Assembly (NCBI RefSeq): GCF_963082655.1
Contig: NC_081555.1
Location: forward strand, 178,779,442 to 178,843,441
DNA length: 64,000 nucleotides
Direction of reading: 5' to 3'
Origin: Stomoxys calcitrans
Taxonomy: Eukaryota > Arthropoda > Insecta > Diptera > Muscidae
The stretch's first letter is position 1; every line of letters starts with the position of its first letter. Shown piece by piece: positions 1 to 64,000 of the stretch. The translations under genes and the position numbers were made by a program. The notes beneath the pieces are model-generated. The model was not told the origin of the DNA. It did not search any database and was given only the letters and a program-made list of their open reading frames with translations.

Positions 1-1131
1 ATTTCTATAGATATGTTTAGCATTTTGTTTTTATCATCGGCTAAAACTGTCCCCATTTGTGTAGCAAAAAAAAAGTCGCATGTTGCCAAATGCTCACTCC
101 ACTTTCTCATCTATTCTAATGCGAAACATTAATGCATGTGGGTCAGCCAGTCTGTCCCATTGGCCAAAATAAGAAATGAAAGAAAACAAAGACTTTGCGA
201 ATTTTTATGTTTATTAATTTGGCTGTCTTGGAATAATTTAATGAAAAAAGCAAACAAGGGAATTAAACTGTGAAACTCATCCATTGGAAGGAAATCAACG
301 ATCTATTTTGGCACCATGAATTCAATCGGTACATCCATAAAATAGGCTCATAAAGATACTGAATGAATTTCGGTAGTACGATTATGAGGAAAAGCTCATA
401 AATTCATATTGTAATCGTAAACCATCAATAAATTTGAATACTCAATAATCAATAAAAACAAAAACACATCATTGACAACATGAATGATACAAAATGATTA
501 ATGAGGTCTATATATGTGTTCTAATAAAGCGAGATTGTCTGCAAATTTTCACATTTATGCATGTAGCGCCTACTTCTTTCTACTGCATAGGAGTTGTAGG
601 AATTAAAGAATTCACACTCACACTAGTGTGAAACTGGGACAATGATATTGGGTTATGTTGATAGAAACTGCTGCATTTTTTAAATCAACATCGCTAAAAT
701 ATGTATGGAAAAATACTTTTATTATCCCATTAAAGACGAATGAGTGCTTAAATATCCCAGAAACCGTTTTCGAAAAATTCTAGCAAGAGCTAGGTAATAA
801 ATATTCTAGGTTTCCACTTTTATAAAGTACATTAATGATACTCTTCCGGCAAGGGCTAACTGTGAGCACCACATAGGCTGGAACTGAAAGCTACGGGGCG
901 TCGGACCCATGAGGGTAGTAAAATGCTACGTACAAAAGAAAATCACGAAAATTGTTTCAATTAAAAATATAACTGAAAATAGAAGTGTTTTCAATTAAAA
1001 AATTAATTGAATCAATCATTTTTCAATTGACACCGTTTTCTTCTTAACCACGATCGTGATTGAAATTTGGGAAATTTTCAATAAAAAATTTAGTTGCTTC
1101 AATAATTTTTTTTAATAAACCTAAACTTTTT
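1..1131. other. intergenic, no gene seen
   Basis: A+T-rich DNA with no supportable ORF. From about 955 to 1130 there is AATTGA/TCAATT-rich sequence of the same kind as at 23707-23943 and 30440-30790, next to an interspersed repeat. Confidence 0.5.
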
Positions 1132-2672
1132 TATACGCACCACCGAAGGATGGGGGTATATTCATTTTGTCATTCCGTTTACAACACACAGAAATATATA
1201 TTTCCGACCCTATAAAGTATATATATTCTTGATCAGCGTAAAAACCTAAGACGAGCTAGACATGTCCGTGCATCTGTCTGTTGAAATCACGCTACAGTCT
1301 TCAAAAAAAGAGAAATTGAGCTGAAACTTTGCACAGATTCTTTTTTTGTCCATAAGCTGGTTAACATCGAAGATGGGCTATATCGGACTTTATCTTGATA
1401 TAGCCCCCTTTTTACCGATCCGCCGATTTAGGGTCTTAGGCCCATAAAAGCCACATTTATCATCCGATTTTGCTGAAATTTGGGACAATAAGTTGTCTTA
1501 GGCCCTTCGACATATTTCTGCAATTTGGCCCTGATCGGATCAGATTTGGATATAGCTGCCATATAGACCGATCCTCCGATTTTGTGTTGTAGGCCCATAA
1601 AAGGCGCATTTATTATCCGATTTTGCTGAAATTTAGGAAAGTTAGTTGTGTTAGGTTCTTCGACATCGTTCTCCAATTTGGTCCAGGATTGCATGTAGAT
1701 GCCATATAGACCGATCTCACAATTTAAGGTTTTGGGTCCATAAAGGAGCGCACATACTGTCCAATGTCGCCGAAATTTGACACAAGGAGTTAAGTTAGGC
1801 CCCTCGATATCTTTCTGTAATATGGCACAGATCGGTTAAGATTTGAATATAGCTGCCTTATAGACTGATCTCTCAATTTAAGGTCTTGGACCGATAAAAG
1901 GCTCATTTATTGTCAGATTCCGCTAAAATTTGGGACAACATTTTTCTTCAATTTGGCTCAGATCGGTCGAAATTTGGAAATAGCTGCCATATAGGCCGAT
2001 CTCTCCATTTAAGGTCTTGGACCTATAAAAGGCGCATTTATTGTCCGATTTTGCTGAAATTTAGGACACTTAGTTGTGTTGGGCCTTTCGACATCTTTCT
2101 TCAATTTGGCCCAGATTGGTCCAGATTTGGATATACAATAGCAGCCTTATAGATCGATCTCTCGATATAAGGTTTTGGGCCCATAGAAGGCACATGTATT
2201 ATCCTATTTCGCCGAAATTTAGAACAGTGAGTTGTGTTAGGCCTTTCGATAGCCCTCTTCAATTTGGGCTAAATTGGTTCAGATTTGGATATAGTCACTT
2301 TATAGACCGATCTCTCGATTTAAGGACTTGATCTCATAAAAGGAACGTTTATAATCCGATTTCTCTCAAACTTGTCACAGTGACTTATGTTAGGCTTTTC
2401 GAAAGGACCAATATTTTGTTCTACAAAATTGAACAATGTGACTGGTACTTATTGTGCCCAAATCGGACCATATTGCGATATAGCTGCTTTGTGGGCATAA
2501 ATTATGCATTTTTCGCCGGATTGTAACGAAAGGTGGTTTACATTGATATGTGAGAAGTTTGCCCCTGTTTCTTAGTGCAATGTTCATGGGCAAAATCTGC
2601 ATTTATTTGGTTTACATATTGTATATATCCGAGGTGGTGGGTGTCCAAAGTTCGTCCCGGCCGTACTTAACG
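1132..2672 (+). repeat. Interspersed repeat family B, full-length-like copy
   Basis: It starts at the hallmark end CACCACCGAAGGATGGGGG and finishes near the palindromic GTTCGGCCCGGCCGAAC end, here degraded. The inside is a degenerate tandem array of ~150 bp units carrying GATATAGCTGCCATATA, and a GTCY-rich stretch lies near 1260. A SINE fragment is inserted at ~2540-2605. All small ORFs inside are by-products of the array. I infer a non-autonomous element; it encodes no transposition protein. Confidence 0.8.
2540..2605 (+). repeat. SINE 3' fragment
   Basis: It matches the tail of the tRNA-derived SINE seen at 51360-51585 (GATATGTGAGAAGTTTGCCC, then TTCATGGGCAAAAT). It has no tRNA-like head. 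Confidence 0.55.
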
Positions 2673-3480
2673 CTTTTTTACTTATTCTGGATGCATTGGT
2701 AGCTCATAAAATGCTTCTGATCTTCACTCCAAAACCACTGAGCCAAAAAAGAGCTGAACTCATTCCAACACAAGAAGCGCGCGATTAACTTTCTTAACGG
2801 AGCACGCATTTTGATAATAAAATTTAATAATTTACAAGCGTTGTTCGTTTGTGAGACCATTATATACGAAACTGATGAAGTTTTGACAGTGAAATAAAAC
2901 ACGAAACGTACATGAGCTGTTTATCAGCTCTATATATATCCAAATCTGAAACTATATGGCTTATTTCGTGGGTATAAAAACAATAAAAAAAACTTCGCCA
3001 TCCTATGGTGGTGGTAATTTGCATATAAAAAAATCCATCCTTATTTAAAGAAAACAATGGATTCGTACATTAACTATCAGTTATCACCTCGACTTTCAAA
3101 TTCATTAAGTTCCTCAATTTATAGGATATCTGAGCAGTATTCTAAAGAAGTCATTTGAAGTCTTAACATCGAATCAAACCAAGTTAATGGGATTTGTGTA
3201 ATTAAGAATTACACCATTAAAATCCATAATTGCTTTGAGAAATAAGGGAAATGGGTCCTTGCTGCGCTAAGGAGAGTTGAATGTCTTATTGAGCCCTGTT
3301 TCAAAACAAAATTAATTAATTTGACAAAAGTGCTGATGAAGTTACATGGCGTATCAGAATTCCTGATCCACTAGCCAGTTAAAGTTTTATGAATAACAAC
3401 TCGCACTTGCTCAACTTTTAAAAGTTCTTTGCTATCCTTGAAAACTCATTACATATCCCCTGATTATGCGTTTTTCATAC
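2673..3480. other. intergenic, no gene seen
   Basis: No coding potential that I can support. Short ORFs on the minus strand are A+T-rich and have no recognisable domain. Confidence 0.4.
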
Positions 3481-6350
3481 CATGTCTTTTGAAGTTTTGG
3501 CTAACTCCAGAGGCAAAGTAAGAAACATGCTAAACGTATTAACTCGTCAAAAGGTTGGCTTGAATATTGTACACATAAATGCGCAGAGCTTATAGAATAA
3601 AATGGATGAACTTTCTCATACTTTCGTTATTACAACAATTGACATCATATGTGTATCTGAGACCTAGTTCCATCCTGAAATAAATGACTCCATTCACACA
3701 ATTCCCGGTTACAAAATTCTAAGAGCAAATCGGCATTCACACGGTGGAGGTGTTGCCATCTACATAACGAGTCATTTAAACTGTATGCCAATACTTAAAT
3801 CGCTGCCTGAAAGCAATATAGATCATATACTGGTTGAGGTATCCACACCTAGTAACACTAAAGTTATATTAGTTTGTGTTTATCGTCTACGCAATAATGT
3901 TGAATATACTGATATGTTAGAGAACATAAAACCTGTTTCTTTGAACTGCAATGATATTGTCATTACTGGTGAGTTCAATAGTAATATCCTGGTTGAAAAT
4001 ACTCTTACAAATTCCATGGAATCACATAGACTCCCTTTGACTAACACAACTGTTCCTACACATTTTACAAGCACATCTTCAAGTCTTCTCGATCTGTTTT
4101 TCGTGAGTCAAAAGTCTAAGGTATTGTTATATGATCAGTTATCTGCTTCTGGATTTTCTCAACGCGATTTAATTCTTTTAACATATGACTGCAATGTTAA
4201 AAAACTAAATCAAACAATCGACACTTTTCTGAAATACATTGGACTTTATTTATCAACTACCGACGGTCGATGAACAATTAACATAAAAATCAATATATAA
4301 CTGTTGTATTCCTAGAAAATCAATAAAAATAAAATACTGCCAACCTCCTTGGTTCAATGAAACCATCAAAAACCTGATTGATAAAAGAAATGCTGCATAT
4401 AAACGTTGGAAACGTTTTAAAACTCCCTTCTTACATAGTCAATTCAAATCTGCCAGGAAGACTGCTTCAAAATAAATCAAACAAATCACAGCAAAAGCGA
4501 CCTATCTTCAACATAAATTTCAAACTGCTGTAAACACCAAATGCAAATGGAGGGAAATTTGTAACGTTGGAATCGGAGATAGAGCTGAATATCTAAACAA
4601 TTCGCATGTTGACTTGAATGAGCTTAACGAACGTTTCGTTAATATTGGAACTGTGGAACCAATTTCGGACATATATGAACAGCTATGCACTTTATCCCTT
4701 GAGAATCAATTTACTTTCCGCTGTGTAGATGGGAATGAGGTTTTCGAAAGCATTAGATGAAATTGATCCAAGCTTTCTGAGGCTATTACCACCTGACTTA
4801 ATACCCTACATAACTTACATTTTCAACTTTATATTGACTGAATCGATTTTGCCTATTCCTAAAGCAAATAGAGAGTACTTCCCCATAGCTTTGCTGCCTT
4901 TCTTGACTAAAGCTTTAGAACGCACTATGTCTGATCAACTAAGTAATTTTCTAACTGAGAATGACTCACTATCTGACAGACAATCTAGATACCGGATGAA
5001 AAGAAGCTGCTGCCCCGCTCTGTTAGGTGTTAGTGAAAACCTTCGCCAAAACATGGATGACAAAATGGTGTAGTTCTTATTTCTTTTGGACCACAGTAAA
5101 GCATCATCATATTCTGATATTAAAACGCCAAAAACTGTTTAATTTTTCTCATATCGCATGTAAACTTATGTTATCATATATGTCACAAAGAGCACAAGCG
5201 GTAGTAACTGAAAGTCGTTGTTCCAGTCTACCTGAACTATCCAAATGCGTTCCCCAAGGATCCATTCTTGGCCCTCTACTGTTCTCCATTTATATAAATG
5301 ATCTTCCGGATATTCTAGCTAACTGTAAAACACATATGTATGCTGATGATCTGCAGCTATATATTGGTACAAAAATAATCGATATTCAAAAATGTGTAAC
5401 TGATTTGAACTATGATTTGAATCAAGTTTATAACTGGGCAAAAAATAATAAACTTTGCATAAGCCCAACAAAGTCGAAACTATGTACTCATAATTCATAG
5501 ACGTAAACTAACTATCATGGATAATTTAATTGTACATCTTAATAACACACTTCAATACCACGAGTTGAAACTGCTTGTAACATAAGTTTAACTTTTAACT
5601 GCAATTTAACCCGGACTAATCACATCAGTAAAACTCTTGGGTGGGTAGTCCGCCTCTCTACACCATTTCAAATTCGCATGCTGCTTGTAAAATCATATCT
5701 GATTCCTACTCTCCTATATGACTGCGAAGTTTTCTACAACTGTGATTTTGAAGATAATCGCAGACTTACTGTTGCCTTCAATGACATTAACAGATACATC
5801 TTTAATAGAAAACGTCATGATAGTATTTCAAAATTTGCGGTACAGGTTTTTAAGGTATCCTTTAAAAATTATCTAAATATTAGAATTCTGTTTCACAAAA
5901 TAATCCAAACGAAAGAACCTGGTTATCTCTTCGCTCATCTAAAATTTGCACGATCTAATAGAGGACTGATAAAATATACCACCGAGAATAAACTGAGTGA
6001 ACTCAGAGAGACAATTCTTCATTGCTACAATACGTCTCTCGAACAACCTTCCTTCGAACATTCAACGCATAAGCAATTTTACAACTTTCAGAAAAGAGCT
6101 TTTCTCAACTTTCCAATAATGTTAATAATTAATTTTTTTTTTATTTTTAAATATTATATTATTGTATTATTTATATTTTAAATCTATTTTTTTTTTAATT
6201 TTAATATTTTTAATTAGAATATATAATACTTTAATTTTTATAATTGTTTTGTAAACTAGACTTAATTACTGTCTACACATCTATGAAACCAACACTGTCT
6301 TATACAAGAGCATATCTTGTTGTGTTGGTATCACAAATAAAATAAATCGT
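3481..6350 (+). pseudogene. Degenerate non-LTR retrotransposon (LINE, jockey/CR1-like) with endonuclease and reverse transcriptase
   Basis: This is a decayed LINE read in several frames on the + strand. At 3560-4273 an apurinic/apyrimidinic-type endonuclease is visible: NAQSL, ICVSET, GGGVAIYI, GEFNSN in place of the usual GDFN, and a degraded SDH-type motif. At 4729-5500 a reverse transcriptase follows in two frames, with LLPFLTKALERTMSDQL, VPQGSILGPLLFSIYINDLP and an intact catalytic YADDLQLY. A C-terminal part follows at 5678-6181 (PTLLYDCEVFYNCD, then FNDINRYIFNRKRHDSIS). In-frame stops (one right after ICVSET) and at least two frameshifts make it non-functional as it stands. It ends in an A-rich tail near 6349. 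Clade assignment is from motif memory and approximate. Confidence 0.85.
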
Positions 6351-6360
6351 AAATCGTATT

Positions 6361-7630
6361 CTTGGAATAGAAAGCATTGAATATGATCTCGAGCTGGAAG
6401 ATGTTCGAAAAACCATGAAATTAAATATTTAATATTATTTATTAGCTGTTGTCCGGCAATTTCTTTTCAGTAATCAATTAAATCCTTCAATTTCTGGTGA
6501 TTTTCATTCCCATGGTCATTAGCTCGACTCACTCCCCCCTTGGGAGAAATAACGTAAATAAATAATATTATTGTTATTGACTAATTCACATTTTATAACA
6601 TTTTCCTTTGATTTGCCAAATGACTTGGCACAATTTCAATAATCAATATTTAGAAATTTAGCAAAATTCCTATTTAGTAAATTGCGGAATTTTTCTTGGT
6701 AACAAACGCCGACTAATACGGCAAATTTGAATAATTAATGATAAATTCACTCAAAAGAAATGGTTTTGATAAATTTTTGCACATTTGGTTTCGTAGCTGT
6801 CGGCAAAGGTTCATGAATAATTTTCGCTGAGCTTGTTGTTGGTGGACATTAAGCTAACAGGAAATAAGATAATACTACAACAACTGGGTGTTAGAAAGCA
6901 GCCAAGACAGAACTTGCCAATAATGTCTCGCTATAAATTGACCTTTTGCCAGACACACTTTCTAGCCAATCAACTGATGTAGCGAACGCTCGGGGTCACA
7001 TTTTGTTCGTATTCATGTGAAAAATATGACAAACTTTCACCTTAGGCCCTTATTAAGCTGGCAAAGGAGCAGATGTTTCCTAGAGTCTGTTGCCCTAAAC
7101 GGATCTTTTCCTCTTAGTCTCTTAATTTGCTTCATTGAGAGTATTGTCTTTCTTATTTAATTTGCATTTGTTCTCTCACTTTGTTTATTTTTTCCATTAT
7201 CAAATCTTTAACAGATGGGAAAAGATGAAAGGTTTTGTATTTTCTTTAGATAAAGAGACCAAAATGAACCCTACACTGGAAGAAATTTGTGATATTGAAA
7301 TGAAAATCGATAACTTAACAAAATATTAGACCTTTTACTAAGGTATCAAGGCCTAAAATAACCCATGTATACTATTAAACTTCTCAATAGGTCATGTCTG
7401 GAGAGATGTTCTTATGAGAGCTATATCAGGTTATGAACCGAAATGGAGCTTTTTGATGTTAGAGGTCATTATGCAGACCATAGGTCACATTTTCAACCAG
7501 ATCGGAAATAGACAAATAAAGGTGGTTCTAAAGGAAATCTAAAGAAAATGCCCTTACTTGACCACGGTATCGGTCACCACTTTTAAAATACATACAAAAA
7601 AATTATTAAATTATCATTACTCTACTACTT
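6361..7630. other. intergenic, no gene seen
   Basis: No supportable gene. A 64-codon ORF at 7135-7329 has no domain, no initiator context and A+T-driven composition, so I treat it as chance. Confidence 0.45.
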
Positions 7631-8424
7631 CTCTTAGGTATGCTTTTAAGCAGCTTCATACCATTTAAGTCACCCAAACCTGATGGAATATTTCCCCCGT
7701 TACAACAAAAGGAGGCGGACTATCTGGAGCCCCATCGGCCTGCATTTTCATAGAGTGCCTAGTTGTTGCATATACTCCGAAAGCCCGGCAGGAGGCAAGG
7801 GTAGTATTTTTTCCCAAGCCCCGGCAAGGCAAGTTCGAAGCGACACCAAAAACCTACAGGCCAATACGTCCTTCCTATTCAAAACCATGGAACGCATTGT
7901 GGATGACATGGTAAGAGTAGGACATCCAGCGAACTGTTTAAATACAAACAGCATGCCTATGTCAAGAAAAGGTCGATGAAGACTGCCCTGCACGCAGTTT
8001 TGTATAAAATAAAAGAATCCTTCGATGCCAAGACGAACACACTGGCGGTATGCATTGACATTGAGGGGCCTTTAATGTGCGGACCGACACACTAATCCAA
8101 TCCTTACTACTCACTAACTGAGTAGGGGTTTGAAACTGTTTGCTACGCAAACCATGTTTTAATACTTCTAAGGGGTAAAGATTCGAACCAGCTATACAGA
8201 AGGGCCGAAAGGGTCCTGCAGGTGTCATACGACTGAACTAGACCTAAGCGTTTTAATGTTAACCCAGAAAAGATCGAAATCCACTTGTTCACGAGGAAGA
8301 CAAAGATGTGCAAATTTAACGCACCACGTTTCCTCAATGGAACGATTTGGATATCAGACAATGTCAAATACTTAGGAGTGATCTTGAATAGAAAACTGAA
8401 TTGAAAGTGTCATATTCAGGAGCG

Positions 8425-8580
8425 TAGCAAGAAGGCTCAACATCTGTGAGCCTTCTCGGTACTCTCTATTTCGAGCCTCCGTCCCGTCTACATAGGAGAG
8501 AACAGAGAAGGCTCACAGATGTTGAGCCTTCTTGGTACTCTTCTATGTAGATGGGCCGGAGGCTCGAAATATGGCCTGAA
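8425..8580. repeat. Imperfect inverted repeat inside LINE relic
   Basis: GAAGGCTCAACATCTGTGAG near the left is answered by CTCACAGATGTTGAGCCTTC on the right, and the flanking TACTCT, GAGCCTCCG and CTACATAG tracts also recur inverted. The whole could fold into a ~70 bp-arm hairpin. Confidence 0.75.
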
Positions 8581-9196
8581 TCCAAGCAAAGTCCGCTGTA
8601 TCTGCAGGAGCGTGATTATTGTAGAAGGAGAAATAGTGTAACGTTAAAATAATACAACAGGTTCAGAGGAAATTATGTCTTGGGGCGGAGTGTTGAGGAC
8701 CAAACTCACTAGGACACTGGAGAATATTTTAGAAATCCGACCCATAGACATACAGATAAAGTGTGAGGCAGCCACGAAACTTAAAGCGATGGTAGAATGG
8801 ATAGAGGAGAGGAGCAGGTCATACCATGGCGGTATAAACGAGGCGACAATAGGAAACTTGAAATAAGTGCTGCAAGCGGCACAATCTTGGATTGACATAA
8901 CCCTAGTAGTGGCATCTGGTAGATCATGTTACACGGGTAGATCAAAGCTAGAGGACAGAGTGGGCCTGGGGGTCTACATTGAGAACCCAGGGACTGATAT
9001 CTATTTTAGACTGCCTGACCATAATACGGTCCTGCCGGCGGACAGTAAAATGGCCATAAGGGCAATAACAACCAGGGCGGTAATGTCAGTGTAAAAGAGA
9101 GATTAACGTCTTCTCTGAGAATGACACGATCCGCATCGTTTGGGTGCCAGTCCACAGCGGAGTAAGAAGGGCAGCCGATTTGGCCATAAGACTGCC

Positions 9197-9240
9197 GTCA
9201 ACAAACTTGGTTAACCCGTCAACAAACTTGGTTAACCCGA
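9197..9240. repeat. 21-bp direct tandem duplication
   Basis: GTCAACAAACTTGGTTAACCC occurs twice head to tail within the LINE relic. Confidence 0.8.
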
Positions 9241-9587
9241 GTCAAGAGCGTGGGCTACAACCGCACTGGGGAACAGCGAAATGGTTGCCAGGACGATGAA
9301 AAAACGGTGCTATTACTGAAAGAAAGCAAGCAGGACTTAACGGGATATATAGGACTACGAGCTCACTTATGCAAAATCGGTGCCGCAAGTGATAGCCTGT
9401 GTAGGGCATGTGGTGAAGATGAGGAAACTTTAGAGCATGTCCTATGTCATTGACCGGCTTTCGCGGCTAACATGTTTATTGGGCGATATCAATACATGGA
9501 TGCTATATCTTATTCTGAACGGATGAATAAGAAAATAATCCATACCAAATTTCGGGAAAATCCGTGCCAAATTGTATTGTATTATAG

Positions 9588-10013
9588 TCATAAGAAAGTA
9601 CTATGTGCTATATTTCGCAAGGATAGTTTAAAAATGTACTTCATCGCAGAAAAATTTACCACATGTACAGAATTCGACAGAATTCCATACATGTAGACAT
9701 CCATGTCGAAAGATGCCTTTATCTCACGGTATGTCACATAACAATCTTCCATTAAAAGTTCAAGCATGGCTTCAAAAATCTCCAGTACAACAGCCGTTTT
9801 ACGGCAATATTCTCGGAATTCGTCTTTGAGCGAGCGTCGGTCACGATTGAATTCGTTAAACCAGTTTTGCACAGTGCTATAGGATAGTGCTTCACCGTCA
9901 TGCAAAGATTTAAGTTCATCAATGCACTCTTGTAGTGATAATCCACGACGAAAGTTGTGAAAAATGATTGTACGAAAATGTTCTCGAAGCACTGTATGAT
10001 AGTCGTACGTCAA
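9588..10013 (-). pseudogene. Mariner-family transposase, N-terminal fragment
   Basis: An open minus-strand frame of 141 codons corresponds to the bipartite helix-turn-helix DNA-binding half of a mariner transposase. The first HTH contains FHNFRRGLSLQECIDELKSL, then YSTVQNWFNEFNRDRRSLKDE (the WFNEFNRGRRSL-type linker), then the second HTH with the TYREIKASF segment. The catalytic DDD half is missing: after ~residue 110 the frame runs into unrelated sequence. I find no terminal inverted repeats around it, so it is a stranded fragment and not mobile by itself. It could be a relic of the family that mobilised the MITEs at 26162 and 56928, but nothing here proves it. Confidence 0.85.
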
Positions 10014-10811
10014 AACTTTCGGTGTACGATTATGCTAGAAAATGTCAAAAAATTCGGTTCTGCATTTTAACATTCTGCAATTTAACACTTTTACTGTACA
10101 ACATTTTGCAAATGTCGTAGCGTTCCATATCCTTTAGAGAACTGCCAAAACTTCATGCTGCTTTAAAGGATGCATTAATTTTTGTGAATACCGCTGTTAA
10201 GTTTTTTACATATAGAACATAGGACGCGGAAAAAATAAGCATTTTCAAACATTCAAATCAGCTGCTTTACGCGTGAAGTCTAGTGGAATTTAGACGTTCA
10301 CGAATTTATATCATATTTAGTGTACGCCATGGTATGGTGTAACAAATGCAAAATTTTTGCACTCTCTATTGGCAACACCACTTCACACGAACACTATATC
10401 CGGTGGTGGGGTTACATTTTCTTGGTCAAACGAACATCAAATTACGATTTCAGTACGAAAAATGCTATACTTTTTTGGGCATTAGAAACCATCATAAGTT
10501 TTGTCTAGGCCAGAAACATAGATATCAGCCCTCGTAATAAATTAAAATTTGATTTGTATTTCTTTCAATCTCAACAGATTTCGTCTCTAGGGTCAAAAAA
10601 CTTCCTGTAGCAAATTTGAAGCTGATCCGATGAAAATTGCGTTCTGTGCTTGGTGTAAAAATGAATATGGACAGGCTGATGGAAATGGTTGAATCAAATC
10701 AGCAAGTCATTATAATTAAAGGTAAGTCTGTCCTCTCTCTTTCTCAGCGTTCCAAACAAATGCACAAAGTTATAATGCCCTCTACTACAATGGTAGTGTA
10801 GGGTAAAAATA
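10014..10811. other. intergenic, no gene seen
   Basis: No supportable gene. The ORFs at 10320-10537 overlap each other in two frames and have no domain. Confidence 0.4.
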
Positions 10812-12066
10812 CAACAAGTAAAAGCATACTAAGTTCGAATCTTATATACCCTCCACCTTAGATCGCATTTGCCGAGTTCTTTTCCCGATATCTCTTTTTA
10901 GGCAAACAAACGATTAAAGAAAAGAATTGCTATAATATTGGAGCTAGTTTAAGTTATGGTCCGATTCGGACCATAATTGATTTAAATGTTGGACGCGATA
11001 GTAGAAGTAATTGCGTAAAATTTCAGCCAATTTGAGTAAGAATTGCGGTTTATATGGAAGCTGTATCAGGCTATAGATCAATTTGGACCCTATTTGACAT
11101 ATATGTTGAAGGTCATGTTGCACAAAATTTTAGCCAAATGGGATAATTATTACGCCCTCTGGAGGCTCAAGAAGTCAAAATCCCAGATCGGTTTAATTAA
11201 ATAAATAAGATTTGAACCATATTTGACACAGTTGTTAGAAGTCACAACAAACACGTCATGCCAAATTTCAGCCAAAACGGATTAGAATTGCGTCCTTTAG
11301 TGGATCAGGCAGTCAAGATCCAAGATCGGTTTATATGACAGCTATATCAGGTTATGGACAAATTTAAACCATACTTAACACAGTTGTTGGAAGTCATAAC
11401 AAAACACCTCATGCTAAATTTGAGCCAAATCGGATAAGAATTGCGCCATCTAGCGGCTCAAGACGTCAAGACCCAAGATCGGTTTATATGACACCTATAT
11501 CAGGCTATGGACCGATTTAAAGCATACGTGGCATAGTTGTTGGAAGACATAACTTAACACGTCGTGCCAAATCGAATAGGAATTGCGCACTTTAGACGCT
11601 CAAGAAGTCAAGATCCCCAGATAGGTTTGTATGACAGCTATATCAGGTTATGGACCGATTTCAAACATAGTCAGCATAGTTGTTGGAAGTCATAATAAAA
11701 AACCTCATGCTAAATTTCAGCCGAATCGGATAAGAATTGTGCCCTCTAGCGGCTGAAGAAGTCAAGACCCCAGAACGGTTTACATGGCAGCTATATCAAA
11801 ACGTGGACCGATATGGCCCATTTATAATCCCAACCGACCTACACTAAAAAGAAATATTTGTGCAAAATTTCAAGCGGCTAGCTTTACTCCTTCGAAAGTT
11901 AGCGTGCTTTCGGCACAGACATGGACGGACATGGCTAGATCGACTTAAAATGTCATGACAATCAAGAATATATATACTTTATGGGGTCTAAGACGAATAT
12001 TTCGAGGAGTTACAAACAGAATGACGAAATTAGTATACCCTCCATCTTATGGTGGAGGGTATAAAA
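10812..12066 (+). repeat. Interspersed repeat family A, complete copy
   Basis: It starts with the T1 end AACAAGTAAAAGC plus a degraded GTTCGGCC palindrome and ends with the T2 hairpin (CCATCTTATGGTGGAGGG then TATAAAAA). Between them are several ~153 bp units with CAAGAAGTCAAGA, CCAAGATCGG and GGTTTATATG, then the GGACGGACATGGCTAGATCG segment near T2. No protein is encoded. Confidence 0.85.
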
Positions 12067-12090
12067 AGAAATATCTGAAAATTATATAAA

Positions 12091-12215
12091 GAAATAAGTA
12101 GGAACGTGATAAGTTCGGACAGGCTGAATCTTATGTGCCCTCCACCATAGATTAATTAAGTTTTTTGCACGATTCATCTTAATAAGCCGATGGGCAATAA
12201 ATAGACAAGAATTGT
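12091..12215 (+). repeat. Family A T1-end fragment
   Basis: TAAGTTCGGACAGGCTGAATC followed by CCCTCCACCATAGAT matches the start of family A, then similarity is lost. Confidence 0.6.
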
Positions 12216-12816
12216 TTGCTGTAATGCCAAATCGAGAAATACACTCCAAAAAGAGTAAGCCTAAACTAAAGAAAAATTAACTAAATTATGTTAAAATTTT
12301 ACATGATTTGGCGCCAAAGATTTTTTTCTCCCCATCAGTTTACTGAAATCATTATTTTAGGTATATTCAGATTAAATCACAAATATAGTTAAAATCTACA
12401 AAATGTTGGAACATCTATATTTTAGGTAAGATTAAAGGACACCGAAATTCAATGTATGCAAAAAATGCAGTCTTACGCTTTAAAAATAACGAATTTTATT
12501 ATTATTATTTTTATATATTTATATTTTTATTTTATATATGGTTTATAAAAACACAAACCGTTGAGATGAATGCTAGATCGGTATAAAAAGTAGTATAGCG
12601 AATGTTATACTTACTTATGAATATCCATTTTGTATCACCTATAAACGTTGCTGTTGTTCATGGTAGCTTCATCATATGCTACAGCAGTGATGGCCAAATT
12701 GAATGAGAGTGTGAGTGTATGTGATAGAAACTAAAAGTGCACAGCAAAAAATTCTCTATTCAGCATTCGCCGACCAAACGGACAGCGACCTGTAAACACA
12801 TAAGCGGCTTGTGTTT
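12216..12816. other. intergenic, no gene seen
   Basis: A+T-rich unique-looking sequence without a supportable gene. Confidence 0.4.
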
Positions 12817-14192
12817 TTATACCCACCACCGAAGGATGGGGGTATATTCATTTTGTCATTCCGTTTGCAGCACATCGAAATATCCATTTCCGACCCTATA
12901 AAGTATATATATAGTCTTGATCAGCGCAAAAATCTAAGACGATCTAGACATGTCCGTCCGTCTGTCTGTTGAAATCACGCTACAGTCTTCAAAAATAGAG
13001 ATATTGTGCTGAAATTTTGCACAGAGTCTTTTTTTGTCCATAAGCAGGTTAAGTTCGAAGATGGGCTATATCGGACTATATCTTGATATAGCCCCCATAA
13101 AGACCGATCCGCCGATTTAGGGTATTTGGCCCCTAAAAGCCACAAATATTATTCGATTTTGCTGAAATTTGGGACAGTCACTTGTGCTAAGCCCTTCGAC
13201 ATCCTTCGTTAATTTCGTCCAGATCGGTTCAGATTTGGATATAGCTGCCATATAGACCGATCCTCCGATTTAGTGTCGTAGGCCCATAAAAGCCACATTT
13301 ATTATCCGATTTTGCTGAAATTTGGGACAGTGAGTTATGTTAGGCTCTTCAACATCCTTCGTCAATTTGGCCCAGATCGGTCTAGATGAGGATATAGCTG
13401 CAATATAGACTGATCTCTCGATTTAAGGTTTTTTGCCCATAAAAGGCGCATTTATTATCCGATGTCGCAGAAATTTGTGACAGTGAGTTATATTTGGCCC
13501 TTCGATATCCTCCTTCAATTTGGCTCAGATTGGTCCAGATCTGGATATAGCTGTCATATAGACCGATCCTCCGATTTAAGGTCTTAGACCCATAAAAGCG
13601 CCTTTTTGTCCGATGTCGCCGAAATTTGGGACATTGAGTTAGGTTAAACCCCTTGACATAGTTCTGCATTATGGCACAGGTCGGTCAAGTTTTGGATATA
13701 GCTGCCATATAGACCGATCTCTCGGTTATATATTTCGGGGCCAGAAAAAGCGCAGTGAGTTGTGTTGGGCCCTTCGACATCCTTTTTCAATTTCACTCAG
13801 ATCGATCAAGATTTGGATATAGCTGCCATATAGACCGATATCTCAATTTAAAATCTTGGCCCCAAAAAAGACGCATTTATAATCCGATTTAACTGAAATT
13901 TGACACATTGACTTATGTTAGGCTTTTCGACATCCATGTTGTATATGGTTCAGATCGGTTTATTTTTAGATATAGCTACTTAATAGTCCAATATTTTGTT
14001 ATATATAATTGAACAATGACTTGTACTTATTAGTATTTGGTCCAAATCGGAACATATTTCGATATAGCTACTATGTGGCATAAGGTATGCATTTTTCACC
14101 GGATTTTGACGAAAGGTGGTTTACATATATACCCGATATGGTGGGTATCCAAAGTTCGGCCCGGCCGAACTTAACACATTTTTACTTGTTTC
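12817..14192 (+). repeat. Interspersed repeat family B, complete copy
   Basis: It starts with TTATACCCACCACCGAAGGA and ends with AAGTTCGGCCCGGCCGAAC, then a TTTTTACTTGTTT tail. It holds about seven internal units with GATATAGCTGCCATATAGAC. A GTCCGTCCGTCTGTCTG stretch sits ~140 bp from its start. Confidence 0.85.
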
Positions 14193-14613
14193 TTATTATG
14201 CGTAAGTATATAAAGTCAAGTTTCTAGCGCGCGCTCTCCTTCAATCCCCACCAAACGGAGGTATTACCCGATAATAACAATATAGGGCATAAATTCGAGA
14301 ACAGGGGTCCAAATCCTACAAATAATAAATGAAAATGAAAAAAATACGTTTTGATGCGGTTGCACAATCTTAACTTTGTACTGCATGCAACCGAAAGGTA
14401 TTGGTAAGTTTTGTGTGCCAACAATTTGGGGTATATATGAAGACATTATACACCCATGAGATCTAGAAGTTTCAATTATAAATGTAAGTAAATTTTTTTC
14501 TGCGTTTTATATAAGATTCAGCAGAGTGTGCTAGTTTAACTGAATTCACCTTTTAAAAATCGAAACAGATTTCCACAACGATATATTGTTTTTTCCACTA
14601 ATATTTCCTGCTT
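14193..14613. other. intergenic, no gene seen
   Basis: No supportable feature. Two overlapping minus-strand ORFs at 14224-14446 have no domain. Confidence 0.4.
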
Positions 14614-15530
14614 TTTATACCCTCAACCATAGAATGGGGCATACTAATTTCGTCATTCTGTTTCAAACACCTCGAAATATTCGTCTAAGACCCCATAAAG
14701 TATATATATTCTTCATCGTCATGACATATTAGGTCGATCTAGCCATGTCCGCCCATCCGTCTGTCAAAAGCTCACTAACTTTCAAAGGAGTAAAGCTAAG
14801 CTGTTTAGATTTTGCACAAATACTTTGCCAATACATTTCTTGAGCTTCTGAAAGGCGTAATTCCTCTCCGATTTGGCTGAAATTTTGCACATATCATTTT
14901 GGTATCACACCCAACAACTGTACCACGTATGGTCTATATCAGTCCATAACCTAATATAGCTGCCATATAAACCGATCTTGATTTTTGAATTGTTGAACTT
15001 CTAGAGAGCGCAATTCTTATTTGGTTTGGCTGAAATTTTGCACATATCAAATTAGAATGACTTTCAATAACTGCTCCAAGTATGGTCTAAATCTGTTTAT
15101 AAACTGATATAGCTCCCATATAACCGTTCTTGGGTCTTGACTTCTAGGGCTTCTAAAGGGCGCAATTCTTATCCAAATTGGAAAAAATTTTGCACATGTT
15201 GTTTCAGTATGACTTCCAACAACTGTGCCAAGTAACAGTTAATTACCTGATATAGCTGCCCAAGATCGGATTATTTGGCAGCTATGTTAAGTTATGGGCT
15301 GATTTAGACCATGTTAGATGTCATACCGAATATGTGCAAAATTTCAGCCAAATCAGTTAAGAATTACGCCCTTTAGAGGAGAATTGCGCAATTCTTATCC
15401 AATTCGGCTGAAATTTTGCATAAGTCGTTCTGGTATGACTTCTAACATCTGTGCTAAGTATGGTCCAAATCGGTTCATAACCTGATATAGTTGAAAACCG
15501 ATCTCCCAATTTGACTTTCTGAGCCTCTCG
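14614..15530 (-). repeat. Interspersed repeat family A, 3'-truncated copy
   Basis: The T2 hairpin end (TTTTTATACCCTCAACCATA) lies at the left, so the element points to the minus strand. The T1 end is missing, replaced by a SINE fragment. Confidence 0.75.
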
Positions 15531-15534
15531 AGAT

Positions 15535-15625
15535 GCATGACTTTCTGAGCCTCTCGATAATGATATGCCAAATGCAAATTTTGCCCACTAAGGAACAGGG
15601 GCAAACTTCTCAATTAGTATACATC
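15535..15625 (-). repeat. SINE fragment
   Basis: CAAATTTTGCCCACTAAGGA followed by GGGGCAAACTTCTCA matches the reverse complement of the SINE tail. Confidence 0.5.
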
Positions 15626-16620
15626 CAGCCTATGGGAACTGGAATATCCTTCAATTTAGTTCATTTTAGTCGAATTTTTATCAGTGCATATAGCTTCGAG
15701 TGAGATTCTGCATCAGAAATTATTTATTCGGTAAAAATGATTTTTAAGTATTTTCTAGGACTTATGGCCCATGGAGATGAGATTTTCGAATAAAATAGAC
15801 AATAGAAAGACATTAAAATATGATGATGGGCCACCCATAAACTAATACGAAAAATCTACGGTCTTGTTGTCTACCCAACTAACCCTAAATATACCAAATA
15901 CATCTCTTTCCTTTCAATTGTAACACTAAGCAAAAACTATTCTCTATTGCCTTTAATTTAAATTTCGTTTCCCTATAATTTCTTGAAAAAGGCAGACTCC
16001 TTCTCTGACACGAGACTTTTTCTAATGAGTTCAAGTTTTTGGGGCCAACTACAAATTGACACCTTGCCCAACAAGAAAAAAATTTAATTACCCTTCAAAG
16101 CTTAAAAGAGCGGAAATGATATCTCCCAAAAAAAAACAGCAACACCTCTTCCATGAATTAATTCTTTTACTCCGTTCTTGAGTTTTATTTGGAGCTTTCA
16201 CTTTTTTTCTAAGTGTACGCCTGCCCACTAAGAATATATTACCAAGTGTGATGTGTGACTTTCAGTCTATTAGCAGAGTCACTGCTGACCCGTAAGTAAC
16301 ACGCACAACGCACATCTGTACCGGCGTCTATCCACCACCGGCAGCAGCACAACAAAGAAGAGGCGAAAAAAGTGTGGTTCGCGTGCAGCTACAAAACCTA
16401 CCGCAAAATAAAAAGCATCGGTTTAGCGCGGTGCTCGAACAGTCTAAATCTTGTTTCGCATGTCAAAACAAGTGTCAGTGTATAGTGTGTGTGAACGGAA
16501 TTGAATATAAAATCGGGGTGACAACTCCTAAACGCAACTTGGGATAGAAAATAATGTCCATACTGCCCTCGTATTAGAGAGAATTCAAAGTCAATCGAAC
16601 GAACAAAAGACAAAAAAATA
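15626..16620. other. upstream region of gene 1
   Basis: Gene-free DNA before the first secreted-protein gene. A CAGTGTATAG/TCAGTG-type initiator candidate occurs near 16470-16480, without a convincing TATA box, so the transcription start cannot be fixed. An antisense ORF at 16398-16796 is a shadow of exon 1 and the leader. Confidence 0.4.
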
Positions 16621-19187
16621 ATGAAAAAACCTTTTAACCTTTGCACCTGGACAGTGGTGGCGGCGCTAGTGTTATTCTGCGGAGTTGCCGTGCATGCCGC
16701 CGAAGAGTCATCCCCCGATGTGGAGGAGACAACGGAGTCTCCCATTGCCGATATGGCTTTGGTAGGTAAGTAGCTCGAGGAAAAGGAGTTGCCCAATTTT
16801 AAGATATTACCTAAAGGGCTTCAAATTCTATTGCAGAACCACCGGTGATGAATGCCAACGCTGAAGCTGCAGTAGAGGCAAGCAAACAAGAAGTGCCACT
16901 GATGCCAGAGACTATCCAGCCCCATACAATTGCCGATTTTGTTATACACCCTTTGATTGCCTTGAAAGCTAGGGTTCCCGAGGAGCCCATTGGTGAGGGT
17001 AAACAAGCTGCCAGTTCCACTACTCCTGCCCCTTGGCAGATCTTTGGCTTCAATCCTGCCCAGAGTTTGGGCTCCTCGGTTTCCTCCTTGGCCGGCACCG
17101 TTTCCGGCTGGCTGGGCAATCGCATTCAATTGCCAAGTCTGATTGAGACGCCGGTAGCTGAGTCATCAACTACCACCACAACTACAACCATTCGACCAGA
17201 TGTGGTTGTCAGGGTGCAACACAGACCTTCGACCAGGAAACCTCTAATTCAGATCAACGACGAAAGCAGACCCCATCGTTTCGGCAATAACTTCTATGAT
17301 TCCGAGGAGTATGACGATGATTACGATGACGATTATTTCGAACGCGATGATTTCGATGATGAGGATGATGACCACAGTGATGAAGAAGATGACGATGATC
17401 ACCGCAATGGAGGTAATGACGAAAGCCGAGAAGATGAAGATGATGAGGAAGATAATGAGCTGGAAGACGAGGATCGACCGGTACGCAAGCGCAGGCCCAA
17501 TAGGAGGACGAGTAGCAGCAGCAGCAGCTCAAGTTCTAGCAGCAGCAATAACAACAAGAACAAGAAGAAGGCCAACCAAAAGAAGAAGGCATCCAACAAC
17601 AAGAAACGTAATGAGAAACGCAAGCGACCCCAAGACAGTGAAGAGGAGATCGAAAATGACGATGACAAGAGTGAGGAGGAAGCTGAGTATGACGAGGACG
17701 ATAACAGCCAAGAATTCTTCTACAACAACAATCATGGATCCACCAAACGTTCGCAGAATCAACAGGGTTTCATTCAATTGGGTCAACAGAATCTCATCAA
17801 TCAAATTCGCCAACTGACCAGAGGCCAGACGCCCGCTGAAATTGGTGCTGTGATGCGTCGAGGATCATCAACGTCCTCTGGCAGCAAGCGTCGTACGCCA
17901 GCCACATTGATTATCAATCGCAATGGCCAAACAGTCTACATGGCTCCCGAACTACTGGAAGCTACCCATGGGGCGGGCAACAAGATTGTTGCACCCATGT
18001 ACACTACCTCTAGCGTACCTGCCAAGAAGAAGCCCTCCAAAGGCTATCCCCAACCACCCCTAACGGTGCCCCTGAGAAGAAAGGGTCAACCCACCCAATA
18101 CATTACCATACCATGGAGCCAGTTGGGCATTTCTTCTCCCAGCCAGCTAGTCTCTGTATCAGAGGGTATCCAAACCCAACCTTTGATACTCAACATTCCA
18201 CAAAGTGCCTTGGAAAGCATGCAAATCTCGAACAAACCCAAAAGACCTCAACAAGCACAACTTCTCACCCCAGATGCGGTGCCTCTACTGGCCGAAGCCT
18301 CACTCATGGATGTCTTCAAGCCACCACAAATTCCTCCAGCCCGCACTCCTTCGGGAACAAGAGCTTCCGTTAAAATGACCGCAGCCGTGACTCCAGTGAT
18401 CATCACCACCACCAAGTCCAAGCAACGCATACGCCCCGGTACCATTGTGGAGAAGGCTCCCGACATGGACGCCATGGGAAATGCTCAAATGGAGATGGAG
18501 GAAAGCGCCAGTGAAAGTGAAAACCAATTCATAATGGTGGGCGAAGATGGCGAACCAGGTTTGGGACGTCAGGTCTATCCTGTGTTTGGCGAAAGTCGCC
18601 ACGTTCAGGCGGGGTTCAATCCCTATTACCATCTCTTCCAGAACCGACCTTTGAGAAGAGGCCGTGAATTGCAGGAAAATGGAGAGCCCATGGCCGAAGG
18701 CGAAATGATGGATGGCGCTGCCATGCAATCCGAAACCATGGCAGACAGTCCTATGATAATGATCTCTAGCAGTGAGCCAGCAGTGCAGGAATTGCCTGTG
18801 ATGCAAAGCCAAGAGTCTGCCATGGAGGGTGCTGTAATGCCAACGCAAGAGACAAAAACTGAACCAGCCATGGAAGCTGCAGTCATGCCGGCTGAACCAG
18901 TCATGCTAAATGTAGTCAAGAATGCTGAACCAGCCATGGAAGCTTCAGTGGTGCAAGCAGAACCAGCCATGGAAGCTTCAGTGATGCAGGCTGAATCGGC
19001 GATGGTCCAAAGCCACGAACCAGCTAAGGAAATGACCCTCACTGAGGAAGCAGCCAAAGAAATGCCCCTGGTAAAGTCTGGTGACCACACCATCCCAGTT
19101 CAAGTGATAAGTTCTGAATCCGAAATGGCTAAAAGTCCTGAAACCATAGCCTCCGAGATCAAACCACAAGAAACCAAAATCGAATAG
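16621..19187 (+). CDS. Secreted acidic/Ser-Lys-rich protein with C-terminal PAMEA repeats (gene 1)
   Basis: I assemble two exons, 16621-16765 and 16837-19187, 831 aa. Exon 1 opens with a signal peptide (charged MKKPF, then the hydrophobic VVAALVLFCGVAVHA). The donor GTAAGT and acceptor TTGCAG bound a 71-bp phase-1 intron and restore the frame as a Glu codon. The mature protein has a Thr run at ~160-166, a strongly acidic D/E tract at ~203-263, a Ser-run and Lys/Asn/Arg segment at ~264-317, a neutral middle with TPATLIINRNGQTVYMAPEL and QYITIPWSQLGISSPSQL, and from ~720 a Met/Ala/Glu-rich region with near-repeats of EPAMEASV. No enzyme or cysteine-rich domain is visible. The exon plan and the Thr-acidic-basic order match the downstream cluster, but there is no polyproline and no clear sequence homology. 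A structural secreted protein is an inference; I do not recognise the family. The gene model is sound; the function is unknown. Confidence 0.85.
18865..19010 (+). repeat. Coding near-repeats EPAMEA(S/A)V in gene 1
   Basis: GAACCAGCCATGGAAGCT recurs at spacings of 36-72 bp, giving three close copies of EPAMEA(A/S)V(M/V)xAE at protein level. The DNA identity is high, which suggests recent slippage or unequal crossing-over inside the exon. Confidence 0.75.
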
Positions 19188-21004
19188 AAATTCAATTTAA
19201 GAGCTAATAATTGTTTATTTTAAGTCGAACTACATTAAGATGCAATAGAAAAACAAATACTTGACCAGAGAAAAAGTATTAAAAAGAATAACCGAAAAAA
19301 AAATTACAAAAAAAAAACTTTTTGTTTCAGTAAATAGAGGGAAGTCACTGATAAGGGTATTTTGGAAGTGGGTTTTGTTTGTAGAAAAATCTGATTTTCA
19401 TCTTGGATGGTTTCTGACAATTTTTTTAAAAGGGGATTTACTAAAAAAAATATTTGACAAATTTTGCAGATCCATTTCTGTGTCTAGGATATCTAGAAAC
19501 TTTCTCTTTCTCCATGTAGGAAGAGTGCACCTTCTGTTGGTCCACAAGAATTTGCAAGACATTCCAATATATTACGAAACTTGCCTTGGGGCTCTGCACC
19601 ATTGATAGTACCATTGACCTCTCAACGACGAATTTCTCTTTGCAACTACTACAGTGACCCTCTTGTGAACTTTCACATACGAAAAATCACCAGAGAGGAG
19701 AAAAGCCATTAACTATCATAATCTATAGATGATCGCCTGATTAATTCAACTAATCGCTGTTGGGAGATTTCTAGCAAAAAAAAAAAAAACATTGCCACAA
19801 ACACAAATTCAATATGGCAAAAAATATTCAAAATAATTTGTTAGCCAAAGCCACTAAAAAGATGAAGAAATCCAAAATGGCTAAGAAAAAAAAAACAACA
19901 ATAAAATATGCAACTAAGTTTGACTAAATTGCCTTTTAGCCGAACCCCTTATTAAGGCCCTGTCCAAACTACGGTTCACACCATTCATCTCTTAGCCATT
20001 CTAAGCTGAGTCCAAGAGACCAGGAGAATTTGTTGTTGCGGTCACAACGGTGAATTTTTAATTATTTAAATTAGGTTGAAAACAAACCGCTGATTAATGA
20101 TGAGCTTCGCATCGATGGGATGGACGGACGGACGGACGTACATACGCACTCACCTAGCTGTCTACCTGCCAACCTACCTGTCGACATATGAACCTATCAT
20201 GAATCTGGTGTGTTGGGTAAATATTTGCGATAGAAAATTAAAGAATGTTGACCCGTGCAGTGACACCGAAAGAGAAATATGAAAGAAAACACAACAACAA
20301 CAACGGCAGCAAAAACAAAAATCAACTGCGAAAAGCGGCATCTCGCTTAAAATATTCATAGCCAAATATCTTTTGGCCAAAATAAAAAACCATCAAAAAT
20401 ATATGTGTCAGTATGTATGGCCATTATTTAAGAGAACAAACAACAACAGCAACAACAAAAATTGAAAAACCGTTTTTAGCCTAAAGTCTTGTAAGAGTGA
20501 TTTGTAATTGTTACTTACCTTCAAGCCATATGAATTTACATTCACAACTTTTGAAGGGGATAAACGAACGAACTCCCAGCAGATATTTACACAAATTAAT
20601 GCTTGGCCTATAACAGCTAACGCAGAAACCTGAGATGGAATCCTGTTGAGCCTAACATTTGCCATGGTTATGGCATTAATTAACCTGCACCGTTTCTTTG
20701 ACAGCCGATATTGATGTTAGCCAAAACTTTCTTTAATTTTCCAAAAACTTATGAATGGGAAATCTTATACTCGTATTCGAATGATTGATGTGATAAATCT
20801 TTGTCTGGCTTTGTTGGCCTAACAACTCAAAAAGCCTTTACTCATGCGCAGAAACAGAACGTATTCATCAACGAATTTAGCGGCACATGCCATCACAACA
20901 AGTTGTAATTAAGTTCTAATTACACCATGTTGATCTATTTTTAATTAATTTTTGATATGTCTGTGGTCAACAAAATTTAATTCCTATTGGCCATATACTA
21001 AAAG
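19188..21004. other. intergenic, no gene seen
   Basis: 3' flank of gene 1. I see no canonical AATAAA close to the stop codon. A (GGAC)n microsatellite occurs at ~20120-20140 and CAACAA-rich tracts at ~20290-20460. Small ORFs have no domain. Confidence 0.45.
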
Positions 21005-21235
21005 TGAGATTTTCCCATAAACATTCTATTAAGGAACAGGGGGCAAACTTTTGACATATCAATGAGAGCTGTCCAATTCAAGTTGAAGGCTCAATGATAA
21101 GGGACCTGCTTTTTTTTAGACGATTACGAACGACCTGTCGCAGGACGACACCTCTTTGGAGAGAGAAGTTTTAACATGGATTCTATGCATGGTACAGTAC
21201 CTCGTAATTGTCGCCAGTTTTAGGGGCGAAAACCA
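21005..21235 (-). repeat. Truncated tRNA-derived SINE
   Basis: It carries the reverse complement of the SINE body (GGGGCAAACTT, CAATGATAAGGGACC, GACACCTCTTTGG, TGTCGCCAG). The tRNA-like head is missing. Confidence 0.7.
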
Positions 21236-21320
21236 ACTCTTTTCTCTTTTTTTATATCAACCACCTACACAGACAATATTAAAAATCCTTCTCAATCACG
21301 AAATAAGTTGATCCAACTAA

Positions 21321-23706
21321 TTTTTATACCCTCCACCATAAGATGGTGGGTATACTAATTTCGTCATTCTGTTTGTAACTACTCGAAATTTTCGTCTGAG
21401 ACCCCATAAAGTATATATATTCTTGATCGTCGCGACATTTTATGTCGATCTAGCCATGTCCGTCCGTCTGTCCGTCCGTCCGTCCGTCCGTCTGTCTGTC
21501 GAAAGCACGCTAACTTCCGAAGGAGTAAAGCTAGCCGCTTGAAATTTTGCCCAAATACTTCTTATTAGTGTAGGTCGGTTGGTATTGTAAATGGGCCATA
21601 TCGGTCCATGTTTTGATATAGCTGCCATATAAACCGATCTTGGGTCTTGACTTCTTGAGCCTCTAGAGTGCGCAATTCTTATCCGATCAGAATGAAATTT
21701 TGGCACGACGTGTTTTGTTATGATATCCAACAACTGTGCCAAGTATGGTTCAAATCGGTCCATGTTTTGATATAGCCGCTATATAAAACGATCTTGGGTC
21801 TTGACTTCTTGACCCTCTAGAGTGCGCAATTCTTATCCGATTGGAATGGAACTTTGCACGACGTGTTTTGTTATGATATTCAACAACTGTGCCAAGTATG
21901 GTTCAAATCGACCGATAACCTAATATAGCTGCCATATAAACCGATCTTGGGTCTTGACTTCTTGAGCCTCTAGAGTGCGCAATGCTTATCCGATTGGAAT
22001 GAAATTTTGCACGACGTGTTTTGTTATGATATCCAACATCTGAGCCAAGTATGATTCAAATCGGTCCATAACCTGATATAGCTGACATATTAACCGATCT
22101 GGGATCTTGACTTCTTGAGCCTCTAGAGGTCGCAATTATTATCCGATTTGTCTGAAATTATGTACTACGGATCTTCTCATGACCATCAACAAACGTGTTC
22201 CTTATGATCTGAATCGGTCTATAGCCCGATACAGCTCCCATATAAATCGATCTCTCTATTTTACTTCTTGAGCCCCCAAAGGGTGCAATTCTTATTCGAA
22301 TTGGCTGACATTTTACATAGGTCTCCAACATGTAATAATATAATAATAGCAGAGCAAATCTTTCCTTTTATCCTTTTTTACCTAAGAAGAGATGCCGGGA
22401 GAAGAACTCGGCAAATGCGATCCATGGTGGAGGGTATGTAAGATTCGGCCCGGCCGAACTTAGCACGCTTTTACTTGTTTTAATTGAAACTGCTTCTATA
22501 GCGAAAACGATAACATAATCATCCGTTTTTAAAAAAATTTTCGATTAAAAAAAAACATATTCAATTAAAACAAGTAAAAGCGTGCTAAGTTCGGCCGGGC
22601 CGAATCTTACATACCCTCCACCATGGATCGCATTTGCCGAGTTCTTCTCCCGGCATCTCTTCTTAGGTAAAAAAGGATAAAAGAAAAGATTTGCTCTGCT
22701 ATTATTATATTATTACATGTTGGAGACCTATGTAAAATGTCAGCCAATTCGAATAAGAATTGCGCTCTTTGGGGGCTCAAGAAGTAAAATAGAGAGATCG
22801 ATTTATATGGGAGCTGTATCGGGCTATAGACCGATTCAGATCATAAAGAACACGTTTGTTGATGGTCATGAGAAGATCCGTAGTACATAATTTCAGACAA
22901 ATCGGATAATAATTGCGACCTCTAGAGGCTCAAGAAGTCAAGATCCCAGATCGGTTAATATGTCAGCTATATCAGGTTATTGACCGATTTGAATCATACT
23001 TGGCACAGATGTTGGATATCATAACAAAACACGTCGTGCAAAATTTCATTCCAATCGGATAAGCATTCCGCACTTTAGAGGCTCAAGAAGTCAAGACCCA
23101 AGATCGGTTTATATGGCAGCTATATCAGGTTATGGACCGATTTCAACCATACTTGGCACAGTTGTTGGGTATCATAACAAAACATGTCGTGCGAAATTCC
23201 ATTCCAATCGGATAAGAATTGCGCCCTCTAGAGGCTCAAGAAGTCAAGACCCCAGATCGGTTTATATGGCAGCTATATCAGGTTATAGACCGATTTGAAC
23301 CATACTTGGCACAGTTGTTGTATATCATAACAAAACACGTCGTGCAAAATTTCATTTCTATCGGATAAGAATTGCGCACTCTAGAGGCTCAAGAAGTCAA
23401 GACCCAAGATCGGTTTATATGGCAGCTATATCAAAACATGGACCGATATGGCCCATTTACAATACCAACCGACCTACACAAATAAGAAGTATTTGGGCAA
23501 AATTTCAAGCGGCTAGCTTTACTCCTTCGGAAGTTAGCGTGCTTTCGACAGACAGACGGACGGACGGACATGGCTAGATCGACATAAAATGTCGCGACGA
23601 TCAAGAATATATATACTTTATGGGGTCTCAGACGAAAATTTCGAGTAGTTACAAACAGAATGACGAAATTAGTATACCCCCCATCTTATGGTGGAGGGTA
23701 TAAAAA
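21321..23706. repeat. 2.39-kb foldback: two family A copies in inverted orientation
   Basis: The left arm, 21321-22488, is a minus-strand family A copy and the right arm, 22560-23706, a plus-strand copy. They are separated by a 71-bp A+T-rich loop, with the T1 ends (GTTCGGCCGGGCCGAA) facing inward and the T2 hairpins outside. Long stretches are exact reverse complements, for example the GATCGTCGCGACATTTTATG block and the CCCGGCATCTCTTCTTAGG block. Each arm contains four to five ~153 bp units starting CTTGACTTCTTGAGCCTC (left-arm starts near 21646, 21800, 21953 and 22106). Nothing is encoded. Confidence 0.9.
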
Positions 23707-23943
23707 TGATTGAAGTTTTGAATTAATTTTTTTATTCATCGAATTAAAAAGAATTGATTGAAATTTTCAATTAATATTTTTAATTGCACCGATTATAAAA
23801 TGATTGACATTTTTTTATGAAAACCACAAAAATTTCCATCATAATCGCGATAAAAAAAATTTCAAGCGCAATTAAAAAATTAATTGAATCAAATAATTTG
23901 TAAATTGAAAATGACAAATATTTTAATCACGACCGCAAATAAA
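23707..23943. repeat. AATTGA-rich low-complexity repeat
   Basis: Repeated TTAATTTTTTTATTCATCGA and AATTAAAAAATTAATTGAAT blocks match those near 955-1130 and 30440-30790. Confidence 0.6.
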
Positions 23944-25592
23944 AACAAGTAAAAGCGTGCCAAGTTCGGCCGGGCCGAATCTTGTATACCCTCCTCCATG
24001 GATCGCATTTGTCGAGTTCTTTCCCGGTATATCTTATTAGACAAACAAAGGATAAAAGAAAAGAATTGCTATGCTAATGGATTTGAATATTGGGGACCAC
24101 AATAGAAGTCTTTGAGTAAAAATTCTGTCAAATCGAATATTAATTGGGCCTTTTAGGGGCTCAAGAAGAAAAATAGGGAGATCGGTTTATAGGGCAGCTG
24201 TATCAGGCTAAAGACTGATTCAGACCATATTTGACACCTATGTTGAAGATCATGCCGTTGTACAAAATTTAAACCAAATCGGCTAATAATTACGCCCTCT
24301 TGAGGCTCAGGATGTCAAGATTCCAGATCGATTTGAATGGCATCTATATCAGGCTATGGACCGATTTGAACCATATTTGGCACAGTTGTTTGAAGTCATA
24401 ACAAAACACCTCACCCAAAATTTCAGCCAAATCGGATAGGAATTACGCTCTCTAGCGGGTCAAGAAGTCAAAACCCAAGATCGGTTTATATGGCATGGAC
24501 ATATGCCAAGTACGGTCCGAATCGGTCTATAACCCGATTTAGCTTTCATAAACTGATCTTCCAATTTGACTTCTTCAGTTTTTGCAAGCCACAATTTTTG
24601 TCCGATTTGCCTCAAATTGAGCATGTAGTGTTTTGTTATGACTTTTGAAAACTGTGTTAAGTACGGTCAAAATCGGTCTACAACCTGATATAGCCACCGC
24701 TTGAAATTTTTCAAGAGGTGTTTTGTTACGACTTCCACCAAAGACGATCCAAATTAGTCTATAACCTGATATAGCTCCCATGTAAACCGGTCTATCGATC
24801 ATGCTTGTTCGGTTCGTAGAAGCTTTAATTTTTGCTGGTTTGACAAAAGTTTGGTATGTAGAAAAAAAATTATGCCATTTGTTGTAAACATTTTTAGCAG
24901 AATCTATGGTGGTGGGTTCCCAAAATACGGCGCGGCCGAACTTAGTTGAGTTGGGATTGTAAATGGGCTATATCGGTCCACGTTTTGATATAGCTGCCAT
25001 ATAAATCGATCTGGGATCTTGACTTCTTGAACCTCTAAAGGTCACAATTATTATCCGATTTAGCTGAAATTTTGCATGAGGTGTTTTGTTATGACTTTCA
25101 ACAATTGTGCTAAGAATAGTTCAAATCGATCCATAACCTGATATAGCTACCATATAAACCGATCTTGGATCTTGACTTCTTGAGCCACGAGAGGGCGCAA
25201 TTATTATCCGATTTATTTGAAATTTTGTACAACGGCTTCTTTCATGACCTTTAATATACGTGTCGAAAATGGCTTGAATCGGTTTATAGCCTAATGCAGC
25301 TCCCCTATAAACCGATCTCCCTCTTTTACTTCTTCAGCCCCTAAAGTTCGCAATTCTTACTAGATTTGGCTGAAATTTTACCCAATGGCTGCTACTATGG
25401 TCTCCAATATTCAGTTCAATTGTGGTCCGAAATGAGCCATAACTTGATATTGTTCCAATAACATAGTAATTACTTTCTTTTATCCTTTGTTTGCCTTAAA
25501 AGAGATACCGTGGCAAGAGCTCGACAAATGCGATCCATGGTGGAGGGTATATAAGATTCAGCCCGTCCAAACTTAGCACGGTTTTACTTGTT
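23944..25592. repeat. Family A composite, + then - orientation
   Basis: It begins with the plus-strand T1 end (AACAAGTAAAAGCGTGCCAA) at 23944 and switches to minus orientation near 24505. A second GGCGCGGCCGAACTTAG end lies near 24930, and it finishes with a minus-strand T1 end (CTTAGCACGGTTTTACTTGT) at 25592. T1 ends therefore face outward, opposite to the 21321-23706 foldback. Confidence 0.75.
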
Positions 25593-26950
25593 ATACCTTA
25601 CACCACCACTGTGGTACAGGGTATTATAGATTTGTGCATTTGTTTGCAGCGCTAAGAAGGAGAAGAGCTAGACCCATTTATAAGTATACCGATCACTTTC
25701 TGATTCGATTTAGCCATGTCTGTCTGTCCGTCTGTGAGTCCATGTATTCTTGTAGTCAAATTGCAGGTCGTATTTGTTGTCCGATCATCTCGAAATTTTG
25801 CACATATCACTTTTTTGGCTCAAGGACGAACGCTGTTGATTTTAGTAAAAATCGGTTCACATTTAGATATAGCTTCCATATATATATATATCGCCCGATT
25901 TGCAATTAAATGGCCGAAGAAGCTACAATTTTCAACCGATCTGCACAAAATTTGGCACGGATTGTTTTGTAACTGATCTTAACATATCTGCAAAATTTCA
26001 TCGGACCATATTTGGATATAGCTGCTATATAGACCGATTTTCCGATAAACTGTCAAATGCCCATAAAAACTATATTTTTCATCCGATTTTGCTGAAATTT
26101 GAAACAGTGTGTAATTTAAGGCTTCTCGACATCTGACCCAAATATGGTTCAGGTCGAACTATTGGGTTGCCCAAAAAGTAGTTGCGGATTTTTCATGTAG
26201 TCGGCAATGACAAATTTTTTCACAGGTTGTGACTCTGTAATTGCATTCTTTCTTCTGTCAGTTATCAGCTGTTACTTTTAGCTTGCTTTAGAAAAAAAGT
26301 GTAAAAAAAAGTATATTTGAATAAAGTTCATTCTAAGTTTTATTAAAAATGCATTAACTTTCTTTTAAAAAATCCGCAATTACTTTTTGGGCAACCCAAT
26401 ATATTTTGCTATAGCTACCATATAGACCGATCTCCCGATAAAGGGTCTGAAGCCCATTAAAGCTTTATTTTTTATCCGATTTTGCTGAAATAATGGACAA
26501 ATCGGACTATATTTAGATATAGCTGTCAAATAGACCGATCTGCCGATAAAGGGTCTGAAGCCCATAAAAGATTTATTATTTATCCGATTTCGCTGAAATT
26601 TTAAACTGTGAGTAGGTTAATACCTCCCAACGTCCGACCTAAATATGGTTCGGACTATATTTTTAAGATAGCTGCCAAATAGACAGATCTGCCGATAAGG
26701 GGACTGAAGCCCATAAAAGCCTTATTTTTTACCCGATTTCTCTGAAATTTAAAACAGTGAGTTTTTCTGAGCCTCACGATATCCGACTGGATATATCTGC
26801 CAAAAAGACCAATAATATGTTCTACAAAATTAGATGCTTAAGTTATCCAATTTTCACCGGATTGTGACAATATGGGGTTTATATATATACCCGAGCTGGT
26901 GGGTATCCAAAGTTCGGCCCGGCCGAACTTAATACATTTTTACTTGTTTT
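25593..26950 (+). repeat. Interspersed repeat family C with nested mariner MITE
   Basis: It starts TATACCTTACACCACCACTG, has CTGTCTGTCCGTCTGTGAG near 25720 and degenerate units with GATATAGCTGCTATATAGAC. It ends with AAGTTCGGCCCGGCCGAAC and TTTTTACTTGTTTT, as family B does. The MITE at 26162-26399 interrupts it. Confidence 0.7.
26162..26399. mobile_element. Mariner MITE (non-autonomous, 238 bp)
   Basis: Terminal inverted repeats start TTGGGTTGCCCAAAAAGTA and continue GTTGCGGATTTTT or ATTGCGGATTTTT. TA is present on both sides (26160-26161 and 26400-26401), as expected for Tc1/mariner insertion. There is no transposase inside. Confidence 0.9.
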
Positions 26951-26992
26951 TTGTTTAAAATATGTAAATTGGAGGATCCCATGAATTAGAAC

Positions 26993-28740
26993 AAGTAAAA
27001 GCGTGCTAAGTTCGGCCGGGCCGAATCTTATATACCCTCCACCATGGATAGCATTTGTCGAGTTCTTTTCCCGGCATCTCTTCTTGAGCGAAAAAGGATA
27101 TAAGAAAAGATTTGATCTGCTATTAGAGCGATATCAAGATATGGTCCGGTTTGGACAACAATTAAATTATATGTTGGAGACCTGTGTAAAATGTCAGCCA
27201 ATTCGAATAAGTATTGCGTCTTTTGGGGGCTCAAGAAGTAAAATAGAGAGATCGATTTATATGGGAGCAGTATCGGGCTATAGACCGATTCAGACCATAA
27301 TAAACACGTATGTTGATGATCATGAGAGAATGCGTCGTACAAAATTTCAGGCAAATCGGATAATAATTGCGACCTCTAGAGGCTCAAGAAGTCAAGTCCC
27401 CAGATCTGTTTATATGACAGCTATATCAGGTTATTAACCGATTTGAACCATAGTTGGCACAAATGTTGGGTATCATTCTTCTTATTAGTGTAGGTCGGTT
27501 GGTATTGTAAATGGGCCATATCGGTCCATGTTTTAATAAAGCTGCCATATAAAACGATCTTGGGTCTTGACTTCTTGAGCCTCTAGAGTGCGCAATTCTT
27601 ATCCGATTGGAATTAAATTTTGAACGACGTGTTTTGTTATGACATCCAACAACTGTGCCGAGTATGGTTCAAATTGGTCTATAACCTGATATAGCTGCCA
27701 TATAAACCGATCTTGGGTCTTGACTTCTTGAGCCTTTACAGTGCGCAATTCTTATCCGATTGGAATGAAATTTTGCACGACGTGTTTTGTTATGATATCC
27801 AACAACTATGCCAAGCATGGTTCAAATCGGCTCATAACCTGATATAGCTGCCATATAAATCGATCTGGGGTCTTGACTTCTTGAGCCTCTAGAGGGCGCA
27901 ATTCTCACCCGATTTGACTGAAATTTTGCACGTGGTGTTTTTGTAGCACTTTCAACAGCTGTATGGTTCAAATCTAGGTATGGTTCAAATCGGTTTATAA
28001 CCTGATATAGCTGTCATATAAACCGATCTTGGGTCTGGACTTCTTCAGCTTTTAGAGGGCATAATTTCTATCCGATTTGGCTGTAAATTTGCACGTGGTG
28101 TTTTGGTGTTACTTCCAACCACTGTGATAAGAACGGTTAAAATCGGTCAATAACGTGGTATAGCTGCCATATAAACCGATCTTGGATCTTGACTTCTTGA
28201 GCGCAATTCTTATCCGATTTGGCTGAAATTTCATGAGGTTTTTTGTTATGACTTCCAATAACTGTGCGAAGTTTGGCGGAAATCGGTATATAACCTGATA
28301 CTGCCGCCTACATAAACCGATCTGGGATCTTGACTTCTTGAGCCTCTAGAGGGCGCAATTCTCATCCGATTTGGAAGAAATTTTGTACAACGGCTTCTCT
28401 CATGACCTTCAATATACATGTGAAGTATGGTCTAAATCGATCTATGGCTTGATACAGCTCCCATATAAACTGATCTTCCGATTTTGCCCCTACAAGGTGC
28501 AATTCTTATCCGAATGACCTGAAATGTTACACAATGACTTCTACAATGTTCAGCATTCAATTCAATTATGGTCCGAATCGGACTATAACATGATATAGCT
28601 CCAATAGCATAACAGTTCTTATTCAATATTCTTTGTTTGCCTAAAAAGAGATACCGCGCATAGAATTCGACAAATGCGATCCATGGAGGAGGGTATATAA
28701 GATTCGGCCCGGCCGAACTGAGCACGCTCTTACTTGTTTT
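26993..28740. repeat. Family A composite, + then - orientation
   Basis: A plus-oriented T1 segment (26993-27475) is fused to a long minus-oriented copy (27476-28740). Both outer borders are T1 ends with GTTCGGCC palindromes, and no T2 hairpin remains. ORFs such as 27003-27437 are by-products of the array. Confidence 0.8.
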
Positions 28741-30118
28741 ATCTTTGATTAAATAAAAACACACTGCGCTTATTTCGTTTACAGTTCAGAAATAAAACCT
28801 ACCTTAAACTTTGGGCATGTATAACAGATTTGGTTTGCTACATTTTATAATTTTCCATAAAACAAATACTAGGGGCTATCTTATGGTTTGAAAACGCCTA
28901 AATATACAAATTTCGTATTAAACATTTACGCCTCATTTGGTAGCAAAAATTCGAGCGAAACGAGACTGATCTAACCGTATTTGGCCGGAATGCAAAATAG
29001 GCCATCGAAGATGCTCAGCCTTATTAACATTTGTATTGGCTACCGAAAAGCGACCTAAAAACTAGAATAAAACTTTCGACTTCAAACAACCAAAGTCAGA
29101 TGATATTAAGGCGTATTCAAATTTTATTTCGAGAAGACCTAGATATTAAACTGAAAGAGATTAATCCATTGACCATCACAATTTGGTTAATAAAAAGAAC
29201 ACATTAAAAGATATTCACTCTACAATACCCTGAGAGATCTGATAGATATAAATTTCTATTTCTTTTATATACCCAAGTGATTTTCGAGTATAAACTAATG
29301 TTCTTGATAGAAATGTTTAAATAAATGTATTTTTTAATTGTTTTTATATGTCTTGTTTTTTCCTTTACTATGCCTAGTGGTTATTTGCAAAGAAATTATT
29401 TCTCTTAATTACTGACAGCTATGAAACAGCTTCATTTTTTTGCTCCTTCTTTGATATGAATCAATGACCGCATAGAATGACTTTTGCTTCTGCATAACTT
29501 ATTGTCATTATCAATAAAACTATAAATATTATTTTAATTTTACACTTGAGGCCAAATTTCTTATTGGATTCGGTTTGAATGCCAACAATTGCTCCAAGCC
29601 TATAAGAAAAGGTTCGAACTCGACAAGAAAAGTCTTGCCTCTTTTTTTCATCGCCCATCAGCCATGGGCTAAGCCTTAACCAAAGAATGTAACCAAGAAT
29701 CACATCATATTTAAAATAAGGTTAAAGACCTTTTCATCTCTTTTGAACTGTTCTATGCGCAGACGCATACTGCTTGACCGCTGCCTCTGGCGATTTGGCA
29801 ATTATGTCAAGTATAACAGAACATATGAGTATTAGGGAACACTTGGCTAAAAAGAGGCACCAAAGAAAAGTCAACGATTGACTTCCATATCAAATTCATA
29901 ATCGACATCACGGGAGCCCATACGATGATCGTATGATCAGCATGGTATAACAATGCTCCACGTTTGCAGGTAGTCAAAAGTCGGGCTGTCAAATCAACTA
30001 CACCTATATTATAAGTATTATTTGGGTGATATCCCTTTTCTAAATCTGTGACGATATTGAAGTGGTGAGTTTGAACTTTCGATTAATCTTTCGATATGCA
30101 TTTATTTGAGAGGTTCCA
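28741..30118. other. intergenic, no gene seen
   Basis: No supportable gene. The minus ORF 29461-29703 has hydrophobic stretches but no start context, homology or splice partner that I can see. Confidence 0.4.
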
Positions 30119-30410
30119 GACAAGTAAAAACGTGCCAAATTTATCCGAGCCGAATCTTGGGTACCCTCCACCATGTATTCTGCTAAAAATTTTGACATAG
30201 TTAATATCTCAATTAGTTACAAGAAATCAAATAAGGTAATGATTAACTCTTCTTGGTGCCTTGAGGAATCAAACGGGAGACCGATTTTGTGAGGGCTATA
30301 TCTATTGATAGATTTATCTAGGCTACATTTTATATGATATGTGAGCATAAGTAAACTCCACCTGTCACATGTATTCTAGAGACTCAGCGTCTAGAGATTC
30401 ACAATTCTAA
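30119..30410 (+). repeat. Old family A fragment
   Basis: ACAAGTAAAAACGTGCCAAA followed by CCGAATCTTGGGTACCCTCC is a diverged T1 end, then similarity fades. Confidence 0.5.
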
Positions 30411-30439
30411 TTCTTGAAATTGGTTTTTATACACCGAAA

Positions 30440-30790
30440 AAAATAAAAATCGGTTTCACTCACAAAATTAATTGAATCAATTAATTTTTTAATTGCAACA
30501 TCTTCAACCACGAAAATTATAATATAAATCACAGTTTTTGAAAAAGGTGATTGAAAAAATTTTCAATTAAAACACTTGCATATTCAAATATAAAAATGAT
30601 TGAAAATTTTTGAAATTTACAATTAATTTTTTTATTGATCCAATTAAAAAAATGATTGAAAATTTTTGATATTTTCAATTAATTATTTAAATGATCCAAT
30701 TAAAAAATTATTGAATTGTTCAAAATATCCAATTAATTTTTTAATTGAATCAATTAAAAATTTAATTGAAAATATTCAAATGTTATATTA
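30440..30790. repeat. AATTGA-rich tandem repeat, ~60-65 bp period
   Basis: Four or more units of the form GATTGAAAATTTTTG, TTCAATTAATTTTTT, ATTGATCCAATTAAA recur head to tail, each internally near-palindromic. Confidence 0.65.
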
Positions 30791-31011
30791 AAACTTTTGC
30801 GAAAAGCAGGCTGTATAGGGCACTCCCTCGATTTCGATGAAACATGGAACACGAATTTTAAGTTTATGTTTGGGTCTATGATCACTACTTAGAAACAAAA
30901 AACCTCCGGGGGTTTTAATTTTATAAATTCAGCTGCATTTAATAAATTGCCGAACAATTTGAGTGACAAAACGAAAAAGCTTTGTGGTCTTGACTATAAT
31001 TGTTAAATTGA

Positions 31012-31852
31012 ACAAGTAAAAGTGAGCTAAGTTCGGCCGGGCCTAATCTTATATACCCTCCACCATGGACCGAATTTATCGAGTTCTTGCCACGATATCT
31101 CTTTTTAGGCAAACAAAGGATAAAAGAAAAGAATTCTTATGTTATTGGAACAATATCAAGTAAAGGTTCATTTCGGACCATAATTGAACTGAATATTGGA
31201 GACCATAGTAGAAGTCATTGTGTAAAATTTCGGCCAAATCTGGTAAGAATTGTGAAAGAGTAAAATAGGGAGATGGGTTTATATAGGGGCTGCATTAGGC
31301 TATAAACCGATTCATACCATATTCGACACGTATGTTAAAGGTCATAAGAGAAGCCGTTGCACAAAATTTCAGCCAAATCGGTTTAAGAATTCAAGACCCC
31401 AGATCGGTTTATATGACAGCTATATCAGGTTATGGACCGATTTCAACCATACTTAGCACACTTGTTGGAAGTCATAATAACACACCTCATGCAAAATTTC
31501 AACCAAATCAGATAAGAATTATGCCCTCTAGCGGCTCAAGAATCAAGATCCAAGATCGGTTTATATGGCAGCTATACCAAAACGTGGACCGATATAGCCC
31601 ATTTACAATTCCAATTGACCTAAGACTAATAAGAAGTATTTGTGCAAAATTTCAAGCGGCTAGCTTTACTCCTTCGAAAGTTAGCGTGCTTTCGACAGAC
31701 AGACGGACGGACGGACGGACATGGCTAGTTCCAATTAAAATGTCATGACGATCAAGAATATACTTTATGGGGTCTTAGACGAATATTTCGAGGAGTTACA
31801 AACAGAATGACGAAATTAGTATACCCTCATCCTATGGTGGAGGGTGTAAAAA
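31012..31852 (+). repeat. Interspersed repeat family A copy
   Basis: It has a T1 end (AACAAGTAAAAGTGAGCTAA then GTTCGGCCGGGCC), a few internal units, GACAGACAGACGGACGGACG near 31695 and a T2 hairpin (CATCCTATGGTGGAGGG). Confidence 0.85.
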
Positions 31853-32296
31853 GTGCAAAAAAAAAACATCTTTTGGTATGAAAATAAGAACAAAATTTCT
31901 CCCGTGAAACAAACATTTCAGCGACTATTCCGAAAGCGGAATAGAATACCAACCCTTAGCTGCGAAACCCGGGGAATGATATAGGAAATGCTCCAACGTT
32001 TCATCATCTTCTCCACATGCCATACATATGCTATCACTTGGCGCACGGATTTTGAAAGTTCAAGCAGCCCCCATTTAATATCTCTGCTAATTCGCGTTTT
32101 TCCCAGTGCTCATCATTATCAATCGTGCCTCGTACATTTCACTCAACAAATGCAAACGAAATCCACCAACCAAATCGAGATGAAAAGAAAGTCAAGTGTA
32201 AAGATTCACGCTCATTAGATATTCGCCCGTTAGCATGTTCTAAGCTGAGCGCTAGAAAAGCCAGCGGTTTGGCTTTTGTTATCATCAGCGAATTCT
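31853..32296. other. 5' flank of gene 2
   Basis: No gene seen. GTTCTAAGCTGAGCGCTAG near 32236 and GTTATCATCAGCG near 32278 recall the start-site element of the polyproline genes, but could be coincidence. Confidence 0.35.
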
Positions 32297-32334
32297 TATA
32301 AAAACCGACAATAGTTCTAATCGTTCATTCAGAA
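32297..32334 (+). promoter_or_regulatory. Core promoter of gene 2
   Basis: TATAAAAA at 32297-32304 is followed by GTTCTAA (32314-32320) and an initiator-like TTCATTCAGAA. The span from TATA to the end of the TCAGAA hexamer is 38 bp, the same as in the polyproline genes, giving a ~119-nt leader before the ATG. Confidence 0.65.
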
Positions 32335-32449
32335 GATATTCGCTTACAATTAGAGAAGAGCCACACAGACAGGGGAGCAGATTGCGTAGAAATATTTCGA
32401 GAAATAAGGACTTGTGTCGCATTGAATAGAAGAGAAGAAGACAAAGAAA

Positions 32450-33371
32450 ATGAAACTAAGTTTAATTCTGCTGCTGGTCTCAGGACTGGCCATAGCATTG
32501 GCAGGTGCGTAATGAGCAAATGAACTTTTGAGGTGGCTTCAATTCACAACTCAACTCTTCTTTTTATTATTATTTATGCTTAGATCCCGCTAGGCCTCAA
32601 AGGGGTATGATACATCAGATTAACGCTGGTGTAGCGGGACCCAATCCATATATTTTCTTGACCGTGCCCCGAGGTCGTTCGCAATCGTTGGTGCAAGGTT
32701 TCGAGGTCATTGACAGTGACAACAACAATGACGATGATGATGCCGACGATGAAGAGCCACTTAACCTGAAACAAAGGAATTCCAAACATACCATCAATGA
32801 TGAGCTAGACCATGACGAAGAAGAAGACATGGACATGGCTAACAGCATGGAGGAGCAAATGGACGAAAATGAGGACGAGGATGCAGATGATATGACAGTC
32901 GATGTCATGAAGGACTTCGCTATGAGCGATAAATCCAAGAAGAACCAAAGACTAACATCGTCGGTGAAGAATGCCAAGACCACTCCCATGATGGTGTCCC
33001 GGGAAACTGCAGGAGCCATCATGGTGCCCGATGAAATCATCGAAATCGAAGGTCAAAGCGTGATCGATGAAAAGACCGGCAAACCTGCCCTACTGCTCCC
33101 ACGCTCCGTTCTAGACTCTATTCCCGATGGCAGTGTGGTGGCTCTCATGGAGCGTCCTGATGAAGGGCGGTCCTCCGAAGAGGAGCGTGCGAATCGTGTG
33201 GTAGTGCGCCGTCGTCGCAAGGGCTCCCGTCGCAATGTGAAACGCCGCCGTGGTAATGGCCGTCGTCGCAGACGCGGCAACAGGCGTCGCCCCAACAAGC
33301 GCGTTCGCGTTATGCGCGTTGGAGGAAATCGTCGTCGTGGCAATCGCCGCCGCGTCGGTTACCAAGGTTAA
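32450..33371 (+). CDS. Secreted acidic/Arg-rich protein (gene 2)
   Basis: I join exons 32450-32504 and 32584-33371, 280 aa. Exon 1 encodes the signal peptide MKLSLILLLVSGLAIALA. The 79-bp phase-1 intron has GTGCGT and TTAG borders after a T-rich tract, and the junction codon becomes Asp. The mature N-terminus is RPQRGMIHQINAG-like. Acidic tracts occur at ~62-82 (DDDDADDEE) and ~95-126 (EEEDMDMAN, ENEDEDADD). A neutral block follows (VPDEIIEIEGQ, then EKTGKPALLLPRSVLDSIPD), and the tail from ~226 is almost pure Arg/Gly/Asn (RRRRKGSRRNVKRRRGNGRR). There are no cysteines after the signal peptide and no enzyme motif. It shares the signal-exon, acidic and basic order with genes 3-8 but lacks Thr and Pro runs. 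I do not recognise the family. An ATTAAA at 33543 may serve as poly(A) signal. Confidence 0.85.
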
Positions 33372-34030
33372 AGGGGTCTAGTGGGGAAAAACTCCCCACA
33401 GCTCCTTGGATTTCTCTAGTATTACTTAGTTCTTAGTCCTTTCTAGTTCTATGTCGCTCATATCTTGCTTGTGACCCCCACCCCCCCCCCTGCAAACGCT
33501 CTTTTGGCCAATACGCATAAGCTTACGCAATAACAAAGATATATTAAAAACCAAAACAAATACAAAAACAAGCTGTGTTGATGAATATTTTCGATTCCGC
33601 TTCATTGCTGGACATAGTTGAGGAGAAAGTTCGCTGAGGTCAGGCCGCACAGTTTGAGGTTACCAATCATTAACTAGGGCTAGCCACGCGGTGAGTCGCG
33701 CTAATCGCAACTTTCTTCTGCAGAATTTTGCCATATTTTTGGAAGTTATATTGGCTTTCGATTCATTCACTCATTTCGCCAAATGATTTTTCCCCAATCG
33801 GTTTCATAATCTGCAGATGAGTCTTTTTTTTCGCAAAATTTGGCATTTTTTCCAGAATTGGCTGAGTTATGTTAATGATGGTGGCATTGATTACATGAGA
33901 GGCCATATAAACACCATCGTCGCTAGTTTCCAGCGCATTTGGTAAGCGTTGATGTCAAGTGTGTATGGTGGAGTTGTATCACCACAGTCAGTCAGAATTA
34001 GCATTTTTTTGAATTTCATTTGTGGCTAAA
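33372..34030. other. Intergenic region between genes 2 and 3
   Basis: Contains a C-run at ~33478-33490 and the 5' region of gene 3. CAGTCAGTCAGAATTAG near 33985-34000 offers an initiator TCAGTC (33988-33993). No good TATA lies 30 bp upstream, and the CATATAAA at 33903 is too far away. Confidence 0.45.
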
Positions 34031-34912
34031 ATGAAATTAATGTGGCTTTTGGTTGTGGCCCTATGCGGCCTGCTAGCAATGGCGCCCTCAGCTGACGCAG
34101 GTGAATTTCCATATTTTAAAAAACACTGTTTTATTGATTGTTATTGACCCATAACTTTACAACCACCCCCCACCCTAAGAGAGTGCACTTGATGGCAACA
34201 TTGAAATTAAAGAGGATCATGCCCTTGAATCAAAACTTCTGAAAGAAGTCGATTCTAAGGATGATGCCATGGCAGAGGTAGAAGATGAGCAGGATAATCA
34301 AGCTAAAGTGAAATCGGATATGGAAATGGAAATAACCGAAAAAGACATAGCAGCCCTTAATGATCCGGGCATGGTAAGCTTTTAAAATAAAATTCGTTGG
34401 GCCCAACAAAATCTGTATTTCTTTTTCTCATACGCAAGCAACGTCTGGCCCGCTATCTCAGATCTTACCATAACCGAAATTTGCAACGCAGCAATAACAA
34501 CCACATTCAAGAGTTCAGTGACGAGGATGACGATGAACCGCCTCCCCAAGAACGTGCGGTGCGTCGAAGAATACGCATTCGTCGTCGAAATACCAAAAAC
34601 AAAATCAAGAATGTCAGCACTGAGGATGTGAAACGCCGAAAGTCTTCACGCCGCAAGCCCAGCAGAAAGAGCACCATAAATCGTCAAAAGAATCAGAAAT
34701 TTAGATCAAGGAAATCCAAAAGGAATCGCCGCAATCGTTATGGCAGCATGAAGGGAAAGAGACGCCGCCATGGGGTAAGATCTGGCCATAGAAGACGCAA
34801 TTCCAATAGAAGAAGGCGCGTCAAGGGCACACGAAAGCCCCAACCTGAAGCTGTTGAGGAGCCTGTGGCTGCCGACACTGATAAGGAGAAAGAACCCAGC
34901 GCCAATCCTTGA
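34031..34912 (+). CDS. Secreted acidic/Arg-Lys-rich protein (gene 3)
   Basis: I join three exons: 34031-34100, 34180-34373 and 34439-34912, 245 aa. Exon 1 is the signal peptide (MKLMWLLVVALCGLLAMAPS, then ADA). Intron 1 is phase 1 with GTGAAT and CTAAG borders; intron 2 is phase 0 with GTAAGC and GCAAG borders. Exon 2 (residues 24-88) is acidic and has no Arg. Exon 3 begins QRLARYLRSYHNR, has DEDDDEPPPQE near 116-126, then a very basic region ~128-232 (RRRIRIRRRNTKNKIK, RRKSSRRKPSRKST, GKRRRRHGVRSGHRRR-like), and ends with a short acidic tail EPVAADTDKEKEPSANP. It is the only one of the eight with a second intron and an acidic C-terminus. The acceptor choice in intron 1 (34179 versus 34181) was set by frame. 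Function unknown; probably related in design to gene 2. Confidence 0.8.
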
Positions 34913-35059
34913 GTTCGAGTTCGGAAAACTCTAATTAGTTTTTAGTTATTTATTCATTTAGTTTTTTAATTATTTATTAAAAACACAATCTTATGAAAAC
35001 TGCTGAATTTTTTCTTTAGAGTTTCAAAATGAATATGAATGATCCGATGGGCAGAATGT

Positions 35060-35420
35060 TTTATGGGACACCAGCTCTTATAATTAATTTTCGGTTCAGA
35101 TTTAGATATAGCTCCCATATATATATTTCATCCGATATGACATTTTAAGCTCTAGTATCCATAATTTTGGTTCGTTCTTTACAAAATTTTGAACAGGACG
35201 GTCTATTTAATGTTCCAACATGTGTGCATAATTTTATCAAAATAGATTCAGTTTTAGATAAAGCTCCCATATATATCTTTCATCCGATATGACGTTTTTA
35301 GGCTCTAGTAGCCATAATTTTGATGCGATCTTTACAAAATTTTGCATAAGACGTTGTCCAACATGTGTGCATAATTTTATCAAAATCGGTTCAGTTTTAG
35401 ATATACCACAAACAAGTTAT
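35060..35420. repeat. Interspersed repeat family E
   Basis: Two to three ~120-160 bp units with GATATAGCTCCCATATATAT, CATCCGATATGAC and ATGTGTGCATAATTTTATCA. The same family lies at 58775-59225. Confidence 0.65.
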
Positions 35421-35677
35421 GCCTTTTTAGAATTCAAAATCTATGAAAACCCGATTTTCTCTACATTAACCGTTATAAAATCATTTTGTTAAATGACCTA
35501 ACAAACAAAACCGTTTTCCATGGACTCGGGCAAAACTGAATTGGTACATGAAAACCCCTGAATAGTTTTGGCGTGCTATCACAGTATATTTATTCAAAAA
35601 CCTAACAAGTATAAAGATATTAAGTTCGGCCAGGTCATTTTGGGGGCTATACCCAAAAATCTTCTTATATATAAAAA

Positions 35678-37433
35678 TCAATTTGTGATTGTTTGTAGGT
35701 TTGTTTGTTTGTTCTTAGAGACTCAGAAACGGCTGAACCGATTTTCTTCAAATTTTCACATTTTTTCCATATTTGAAGGGGGGGCGGACCCTACCCTTAC
35801 CCTAATTTTCAGAATCGCCAGATCTCGGAGATGGGTAGTGCGATTTAAGCGAAATTTTGTGTGCTCTCTTACAGCACCCTAAAAATAAAAATTTGGTATC
35901 ATAATTTGGGATGGGGTACCTAGTAGGGCCGCCCCACCCTAAAATCTACCAAACATATATTTAGACCAATCACGACAATATGGGACTCAAATGAAAGGTA
36001 TTTGGGATAAGAAAACGTATCTGATATTCAATTGTCGAACCAAGTGCTAGGGGGACCACCCCCAACCCCCAAAACACCCCTAAATCGGGCATATTTACCA
36101 ACCATGGCAATATGGGACTTAAATTAAAGGTATTTGCGGGTAGAATACCAATCTAATATCCAAATTTGGGACCACGTTTCTGGGGGTACACCCCAAAACA
36201 CCCACCAAACAGAACTTATATACTGGTCATGGGAATATGGGGCTTAAATAAAAGGAATTTGAGTGAATAGGGGACCAAGTGTTTGGGGGGCCGTCTCTCC
36301 TCAAAAACATTCCCCAAAGCGGACATATTTAAGACCATAGCAATATGAGGCTCAAATGAAAGGCCTTTGGGAGTAAAGCACGAATCTGATATCAATATTT
36401 GGGAAAAGTGTCTATGCGGCCACCCCACCAACACAACACCACCCAAATAGGAAGTATTGGCTGACTCTTGCAATATGAAGCTCAAATAAGAGGGTTTTTT
36501 AGAGAAGAATACCAATCCGATATATATTTTCAAGGCCAACTCACTGAGTGGCCGCCCATCCCCCAAAACACCCCCAAGCCGATCAAGTTTGCCGACTATG
36601 GAAATATGGGGTCAAATTAAAGGTATTTGGGAGGAGACCACGTATCTGATATCAACATTAGGGTCCAAATGTCTAGGGGACATCCCACCACCATAATAAC
36701 CCCCAAGTAGGACGTATTTGCTCACCAAGATAATTTGGGTCTTAAAGAGATTGGAACTAAATACTTATAGTTTCTAGAGCCAATACCTCAAACCGGAAAT
36801 ATTTGCTGATATTTGCAATAAGGAGTTTAAATGAGATTAGAAAACGAATTTGATATCCAATTTTGAGGCCAATGGCAATATGGGGTTCAAATAAATGATA
36901 TATAGATATATGAGAAAAGAGCACGTTGCTGATATATATTTTTCGGGCTTAGTGTTTGGGGGACCACCCCAAACACTAAAACATCCCTAAGTCGGGCATA
37001 TTTACTGACCATGTCAATGTGGAGCTTAAATGAAAGGTATTGGGGTGTAGAGCAAGAATTGATACCCACTTTCGATACCCCACTGACCATCGCAATATGG
37101 GGCTCAAATAAAGGTATTTGGGAGTAGAATGCGAATTTGATATCCAAATGAAGGACAATGTATTTAGGACATCGCATTTTCCCCAAAACACCCTCCAAAG
37201 GGTAAAAATTTTTCGACCATGCCAATATGTGGCTCACATAGAGACCAATAGAGATCATATGGGATTCAGATAAAGGCACTTATATTGTTAAACTGTTAGT
37301 CAAGCGATATTATATTTTCGTAGCACGGTATTTCACTAAAAGCTCTGTAATTGTCAAAAATCAATATTCAAAAGAAAATTTTGCTCCATATAAAGTTAAA
37401 GAAGGCGCAGCGATGCGGGCCGGGTTCAACTAG
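35678..37433 (+). mobile_element. Helitron-like non-autonomous element (family D)
   Basis: It begins TCAATTTGTGATTGTTTGTA after AAAA and ends GGGTTCAACTAG followed by T. A GC-rich GGCGCAGCGATGCGGGCC lies just before the end, which fits the Helitron pattern TC...hairpin...CTRR. The interior is a degenerate tandem array with CAATATGGGGCTCAAATGAA, GGTATTTGGGAGTAGA and C-rich ACCCCCCAAAACACC blocks. No Rep/helicase is encoded. Confidence 0.65.
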
Positions 37434-37544
37434 TCCTATATAAACCACAATCAACACGGACTATATAAACCATAATCGACTCGAAGGCCTGAACACAGCT
37501 CACTGTGTTATACGTCATACTTCATATACTGCAGATGCGTCGTT

Positions 37545-38065
37545 TATTTACCTGAGAGTTTAAATTGGGAGATCTGTCTATGTAGGGGCTATATTAAGAT
37601 ATAGACCGTTTAAAGCCATATTCGGCACGGATTTCATAAACATAAATCATTTTGTCATATTTCAGTTACATCGGATAATAAATGCAGCTTTTATGAGCCT
37701 AAGCCGTCAATCGGAAGATCGGTCTATATGAGGCTATAGTAACTTTTGGACTATGTTCAGGATGTCGGAGATTTTAACACAAATCATTATACCAAATTTA
37801 AGTAAATAATAAATGCGGCTTTTATGAGTCTATGACCTTAAATAGGGAGATCGGCGCTATATTAATATGCATGCTGATCTGAACCAAATTCAAACTTGAA
37901 TAAAAACCTGAATACGTGAAAAGTTTCCGATCAATATCTACGTTTTTAAAGACTGTAGCGTGATTTCAACAGATAGACGGACGAACATACGGAAAGGCAT
38001 AGCTTGATCATTTTGGATTTTTAAGAGAACCAAGAATATATAACCTTTATAGGGACGGAAATGAA
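37545..38065 (-). repeat. Family B fragment
   Basis: Minus-oriented remnants of B units (ATCGGTCTATATGAGGC, GCGGCTTTTATGAG) end in GTAGCGTGATTTCAACAGAT and TATAGGGACGGAAATG, the reverse of the family's start. Confidence 0.6.
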
Positions 38066-38767
38066 TATTCAAAGTATGGTTCGAATCGGTTCATATCCTG
38101 GTATAGCTGCCATATAAACAGATCTGGGGTCTTGACTTCTTGAGCCTCTACAGGGAGCAATTCCTATCCAATTTTGCTGAAATTTTACATGACGTGTTTT
38201 GTTATGACTTCCAACAACTATATTAAAAATGGTTCAAATCGGTCCATAACCTGACATAGCTGATATATAAACTGATCTGGGGTCTTAATTTTTGCAGGAG
38301 GTGTTTTGTTATGACTTTCAATAACTGTGCTAAGAATAGTTCAAATCGGTCCAAAACTTAATAAAGCTGCCATATAAACCGATATGGGATATTGACTTCT
38401 TTAGCCTCTAAAGTGCGCAAGTATTATGCGATTTGGCTGAAACTTTGTACAGCTTCTCTTATGACCTTTAACAAACGTGTCGAATATGATATGAATCGGC
38501 TTGTAGCCTAATACAGCTACCATATAAACCGATCTCCCTATTTTACTTCTTCAGTCCCTAAAGTGCGCAATTCTTACTAGATATTCAATTCAATTAGGGT
38601 CCGAAATGAACCATAACTTGATATTGTTTCAATGACATAGCAATTCTTTTCTTTTATGCTTTGTTTGCCTAAAAAGAAATACCGTGGAAAGAGCTCGACA
38701 AATGCGATCCATGGTGGAGGGTATATAAGATTCGGGCAGGCCGAACTTAGCACGCTTTTACTTGTTT
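38066..38767 (-). repeat. Family A copy lacking its T2 end
   Basis: Minus orientation. Four units with CTTGACTTCTT-type starts, then ATGCGATCCATGGTGGAGGG and the T1 end CTTAGCACGCTTTTACTTGT. Confidence 0.75.
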
Positions 38768-39214
38768 TGTTTCCTTGATGTTTTTACGAATTGCATGTCT
38801 CTGTTTGTGTAACATTTTTTTTAATTATTGAACAGGTAAATGTTATGTCAAAATTCTTAATAATTATGATTTATGGTATACTTGTTACACGTGCGATTTG
38901 AATATGTCCCAAACTTATTGACACGTAGGTTGCATATTTACACATCCGATTTCAATAGGAAATTACTTCCGAAATCATGCTCTTACTTGTTGTATTTTAT
39001 ATGGAGAACATCATGCAGTGGTACAAATATAGCAAGGATTTGGATAGAGGAATAGCTTTTTGTTTAGACCTCCCATTCGCGAATGGGTCAAATCTATTAC
39101 TTAATTATTATATCGAAGTACTATTCCATTTGAAGGGTTTTTAGAGGGTATGCGATCCCAAGACTTAGCGACAAATTTTAATATCGAATTTTATTTATAG
39201 ATAAAAGTTTAATT
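38768..39214. other. intergenic, no gene seen
   Basis: A+T-rich sequence with no supportable feature. Confidence 0.4.
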
Positions 39215-39377
39215 GGACGAACGGAAGGACGGACGGACAGACATGGCTAGATCGACTTAAAATGACATGATGACCAAGAATATATACACTTTATGGGGTA
39301 TCAGACGCATATTTTAAGACGTTACAAACAGAATGGCGAAATTAGTATACCCCCATCCTATGGTGGAGGGTATAAAA
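39215..39377 (+). repeat. Family A T2-end fragment
   Basis: GGACGGACGGACAGACATGG, ATCGACTTAAAATGACATG and the CATCCTATGGTGGAGGG hairpin. Confidence 0.75.
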
Positions 39378-39379
39378 AT

Positions 39380-40801
39380 GAATTTGTTTTTTGTTAGTTT
39401 ATTTGTTTGTGTGTGTTCCGTATAGACTCAAAAACAGCAGAACCGATTTTCTTGAAATTTTTACTGATGGTGCATAATGATCCCGTGGTGAAAAAAAGGT
39501 AGACCCTCCCCCTTACCCTAATTTCAAAAATGCCAGATCTCGCAGATGGATGATGCGATTTAAGCGAAATTTTGTGTGTTCTCTTACAATAAACCAAAAC
39601 AAAAATTTGGTATCCAAATTTCGGATGGAGTGCCTGGGGGTCCACCCCTCGCCTAAAAACATACCAAATATGTATGTTAACAAATAACTACAATATGAAA
39701 CTGAAATGAAGGGTATTTAAGATTAGAAAACCTATATGATATCGAATTGTCGGATCATTTGTTTGGGGGACCACCCTAGTCCCCAAAACACCCCTATATC
39801 GGACATATATACCGACAATGCCAACATGCGAGTAGAATACGAATCTGATATCCAAATCTGGGACCAAGTGTATGGGAGGCCGTCCCTCCCCAAAAACACC
39901 CCCAAAGAGGACAAATTTACGACCATAGAAATATGGGGCTCAAATGAAAGTCTTTGAACGCAAAGCACGAATATGATATCAATATTCATGAAAAAAGTGT
40001 GTTTGGAACCATCCCTCCCCCATAACACCACCCAAGTAAGACGTATTTACTGAGCATTACAATATCGAGCTCAAATAAGATGTATTTTAGAGTAGAAGAC
40101 GAATCTGAATCCCGATCCCCAAAGCACCCCAAAACCGGACATATTTACCGACTATTGCAATATAGGGCTCAAATGAAAGGTATTTGGGATTAGTGCACGA
40201 TATTCATACCCTGAGGACCTTCCCACTCCCAAAATCCCCATGAGAATAACGGGCTCAAATAAAGTCTTTGACGAGTGGAGCACATCTAACGTCCCACCTT
40301 AAATGACCCTTAAAACCCCGAGCAAGTTCAAAGACCAATAAATATCAACTGGAACTGGGGCAAACTTCTCACATATTAAAGAGTACAGTCCGATTAAAGT
40401 TTAAGCTCAATGACAAGGGTCCTCCTTTTTATAGCCGAGTCAAAACGGCATGCCGCAGTGCGACACCTCTTTGAAGAGAAGTTTTTACATAGCATAGTAC
40501 CTCACAAATGTCACTAGCATTAGGAGGGGAAAAACACCGCTGAACATGGTTTCTGATGGTCGCACCAGGATTTGATCTCAGGTGATAAGCGTCATAGGCA
40601 GACGTGCAAACCTCTGCGCTACGGATCATATGGAGTTCAGATAAAGTCATTTATGTAGTCATACAGTTACTCAAGCGATATATATTTTCGTAGCATAGTA
40701 TTTCACTAAAAGCTCTTTAATTGTCGAAAATAAATATTCAAAGGATAATTTTGTTCCCTATTCCCTAAGAAGGCGCAGCGAAGCGGGCCCGATTCAGCTA
40801 G
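39380..40801 (+). mobile_element. Helitron-like element (family D) with nested SINE
   Basis: It has the same plan as 35678-37433: start TGAATTTGTTTTTTGTTAG, CAGAACCGATTTTCTTGAA, a C-rich/ATATGGGGCTC array, then GGCGCAGCGAAGCGGGCCC and the end GATTCAGCTAG before T. A SINE interrupts it at ~40346-40628. Confidence 0.65.
40346..40628 (-). mobile_element. tRNA-derived SINE, near full length
   Basis: Minus orientation. The right end holds the tRNA-like head in reverse (AGCGTCATAGGCAGACGTGC, with a degraded B box CAGGATTTGATCTC), and the body follows with CGACACCTCTTTGAAG. Confidence 0.7.
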
Positions 40802-41494
40802 TATACTATATTATAAAAACAAAGAAGTTGATTAGTTGTATTAAATCTTTATGAACCATTTATTTAAATCATATTTGCCTATTCCCTATTATATTTGTTA
40901 AACAATGAATTCTTATTGTAGAGATTTTGAGATATACTTTAATGCTAGTTTCCTTATTTATATTAACATTGGTGAGTACTTTGGTAATGGTCGAATATTT
41001 CCGGTGATACGTTTGTACTTTTCAGTTCAAAACACTTATTCGTCTGTAATAAAAGATAAAAATATTTGCACCTTTTCAAATAAAATCACCTTTTAATCTA
41101 CTGACAAGCGAGTTAAATCACCATTAGTATTTAAGTTAAACTGGTGAAGATTTGTCCTATTTAAATACCTAATTGTAGTATCATATCCTTTTGATGTTTG
41201 CAGGGGCAGCATCCACTTCCATTTTGTTTTGATATGTGAAAATATATTAGTCATTTTGTTTTGTCTGGCATATAAAAAAGAAAATTAGAATATTTATCTT
41301 ATTTTCATTATTTTAAACTTAATTTTGCAATAAATATATGAATAAATAAATAAAAATAAATTTGTTTTAAGTAGCCTGCGGATTTCTTAAATACCCTCAA
41401 AGAGGTGTCGATAAAGTCAGTTTACATTATGAATAATATTATACGTCAGTCTCACTGGTCAGTTTACTTGTAGGATAGTATTAAATTTGGCCCC
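40802..41494. other. intergenic, no gene seen
   Basis: A+T-rich, no supportable gene. Confidence 0.4.
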
Positions 41495-41635
41495 AGGAAA
41501 TCAAAATAAAACACCTCATGCAAAATTTCAGCCAAATCGGATAAGAATTGCGCCCTGCAGTAGCTCAAGAAGTCAATATCCAACATCGGTTTATATGGCT
41601 GCTATATCAAAACATGGACATGGACGAATAATCTG
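41495..41635 (+). repeat. Family A internal fragment
   Basis: AACACCTCATGCAAAATTTC, AGCCAAATCGGATAAGAATT and TCGGTTTATATGG match one unit. It ends exactly where the LINE relic begins. Confidence 0.7.
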
Positions 41636-42838
41636 TAGGGTCGCCAGTCATTTATGGAATTTAGAGAAAAAGGTTGCCAAGGCAATGTGATATCTCCCTC
41701 ACTGTTTAACATACCTATTCTTCATTCTACCCCTCCACACGGCATAGAGATCGTGTCATATGCGGACAATTGTACGATCATAGCATCTGGCCCCTAGTCA
41801 TTATTGAAACCTGCCATAAGTTAAACGTCTTCCTCAACGAACTTGCCGCTAATTTCGCTGCTAGAGATTTGAAGACATCTGCCACCAAATCTCCAGCCAC
41901 ATTGTTCACTACAAATACGCGTAAGGTGAATAATGACCTGAATGTGAAAGAAACACTTGCTCTCACATTTGAAAGCTCTTACACATTTTCCCCGCATGTT
42001 ACAGCAATTTGCGAAAAGGTCAAAAGTAGAAACAAGGTCCTCAAGTTATTTGCCGGCAGAACTGACCACATACCAAGCAATTGGTCGCTTAGTGGTATGT
42101 TATGCAGCTCCAGCGTGGTCTCGTCAGCTCTGTGACACGCAGTGGTATAATATTTAGATCTGTCAGAAGCTGCTTTACGAACTGAGGCGGGCTATCTCCT
42201 TAATTCTCACATGCACCACCTCCACCAGCAGACAAACATCCTCCGTGCGAAGACATAACTACGTGCTATCCAAGCAATACCTTCTGGGCTGTTATCGCAG
42301 GGACCATCCAAGCCATCACATTGTGGATAGGTATCTACCTTACGATGGATCTACATGATCTAAAGCAAGAAGTTCAGCGCTACTAAAGATAACCTCTAGA
42401 TTAAGCGGCAAATCAAGCAACATTCATGCAGGACACAGTAGCAGCTGCTACGAATAGGTACCGTCTGAATGAGGTCCTTGGAGAACGACCGCCTCCCATT
42501 GCACGTGAAAAATTAGACCTCCTCCAGATAACCACATTAGTTCTAGCGCAATTACGATTGGGCAGATGCCGCCGCCTCAACTCCTACAGAACAAGGATTG
42601 ATGGCAACTTGAAGGATGTGTGTCCCGATTGTGACCTGGGATCACACTACACACGTCTCCTGTTTAACTGCCCAGCCAGAACTACTCGACTCAGATCACT
42701 TTGGATGCACTCCACCTTAGTCGCAGTGTTCCTGGATCTGAATAATAAGTTCTGCAACAGAACTAAGCAGACGGAATATAGAACACAAAGCTTACTGTTA
42801 ACATCATTTATTTGGGTACTTCCCCTAAATCGAACATG
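41636..42838 (+). pseudogene. 5'-truncated jockey-like LINE relic
   Basis: The left end reads CQGNVISPSLFNIPILHSTP followed by HGIEIVSYADNCTIIASG, i.e. RT motifs 4-5 with the catalytic YADD changed to YADN. Further fragments give AANFAARDLKTSATKSPATLF-type thumb sequence, and at 42426-42839 the C-terminal region with LAQLRLGRCRRLNSYRTRID, then CPDCDLGSHYTRLLFNCPA (a Cys/His cluster). Several frameshifts lie between 42130 and 42430. It is inactive: 5' truncated, frameshifted and with a mutated active site. Confidence 0.85.
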
Positions 42839-42971
42839 AAGGTCATAGAGGGTCATTAAAAGGCCCCAAAGGAAAAAATTTATCAAATTGGCTGTATCAC
42901 ACCTACGTTGAAATTAGAGAATAAGAATCATTGGTTTTGTAGAACAACCAACAGGTTAAAGTTAAGGCCAC
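42839..42971. other. Junction between LINE relic and duplicated block
   Basis: No feature seen. Confidence 0.3.
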
Positions 42972-43446
42972 AAAGCCACAATCCTGTTCAATCGCCTCAG
43001 GTTGTAGGCCATCTCCCAATCATTTCTTTATGTTTTGACGAATTTTAATGAAATTCTAATTTGCATAACGACATAATAAGCCGACCAAGAGATATGGCAG
43101 AACTCTAATAGAGAGCCATCAATCAAACCATTAGTGAGATGATGGTTTGCCAAAAGCGCGGGGTCAGCAACGGTATTTGCAAAGTGTCCAGACCAACAAC
43201 CCTACAATAGGCCGGGTCAGAAAATATTTGAAACAAAAATGTGTTTTCGCACCTTGGGCTGACTAGCAGCTGAGCTTAATGATGGACGGTTTGTTGGTAT
43301 CGTAGCAATTTTTGCTTTTGTTGTAGGAGAGGAAAGCATCGCAACGAATATCATCATCATCATCGTCATCTTTATCATGGGCTTAAATGTAATTTTGCAA
43401 ACTGATAACGTTTTGTTTACACGATCTCTTTGATTTATTATCCGGG

Positions 43447-43496
43447 GTTAATGATTCAATGATCAGCACTGCGTGCAACTTTGACCTGCCTAGGGG
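43447..43496 (+). promoter_or_regulatory. Distal promoter module of gene 4
   Basis: GTTAATGATTCA (43447-43458) and TTTGACCTGCC (43480-43490) followed by TAGGGG. The TTTGAC box starts 74 bp upstream of the TATA box. The pairing recurs before genes 5-8. Confidence 0.65.
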
Positions 43497-43553
43497 TACC
43501 TGGAATAGACTCAGACTTCAGACTTCTGATTGTTGGAGTTTTTGGTGAAATGG

Positions 43554-43592
43554 TATATAAAGAAAGACTGTAGAACTGTTCTTTCATCAGTC
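43554..43592 (+). promoter_or_regulatory. Core promoter of gene 4
   Basis: TATATAA at 43554 and GTTCTTTCATCAGTC at 43578-43592; the TCAGTC is an arthropod initiator match with A+1 near 43589. The span is 39 bp. A second CATCAGTC is in the leader at 43652-43659. The leader is ~83 nt. Confidence 0.75.
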
Positions 43593-43671
43593 TCAGTCAG
43601 TGTATCTCAATGTTTGATTAGTATTGCAAACATTTCCAAAGTTGCAAAGAGCATCAGTCTCGAAACAGGAT

Positions 43672-44823
43672 ATGATTTATCAGCGGCTCTTCTTGGGGCT
43701 GCTGCTGCTATGCGCAGTACTTGCTCTAAATCCTGCAAGTATGTCATTGTGCAATAAGGAAATTTGAAAATATTGATTTGTAAACACCTCGATCTTTTCA
43801 GGCGCCAAAGGGGCGAATTCTCGCTACAAGTTATATGGAAATAGACGCAGCGTAGGACGCTACGGGAACGATGTGGCCGAGGGTCGCCAAAATATGGACA
43901 TGTTTTGGTCGAAATTGGGCAAGACGACAACCACAACTACGACAGCAGCACCAACTACTACCACTATAACAACTCCACCTGTAACACCTCCACCACCACC
44001 TCCTCCACCACCACCACCACCACCGCCTCCACCGCCACCACCACCACCGCCTCCACCACCACCAACGCCACCACCACCACCGCCACCGCCACCACCACCA
44101 ACGACGCCACCTCCACCACCGCCTCCACCACCACCGCCACCTCCTCCGCCAGAGCGAAGAAGTGTTATCAACGGTGACGACAACCGCGAGCTAGAAGACG
44201 ATGATAATGAAAATTTCCTTATGCATGCACCTATGCGCGAACATGAATTCACACACCATAATGAGGGTCAGCAGAGCGACGATGAGGAGGATGATGACGA
44301 TAACGAAGTCAGTGCGACAGCCTCTAGCATGAGCGAAGATGGTGATAACGAAGATGATGACAATGATTCGGAGGAACGTCAATTGAGAGGTCCCGCAGGT
44401 ATAGGTCGAGCTGCCAATTCCCGTCGACGTCGTGGTCAGCGTCGTCGTGGTAAGGGTGGAAAACGCCGCCGCCGTATGGGCATTAAAAAACGTTTATCGA
44501 AGCGACGTGGTCTAAAAAGGAGTAGTAAACGCCGCCAGATGACTAAGGCTCAAATGCGTCGCCGTCGAGAGAAGATGCGAGCGTACAGGAAACGCCTTCG
44601 TCAAAATCAAGCTTTCAGACGCAACAAAAGCGCATTTCGTCGACAAAATTACCGGCGCAAAGGTCAAAATCGAGTGAGTCGCAAATCGGCCAAGCAGATC
44701 ATGCGACGCCGTCGTCAGAAAAGATTACGCCGCAAGCGCAGTAAATTAAACAATAGACGCCGTCTGCGAAAGTTCAAAAGGCGATCCCGTGGCCGTAAAC
44801 GCGTTGTTCGTGTAAATGCCTGA
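43672..44823 (+). CDS. Secreted polyproline/acidic/Arg-rich protein (gene 4)
   Basis: Exons 43672-43738 and 43802-44823, 362 aa. The signal peptide is MIYQRLFLGLLLLCAVLALN. A 63-bp phase-1 intron (GTATGT and TTCAG borders) gives a Ser at the junction. The mature N-terminal module is SRYKLYGNRRSVGR, then AEGRQNMDMFW, then KLGK at 60-63. Next come Thr 64-70, a Pro/Thr stretch and near-uninterrupted Pro from 81 to 139 with single T and TT punctuation, and an acidic region 140-213 (DDEEDDDDNE, EDDDNDSEE). From ~225 to the end about half the residues are Arg/Lys (KRRRRMGIKKRLSKRRGLKR; end RRLRKFKRRSRGRKR). There is no Cys in the mature part. The charge blocks could let chains associate with each other or with polyanions, and the Thr/Pro part is a likely O-glycosylation zone; both are inference. 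AATAAA at 44869-44874. Nearest relative is gene 5, its tandem copy. Confidence 0.9.
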
Positions 44824-44868
44824 TTATGAACCCAAGAAGCATTGAAATAGGAAATCCCATGATATGAA

Positions 44869-44874
44869 AATAAA
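44869..44874 (+). terminator. Poly(A) signal of gene 4
   Basis: AATAAA 46 bp after the stop codon. Confidence 0.6.
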
Positions 44875-44880
44875 AAAGAT

Positions 44881-45398
44881 AAAGAAAATATGCACCCAGT
44901 ATTGACTCATTTTTTAAAAAATTTTAATTTTAAGCAACATGAAAAGTCCCCCTCCAAATAGGTGTGCCATAATCGGTACAAACATAAGAGGAGATATTCC
45001 CAAAGCATTCATCAATCTGGACTTGGACAGGTACAGATGTTCAAAAAAAGTCGATGTTGCCTTTTCCATATTTGAATGCTTATTTCAAATGAGCAAAATT
45101 TTACGAAAACTTGTTGGCCGTCTCAAGGGGCTTCAAAGTTCGAATTAAAGGATTATTTGTGAGGGACGGAACCTTTGTTAATTTTAAAGGTTACTTTACT
45201 TAATACTTACACACACTTACTGTAACCAACACATTCATGTACTTTTGAATACATCCACCCTTTTCTATTAAACAAAGAAGATGGCCCTCTGATTGGTCCA
45301 GCGTAATAGCAGCGGTATAGTAATTATGGGGTTAATAAGTGTGTTAGAACCAAATCATGGTTTTTAGAGAATAATCTACAGTCTAGAGTTTCCACCGA
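44881..45398. other. Spacer between tandem copies
   Basis: About 0.5 kb with no counterpart in the other copy. The 69-codon ORF 44939-45148 has no signal peptide or domain and is probably chance. Confidence 0.4.
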
Positions 45399-45872
45399 AA
45401 AGCCACAATTCTGTTCAATTAGCCCCAGGTTTTAGGTCATCTCCCAGTCATTTGATTATATTTTGACGAATTTTAGTGAGATTCGAATTTGCATGAAAAC
45501 GGAAAATATATGGCAAAAGTCTAAAAGCCATCAATCCACCTATTAATGAGACGATGGTTCGCCAAAAGAGCGGGTTTGCAATGGCAACGGTAAAGTACCC
45601 TGACCGAAGAAGTCAACCATACAAGCGACCCGGTCAGAAAATAATTCAACCAAAAACATGTGGTTTCACACCACGGACTGACTAGCAGCGTGCTAAGTGA
45701 TAGCCATTTTGGCGGTATTGTATCAATTTCATTTACCAGCATTGTTGTAGGAGATGAAGAAAGCATCAAAGCGGAGATCATCATCATCATCATCATCATA
45801 GCCTTCATCTTCATCATGGGCTTGAATGTAATTTTGCAAACTGTTAAGCCATCTCTTTGATTCATTAACCGG

Positions 45873-45923
45873 TGTTGATGATTGAATGACCAGCTCTGCG
45901 TGCAACTTTGACCTGCCTAGGGG
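45873..45923 (+). promoter_or_regulatory. Distal promoter module of gene 5
   Basis: GTTGATGATTGA (45873-45884) then TTTGACCTGCC (45907-45917) and TAGGGG. The TTTGAC box starts 94 bp before the TATA box. Confidence 0.65.
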
Positions 45924-46000
45924 TACCTGAAGGAAAATTAATCATTGCAAAAATGTTTGCCAATTCTGAAAGCTGATTGATGACGAATTGGGTGAAATGG

Positions 46001-46039
46001 TATAAAAAGAAAGGTGGCAGAACTGTTCTACCATCAGTC
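46001..46039 (+). promoter_or_regulatory. Core promoter of gene 5
   Basis: TATAAAAA at 46001 and GTTCTACCATCAGTC at 46025-46039, span 39 bp. A second CATCAGTC is at 46102-46109. The leader is ~86 nt. Confidence 0.75.
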
Positions 46040-46121
46040 TTAGTCTGTGTATCTCCATGTTTAATTAGTATTGCAAAAATTTCTAGCGTTGCATCATCTA
46101 GCATCAGTCTCGAAACAGGAT

Positions 46122-47265
46122 ATGAACTATCAGCGTCTCTTCTTGGGGCTGCTGCTGCTATGCGCAGTGGCTGCTCTGAGTCCTGCAAGTAAGTAATAGC
46201 GACACAACGTTCTCTTTTACTCAAATTTATTTGTTTTCAAACTCCTCGATGTTTGCAGGTGCCAATGGGGCGAATTCTCGCTACAGGTTATATGGAAATA
46301 GACGCGTCGTAGGACGCCACGAGAACGATGTAGCCGAGGGTCGCCAAAACATGGACACGTTTTGGGCAAAATTTGGCAAAACAACTACCACAACTACGAC
46401 AGCAGCACCAACCACTACCACTATAACAACTCCACCTGTAACAACTCCACCACCGCCACCACCACCACCTCCACCACCACCTCCGCCACCTCCCCCACCA
46501 CCACCTCCTCCACCACCACCAACGCCACCACCACCACCGCCTCCACCACCACCGCCAACGACGCCACCTCCACCACCGCCTCCACCACCACCGCCACCTC
46601 CTCCGCCAGAGCGAAGAAGTGTTTTAGACGGTGATGACAACCATGAGTTGGAAGGCGATGATGATGAAAATTTCCTTATGCATGCACCCATGCGCGAACC
46701 CGAATACACACACCATAATGATGGTCAGCAAAGCGACGATGAGGAGGATGATGACGATAACGAAGTTAGTGCGACAGCAGCTAGCCTGAGCGAAGATGAT
46801 GACAACGATTCGGATGAACGTCAATTCAGAGGTCCCGCAAATTTAGGCCGGGCTGCCAATTCCCGTCGACGCCGTGGTCAACGTCGTCGTGGTATGGGTG
46901 TAAAACGCCGCCGTCGTACTGGCATTAAAAAACGTTTATCGAAACGACGCGCTCTAAAGCGGAATAGTAAACGCCGCCAGATGACTAAGGTTCAATTGCG
47001 TCGCCGTCGCGAGAGGATGCGCGCCTACAGGAAACGCCTTCGACAAAAACGTGCTTCCAGGCGCAATAATGGCTCATTTCGCCGGCAACGTAACCGCCGC
47101 AGAGGTCATAACCGACTCAGTCGCAAATCATCGAAACAGAGTAGGCGACGCCGTCGTCAGAAGAGATTACGTCGCAGGCTCAGCCGTTTGAGCAATAGAC
47201 GTCGTTTGCGGAAATTCAAAAAGCGATCCCGTGGACGTAAACGCATTATTCGCGTTAATGTCTGA
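46122..47265 (+). CDS. Secreted polyproline/acidic/Arg-rich protein (gene 5)
   Basis: Exons 46122-46188 and 46259-47265, 357 aa. The signal peptide is MNYQRLFLGLLLLCAVAALS. The 70-bp phase-1 intron has GTAAGT and TTGCAG borders. The N-terminal module reads SRYRLYGNRRVVGRHEND then VAEGRQNMDTFW and KFGK. Thr 64-70 and polyproline 81-139 occupy the same positions as in gene 4, although the Pro codons are shuffled between CCA, CCT and CCG. The acidic segment ~140-205 is slightly shorter than in gene 4, and the tail ~215-357 is Arg/Lys-rich and ends GRKRIIRVNV. Differences from gene 4 include many conservative Arg/Lys and charged swaps, with the reading frame kept throughout, which argues for both copies being functional. 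AATAAA at 47315-47320. Confidence 0.9.
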
Positions 47266-47314
47266 TTGATTATAAACTCCAGATGCTTTGATATAGGAAA
47301 TAGTATGAAAGGGA

Positions 47315-47320
47315 AATAAA
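47315..47320 (+). terminator. Poly(A) signal of gene 5
   Basis: AATAAA 50 bp after the stop codon, in the same relative place as in gene 4. Confidence 0.6.
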
Positions 47321-47325
47321 GCAAA

Positions 47326-47917
47326 ATTAATGATAATATGTACACAGTTTTGACTTATTACTCACTTCAAATGGCATCAGGCCATGTAAGCAGTATTTTA
47401 TAGTAAACTTATCAGTACCACTTTGCAATGGAACTGCAAACGCTATATCTGGCTTGAACTGATCAGAGCGAAAACAAAGCAAAGCCAAAATAATCGGTCA
47501 TGTCAAGAAAGTAAGGTAATCGAATGAAATATATGATCTGAAGTCTCACAAATATACCAGTGTGAACTTAGCAACACTTTGTTAGCTACCTTGAGGGATT
47601 CTTGGATTTTATGAGAGTCAATGTTGGTATGAAAGTAAGAAATTGGATGAAAATCGTACTAAAAATTTGCGAAATTTACAAATAACTACCACATACCTTC
47701 CACTTCAAAAATTAGTGAACGAATCAAGGTATGGTGCTAACAGTTTAATGTGATTGTGTAATTGATAAAAAGGACATTTAAACGATGGATGAAACATGAA
47801 AAGATTATCCTTATTTAGATTAGGTTGAAAAGAGTGTGCAAATATAAATCAGTGCCACGCCACTGTAGACATACACCTACGCCGGTAATGGACTTGTTGT
47901 GCCCTCTTTACACTAAC
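47326..47917. other. intergenic, no gene seen
   Basis: No supportable feature. Confidence 0.4.
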
Positions 47918-48845
47918 AAGTAAAAAGGCGTTAAGTTCAGTCGGGCCTACTTTGGATACCCACCACCTCGGGTATATACGTTAACCACCTTTCGTCAAAA
48001 TCCGGTGAAATATTCATACCCTATGCCCCATAGCAGCTACATCGAAATATGTTCCGACTTGGACCAAATACTTATAGGTACAAGTCATTGTTCAATTGGT
48101 TAAAGTCTTGGCAGCTATATCCTAATCCGGACTGGTTTGGGCCGAAGAGCCTTACACAACTCACTGTCCCAAATTTCGGCTAACTTGGACAATAAATGCG
48201 CCCTTTATGGGCTCAAAACCTTAAATCGAGAGATCGATCTATATGGCAGCTATATTCAAATCTGGACCGTTCTGGTCCAAATTAAAGAAGAATGTCTAGG
48301 TGCAAAACTTATCTCACTGTCCCAAATTTCGGTGAAATCGATTCGGCCAAAGCCTTAAATCGAGAGATCGGTTTATATGGCAGCTATATCCAAATCTGGA
48401 CTGATCTGGGCCAAATAGAAGAGGAATATCGAAAGGCCTAACACAACTCACTTTTCCAAATTTTGGAAAAATCGGACAATAAATGCGCCTTTTATGGGCG
48501 CAAGACCTTTAATCGAGAGGTCGGTCTATATGGCAGCTATATCCAAATCTGGAAAGATCTAGGCCAAAAAAAGAAAAATATCAAGTGACCTAACTCAACT
48601 CACTGTCCAAAATTTCAGCAAAATCGGATAATAAATGTGGCTTTATGGGCCTAAGATCCTAAATCGGCGTATCAGTCTATATGTCAGCTATATCCACATC
48701 TGTACCGATCTGGGCCAAATTGAAGAAGGACTTCCAAGGACCTAACAAAACTCATTGTCCCAAATTTCGCCAAAATTCGATGATAAATCGAGATATAGTC
48801 AGATATAGCCCATCTTCGAACTTAACCTGCTTACACAAAACAAGT
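47918..48845 (-). repeat. Interspersed repeat family B, truncated
   Basis: Minus orientation. ACAAGTAAAAAGGCGTTAAG and CCCACCACCTCGGGTATATA mark its 3' end at the left. It has about five units with GGCAGCTATATCCAAATCTG, and its start is cut off near 48840. Confidence 0.8.
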
Positions 48846-49144
48846 AAGAGTTCGTCCGAGCCAACTGATTCAACTAAATAGCACAAGGGTGTAAAGACTG
48901 TTATCATTCTCCTGCAAATTTTGGTACGCGAATATATATTATGTTCACCATAACAATGTGTGCTCTCACACATCGGGCACATCGTCACAAAAAAAAAGCG
49001 TGGTCAATGATATTCTTCGCCAGAAAATTCTGCTATAGCGTTCAATAACCATGTTTTGAAGGTGCCTCAATCGGAGTGGAAAAGTGATTCGACAATTGGC
49101 TTGAGCGCATGCGCAAGTATATAACTCATGCTATATACCATTAT
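48846..49144. other. intergenic, no gene seen
   Basis: No supportable feature. Confidence 0.3.
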
Positions 49145-49515
49145 AATGCCCACCACCGAAGGATGGGGGTATACTCATTTTTTCATTCCGTTCGTCATTT
49201 CCGTCGAAATATCCATTTCCGACCCTATAAAGTACATATATTCTTGATCAGCGTAAAAATCTAAGACGATCTAGACATGTAGGTCCTTCTGTCTGTTGAA
49301 ATCACGTTACAGTCTTTAAAAATATAGATATTGAGCTGAAACTTTGCACAGATTCTTTTCTTGTCCATAAATAGGTGAAGTTCGAAGATGGTCTATATCG
49401 GACTATGTCTTGAGCCCCCATATAAACCGATCCGCAGATTTAGGGTGCTATGCCCATAAAAGCCACATTTATTACCGGCCGAACTTAATACGTTTTTATA
49501 CCCACCACCGTAGGA
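49145..49515 (+). repeat. Interspersed repeat family B, internally deleted
   Basis: The start CCACCACCGAAGGATGGGGG and the first unit are joined directly near 49475 to CCGGCCGAACTTAATACG, so nearly all internal units are deleted. Confidence 0.75.
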
Positions 49516-49607
49516 CATTACTTGTAATTGTTGTGTTGGTTTAATATTCTCAATGTTTTTTGTTTAAATCGGGTTGCAAAATTGAATACAAATTATATCT
49601 ATGAAAG

Positions 49608-50660
49608 TCGCATCATAAGGTTAGGTTAGGTTAGGTTTAAGTGGCAGTCTGCCATAAGACTCACTTAGACGTTTCCGTCCATTGTGATACCACAGGAACA
49701 GAAGAAGAAAGATGCCTTCTAGTTCCTACCGTTGAACCAACCAGATCGCTTTAAAAAGCCTAATAACTTGCGAATGTTCACATCCGCTAAATCATACAGG
49801 TTCTAAAGAAATGAGAACATATAGTGGAACTCCTTCTGACTGCTAGTGCGGGACACACACACTGAAGGTGTTCCATAGTCTCTTCTTCTTCGATGTCCTC
49901 AGTTTCTGCAACAGTCGTTGCTGGCAACCTTCAGTCTGTCAGCATGTTTTCCGATTAGACAGTAACCTGTCATGAAGGACACAATGACTGAGACGTCTGT
50001 TCTAGCCAATGACAGCAAAGCAGTAGACCTCTTCAAGTCTAGATTAGGCCACATAGTTTTGGAATCCTCACAGCCCCCTCTTTGTGACCACCTATCATTC
50101 GTTGTCCTTCGGGCCTGGTCCTGAAAACTTAGCTTACATGTCGCTAGAGGCATACCCCCAGATTCCAGAATCGCTGGAATGTGTAAGGTAGTTCCCAGTC
50201 TCGCAAGCTTATCCGCTTTACAATTCCCTGGGATATCTTTGTGGGCATGCACCCAGAACAGGTGAATTTTGAACTGTTCAGCCTTCTCGTTAAGAGATCT
50301 GCGACAGTCGAGGGCGGGTTTTGTATTCGGAAATACGTTATGCAGGGAGTTAATGGCTGCCTGGCTGTCTGAGCAGACATTTATTCAATTCGCCGTAATG
50401 ACATTATATCAGTGCCATTCCACCACTTCCCTAATTGCAAGGATCTCTGCTTGATACACACTGCAGCAGTCAAGTAACCTTTTCGATATGACCAGTTCTA
50501 GATCTTTAGAGTATACCCCAAAGCCCACCTGACCGTTTAGTTTGGAACCATCCGTATAGAAGTCTATGTAACTTCTGTTACCAGGGATATCGTAGTTCCA
50601 ATCGGTTCTATCAGGAATAGTGGTACAATAGTTTTTTTTTTTCAAAAAGTCTCATCATAA
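49608..50660 (-). pseudogene. LINE relic (R1/LOA-like), RNase H and 3' end
   Basis: Read on the minus strand, 50409-50645 gives IDFYTDGSKLNGQVGFGVYS then VYQAEILAIREVVEWH, the first RNase H blocks. In another frame 49899-50252 gives HAHKDIPGNCKADKLARLGT, the last RNase H block, and a C-terminal domain. The 3' untranslated part ends at 49610-49630 in tandem CCTAA (seen as GGTTAGGTTAGGTTAGGTT on +). A frameshift and an internal stop lie between the blocks, and the RT half is absent: this is a 5'-truncated dead copy. Confidence 0.85.
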
Positions 50661-51359
50661 AGTCAACATGGAAAAAATTTACCAAAGGAACTATAACAAG
50701 AAAACCCACCAATAATTCTGCAGAGTGTGCCGAAAACCCTATTAAAGCACCTAACCCAAATAGTTCTAAATGGTGTATGGAGCATGTAACACTCAATCAA
50801 GGATATGTCAATTTAAAACTACAAAAATTTTCAATTCATGCATAACTACCCCCAATTCATATTCCATGGAAGCGTTTAATCTTAGTATATTCAATGTTGT
50901 TCTACTTTACCAGCTAAGATGTAGAAATAAAATAAACTTTGTTACTTTGGAGTTACATAAAATGCTAATCTATTAGAATAACTTGCAAAAAGTGCTCAAT
51001 TTATGATTTTTTCAATTGATAGATTGCAGTCTCCCCGCCCAGCTACGTTAATGGTTTTGGAGAGCATAAACTCTCAGTTTCCAAATTTCGGATAAAAAGA
51101 AACTATTGGCTCCAAACGTGCAGTCGGAGAATTGGTTCATATGACAAGTCTAAGCACATCTAACCTATTTTCAATACCCAATAACCTGTAACAGTTAAAA
51201 GTGTTTGCGGAAAATTTTGAAAGATGCATCCTTATTTGTTCGATTGCGATCGTGACTTCGACAGAGGAATGAGCTAAAGAGGAATGAATGACTAAATCGA
51301 ATTTGAATTTCAAGACTGTTATTTAAGGCTTATTGTCTGTTACATCTCAATATTGCAAG
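50661..51359. other. intergenic, no gene seen
   Basis: No supportable feature. Confidence 0.4.
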
Positions 51360-51585
51360 GAGGCCGTCGTAGCTTAGAGATAAACATGTCCGCCTATGAC
51401 CCTGAACGCCTAGATTCCAATCCTGTCAAGAACATCAGAAAAAAATTTTCAGAAAAGGATTTATCTTATCATTGAGCTTAAAATTGGATCTGACAGCACT
51501 CATCGATATGTGAGAAATTTGCCCCTGTTCCTTAATGTTCATGGGGAAAATGGCATTTGCAGTTGGATACTCCGAGGTGTTAAAA
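51360..51585 (+). mobile_element. tRNA-derived SINE, internally deleted
   Basis: The head GTCGTAGCTTAGAG (A-box-like) then CCGCCTATGACCCTGAACGC and GATTCCAATCC (B-box-like) shows tRNA ancestry. About 100 bp of the body is missing, then CTTATCATTGAGCTTAAA and CAGCACTCATCGATATGTGA follow. Confidence 0.75.
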
Positions 51586-51756
51586 CTAAAGTCAATGCGC
51601 CTCCAATCTTTGACAAAAAATTTGACAAAAATGAGGGTTTTGCCCCAATTCCTATCAGAGATAGCTCTTTGTAGAAAAGGCTGAAGGACTAACAAATGTC
51701 GCCAGCCTAAGTAAGCTGTGTGTTTAATTTTGCTAGAATTCAGCGTCGTCGCAAAT

Positions 51757-52055
51757 GCAAATTTCCCCATGAACATTCCATAGGGGAACATGTGCAAACT
51801 TCTCACATATCAATGATTGCTTTTCCATTCAAGTTCAAGTACTCAATGACAAGGGTCCTCCGTTTTCTAGCCTAATACGAACGGCGTGTGCAGCAGTGCA
51901 ACACCTCTTTGAAGAGAAGTATTTACAATGTATAATAACTCACAAATGTCGCCAGCATTAGGAGGGAATAATCGTCGCAGAAATTTGTTTTCAGATTTTC
52001 TCGTCAGGATTCAAACGCTCAGGCGTTCGACGTCATAGGCGGACATGCTAGCTTT
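51757..52055 (-). mobile_element. tRNA-derived SINE, near full length
   Basis: Minus orientation, body and head both present; head in reverse CAGGATTCAAACGCTCAGGC and GTCATAGGCGGACATGCTAG. Confidence 0.8.
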
Positions 52056-52850
52056 GTAATAAAAGCACCCTTTGCCTCTTATTATCACAAGTATTAAGAG
52101 AATTTCTATATATGTACATACGCACTGCATTACCTGTGCTAGATGTAGGACACGATTCCTGATGTTGAATATTTTGGTTGGAATGAAGTGAATGTGTCCA
52201 TGTTTGCTTTGAAAGATCTTAAACTTCGACGCAGTACAGAGACGTCCATTCAAAAGTTTTAAATGATCCCACACTGATTCCTTTTGTTTCAGGCTCTAGC
52301 ATTCACTCGAATTCCTGTAGAAAAGTTGGCACTTAATTTTCAATCACTTTTCTGAAGTTACTTCTACCTTTCTTCTTTGTTGGATGCAAGAGCATGCGAA
52401 GTTTGAAAAGTACGCACATTACAGAATAATTCCAGCCGTTTGACTGATGGACTAACATTGAGTTGGACATATTTAAATATTGATTTTTGACATTAGGCAC
52501 GGCACTGCCTAATGTTCGTAGATTAGAAATGATCAATTCTAGCTAGATTTTAATAAATCGTCATATTTACAACGAATGTAACTCATATTTACCGCTACAA
52601 TGCCCCCAGGCTGGTTTTTGTATAATTAATTCATGGAACTTGGTAAAAAGAAAAGCGAAAGAGAAACGCTTTCTTTAGCGGTTTGTAAATGTTTGTAAAT
52701 GCGATGGATAGCAGGCAGAATGTCTTCAATTTGTGGCTTCTTTCAGCGAATGGCTTTCGCAAAGCTCAAGGCAGATGGATCATCTTCGGTGAAATGGCAA
52801 TGTAACAGTTGTAATCACCACTTGTTACTGGGGCGATGAAGAATTCCGTT
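52056..52850. other. 5' flank of gene 6
   Basis: No gene seen. GGTAAAAAGAAAAGCGAAAG and GTTTGTAAATGTTTGTAAATG (a short direct repeat near 52683) are the only local structure. Confidence 0.4.
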
Positions 52851-52906
52851 GGCTGATTAATGATTGAAAAGATGGCCTATTGTATAGGCTTTCTTTTTGA
52901 CAGGCC
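52851..52906 (+). promoter_or_regulatory. Distal promoter module of gene 6
   Basis: GGCTGATTAATGATTGA (52851-52867) and TTTGACAGGCC (52896-52906). The TTTGAC box starts 80 bp before the TATA box. Confidence 0.65.
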
Positions 52907-52975
52907 TATTTGCGGAAAATTAATTATGGGTTCGGCAGGCCTGAATACGGCAGATTTCGTCGATGGAAACATGTG

Positions 52976-53014
52976 TATATATAGATTGGCGAAAGAAGTG
53001 TTCTAGCATCAGTC
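52976..53014 (+). promoter_or_regulatory. Core promoter of gene 6
   Basis: TATATATA at 52976 and GTTCTAGCATCAGTC at 53000-53014, span 39 bp. The leader is ~86 nt. Confidence 0.8.
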
Positions 53015-53096
53015 GTTTCCAGACTGTAATGAACAGTTCGAAGTGGAACGATAGAAGCATTGTTCTGTCTTAGGGAAAATCTCGGAAAACTTCACT

Positions 53097-54196
53097 ATGG
53101 ACGGCAAACGACTGTTGTTTGCTCTATTGCTCTGCGCAGTCGTTGTCCTCCATTCTGCAGGTAAGAGCTACGAGAATTTGCAAGTAGCAAGTTGCAAAGT
53201 TTTTGGTTTGTCCAATTTTCAGCTGCCAATGAGGGTCATCATCGTATAAGGTTTGGAATCCTGGGCCAACAGTCGAGAGCTGTAAGACGACAGGAGAATG
53301 ATTTCGTCCAAGGTCGCTTCAATCAAGAATTTTTGACCAAAATAGGCAAAGGAACAACAACGACCACCACATTGGCGCCACCACCACCACCACCTCCTCC
53401 ACCACCACCGCCTCCTCCACCGCCGCCTCCACCACCGCCACCACCACCTCCGCCACCTCCACCACCACCACCTCCTCCACCACCGCCACCAACACCACCA
53501 CCACCACCTCCGCCGCCACCACCACCTCCTCCACCACCACCAACAACTCCACCCCCACCACCTCCTCCTCCACCACCACCACCACCAGAAGGTGAAGGTC
53601 GGAGATACGATGAAGACGACCCCCTGGCATTTGGCGACGATAGTGAAGAAAATGATGTTTTGCGTAGTGATCTTTTACACAGATTCCATGAAGATGATGA
53701 AGACACGGACCTGGATGATGACCGCGAATCCCATGTGGGTCGTAGCAATAACGATCTGGAAACAGATTACGAAGACGAGATAGCCGCTCGAGCAGGTCCT
53801 AAATCAACATTAAGTCGTCGTCGTCGCCTCAAAGAGAAACGTCGTCGTCGTCTGGCAAACAAACGTCGCCGCCGTTCAGGCTACAAGAAACGCGCCGCAA
53901 AACGACGAGCACTTAAACGTCTCCGCAAATACAGGCAAAAAACTAAGGGTCATAAACGCCGAGTAAGTAAGAACTCACGAGCCAGTAGATCACGCTTGCG
54001 CCAAAGGAGATACCGACGACGCACCGTTGGGGGATATCGAAAGAATGGCAATCGCCGTCGTGTCTACCGTCGCAGTACACGAAAATCCCGCAAAGCCGCC
54101 CGCCGACGTCGTCGTGCTAGGAAAATGAAACGCAGACGTAATACCATGAGAAGCAAAAGACGATTGCGTCGTTTTAGACGAAGGAGGCGCAATTAG
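53097..54196 (+). CDS. Secreted polyproline/acidic/Arg-rich protein (gene 6)
   Basis: Exons 53097-53160 and 53223-54196, 345 aa. The signal peptide is MDGKRLLFALLLCAVVVLHS. The 62-bp phase-1 intron has GTAAGA and TTTCAG borders. The mature start is AANEGHHRIRFGILGQ, then VRRQENDFVQGRFNQEFL and KIGK at 61-64. Thr 66-71 is followed by the longest polyproline of the family, 74-143, broken only by single T and TT. The acidic part, 144-205, has EDDEDTDLDDDRE. The basic tail from ~218 includes KRRRRSGYKKRAAKRRALKR and ends RLRRFRRRRRN. Compared with genes 4 and 5 the polyproline follows the Thr run directly (TTTTTTLAPPP) without the TTPPVT linker. AATAAA at 54250-54255. It is closest to gene 7, with which it shares the MD(G/S)KRL signal exon. 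Confidence 0.9.
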
Positions 54197-54249
54197 TCGC
54201 AGCGAAGCAAACAGGCACTAATGATACTTACCGACGAAATTTAGACGAA

Positions 54250-54255
54250 AATAAA
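54250..54255 (+). terminator. Poly(A) signal of gene 6
   Basis: AATAAA 54 bp after the stop codon. Confidence 0.6.
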
Positions 54256-55049
54256 GCACATAGAATATGAAAAAATATATACAAAGCTTAAATTATTCTC
54301 ATGGGTAGCAAAAGGGGCCAATGAATGATGATTGAGTATAGGCTGGATTTAAGGTGATCCATCCCAAAGGATGACCCCAATCCAGGCAGTCAAATTCAAA
54401 ATCAGGCATTGGCGTTTTTGTAGACTGATAAAGCATAAAATAAAATATTCAAAAATGTTCTGCAACATTAGATCCCTTTTATCCATCAGGACACAAGAGC
54501 GGTTTATATTGCGGAACAAAGGCCCAATTTCGTTCTACATAACTTATAAATGAGTGCCGATTCGCTTTGTGGATTTGATCTCTCGACTACTCCAACTGAT
54601 TGGCGAGTATTTGTAAGGGGCTAGCTAACCACAACTCAAACTTTGCTATGCACCTTAGACTCCTACAATTTATTTTGATTTTAAATGCCATCCCAACATA
54701 GCCCCTTGCAAAAACTGTATTTTTTACGCCACTGACATGTTCCAGTAATGAACATAACTCATTTCCAGTATAACATCAAAAGCCTAAGGCTGCTGATATT
54801 ATGATTTATGTATGGAATAGCTTTCTCATATTTACTTCTATCGTTTAGCAAAGCGAACAAAGGAAAAATCAAAACAAAATTCTGGACTTTGAAAAATTGC
54901 AAAGATTGCAGAACGTCTTCATTGCATTCCCTCTTTCACCGAACACCTTTCTTTTCGTCACAAAGACAAATTGCGAAAAAAAAAGATAATTTTTTGCTAA
55001 GATCGGATTGGTTGGTTGGTTGTTATATGAGCGATTAGTTTTGTCGGCT
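54256..55049. other. Intergenic region, genes 6-7
   Basis: No gene seen. Confidence 0.4.
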
Positions 55050-55102
55050 GGCTGACTGACTAATGATGGAATAGTTTGACTATTGTTAAACTTTGACATG
55101 CC
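55050..55102 (+). promoter_or_regulatory. Distal promoter module of gene 7
   Basis: GGCTGACTGACTAATGATGG (55050-55069) and TTTGACATGCC (55092-55102), 73 bp before the TATA box. Confidence 0.65.
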
Positions 55103-55164
55103 GCAAGCAATTTTGCGGAAACCAATTTTTGGGTCAGCGGAGTTCGATATGTGCTATGATCTCG

Positions 55165-55203
55165 TATATATAGTTTCGTCATAGAAGTGTTCTAACATCA
55201 GTC
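55165..55203 (+). promoter_or_regulatory. Core promoter of gene 7
   Basis: TATATATA at 55165 and GTTCTAACATCAGTC at 55189-55203, span 39 bp. The leader is only ~47 nt. Confidence 0.8.
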
Positions 55204-55246
55204 GCCTCCATACTGTAGGGTACGATCGGATCTTGGAAGGCCAAAA

Positions 55247-56335
55247 ATGGACAGCAAACGACTGTTCTCGGCTTTATTGCTTTGCGCAGTACTGGTCCTG
55301 CAGTCGGCAGGTGAGAAATATTTTCAATCAATCTAATCTGGGCATTACTGTACAAGTTGCCTTTTTCCAGCCACGAATGAGGGCAATCGATACAGACTCT
55401 TTGACAGACATCGACAATCTGTGGGGCGGCATGAATATGTGTTGCCTCAGGGCCGGGGTCAAGAGTTTTGGGATTTGTTGGGAAAAACTACAACGACAAC
55501 AACTACAACTACTGAATCGCCAACCACATCGCCTGTAGTTTCTCCGCCGCCACCACCACCACCTCCTGTTACACCACCAGTTGTAACACCACCGCCATCT
55601 CCTCCGCCACCACCACCACCGCCACCACCACCGCCCCCAACACCTCCACCGCCGCCACCTCCTCCAACAACTCCACCACCTCCACCGCCACCTCCTCCTC
55701 CACCACCACCACCAGAGCGTAAAACAGATCGTGCATTCGGGGACTCCCAAAGCGAGGTACGCAACTTCAATGAGGAATATCCAAACAGGGTTCGGCTTCG
55801 TCAAAATTTCCGACAGCATAACATTCGAAAGCCACACAATGCCGAAGACGATGAAGATGAGGCCGTAGAACAAGGACGCCAGAGCAATGTTTCCTCTGGT
55901 AATTCGAATGATCGCAAGGATCCAAAACGAGATGGCAGCGGCAGTTCGTTAAGCTCCGATAGCAAACGTCGCCTCAGAGCAAAACGTCGCCTCAGAGCAA
56001 AACGCCGTCGTCGTGCCGGCCTTAAGAAACGTTCCACAAAAAGACGCGCATTCAAGCGCAGCCGTAGAAACAGAAAAAAAACTAGGGCCCAAAAACGCCG
56101 GCTGGGTCAGAGTACACGCGCCAGTAGACAACGCATGCGTCTAAAGAAATACAGAAGACGAAATGTTGTCGGACATAGAATGAGAGGACTGCGACGTCGT
56201 ACCGTTATGCGTAATTCACGACAATCCCTTAGACATTTCCAACGACGACGCCGTAAGAAGCAAATGAAACGTAGACTCCATCGTCTTGCTAATAGAAGAC
56301 GCCTGCGCCGTTTTAGAAGAAAGGGTCGCAATTAG
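55247..56335 (+). CDS. Secreted polyproline/acidic/Arg-rich protein (gene 7)
   Basis: Exons 55247-55310 and 55371-56335, 342 aa. The signal peptide is MDSKRLFSALLLCAVLVLQS. The 60-bp phase-1 intron has GTGAGA and TTCCAG borders. The N-terminal module is ATNEGNRYRLFDRHRQSVGR, then QGRGQEFWDLLGK ending at 60. Nine Thr (61-69) are followed by ESPTTSPVVS and a Pro-rich stretch 80-136 with VTPPVVTPP and SPP interruptions. The acidic part is weak and mixed (AEDDEDEAVEQ near 170-180), so this is the least acidic member. The tail includes a duplicated RRLRAKRRLRAKRRRRAG and ends RRRLRRFRRKGRN. AATAAA at 56374-56379. Coding continuity, a good promoter and a poly(A) signal make it look functional. Confidence 0.9.
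55964..55999 (+). repeat. 18-bp coding duplication in gene 7
   Basis: CGTCGCCTCAGAGCAAAA occurs twice in a row and encodes RRLRAK twice, a very recent in-frame expansion of the basic tail. Confidence 0.8.
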
Positions 56336-56373
56336 ATGTAGAAAACCATAGAATCTAACCGAAACCGTTGAAA

Positions 56374-56379
56374 AATAAA
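56374..56379 (+). terminator. Poly(A) signal of gene 7
   Basis: AATAAA 39 bp after the stop codon. Confidence 0.6.
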
Positions 56380-56927
56380 ACAAAAAAGAAAATTATTAGA
56401 AAATACAAACTCTCATAACTTTTTTGAAATATGCGATCACTTTCATTAAAACTACATTTACACTAGAATCCGAATCCGCTTGATTTGATCGAATCTCCTT
56501 AACCCGTTTACACTATGTATGAAATAATTTGGAGTTCGAATTGACAGCAGCATTGTTTTTTTCAGCATTTTCATTATATTCAGTTTTTTATTGTGGTACG
56601 CGGTTTTATTAAATTTAACTCCAACATTTAGTAATTTCAATAAGAAAATGTCAGATGTAAACACCGATAATAACCGGTACTCACTGCAATTCCAGTGCAT
56701 TGGAATCGTTCATATTACAAAACCACTCTCGAAGAAGATTTGCTGCAAAACTCCTCAAATAAATAGACTAGCTTTCACTAGTTGCGAAACAAGAGTTTTC
56801 CGAAATCTCGACTCAAATTTTGTTTTACGATAAGCGTAAACCTGATATAAGATAATAATGCCAGTCTTATATCTACTTACTGAAACAATTTCTAGTCTTA
56901 AACCTCTACCCTATGATGAGGTATATA
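56380..56927. other. intergenic, no gene seen
   Basis: No supportable feature. Confidence 0.4.
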
Positions 56928-57086
56928 TTGGTTGCCCAAAATAATTGCGGATTTTTTAAAAGAAAGTAAATGCATTTTTAATAAAACTTAGAATGAACTG
57001 AATGCAATTACAGAGTCACAAGCAGTGAAAAAATTTGTCAACGCCGACTATATGAAAAATCCGCAATTACTTTTTGGGCAACCCAA
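56928..57086. mobile_element. Mariner MITE (159 bp)
   Basis: TTGGTTGCCCAAAATAATTG at the left (one G lost) pairs with CAATTACTTTTTGGGCAACC at the right. TA flanks both ends. The inside matches 26162-26399 in opposite orientation (TAAAACTTAGAATGAACTG) but is shorter. Confidence 0.85.
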
Positions 57087-57399
57087 TATTAAATTTGACC
57101 TTTCTTTTGTAAAACAAACGATATATTGATCTTAGGCGCAAGCTTGTCGAAAGCAAACTTTCGAACCAAGTTTTGCACAAATATATAGTTTTGATGTTTG
57201 TTATTGTGGATCAGACAATTGTTCGAAATTTGGAGTATTCGGTCTTTAAGCTGATTTACCTGCCATACAAATCGAGTCACTGATTTTACTACCTTCAGGA
57301 TGCAATTTTATACGAATTAAAAAAATTCATGTGTACCTACCTCTGTTATGATTTGCAATTTCCCTAATTTTAGTTCTTACTTACAAAACGTAATACATT
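57087..57399. other. intergenic, no gene seen
   Basis: No supportable feature. Confidence 0.35.
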
Positions 57400-58435
57400 T
57401 TTATTTATTTTTACTTTAGACGATGTAATAATACGAAGATTACGAATCTGGCATACAACATCAGATCGAGTGTAGGGGGTCACCCCACACTCCAAAAGAG
57501 CCCCAAATGGGCATATGACTATATGAGACTCGGTTTGTTCTGTAGAATCCAAAAGTGATGAAAAGTATCCGGCAGTAGATTACAAATATGTCAAAAAATT
57601 AGGTCCATGTAATGGCAGGTCGCCCACCCCCAAATACCCTCAAAATGGGCATATCAGACGGCCATGGCCATATTGGATTCAAATGAAAGATATTTGGGAG
57701 TAGATTAAAAATATGACAATAAAATTTGCGTTCAGGTCAAGTTGGCGCTTTTCCTACTAAAAATACGTCGAATAGGTTAATTGACCAATTATAGCAAAAT
57801 GGGACTTAAATGAAAGGTATTTGAGAGTAGAAAACGAATTTGATATCCAATTAGGGGGTACGCCCTAAATCACCCCTTAAACTGAACTTTATTTCCCACT
57901 ATAGCAATATGGAGCTCAAATTAACGGTATTTGGGAGTAAAGAACGTATTTGATATCTTTTTTTAGGGCAAAGTGCCGGTGGCCGCCCCAGCTCCAAAAC
58001 ACCCACCAAACGGTTCATACCGTTGGGGCTCAAAGTAAAGGGATTTGGGGTTGAACACGAATTTGATATCCATATTTAGGTCGAAATGTCTCCCCTAAAA
58101 AGCAGCATTACCCTAATTTCAAAAATACCAGATCTGGGAGAGTGGTAATGAGTTCGTTCGACCAATCATGCAAATAAAAACCCACCCCAAAATACCTCCC
58201 TATTACATAAAAGCTATTTGGGGTGGAAATTTATTGACCGTCAATCACAACTTATTCACCGATCATGCCATTATGGGACACACATGAAATGTTTCAGAAA
58301 GTAGAGCACGAATCTTATATTTACTCTAATGGCAAAGACCACCCCCGAAATTTCCCCTAAACCCTAAATATTTACCAATACGGTAATATGGGACTCAAAA
58401 GACAGGCATTTGGAAGTAGAATAAAAATTTACATG
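57400..58435 (+). repeat. Family D (Helitron-like) internal fragment
   Basis: CAAATGAAAGATATTTGGGA, GGGACTTAAATGAAAGGTAT, CGAATTTGATATCCAATT and C-rich blocks match 35678-37433. Neither terminus is identifiable. Confidence 0.6.
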
Positions 58436-58715
58436 GAAACTGAGCAGGAGCAAACTTCCCACACATCAATGAGTGCATTCCGATTCAAGTTGAGTTTATC
58501 AACGATAAGAAACCCTTTTTATAGCCGAGTCCGAACGGCGTGCCTCAGTGCGACACCTCTTTGGGGAGAATTTTTTGCATGACCATGCATGGCATGGTAC
58601 CTCACAAATGTCGCCAGCACTAAGAGGGATAACCACTGCTTTAAATTTTGTCGGAAGTTCCGCCAGGATTCAAACACAGGCGTTCAGCGTCATAAGGGGC
58701 ATAGGCTACAGTAGC
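58436..58715 (-). mobile_element. tRNA-derived SINE, near full length
   Basis: Minus orientation. Body CCGAGTCCGAACGGCGTGCC and CGACACCTCTTTGGGGAG, head in reverse CAGGATTCAAACACAGGCGT, TCAGCGTCATAAGGGG. Confidence 0.8.
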
Positions 58716-58774
58716 ACGAATTCGATATCCACATTCAGGGCGAAGTATCCCCATCCTAAAAAGATATTAGAGCT

Positions 58775-59225
58775 AATATGCCACAGTAGGAGCCACAATT
58801 TTGGTGCGATCTCTCCCAAATTTGGCACGAAGTGTTTTTTGTGACGTCCCAATATGTGTGCAAAATTTCATCTTAATCGGTTCAGATTTAGATATAGCTC
58901 CCATATATAACTTTCGTCCGATTCGATCTATTAAGGCTGTAGGCACAATTTTGGTCCGATCTTTACAAACTTTGGCAAGAAGTGCTTTTTGTGACGTCCC
59001 AATATGTGTGCAAAATTTAATCATAATCGGATCAGATTTATATATAGCTCCCATATATATCTTTCATCCGATATGGCCTTTTAAGGTTGTAGAAGCCACA
59101 ATTTTGGTCCGATCTCTTCAAAATTTGTCATGAGATGGTTTAATTGACATCCCAACACGTGTGTAAAATTTCATCAAAATCGATTTAGATAAAACCCCAT
59201 ATATATCTTTCGATTTTTAAGGCTG
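58775..59225. repeat. Interspersed repeat family E
   Basis: Three units of ~155-180 bp, each with GATATAGCTCCCATATATA, CACAATTTTGGTCCGATCT, TTTGTGACGTCCCAATATGT and TGTGCAAAATTT. Confidence 0.75.
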
Positions 59226-59849
59226 TAGATGCCACAATTTTCGTACCATCGTATGAAAATCGTATAAGGTTCTATTCGATATTTCAAAAGGTATGCAAAA
59301 TTAAAGTCTGACTAAATTTGGATATAAGTGCTATCTAATAAAAGTATTACGTATACTCGGTGGTGTAGATTATTATATAGTCGGCTCCGCCTTACTGGTT
59401 GTTAATACTTTTTTAATACTTTGTTTGGAGGAGAAATCGAGTGGTCGGAGTGGGGACGGGCAAAATTGCTCGACTCCGACTCCACAGTCCGTCCTACTTT
59501 GCCCGACTTAAGTCTTTTTGTTATTACTTGTTTTACTTAAGGCAGGTTAAATTCAAATATGGGTTATATTTTGATGAAGCCCCCATATAGACCCGAATAT
59601 AGGTCTTGGACGAATACTTAAAAGACACATATATTAGCCGTGTTCACTGAAATTAGGATTAGCGCATTGTAAAAGAACCATGCTCAATTTTTAAGGGCCA
59701 AAAACACTCACTAACTGAAAATTTAAAAATCCAAAGATTTTTTGCCCAAGTAACCATTGATCATAAAGGAAATCAAACTTCCAGGTCTAAACGACTAAAT
59801 TTGGTTTAAGGTCTAGAACTGATCAAACTTCCAATTTTATGAAAAACAA
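59226..59849. other. intergenic, no gene seen
   Basis: No supportable gene. Some A/B-like scraps (CCCCCATATAGACCC near 59580). Confidence 0.4.
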
Positions 59850-60565
59850 GCTATTAATCGATTCAGTCCATATTTAGCCGTATGTTGAAGGTCATGAGAG
59901 AAGCCGCTTAACAAAATTTCAGCCAAATCGGATGAGAATTGCGACCTCTAGAGGCTCAAGAAGTCAAGATCGCAGATTGGTTTATACGGCATCTATATCA
60001 GGTTGTGTACCGATTTGCGCCATACTAAGCATAGTTATTAAAAGTCATAACAATACACTTCATGCAAAATTTCAGCAAAATCGGATGAGAATTGCGCGAT
60101 CTATTGGCTCAAGAAGTCAAGATCCCAGATCGGTTTATATGACAACTATACCAGATTGTGAACCGATTTGAATCATACTTAACACAGTTGTTGGAAGTGA
60201 TACCAAAACACCACGTGCAAAATTTCAGTCAAATTGGACGAGAATTGCGCTCTCTACAGGCTCAAGAAGTCAAAACCCAAGATCGGTTTATATGGCAACT
60301 ATATCAAAACATGGACCTTTTTGGCCCATTTAGAGTCCCAACTGACCTACGCTAATAAAAAGTATTTGTGCGAAATTTCAAGCGGCTGGCTTAGCTTTAC
60401 TCCTTCGAAAGTTAGCGTGCTTTCGACAGACAGACCGACGGACGGACAGACGGACGGACAGACGGACGGATCAAGAATATATATACTTAACGGGGTCTCA
60501 GACGCATATTTCGAGGTATTACAAACAGAATGACGAAATTAGTATACCCCCATCCTGAAGGAATA
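59850..60565 (+). repeat. Family A copy lacking its T1 end
   Basis: Three units, then the (GGAC/AGAC)n tract at 60426-60470 and a degraded T2 end (GTATACCCCCATCCTGAAGG). Confidence 0.75.
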
Positions 60566-60835
60566 TATAAAAATCCTAAGGTTCGATTTGGTTTTAGGTC
60601 CATAGTTTCTTGGGCACAAATTCTTGTAAAATGTCGTAAATGACGATTTTCACTATAGCTAAAAATTGACCTACCCTTCTACACATGTATTGCCGAACAT
60701 CGTCTAGATCGGATCATTTGGTTAAAGATGTTTACCGTTTGAGCTTCGTGAGTTCCTCAAAGGCCTTTTTCAGCAGATTACGCTGATATTTGATGCAATC
60801 CTTCGGCCGACCTACAATAAATACAAAAAACTAAC

Positions 60836-60985
60836 CAATTCAGTTTCAGTTCAATGATAAGGGGCCCCTTTTTATAACCGAGTCCGAACGGCATGCCGCA
60901 GTGCGACGCCTCTTTGGGGAGAAATTTTTACATGGTTTCTTACAAAATGCTGTCAGCATTAGGTGGGAATAACCACCGTGGAATT
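60836..60985 (-). repeat. Truncated SINE
   Basis: CAATGATAAGGGGCCCC, CCGAGTCCGAACGGCATGCC and CGACGCCTCTTTGGGGAG are the SINE body; the head is missing. Confidence 0.65.
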
Positions 60986-60998
60986 TTTTTTTTTATTA

Positions 60999-62242
60999 TT
61001 TTTATACCCACCACCGAAGGATGGAGGTATATTAATTTTGTCATTCCGTTTGCAACACATCGAAATATCCATTTCCGACCCTGTAAAGTATATATATTCT
61101 TGATCAGCGTAAAAATCTAAGAAGACCTAGACATGTCTGTCCGTCTGTCCGTCTTTCTGTTGAAATCACGCTACAGTCTTTAAAAATAGAGATATTGAGC
61201 TGAAATTTTGCACAGATTCTTTTATTGTCCATAAGCAGGTTAAGTTCGAAGATGGGCTATATCGGACTATATCTTGATATAGCCCCCATATAGACCGATC
61301 CGCCGATTTAGGGTCTTAGGCCCATAAAAGCCACATTTATTATCCGATTTTGTTGAAATTTGGGGCAGTGAGTTGTGTTAGGCCCTTCGACTTCCTTCGT
61401 TAAATTGGCCCAGATCGGTTCAGATTTGAATATAGCTGCCATATAGACCGATCTTCCGGTTAAGGGTCTTAGGCCCGCAAAAGCCACATTTATTATCCGA
61501 TTTTGATGAAATTCGTGACAGTGAATTATGTAAGGCCCATCGACATCCTTCGTTAATTTGGCTCAAATCGGTCCAGATTTGGATATAGCTGCCATATAGA
61601 TCGATCCTCCGATTTATGGTGTAAGGCCCATAAAAGCCACATTCATTATCCGATTTTGCTGAAATTTGGGACAGTGAGTTGTGTTAGGCCCTTTGACATA
61701 TTTCTTCAATTTGGTCCAGATGGGTTCAGATTTAGATATAGCTGCCATATAGACAGATTTCTTGATTTATGGTTTTGGGCCCATAAAATGCTCATTTATT
61801 ATTTGGAACAGTGAGTTAAGTTAAGCCCCTTGACATACTTTTGCAATATCGCACAGATCGGTCCAGATTTGGATATAGCTGCCATATAGACCGATATCTA
61901 GGTTTTAGGTTTAGGGGCGATAAAAGACGCATTTATTGTCCAATTTGGCCGAAATCGGTCCAGATTTGGATATAGCTGCCATGTAGACCGATATCTCGAT
62001 TTAAAATCTTGGCCCCATAAAAGGCGCATTTATAATCCGATTTCACGATTTTCGAAATTTGACACAGTGACTTATGTTCGGCTTTTCGACATCATGTCGT
62101 ATATAGTTCAGATCGGTATGAGGTATATGAGTATAAGGTATGAAATTTTCACAGAATTTTGATGAAAGGTGGTTTACATATATACCCGAGTGGTGGGTAT
62201 CCAAAGTTCGGCCCGGCCGAACTTAACGCCTTTTTACTTGTT
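60999..62242 (+). repeat. Interspersed repeat family B, complete copy
   Basis: It starts TTATACCCACCACCGAAGGA and ends AAGTTCGGCCCGGCCGAAC then CTTTTTACTTGTTT. GGGTCTTAGGCCC-type unit starts near 61311, 61464 and 61617 give a 153-bp period. GTCCGTCTGTCCGTC lies near 61139. Confidence 0.9.
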
Positions 62243-62604
62243 TAATATTAAAGTAATGTTATATACATGTTATTTAACCCCTAGTTAGAAAATAGACCAC
62301 AACGATTAATTATTTAAATTAAAAAAAAACTAAAAGCAGTCCCTAATAAAAATATGTCTTGAGCTTTACAATATGCAAAACTGATTAATTTAATAAGAAG
62401 ATAAAAGATACAAATATCCATCATATAGGAAACTCTTTAAGAAAACAGCATTTGCATTTCGTGACTTCTTTAAAGATTCTTTTTAACATTTTTTTTTTAG
62501 TTTGTTTACATCGTCAAATCCCGTAGAACATAAACTTCTTTGGGATGACTGGGTTAAACCTCTTTTAGCATTCACTTGCTTTGGGAACGATTATGGTTGT
62601 CGTT
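62243..62604. other. 5' flank of gene 8
   Basis: A+T-rich, no gene seen. Confidence 0.4.
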
Positions 62605-62658
62605 TGCTGATTAATGACTGAGAAGTCAGACTAATGAAGAATTTTGACATGCTAGGGG
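62605..62658 (+). promoter_or_regulatory. Distal promoter module of gene 8
   Basis: TGCTGATTAATGACTGA (62605-62621) and TTTGACATGCTAGGGG (62643-62658), 77 bp before the TATA box. Confidence 0.65.
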
Positions 62659-62719
62659 CCAGTTAAACGAAAATTACATATCGGGAATATGACATATTTT
62701 TTAGTGAGGGATAAACTTG

Positions 62720-62757
62720 TATATATAGATTGATGGAAGAATGTTCTACCATCAGTC
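62720..62757 (+). promoter_or_regulatory. Core promoter of gene 8
   Basis: TATATATA at 62720 and GTTCTACCATCAGTC at 62743-62757, span 38 bp. The leader is ~73 nt. Confidence 0.8.
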
Positions 62758-62826
62758 GTATGTAGGCTGCAACGAACCAACAAATATTGGTTTTGTTTTA
62801 TTAACAACCATACTAGAGTATCAGAT

Positions 62827-63880
62827 ATGAACAGCAAACGAATTTGGTTTGCCCTATTGCTTTGTACAGTGGTTGTCCTGCAGTTGGCAGGTGAGTTTTA
62901 TCTCGAATATTTTCAAATGATATGATGAAGTTGAGTTTTGAACATAACGATAATTTATTTATTTTCTAGCTGCTAATGATCGCAATTGGGCTCGACGCCA
63001 ATATAGACTCTATGAAAGACCGATACAACCTATAGGGCGGCAGGGTTATGGATGGGACGACGAACGTTACAACCGTTTGTTTTTTAATAAAATGAACAAG
63101 TTCACAACAACAACTACTACCACTGCCGCGCCGACAACATCGCCTCCACCACCACCGCCTCCACCCCCTCCACCACCACCACCTCCTTCCATTCAACCAC
63201 CATCGCCGCCTACATCACCACCTCCTCCTCCGCCGCCTCCTCCTCCACCACCTCCACCTCCACCGCCGCCACCAACAACTCCTCCACCGCCGCCACCTCC
63301 ACCGATTACCGCTAGGTTACAAGGAATAGATTATACTGAATTAGGTGGCGAAAATGATCATCACCTGCAATATGATTTGGGATTTAGATCACAGTATTAC
63401 GATGACTTTGACGAAGATAATTATTTTGATGTGGGCCAAGGACGCAATAGCAACTATCTGAATGGAGACTGCGATGACTTCCCACCCATCAGAAATGTCA
63501 ATTCCTTCAGCAATTGGCGCTTACAACGCAGACGTCGTGCCCAAGAGATGCGTCATCGTCAAAGGGAGTACAATCGCAAACGACGAATCGCCCAAAAGGA
63601 ATTAGCTGCGAAACGTCGTGCAGTAAGACGAGAGCGTCTACAACGCCAACAGACCATGGCACATAAACGCCGACAAGAAGAGAGGAGAAGACGATTAGAG
63701 CAAAGGAAACGACGCATTCGACCTGCGAGTAACATAGGTCGAAACAATGTCGGCCTTGGCATAACCAACGTCCATAGCCATTCCAGATATCCTTATGAGA
63801 TGGGAAGAAGCATGCAAACTATTCCAAAACGTCAACGTTTAAGGCAAATACGTCGACCTCACAATGGAGGAAACCTATAA
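62827..63880 (+). CDS. Secreted polyproline/Arg-rich protein, divergent member (gene 8)
   Basis: Exons 62827-62890 and 62970-63880, 324 aa. The signal peptide is MNSKRIWFALLLCTVVVLQL. The 79-bp phase-1 intron has GTGAGT and TTCTAG borders. The N-terminal module is recognisable but changed: AANDRNWARRQYRLYERP, then IGRQGYGWDDERYNRLF and NKMNKF where others have KxGK. Thr 67-73, then Pro-rich 79-133 with SIQPPSPPTSPP and the conserved TTPP near the end. The acidic part is rich in Tyr and Phe (YYDDFDEDNYFDVG). The tail is Arg-rich but mixed with Glu and Gln (REYNRKRRIAQKELAAKRR, RRQEERRRRLEQRKRRIR), compatible with a charged helix, and it ends in a less charged segment with NNVGLGITNVHSHSRYPYEM. 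No canonical AATAAA is seen nearby. It is probably functional, given the conserved promoter and open frame, but it is the most diverged of the five. Confidence 0.88.
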
Positions 63881-63968
63881 TTTAAAAGATATATTTACCA
63901 CTAGATGTAGAATAATGTAGACACTAAATATACACTGAATTTAAAACATAACAAAAAAATAGAAACAA

Positions 63969-64000
63969 ACAAGTAAAAGCGTGCTAAGTTCGGCCGGCCC
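63969..64000 (+). repeat. Start of a family A element, cut by window edge
   Basis: AACAAGTAAAAGCGTGCTAA then GTTCGGCCGG is a T1 end; the rest lies outside the window. Confidence 0.75.

Follow-up and report, generated by a model that had tools for sequence, protein, structure and literature searches.

The window analysed here, 64,000 nt of the forward strand of Stomoxys calcitrans (assembly GCF_963082655.1, contig NC_081555.1, positions 178,779,442-178,843,441), carries five genes, G1 to G5, each modelled with a signal-peptide exon of 64 to 67 bases, a GT-AG phase-1 intron of 60 to 79 bases that splits codon 22 or 23, and an open second exon. The signal peptides were called by eye, as a hydrophobic N-terminal exon in all five. 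The start codons (43672, 46122, 53097, 55247, and 62827) and the final stop (63880) agree with the positions given in an earlier, sequence-only reading of this DNA. Scans of the 64-kb window for Rfam families (at the gathering threshold) and for tRNAs gave no matches. The gene models and their regions are as follows.

G1, 43672..44823, + strand: spliced model, exons 43672-43738 and 43802-44823, phase-1 GT-AG intron; 362 aa
G1 regions, + strand: Thr/Pro tract 43924-44151; acidic block 44152-44394; basic tail 44395-44820
G2, 46122..47265, + strand: spliced model, exons 46122-46188 and 46259-47265; 357 aa
G2 regions, + strand: Thr/Pro tract 46381-46608; acidic block 46609-46845; basic tail 46846-47262
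G3, 53097..54196, + strand: spliced model, exons 53097-53160 and 53223-54196; 345 aa
G3 regions, + strand: Thr/Pro tract 53354-53587 (longest run 38 Pro); acidic block 53588-53782; basic tail 53783-54193
G4, 55247..56335, + strand: spliced model, exons 55247-55310 and 55371-56335; 342 aa
G4 regions, + strand: Thr/Pro tract 55487-55714; middle block 55715-55942 (net -1); basic tail 55943-56332
G5, 62827..63880, + strand: spliced model, exons 62827-62890 and 62970-63880; 324 aa
G5 regions, + strand: Thr/Pro tract 63104-63304; acidic block 63305-63517; basic tail 63518-63877

All five genes encode the same order of parts: a signal peptide, a module of 38 to 44 residues, a Thr run, a Thr/Pro tract of 67 to 78 residues (47 to 67 of them Pro), a middle block, and an Arg/Lys tail. 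The earlier reading had claimed this order with an acidic block in every gene, and it holds throughout except for that block in G4; the middle blocks net -25, -24, -22, -1, and -10 in G1 to G5, respectively. G5 shows the greatest divergence, and it has the only cysteine outside the signal peptide, there being none in G1 to G4.

A predicted TATA/initiator core promoter is common to G1 to G5, with 32 or 33 bases from the TATA to a TCAGT initiator and a 16-base start block at all five genes (10 matches to the block in all). The promoters and the candidate elements upstream of them are listed below.

G1 core promoter, 43554..43592, + strand: TATA 43554; initiator block 43577-43592, one mismatch
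G2 core promoter, 46001..46039, + strand: TATA 46001; initiator block 46024-46039
G3 core promoter, 52976..53014, + strand: TATA 52976; initiator block 52999-53014
G4 core promoter, 55165..55203, + strand: TATA 55165; initiator block 55188-55203
G5 core promoter, 62720..62757, + strand: TATA 62720; initiator block 62742-62757
G1 upstream element, 43448..43489, + strand: TAATGA-like, then TTTGACCTGC at 43480
G2 upstream element, 45875..45916, + strand: TTTGACCTGC at 45907
G3 upstream element, 52857..52905, + strand: TTTGACAGGC at 52896
G4 upstream element, 55060..55101, + strand: TTTGACATGC at 55092
G5 upstream element, 62611..62652, + strand: TTTGACATGC at 62643

The motif TTTGACATGC is not enriched (6 matches versus 6.6 expected); what is notable is its placing, as five of the six matches lie on the same strand, -109 to -130 from the five predicted starts, in a composite pattern that was itself derived from these same genes. 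Nor is TGATTAATGA enriched (12 matches, 12 expected). Forkhead-like sites occur seven times on the gene strand in the upstream regions of G1 to G5 (sampled P 0.009), and all five genes were matched (P 0.002), for a pattern picked by eye as one of five scanned and with a both-strand expectation of 3.9; on these grounds we set the sites aside as a salivary clue and keep them as a lead only.

A whole-assembly search placed the family at no fewer than 13 sites, in two clusters on one chromosome, in a census that rests on one query, G3 exon 2, and is a lower bound. Three weak matches elsewhere align with little beyond the query's Thr/Pro part and were counted as chance. Outside the window lie six further complete genes (D2, D3, D4, B1, B2, and B4), one short copy, and one copy without a first exon, so that there are at least 11 complete open genes, and the two further copies look degenerate. 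G1 to G5 belong to a tandemly amplified stable-fly family; the cluster of five described earlier is real and too small, being a subset of the 13 places. All six complete outside genes have signal-peptide exons and standard splice sites, with the intron splitting codon 19 or 22, in models made by a script restricted to phase-1 introns and favoring GTAAG or GTGAG donors. D2 to D4 each have at least one cysteine, in a TTTPCP junction. The TATA/initiator spacing recurs in two of the six (D2 and D4) and is absent from the other four.

Pairwise comparison of the 10 G1-G5 pairs against 200 composition-preserving shuffles showed that the tails are homologous in all 10 (0 to 1 shuffle as good) and that the N-terminal modules are clearly so in nine (0 to 6), the exception being G2/G5 (15 of 200, not significant). 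Strong likeness of the middle block is confined to G1/G2; among the other nine pairs, three are weak (1 to 3 of 200) and six not clear (10 to 119 of 200). G2 is the nearest paralogue of G1, with a dN of 0.10 and a dS of 0.42 over the middle block and tail, in an ungapped codon comparison. Over the same parts, dN/dS values were 0.36/1.75 for B1/B2, 0.55/1.81 for B1/B4, and 0.42/1.57 for B2/B4, and dS was saturated in both D-clade pairs tried. G1 to G5 are paralogues, and dN is the lower value in every comparison that yielded an estimate of dS. These results bear on the suggestion that the genes are non-functional low-complexity frames, open by chance around CCA microsatellites, as the low complexity of the proline tracts, the family's absence from protein-collection search results, and the two degenerate-looking copies might lead one to suspect. 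That explanation is already contradicted by dN below dS, by the conserved splice sites and promoters, by homologous tails and N-terminal modules, and by the existence of eleven complete open copies, and we find it hardly credible.

With the polyproline removed, which puts proline-rich families beyond reach, G1, G3, G4, and G5 matched no Pfam family above the gathering cut-off, the sole match being YL1 for G3 at 18.5 bits (cut-off, 29.2). A masked five-member G profile found no PDB sequence at an E value of 0.1 and no relative in a protein collection, a search with blind spots, since it missed the stable fly's own copies too. Foldseek with a model of G4 exon 2 (pTM 0.28) gave no matches at an E value of 10. 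The Pfam, PDB, and collection searches covered only G members of the family. Within this scope, the earlier description of a secreted-type gene family without recognised relatives stands, and the masked search for a characterised family, run in part (four of the five proteins for Pfam, a profile for the PDB and the collection), did not refute it. A gene on the same strand 10 kb upstream, U2, is also of secreted type, with relatives from Stomoxys to Drosophila; it shares with the G family a signal exon, an acidic middle, and an Arg-rich tail and differs in having no proline tract. Common ancestry of the G genes with U2 and U3 was rejected, as the tails are not clearly above shuffles (best pairs, U2/G3 with 15 of 500 and U3/G3 with 20 of 500) and no start block lies at U1 to U3. 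The AlphaFold2 model of U2 is poor (mean pLDDT, 48.7).

The signal peptide, the nearby phase-1 intron, the Thr/Pro stretch, and fast-evolving genes recall the Drosophila salivary glue family of Sgs1, Sgs3, Sgs7, Sgs8, and Eig71Ee (PMC6352337), of which the G family might be a calyptrate member. The passages available on the Sgs genes, however, place the intron in codon 10 (Ala or Val) and describe the proteins as cysteine-rich (PMC9409817), whereas the G-family intron splits codons 19 to 23 and mature G1 to G5 carry zero or one cysteine. Where the long Sgs members have Pro/Ser/Thr repeats, the G family has a Thr/Pro tract of mostly pure proline, and it has a long Arg/Lys tail in addition. We therefore rejected Sgs membership on intron place and cysteines, two defining features, and regard it as very improbable, in agreement with the earlier reading, which saw no Sgs-like Cys tail in these genes.

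Across the family the middle block nets -17 to -57 in G1, G2, G3, D2, D4, B1, B2, and B4 and -10 in G5 and D3, so that 10 of the 11 complete members have a net acidic block (-10 or lower) directly before the basic segment. The tails, of 120 to 190 residues, net +33 to +103, and each of the 11 complete proteins has a positive overall charge (net +30 to +93; G1 to G5, +30 to +66). The term polyampholyte, used in the sequence-only reading, is thus half right: the middle block is net acidic in most members, and the whole protein is positive in every one. In G1 to G3 the tail carries roughly three times the charge of the middle block, and in G4 its charge dominates wholly. This does not support the idea that opposite charge blocks suit these proteins for self-association and makes a polyanionic partner likelier than self-coacervation.

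Our leading proposal, made tentatively and short of being probable, is that the family encodes secreted polycations carried on a polyproline rod that condense with polyanions to form a coat or cement. We infer secretion (from the signal peptide) as well as glycosylation, rod shape, condensation, and the use as coat or cement. The mature protein would start with a short module (G-clade consensus near RYRLYG..R...GR), followed by a Thr collar, probably O-glycosylated, and a polyproline II rod which, at 3.1 angstroms per residue, would span about 23 nm (G and D clades) or 35 nm (B clade). The cells of one gland may secrete the whole set together, with the acidic block shielding the tail during packing. 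Outside the cell, the rod-held tail would bind charged mucin sugars, nucleic acid, or acidic proteins, and this binding would condense them into a cross-linked coat or cement. Counting against the proposal are the lack of a net acidic block in G4, the absence of the promoter spacing from four of six outside genes, passages that report Lucilia cuprina to be without salivary glue, in a paper that also cites older Phormia regina work for one (PMC9880899), and adult sialome and genome papers on S. calcitrans, M. domestica, and H. irritans, in main-text passages of which nothing alike appears.

Stable-fly larvae live in dung and rotting matter, and the same layout could serve defence, with the tail as a microbe-killing or agglutinating effector, the acidic block neutralising it until processing, and the rod as a spacer. 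The very basic tails with their many dibasic sites, the acidic segment immediately before the basic one in 10 of 11 members (by net charge), tandem expansion with large sequence change, and the predicted helicity of the G4 tail (AlphaFold2) are consistent with such a role; yet the usual antimicrobial peptides are shorter than these tails, the rod would have no obvious role, G4 has no net acidic block and G5 and D3 just -10, and the four masked members submitted to Pfam reached the cut-off of no family. We consider this rather unlikely. A secreted-type polycation in a blood feeder could instead act in adult saliva by binding host polyphosphate, DNA, or heparan sulphate, or it could belong to semen or the egg coat, and the S. 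calcitrans genome paper leaves 24 salivary-biased transcripts unclassified and compares reproductive tracts (PMC7944917). Nothing seen ties the genes to these tissues, however, and the want of any family protein, the stable fly's own included, in the collection may speak against high expression in adult salivary glands or simply reflect escape from annotation; we judge a blood-feeding or reproductive role unlikely.

Returning to the secreted polycation on its rod, the rod itself may be under selection. The Thr/Pro tract measures 76, 76, 78, 76, and 67 residues in G1 to G5, 72, 73, and 74 in the D clade, and 114, 112, and 113 in the B clade, and is mostly pure proline, with a longest run of 62. 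This near-constancy suggests selection on length, with the caveat that in the G clade alone the tract (coefficient of variation, 0.058) does not exceed the N-terminal part in constancy (0.036) and exceeds the tail only slightly (0.066). In the AlphaFold2 model of G4 exon 2, most of the tract has a pLDDT of 77 to 91 without helix or strand, as expected of an extended rod, and the tail forms long helices with block pLDDT up to 97, in a model where the module and middle block are mostly below 50 (pTM, 0.28). AlphaFold2 is prone to drawing helices for charged repeats. Selection might set the polyproline at about 74 or 113 residues, so that pure polyproline would serve as a molecular ruler, a stiff stalk of 23 or 35 nm presenting a polycationic helical tail as a natural tethered polyelectrolyte brush or cross-linker in a fly secretion. 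We consider this ruler possible and on balance doubtful, the more so because in the G clade the N-terminal part is at least as constant as the tract and codons were compared without gaps.

If these readings hold, a livestock pest has at least 11 intact genes whose secreted products contain as many as 62 consecutive prolines, against at most 27 in human proteins (PMC3556072). Perhaps the loss of low-complexity genes during annotation has kept the family from notice. It would offer natural test cases for the translation of long proline runs, for polyproline spacers of set length, and for arginine-driven condensation in animal secretions, and the producing tissue would be informative about the biology of the stable fly.

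Protamines are short nuclear proteins. Like them and other arginine-rich chains, which phase-separate in vitro with anionic partners (PMC9705477), the G proteins are dense in arginine; they differ by their signal peptide and proline tract and, in most members, by an acidic block. A second analogue, compared by description and as an analogy only, is the tick cement protein Tick-GRP77, a disordered saliva protein reported to condense and then to mature into an adhesive gel, driven by its arginine and aromatic residues; it is described as glycine-rich with periodic arginine and aromatics (PMC11794139), whereas the G tails have only three to six aromatics, which counts against our mechanism. Consecutive proline runs are common to the G family and to human long-proline proteins, 91 of which have runs of nine or more, 42 being tied to DNA or RNA processing and 11 to actin (PMC3556072), and the translation of such runs is assisted by eIF5A (PMC4218817). 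In this comparison, which is with the human proteome only, the stable-fly runs are distinguished by their length and by their position behind a signal peptide.

On the evidence of their sequences, five forward-strand genes of the Stomoxys calcitrans (stable fly) window, at contig positions 178,779,442-178,843,441, form one family. Their secreted-type proteins share one order of parts, namely signal peptide, N module, Thr run, Thr/Pro tract, mostly acidic middle block, and Arg/Lys tail.

G1, start 43672, + strand, 362 residues
G2, start 46122, + strand, 357 residues
G3, start 53097, + strand, 345 residues
G4, start 55247, + strand, 342 residues
G5, start 62827, + strand, 324 residues

In all five spliced models, the first exon is hydrophobic and 64 or 67 bases long, the intron is short, GT-AG, and in phase 1, exon 2 is open up to the stop, and a polyadenylation-like signal (AATAAA in G1 to G4, AATATA in G5) lies 38 to 53 bases 3' of the stop. 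Kinship was assessed by shuffling one member of each pair with composition kept (200 shuffles per pair). For the tails, 0 to 1 of 200 shuffles were as good in all 10 pairs, and for the N modules, 0 to 6 of 200 in 9 of the 10, the likeness of the G2 and G5 modules not being significant (15 of 200). Strong likeness of the middle block is confined to G1 and G2; among the other nine pairs, 1 to 3 of 200 shuffles were as good in three and 10 to 119 of 200 in six, suggesting that this block, which has a net charge of -1 in G4, is conserved mostly as a composition type. The closest relatives among the five are G1 and G2 (dN 0.10 and dS 0.42 over middle block and tail), and dN was below dS in every G comparison with estimable dS, although these Nei-Gojobori counts on biased, Arg-rich sequence are rough.

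The aligned regions upstream of G1 to G5 share a TATA box followed 32 to 33 bases on by a TGTTCTANCATCAGTC block. At ≤3 mismatches this block has 10 matches in the window versus 1.8 expected, a number reached by 0 of 100 shuffles, and the five matches with 0 to 1 mismatch are the five predicted starts; as the pattern was derived from these genes, it is bound to occur at them, and its rarity elsewhere is the sole test. Another element, a TAATGA-like motif followed by TTTGAC[AC][TG]GC, lies 109 to 130 bases upstream of each predicted start. Within the window the composite, which was likewise derived from G1 to G5 and is informative only through rarity elsewhere, occurs in these upstream regions alone, and its two parts taken singly show no enrichment. 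A tissue-specific switch common to the five genes is suggested by these shared elements.

The sequence-only reading had described a cluster of five; the five genes are borne out, but the family is wider. Searching the whole 1.07-Gb assembly with G3 exon 2 gave 17 matches, comprising 13 places taken to be family, one extra piece of one place, and three others, regarded as chance, that cover almost only the Thr/Pro part of the query. Four of the eight further places (D1 to D4) lie downstream on the same contig, with about 0.68 Mb from G1 to D4, and the other four (B1 to B4) lie 82 Mb away, at 96.49-96.56 Mb of that contig. Six of the eight (D2, D3, D4, B1, B2, and B4) are complete, with two exons and a GTAAGT or GTGAGT donor, as modeled by a script that required phase 1 and favored such donors; D1 keeps the module with only a short tract and tail, and no first exon was found for B3. 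FastTree support was 0.996 for the G clade, 0.985 for the B clade, and 0.914 for separating D from G and B together, with nodes inside G partly weak (0.53 and 0.83). Sequence evidence for kinship across clades is thinner than within G: at least 496 of 500 shuffles were beaten by the N modules in 5 of 10 pairs tried and by the tails in only 2 of 10. We take D and B to be kin of G because they share its order of parts and exon structure, because some pairs are alike in the N module, and because of the search E-values, to which low-complexity parts contribute. The TATA-TCAGT spacing is present in D2 and D4 and absent from the other four complete outside genes (D3, B1, B2, and B4).

Across the 11 complete proteins, the net charge is -57 to -1 for the middle block, +33 to +103 for the tail, and +30 to +93 overall. 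The tail is too positive for its own middle block to neutralize, which does not support the earlier proposal that opposite charge blocks suit self-association and leads us to favor a polycation that would condense with polyanions outside the cell, with the proline rod holding the tail away from the module. This mechanism fits an AlphaFold2 model of G4 exon 2, in which the tail is helical, the proline tract is extended, and the module and middle block are disordered. In vitro, Arg-rich chains are reported to form condensates with anionic partners (PMC9705477). Among other secreted-type genes upstream in the window, U1, with its Thr run, acidic stretch, and Ser and Lys-rich runs, is a possible polyanionic partner.

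16621-19187, U1, 831-aa secreted-type acidic protein, net charge -49
32450-33371, U2, secreted-type, acidic middle, conserved core near GAIMVPDGIIEIEGQSV..DEKTGK, Arg-rich tail
34031-34912, U3, three-exon gene, 245 aa, signal peptide, acidic and Arg-rich parts
3785-6181, 41770-42839, 49899-50252, putative LINE-type element pieces (by eye, ORF list)
9588-10013, putative mariner-like transposase frame (by eye, ORF list)
1426-2402, 11209-11798, 13085-13719, 14837-15234, 21600-22304, 22744-23507, 24986-25318, 27536-28477, 48214-48788, 58790-59190, 59912-60303, 61276-62033, tandem arrays

The many separate arrays have a period of mostly ~153 bases. U2 is 100% identical to a S. calcitrans protein in the collection, and at E 0.01 it is matched by 59 database proteins, all the named ones being from flies, including Drosophila; public names such as "SDA1 homolog" and "SETD1B" look wrong. 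U3 has no Pfam match.

The longest proline run is 14 to 62 residues in the 11 complete proteins; runs in the human proteome, the one comparison made, are reported to reach 27 (PMC3556072). Measured from first TTT to last PPP, boundaries that we set, the tract has 76, 76, 78, 76, and 67 residues in G1 to G5, 72, 73, and 74 in D2 to D4, and 114, 112, and 113 in B1, B2, and B4, lengths that are subject to assembler misjudgment of repeats. Its coefficient of variation across the G and D members is 0.046 (N-terminal part 0.067, tail 0.137, middle block 0.338), and in D (0.014) and B (0.009) it is the lowest of all parts. Counting against length selection, in G alone the tract value (0.058) exceeds that of the N-terminal part (0.036) and is near that of the tail (0.066). 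Codon agreement at shared prolines was about that expected from usage in seven of eight tract pairs tried (of 55 possible), G1 and G2 being the exception (42 agreements versus 26.6 expected). Tracts were compared without gaps starting at the 3' end, and a single insertion or deletion would likewise scatter codons; old divergence is the likelier cause, since dS elsewhere is ~1 or above, or saturated, in most pairs. Old tracts constant to 1 to 2 residues in D and B are unlike the outcome of free slippage, and we regard selection on rod length as probable, albeit from 11 genes, at 23 and 35 nm from a reported rise of 3.1 Å per residue (PMC3556072). A TTTTTTPCP junction is also common to D2 to D4; its one cysteine, directly before the proline run, is a possible disulfide site.

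The first reading, in which no named family was recognized, agrees with the masked searches. Pfam gave no passing match for the four of the five members that were submitted with polyproline removed (G1, G3, G4, and G5), and PDB gave none by sequence and no fold match with a model of pTM 0.28. A collection of 5.8 billion proteins gave no match to the five-member masked profile or to G4 residues 1-63 (six candidates). Not even the stable fly's own G-type copies were matched, though the collection contains U2; as the profile scores G1 to G5 at 319 to 385 bits in a local control, such copies would have shown had they been candidates. The look-up works by exact words and length and can miss relatives, and we therefore claim no lineage restriction. 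Among the literature matches listed, no title or abstract described such a family, and the sole match for Stomoxys and polyproline concerns a blowfly peptide.

The products are candidates for a cement, coat, saliva factor, or defense protein. The B1, B2, and B4 tracts hold collagen-like GPPGPP triplets. In the Drosophila Sgs1/3/7/8/Eig71Ee salivary glue family, the proteins are described as having multiple cysteines and the genes as having codon 10 interrupted by a phase-1 intron (PMC6352337, PMC9409817), whereas the stable-fly intron lies at codon 19-23 and mature G1 to G5 are nearly free of cysteine, in line with the first reading of no Sgs-like Cys tail; membership was rejected. Lucilia cuprina is reported to make no such glue, and for Phormia regina the paper cites older work that describes one (PMC9880899). 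The stable-fly family could nevertheless work in a glue-like manner, and a step from condensate to adhesive gel is reported for a tick saliva protein (PMC11794139).
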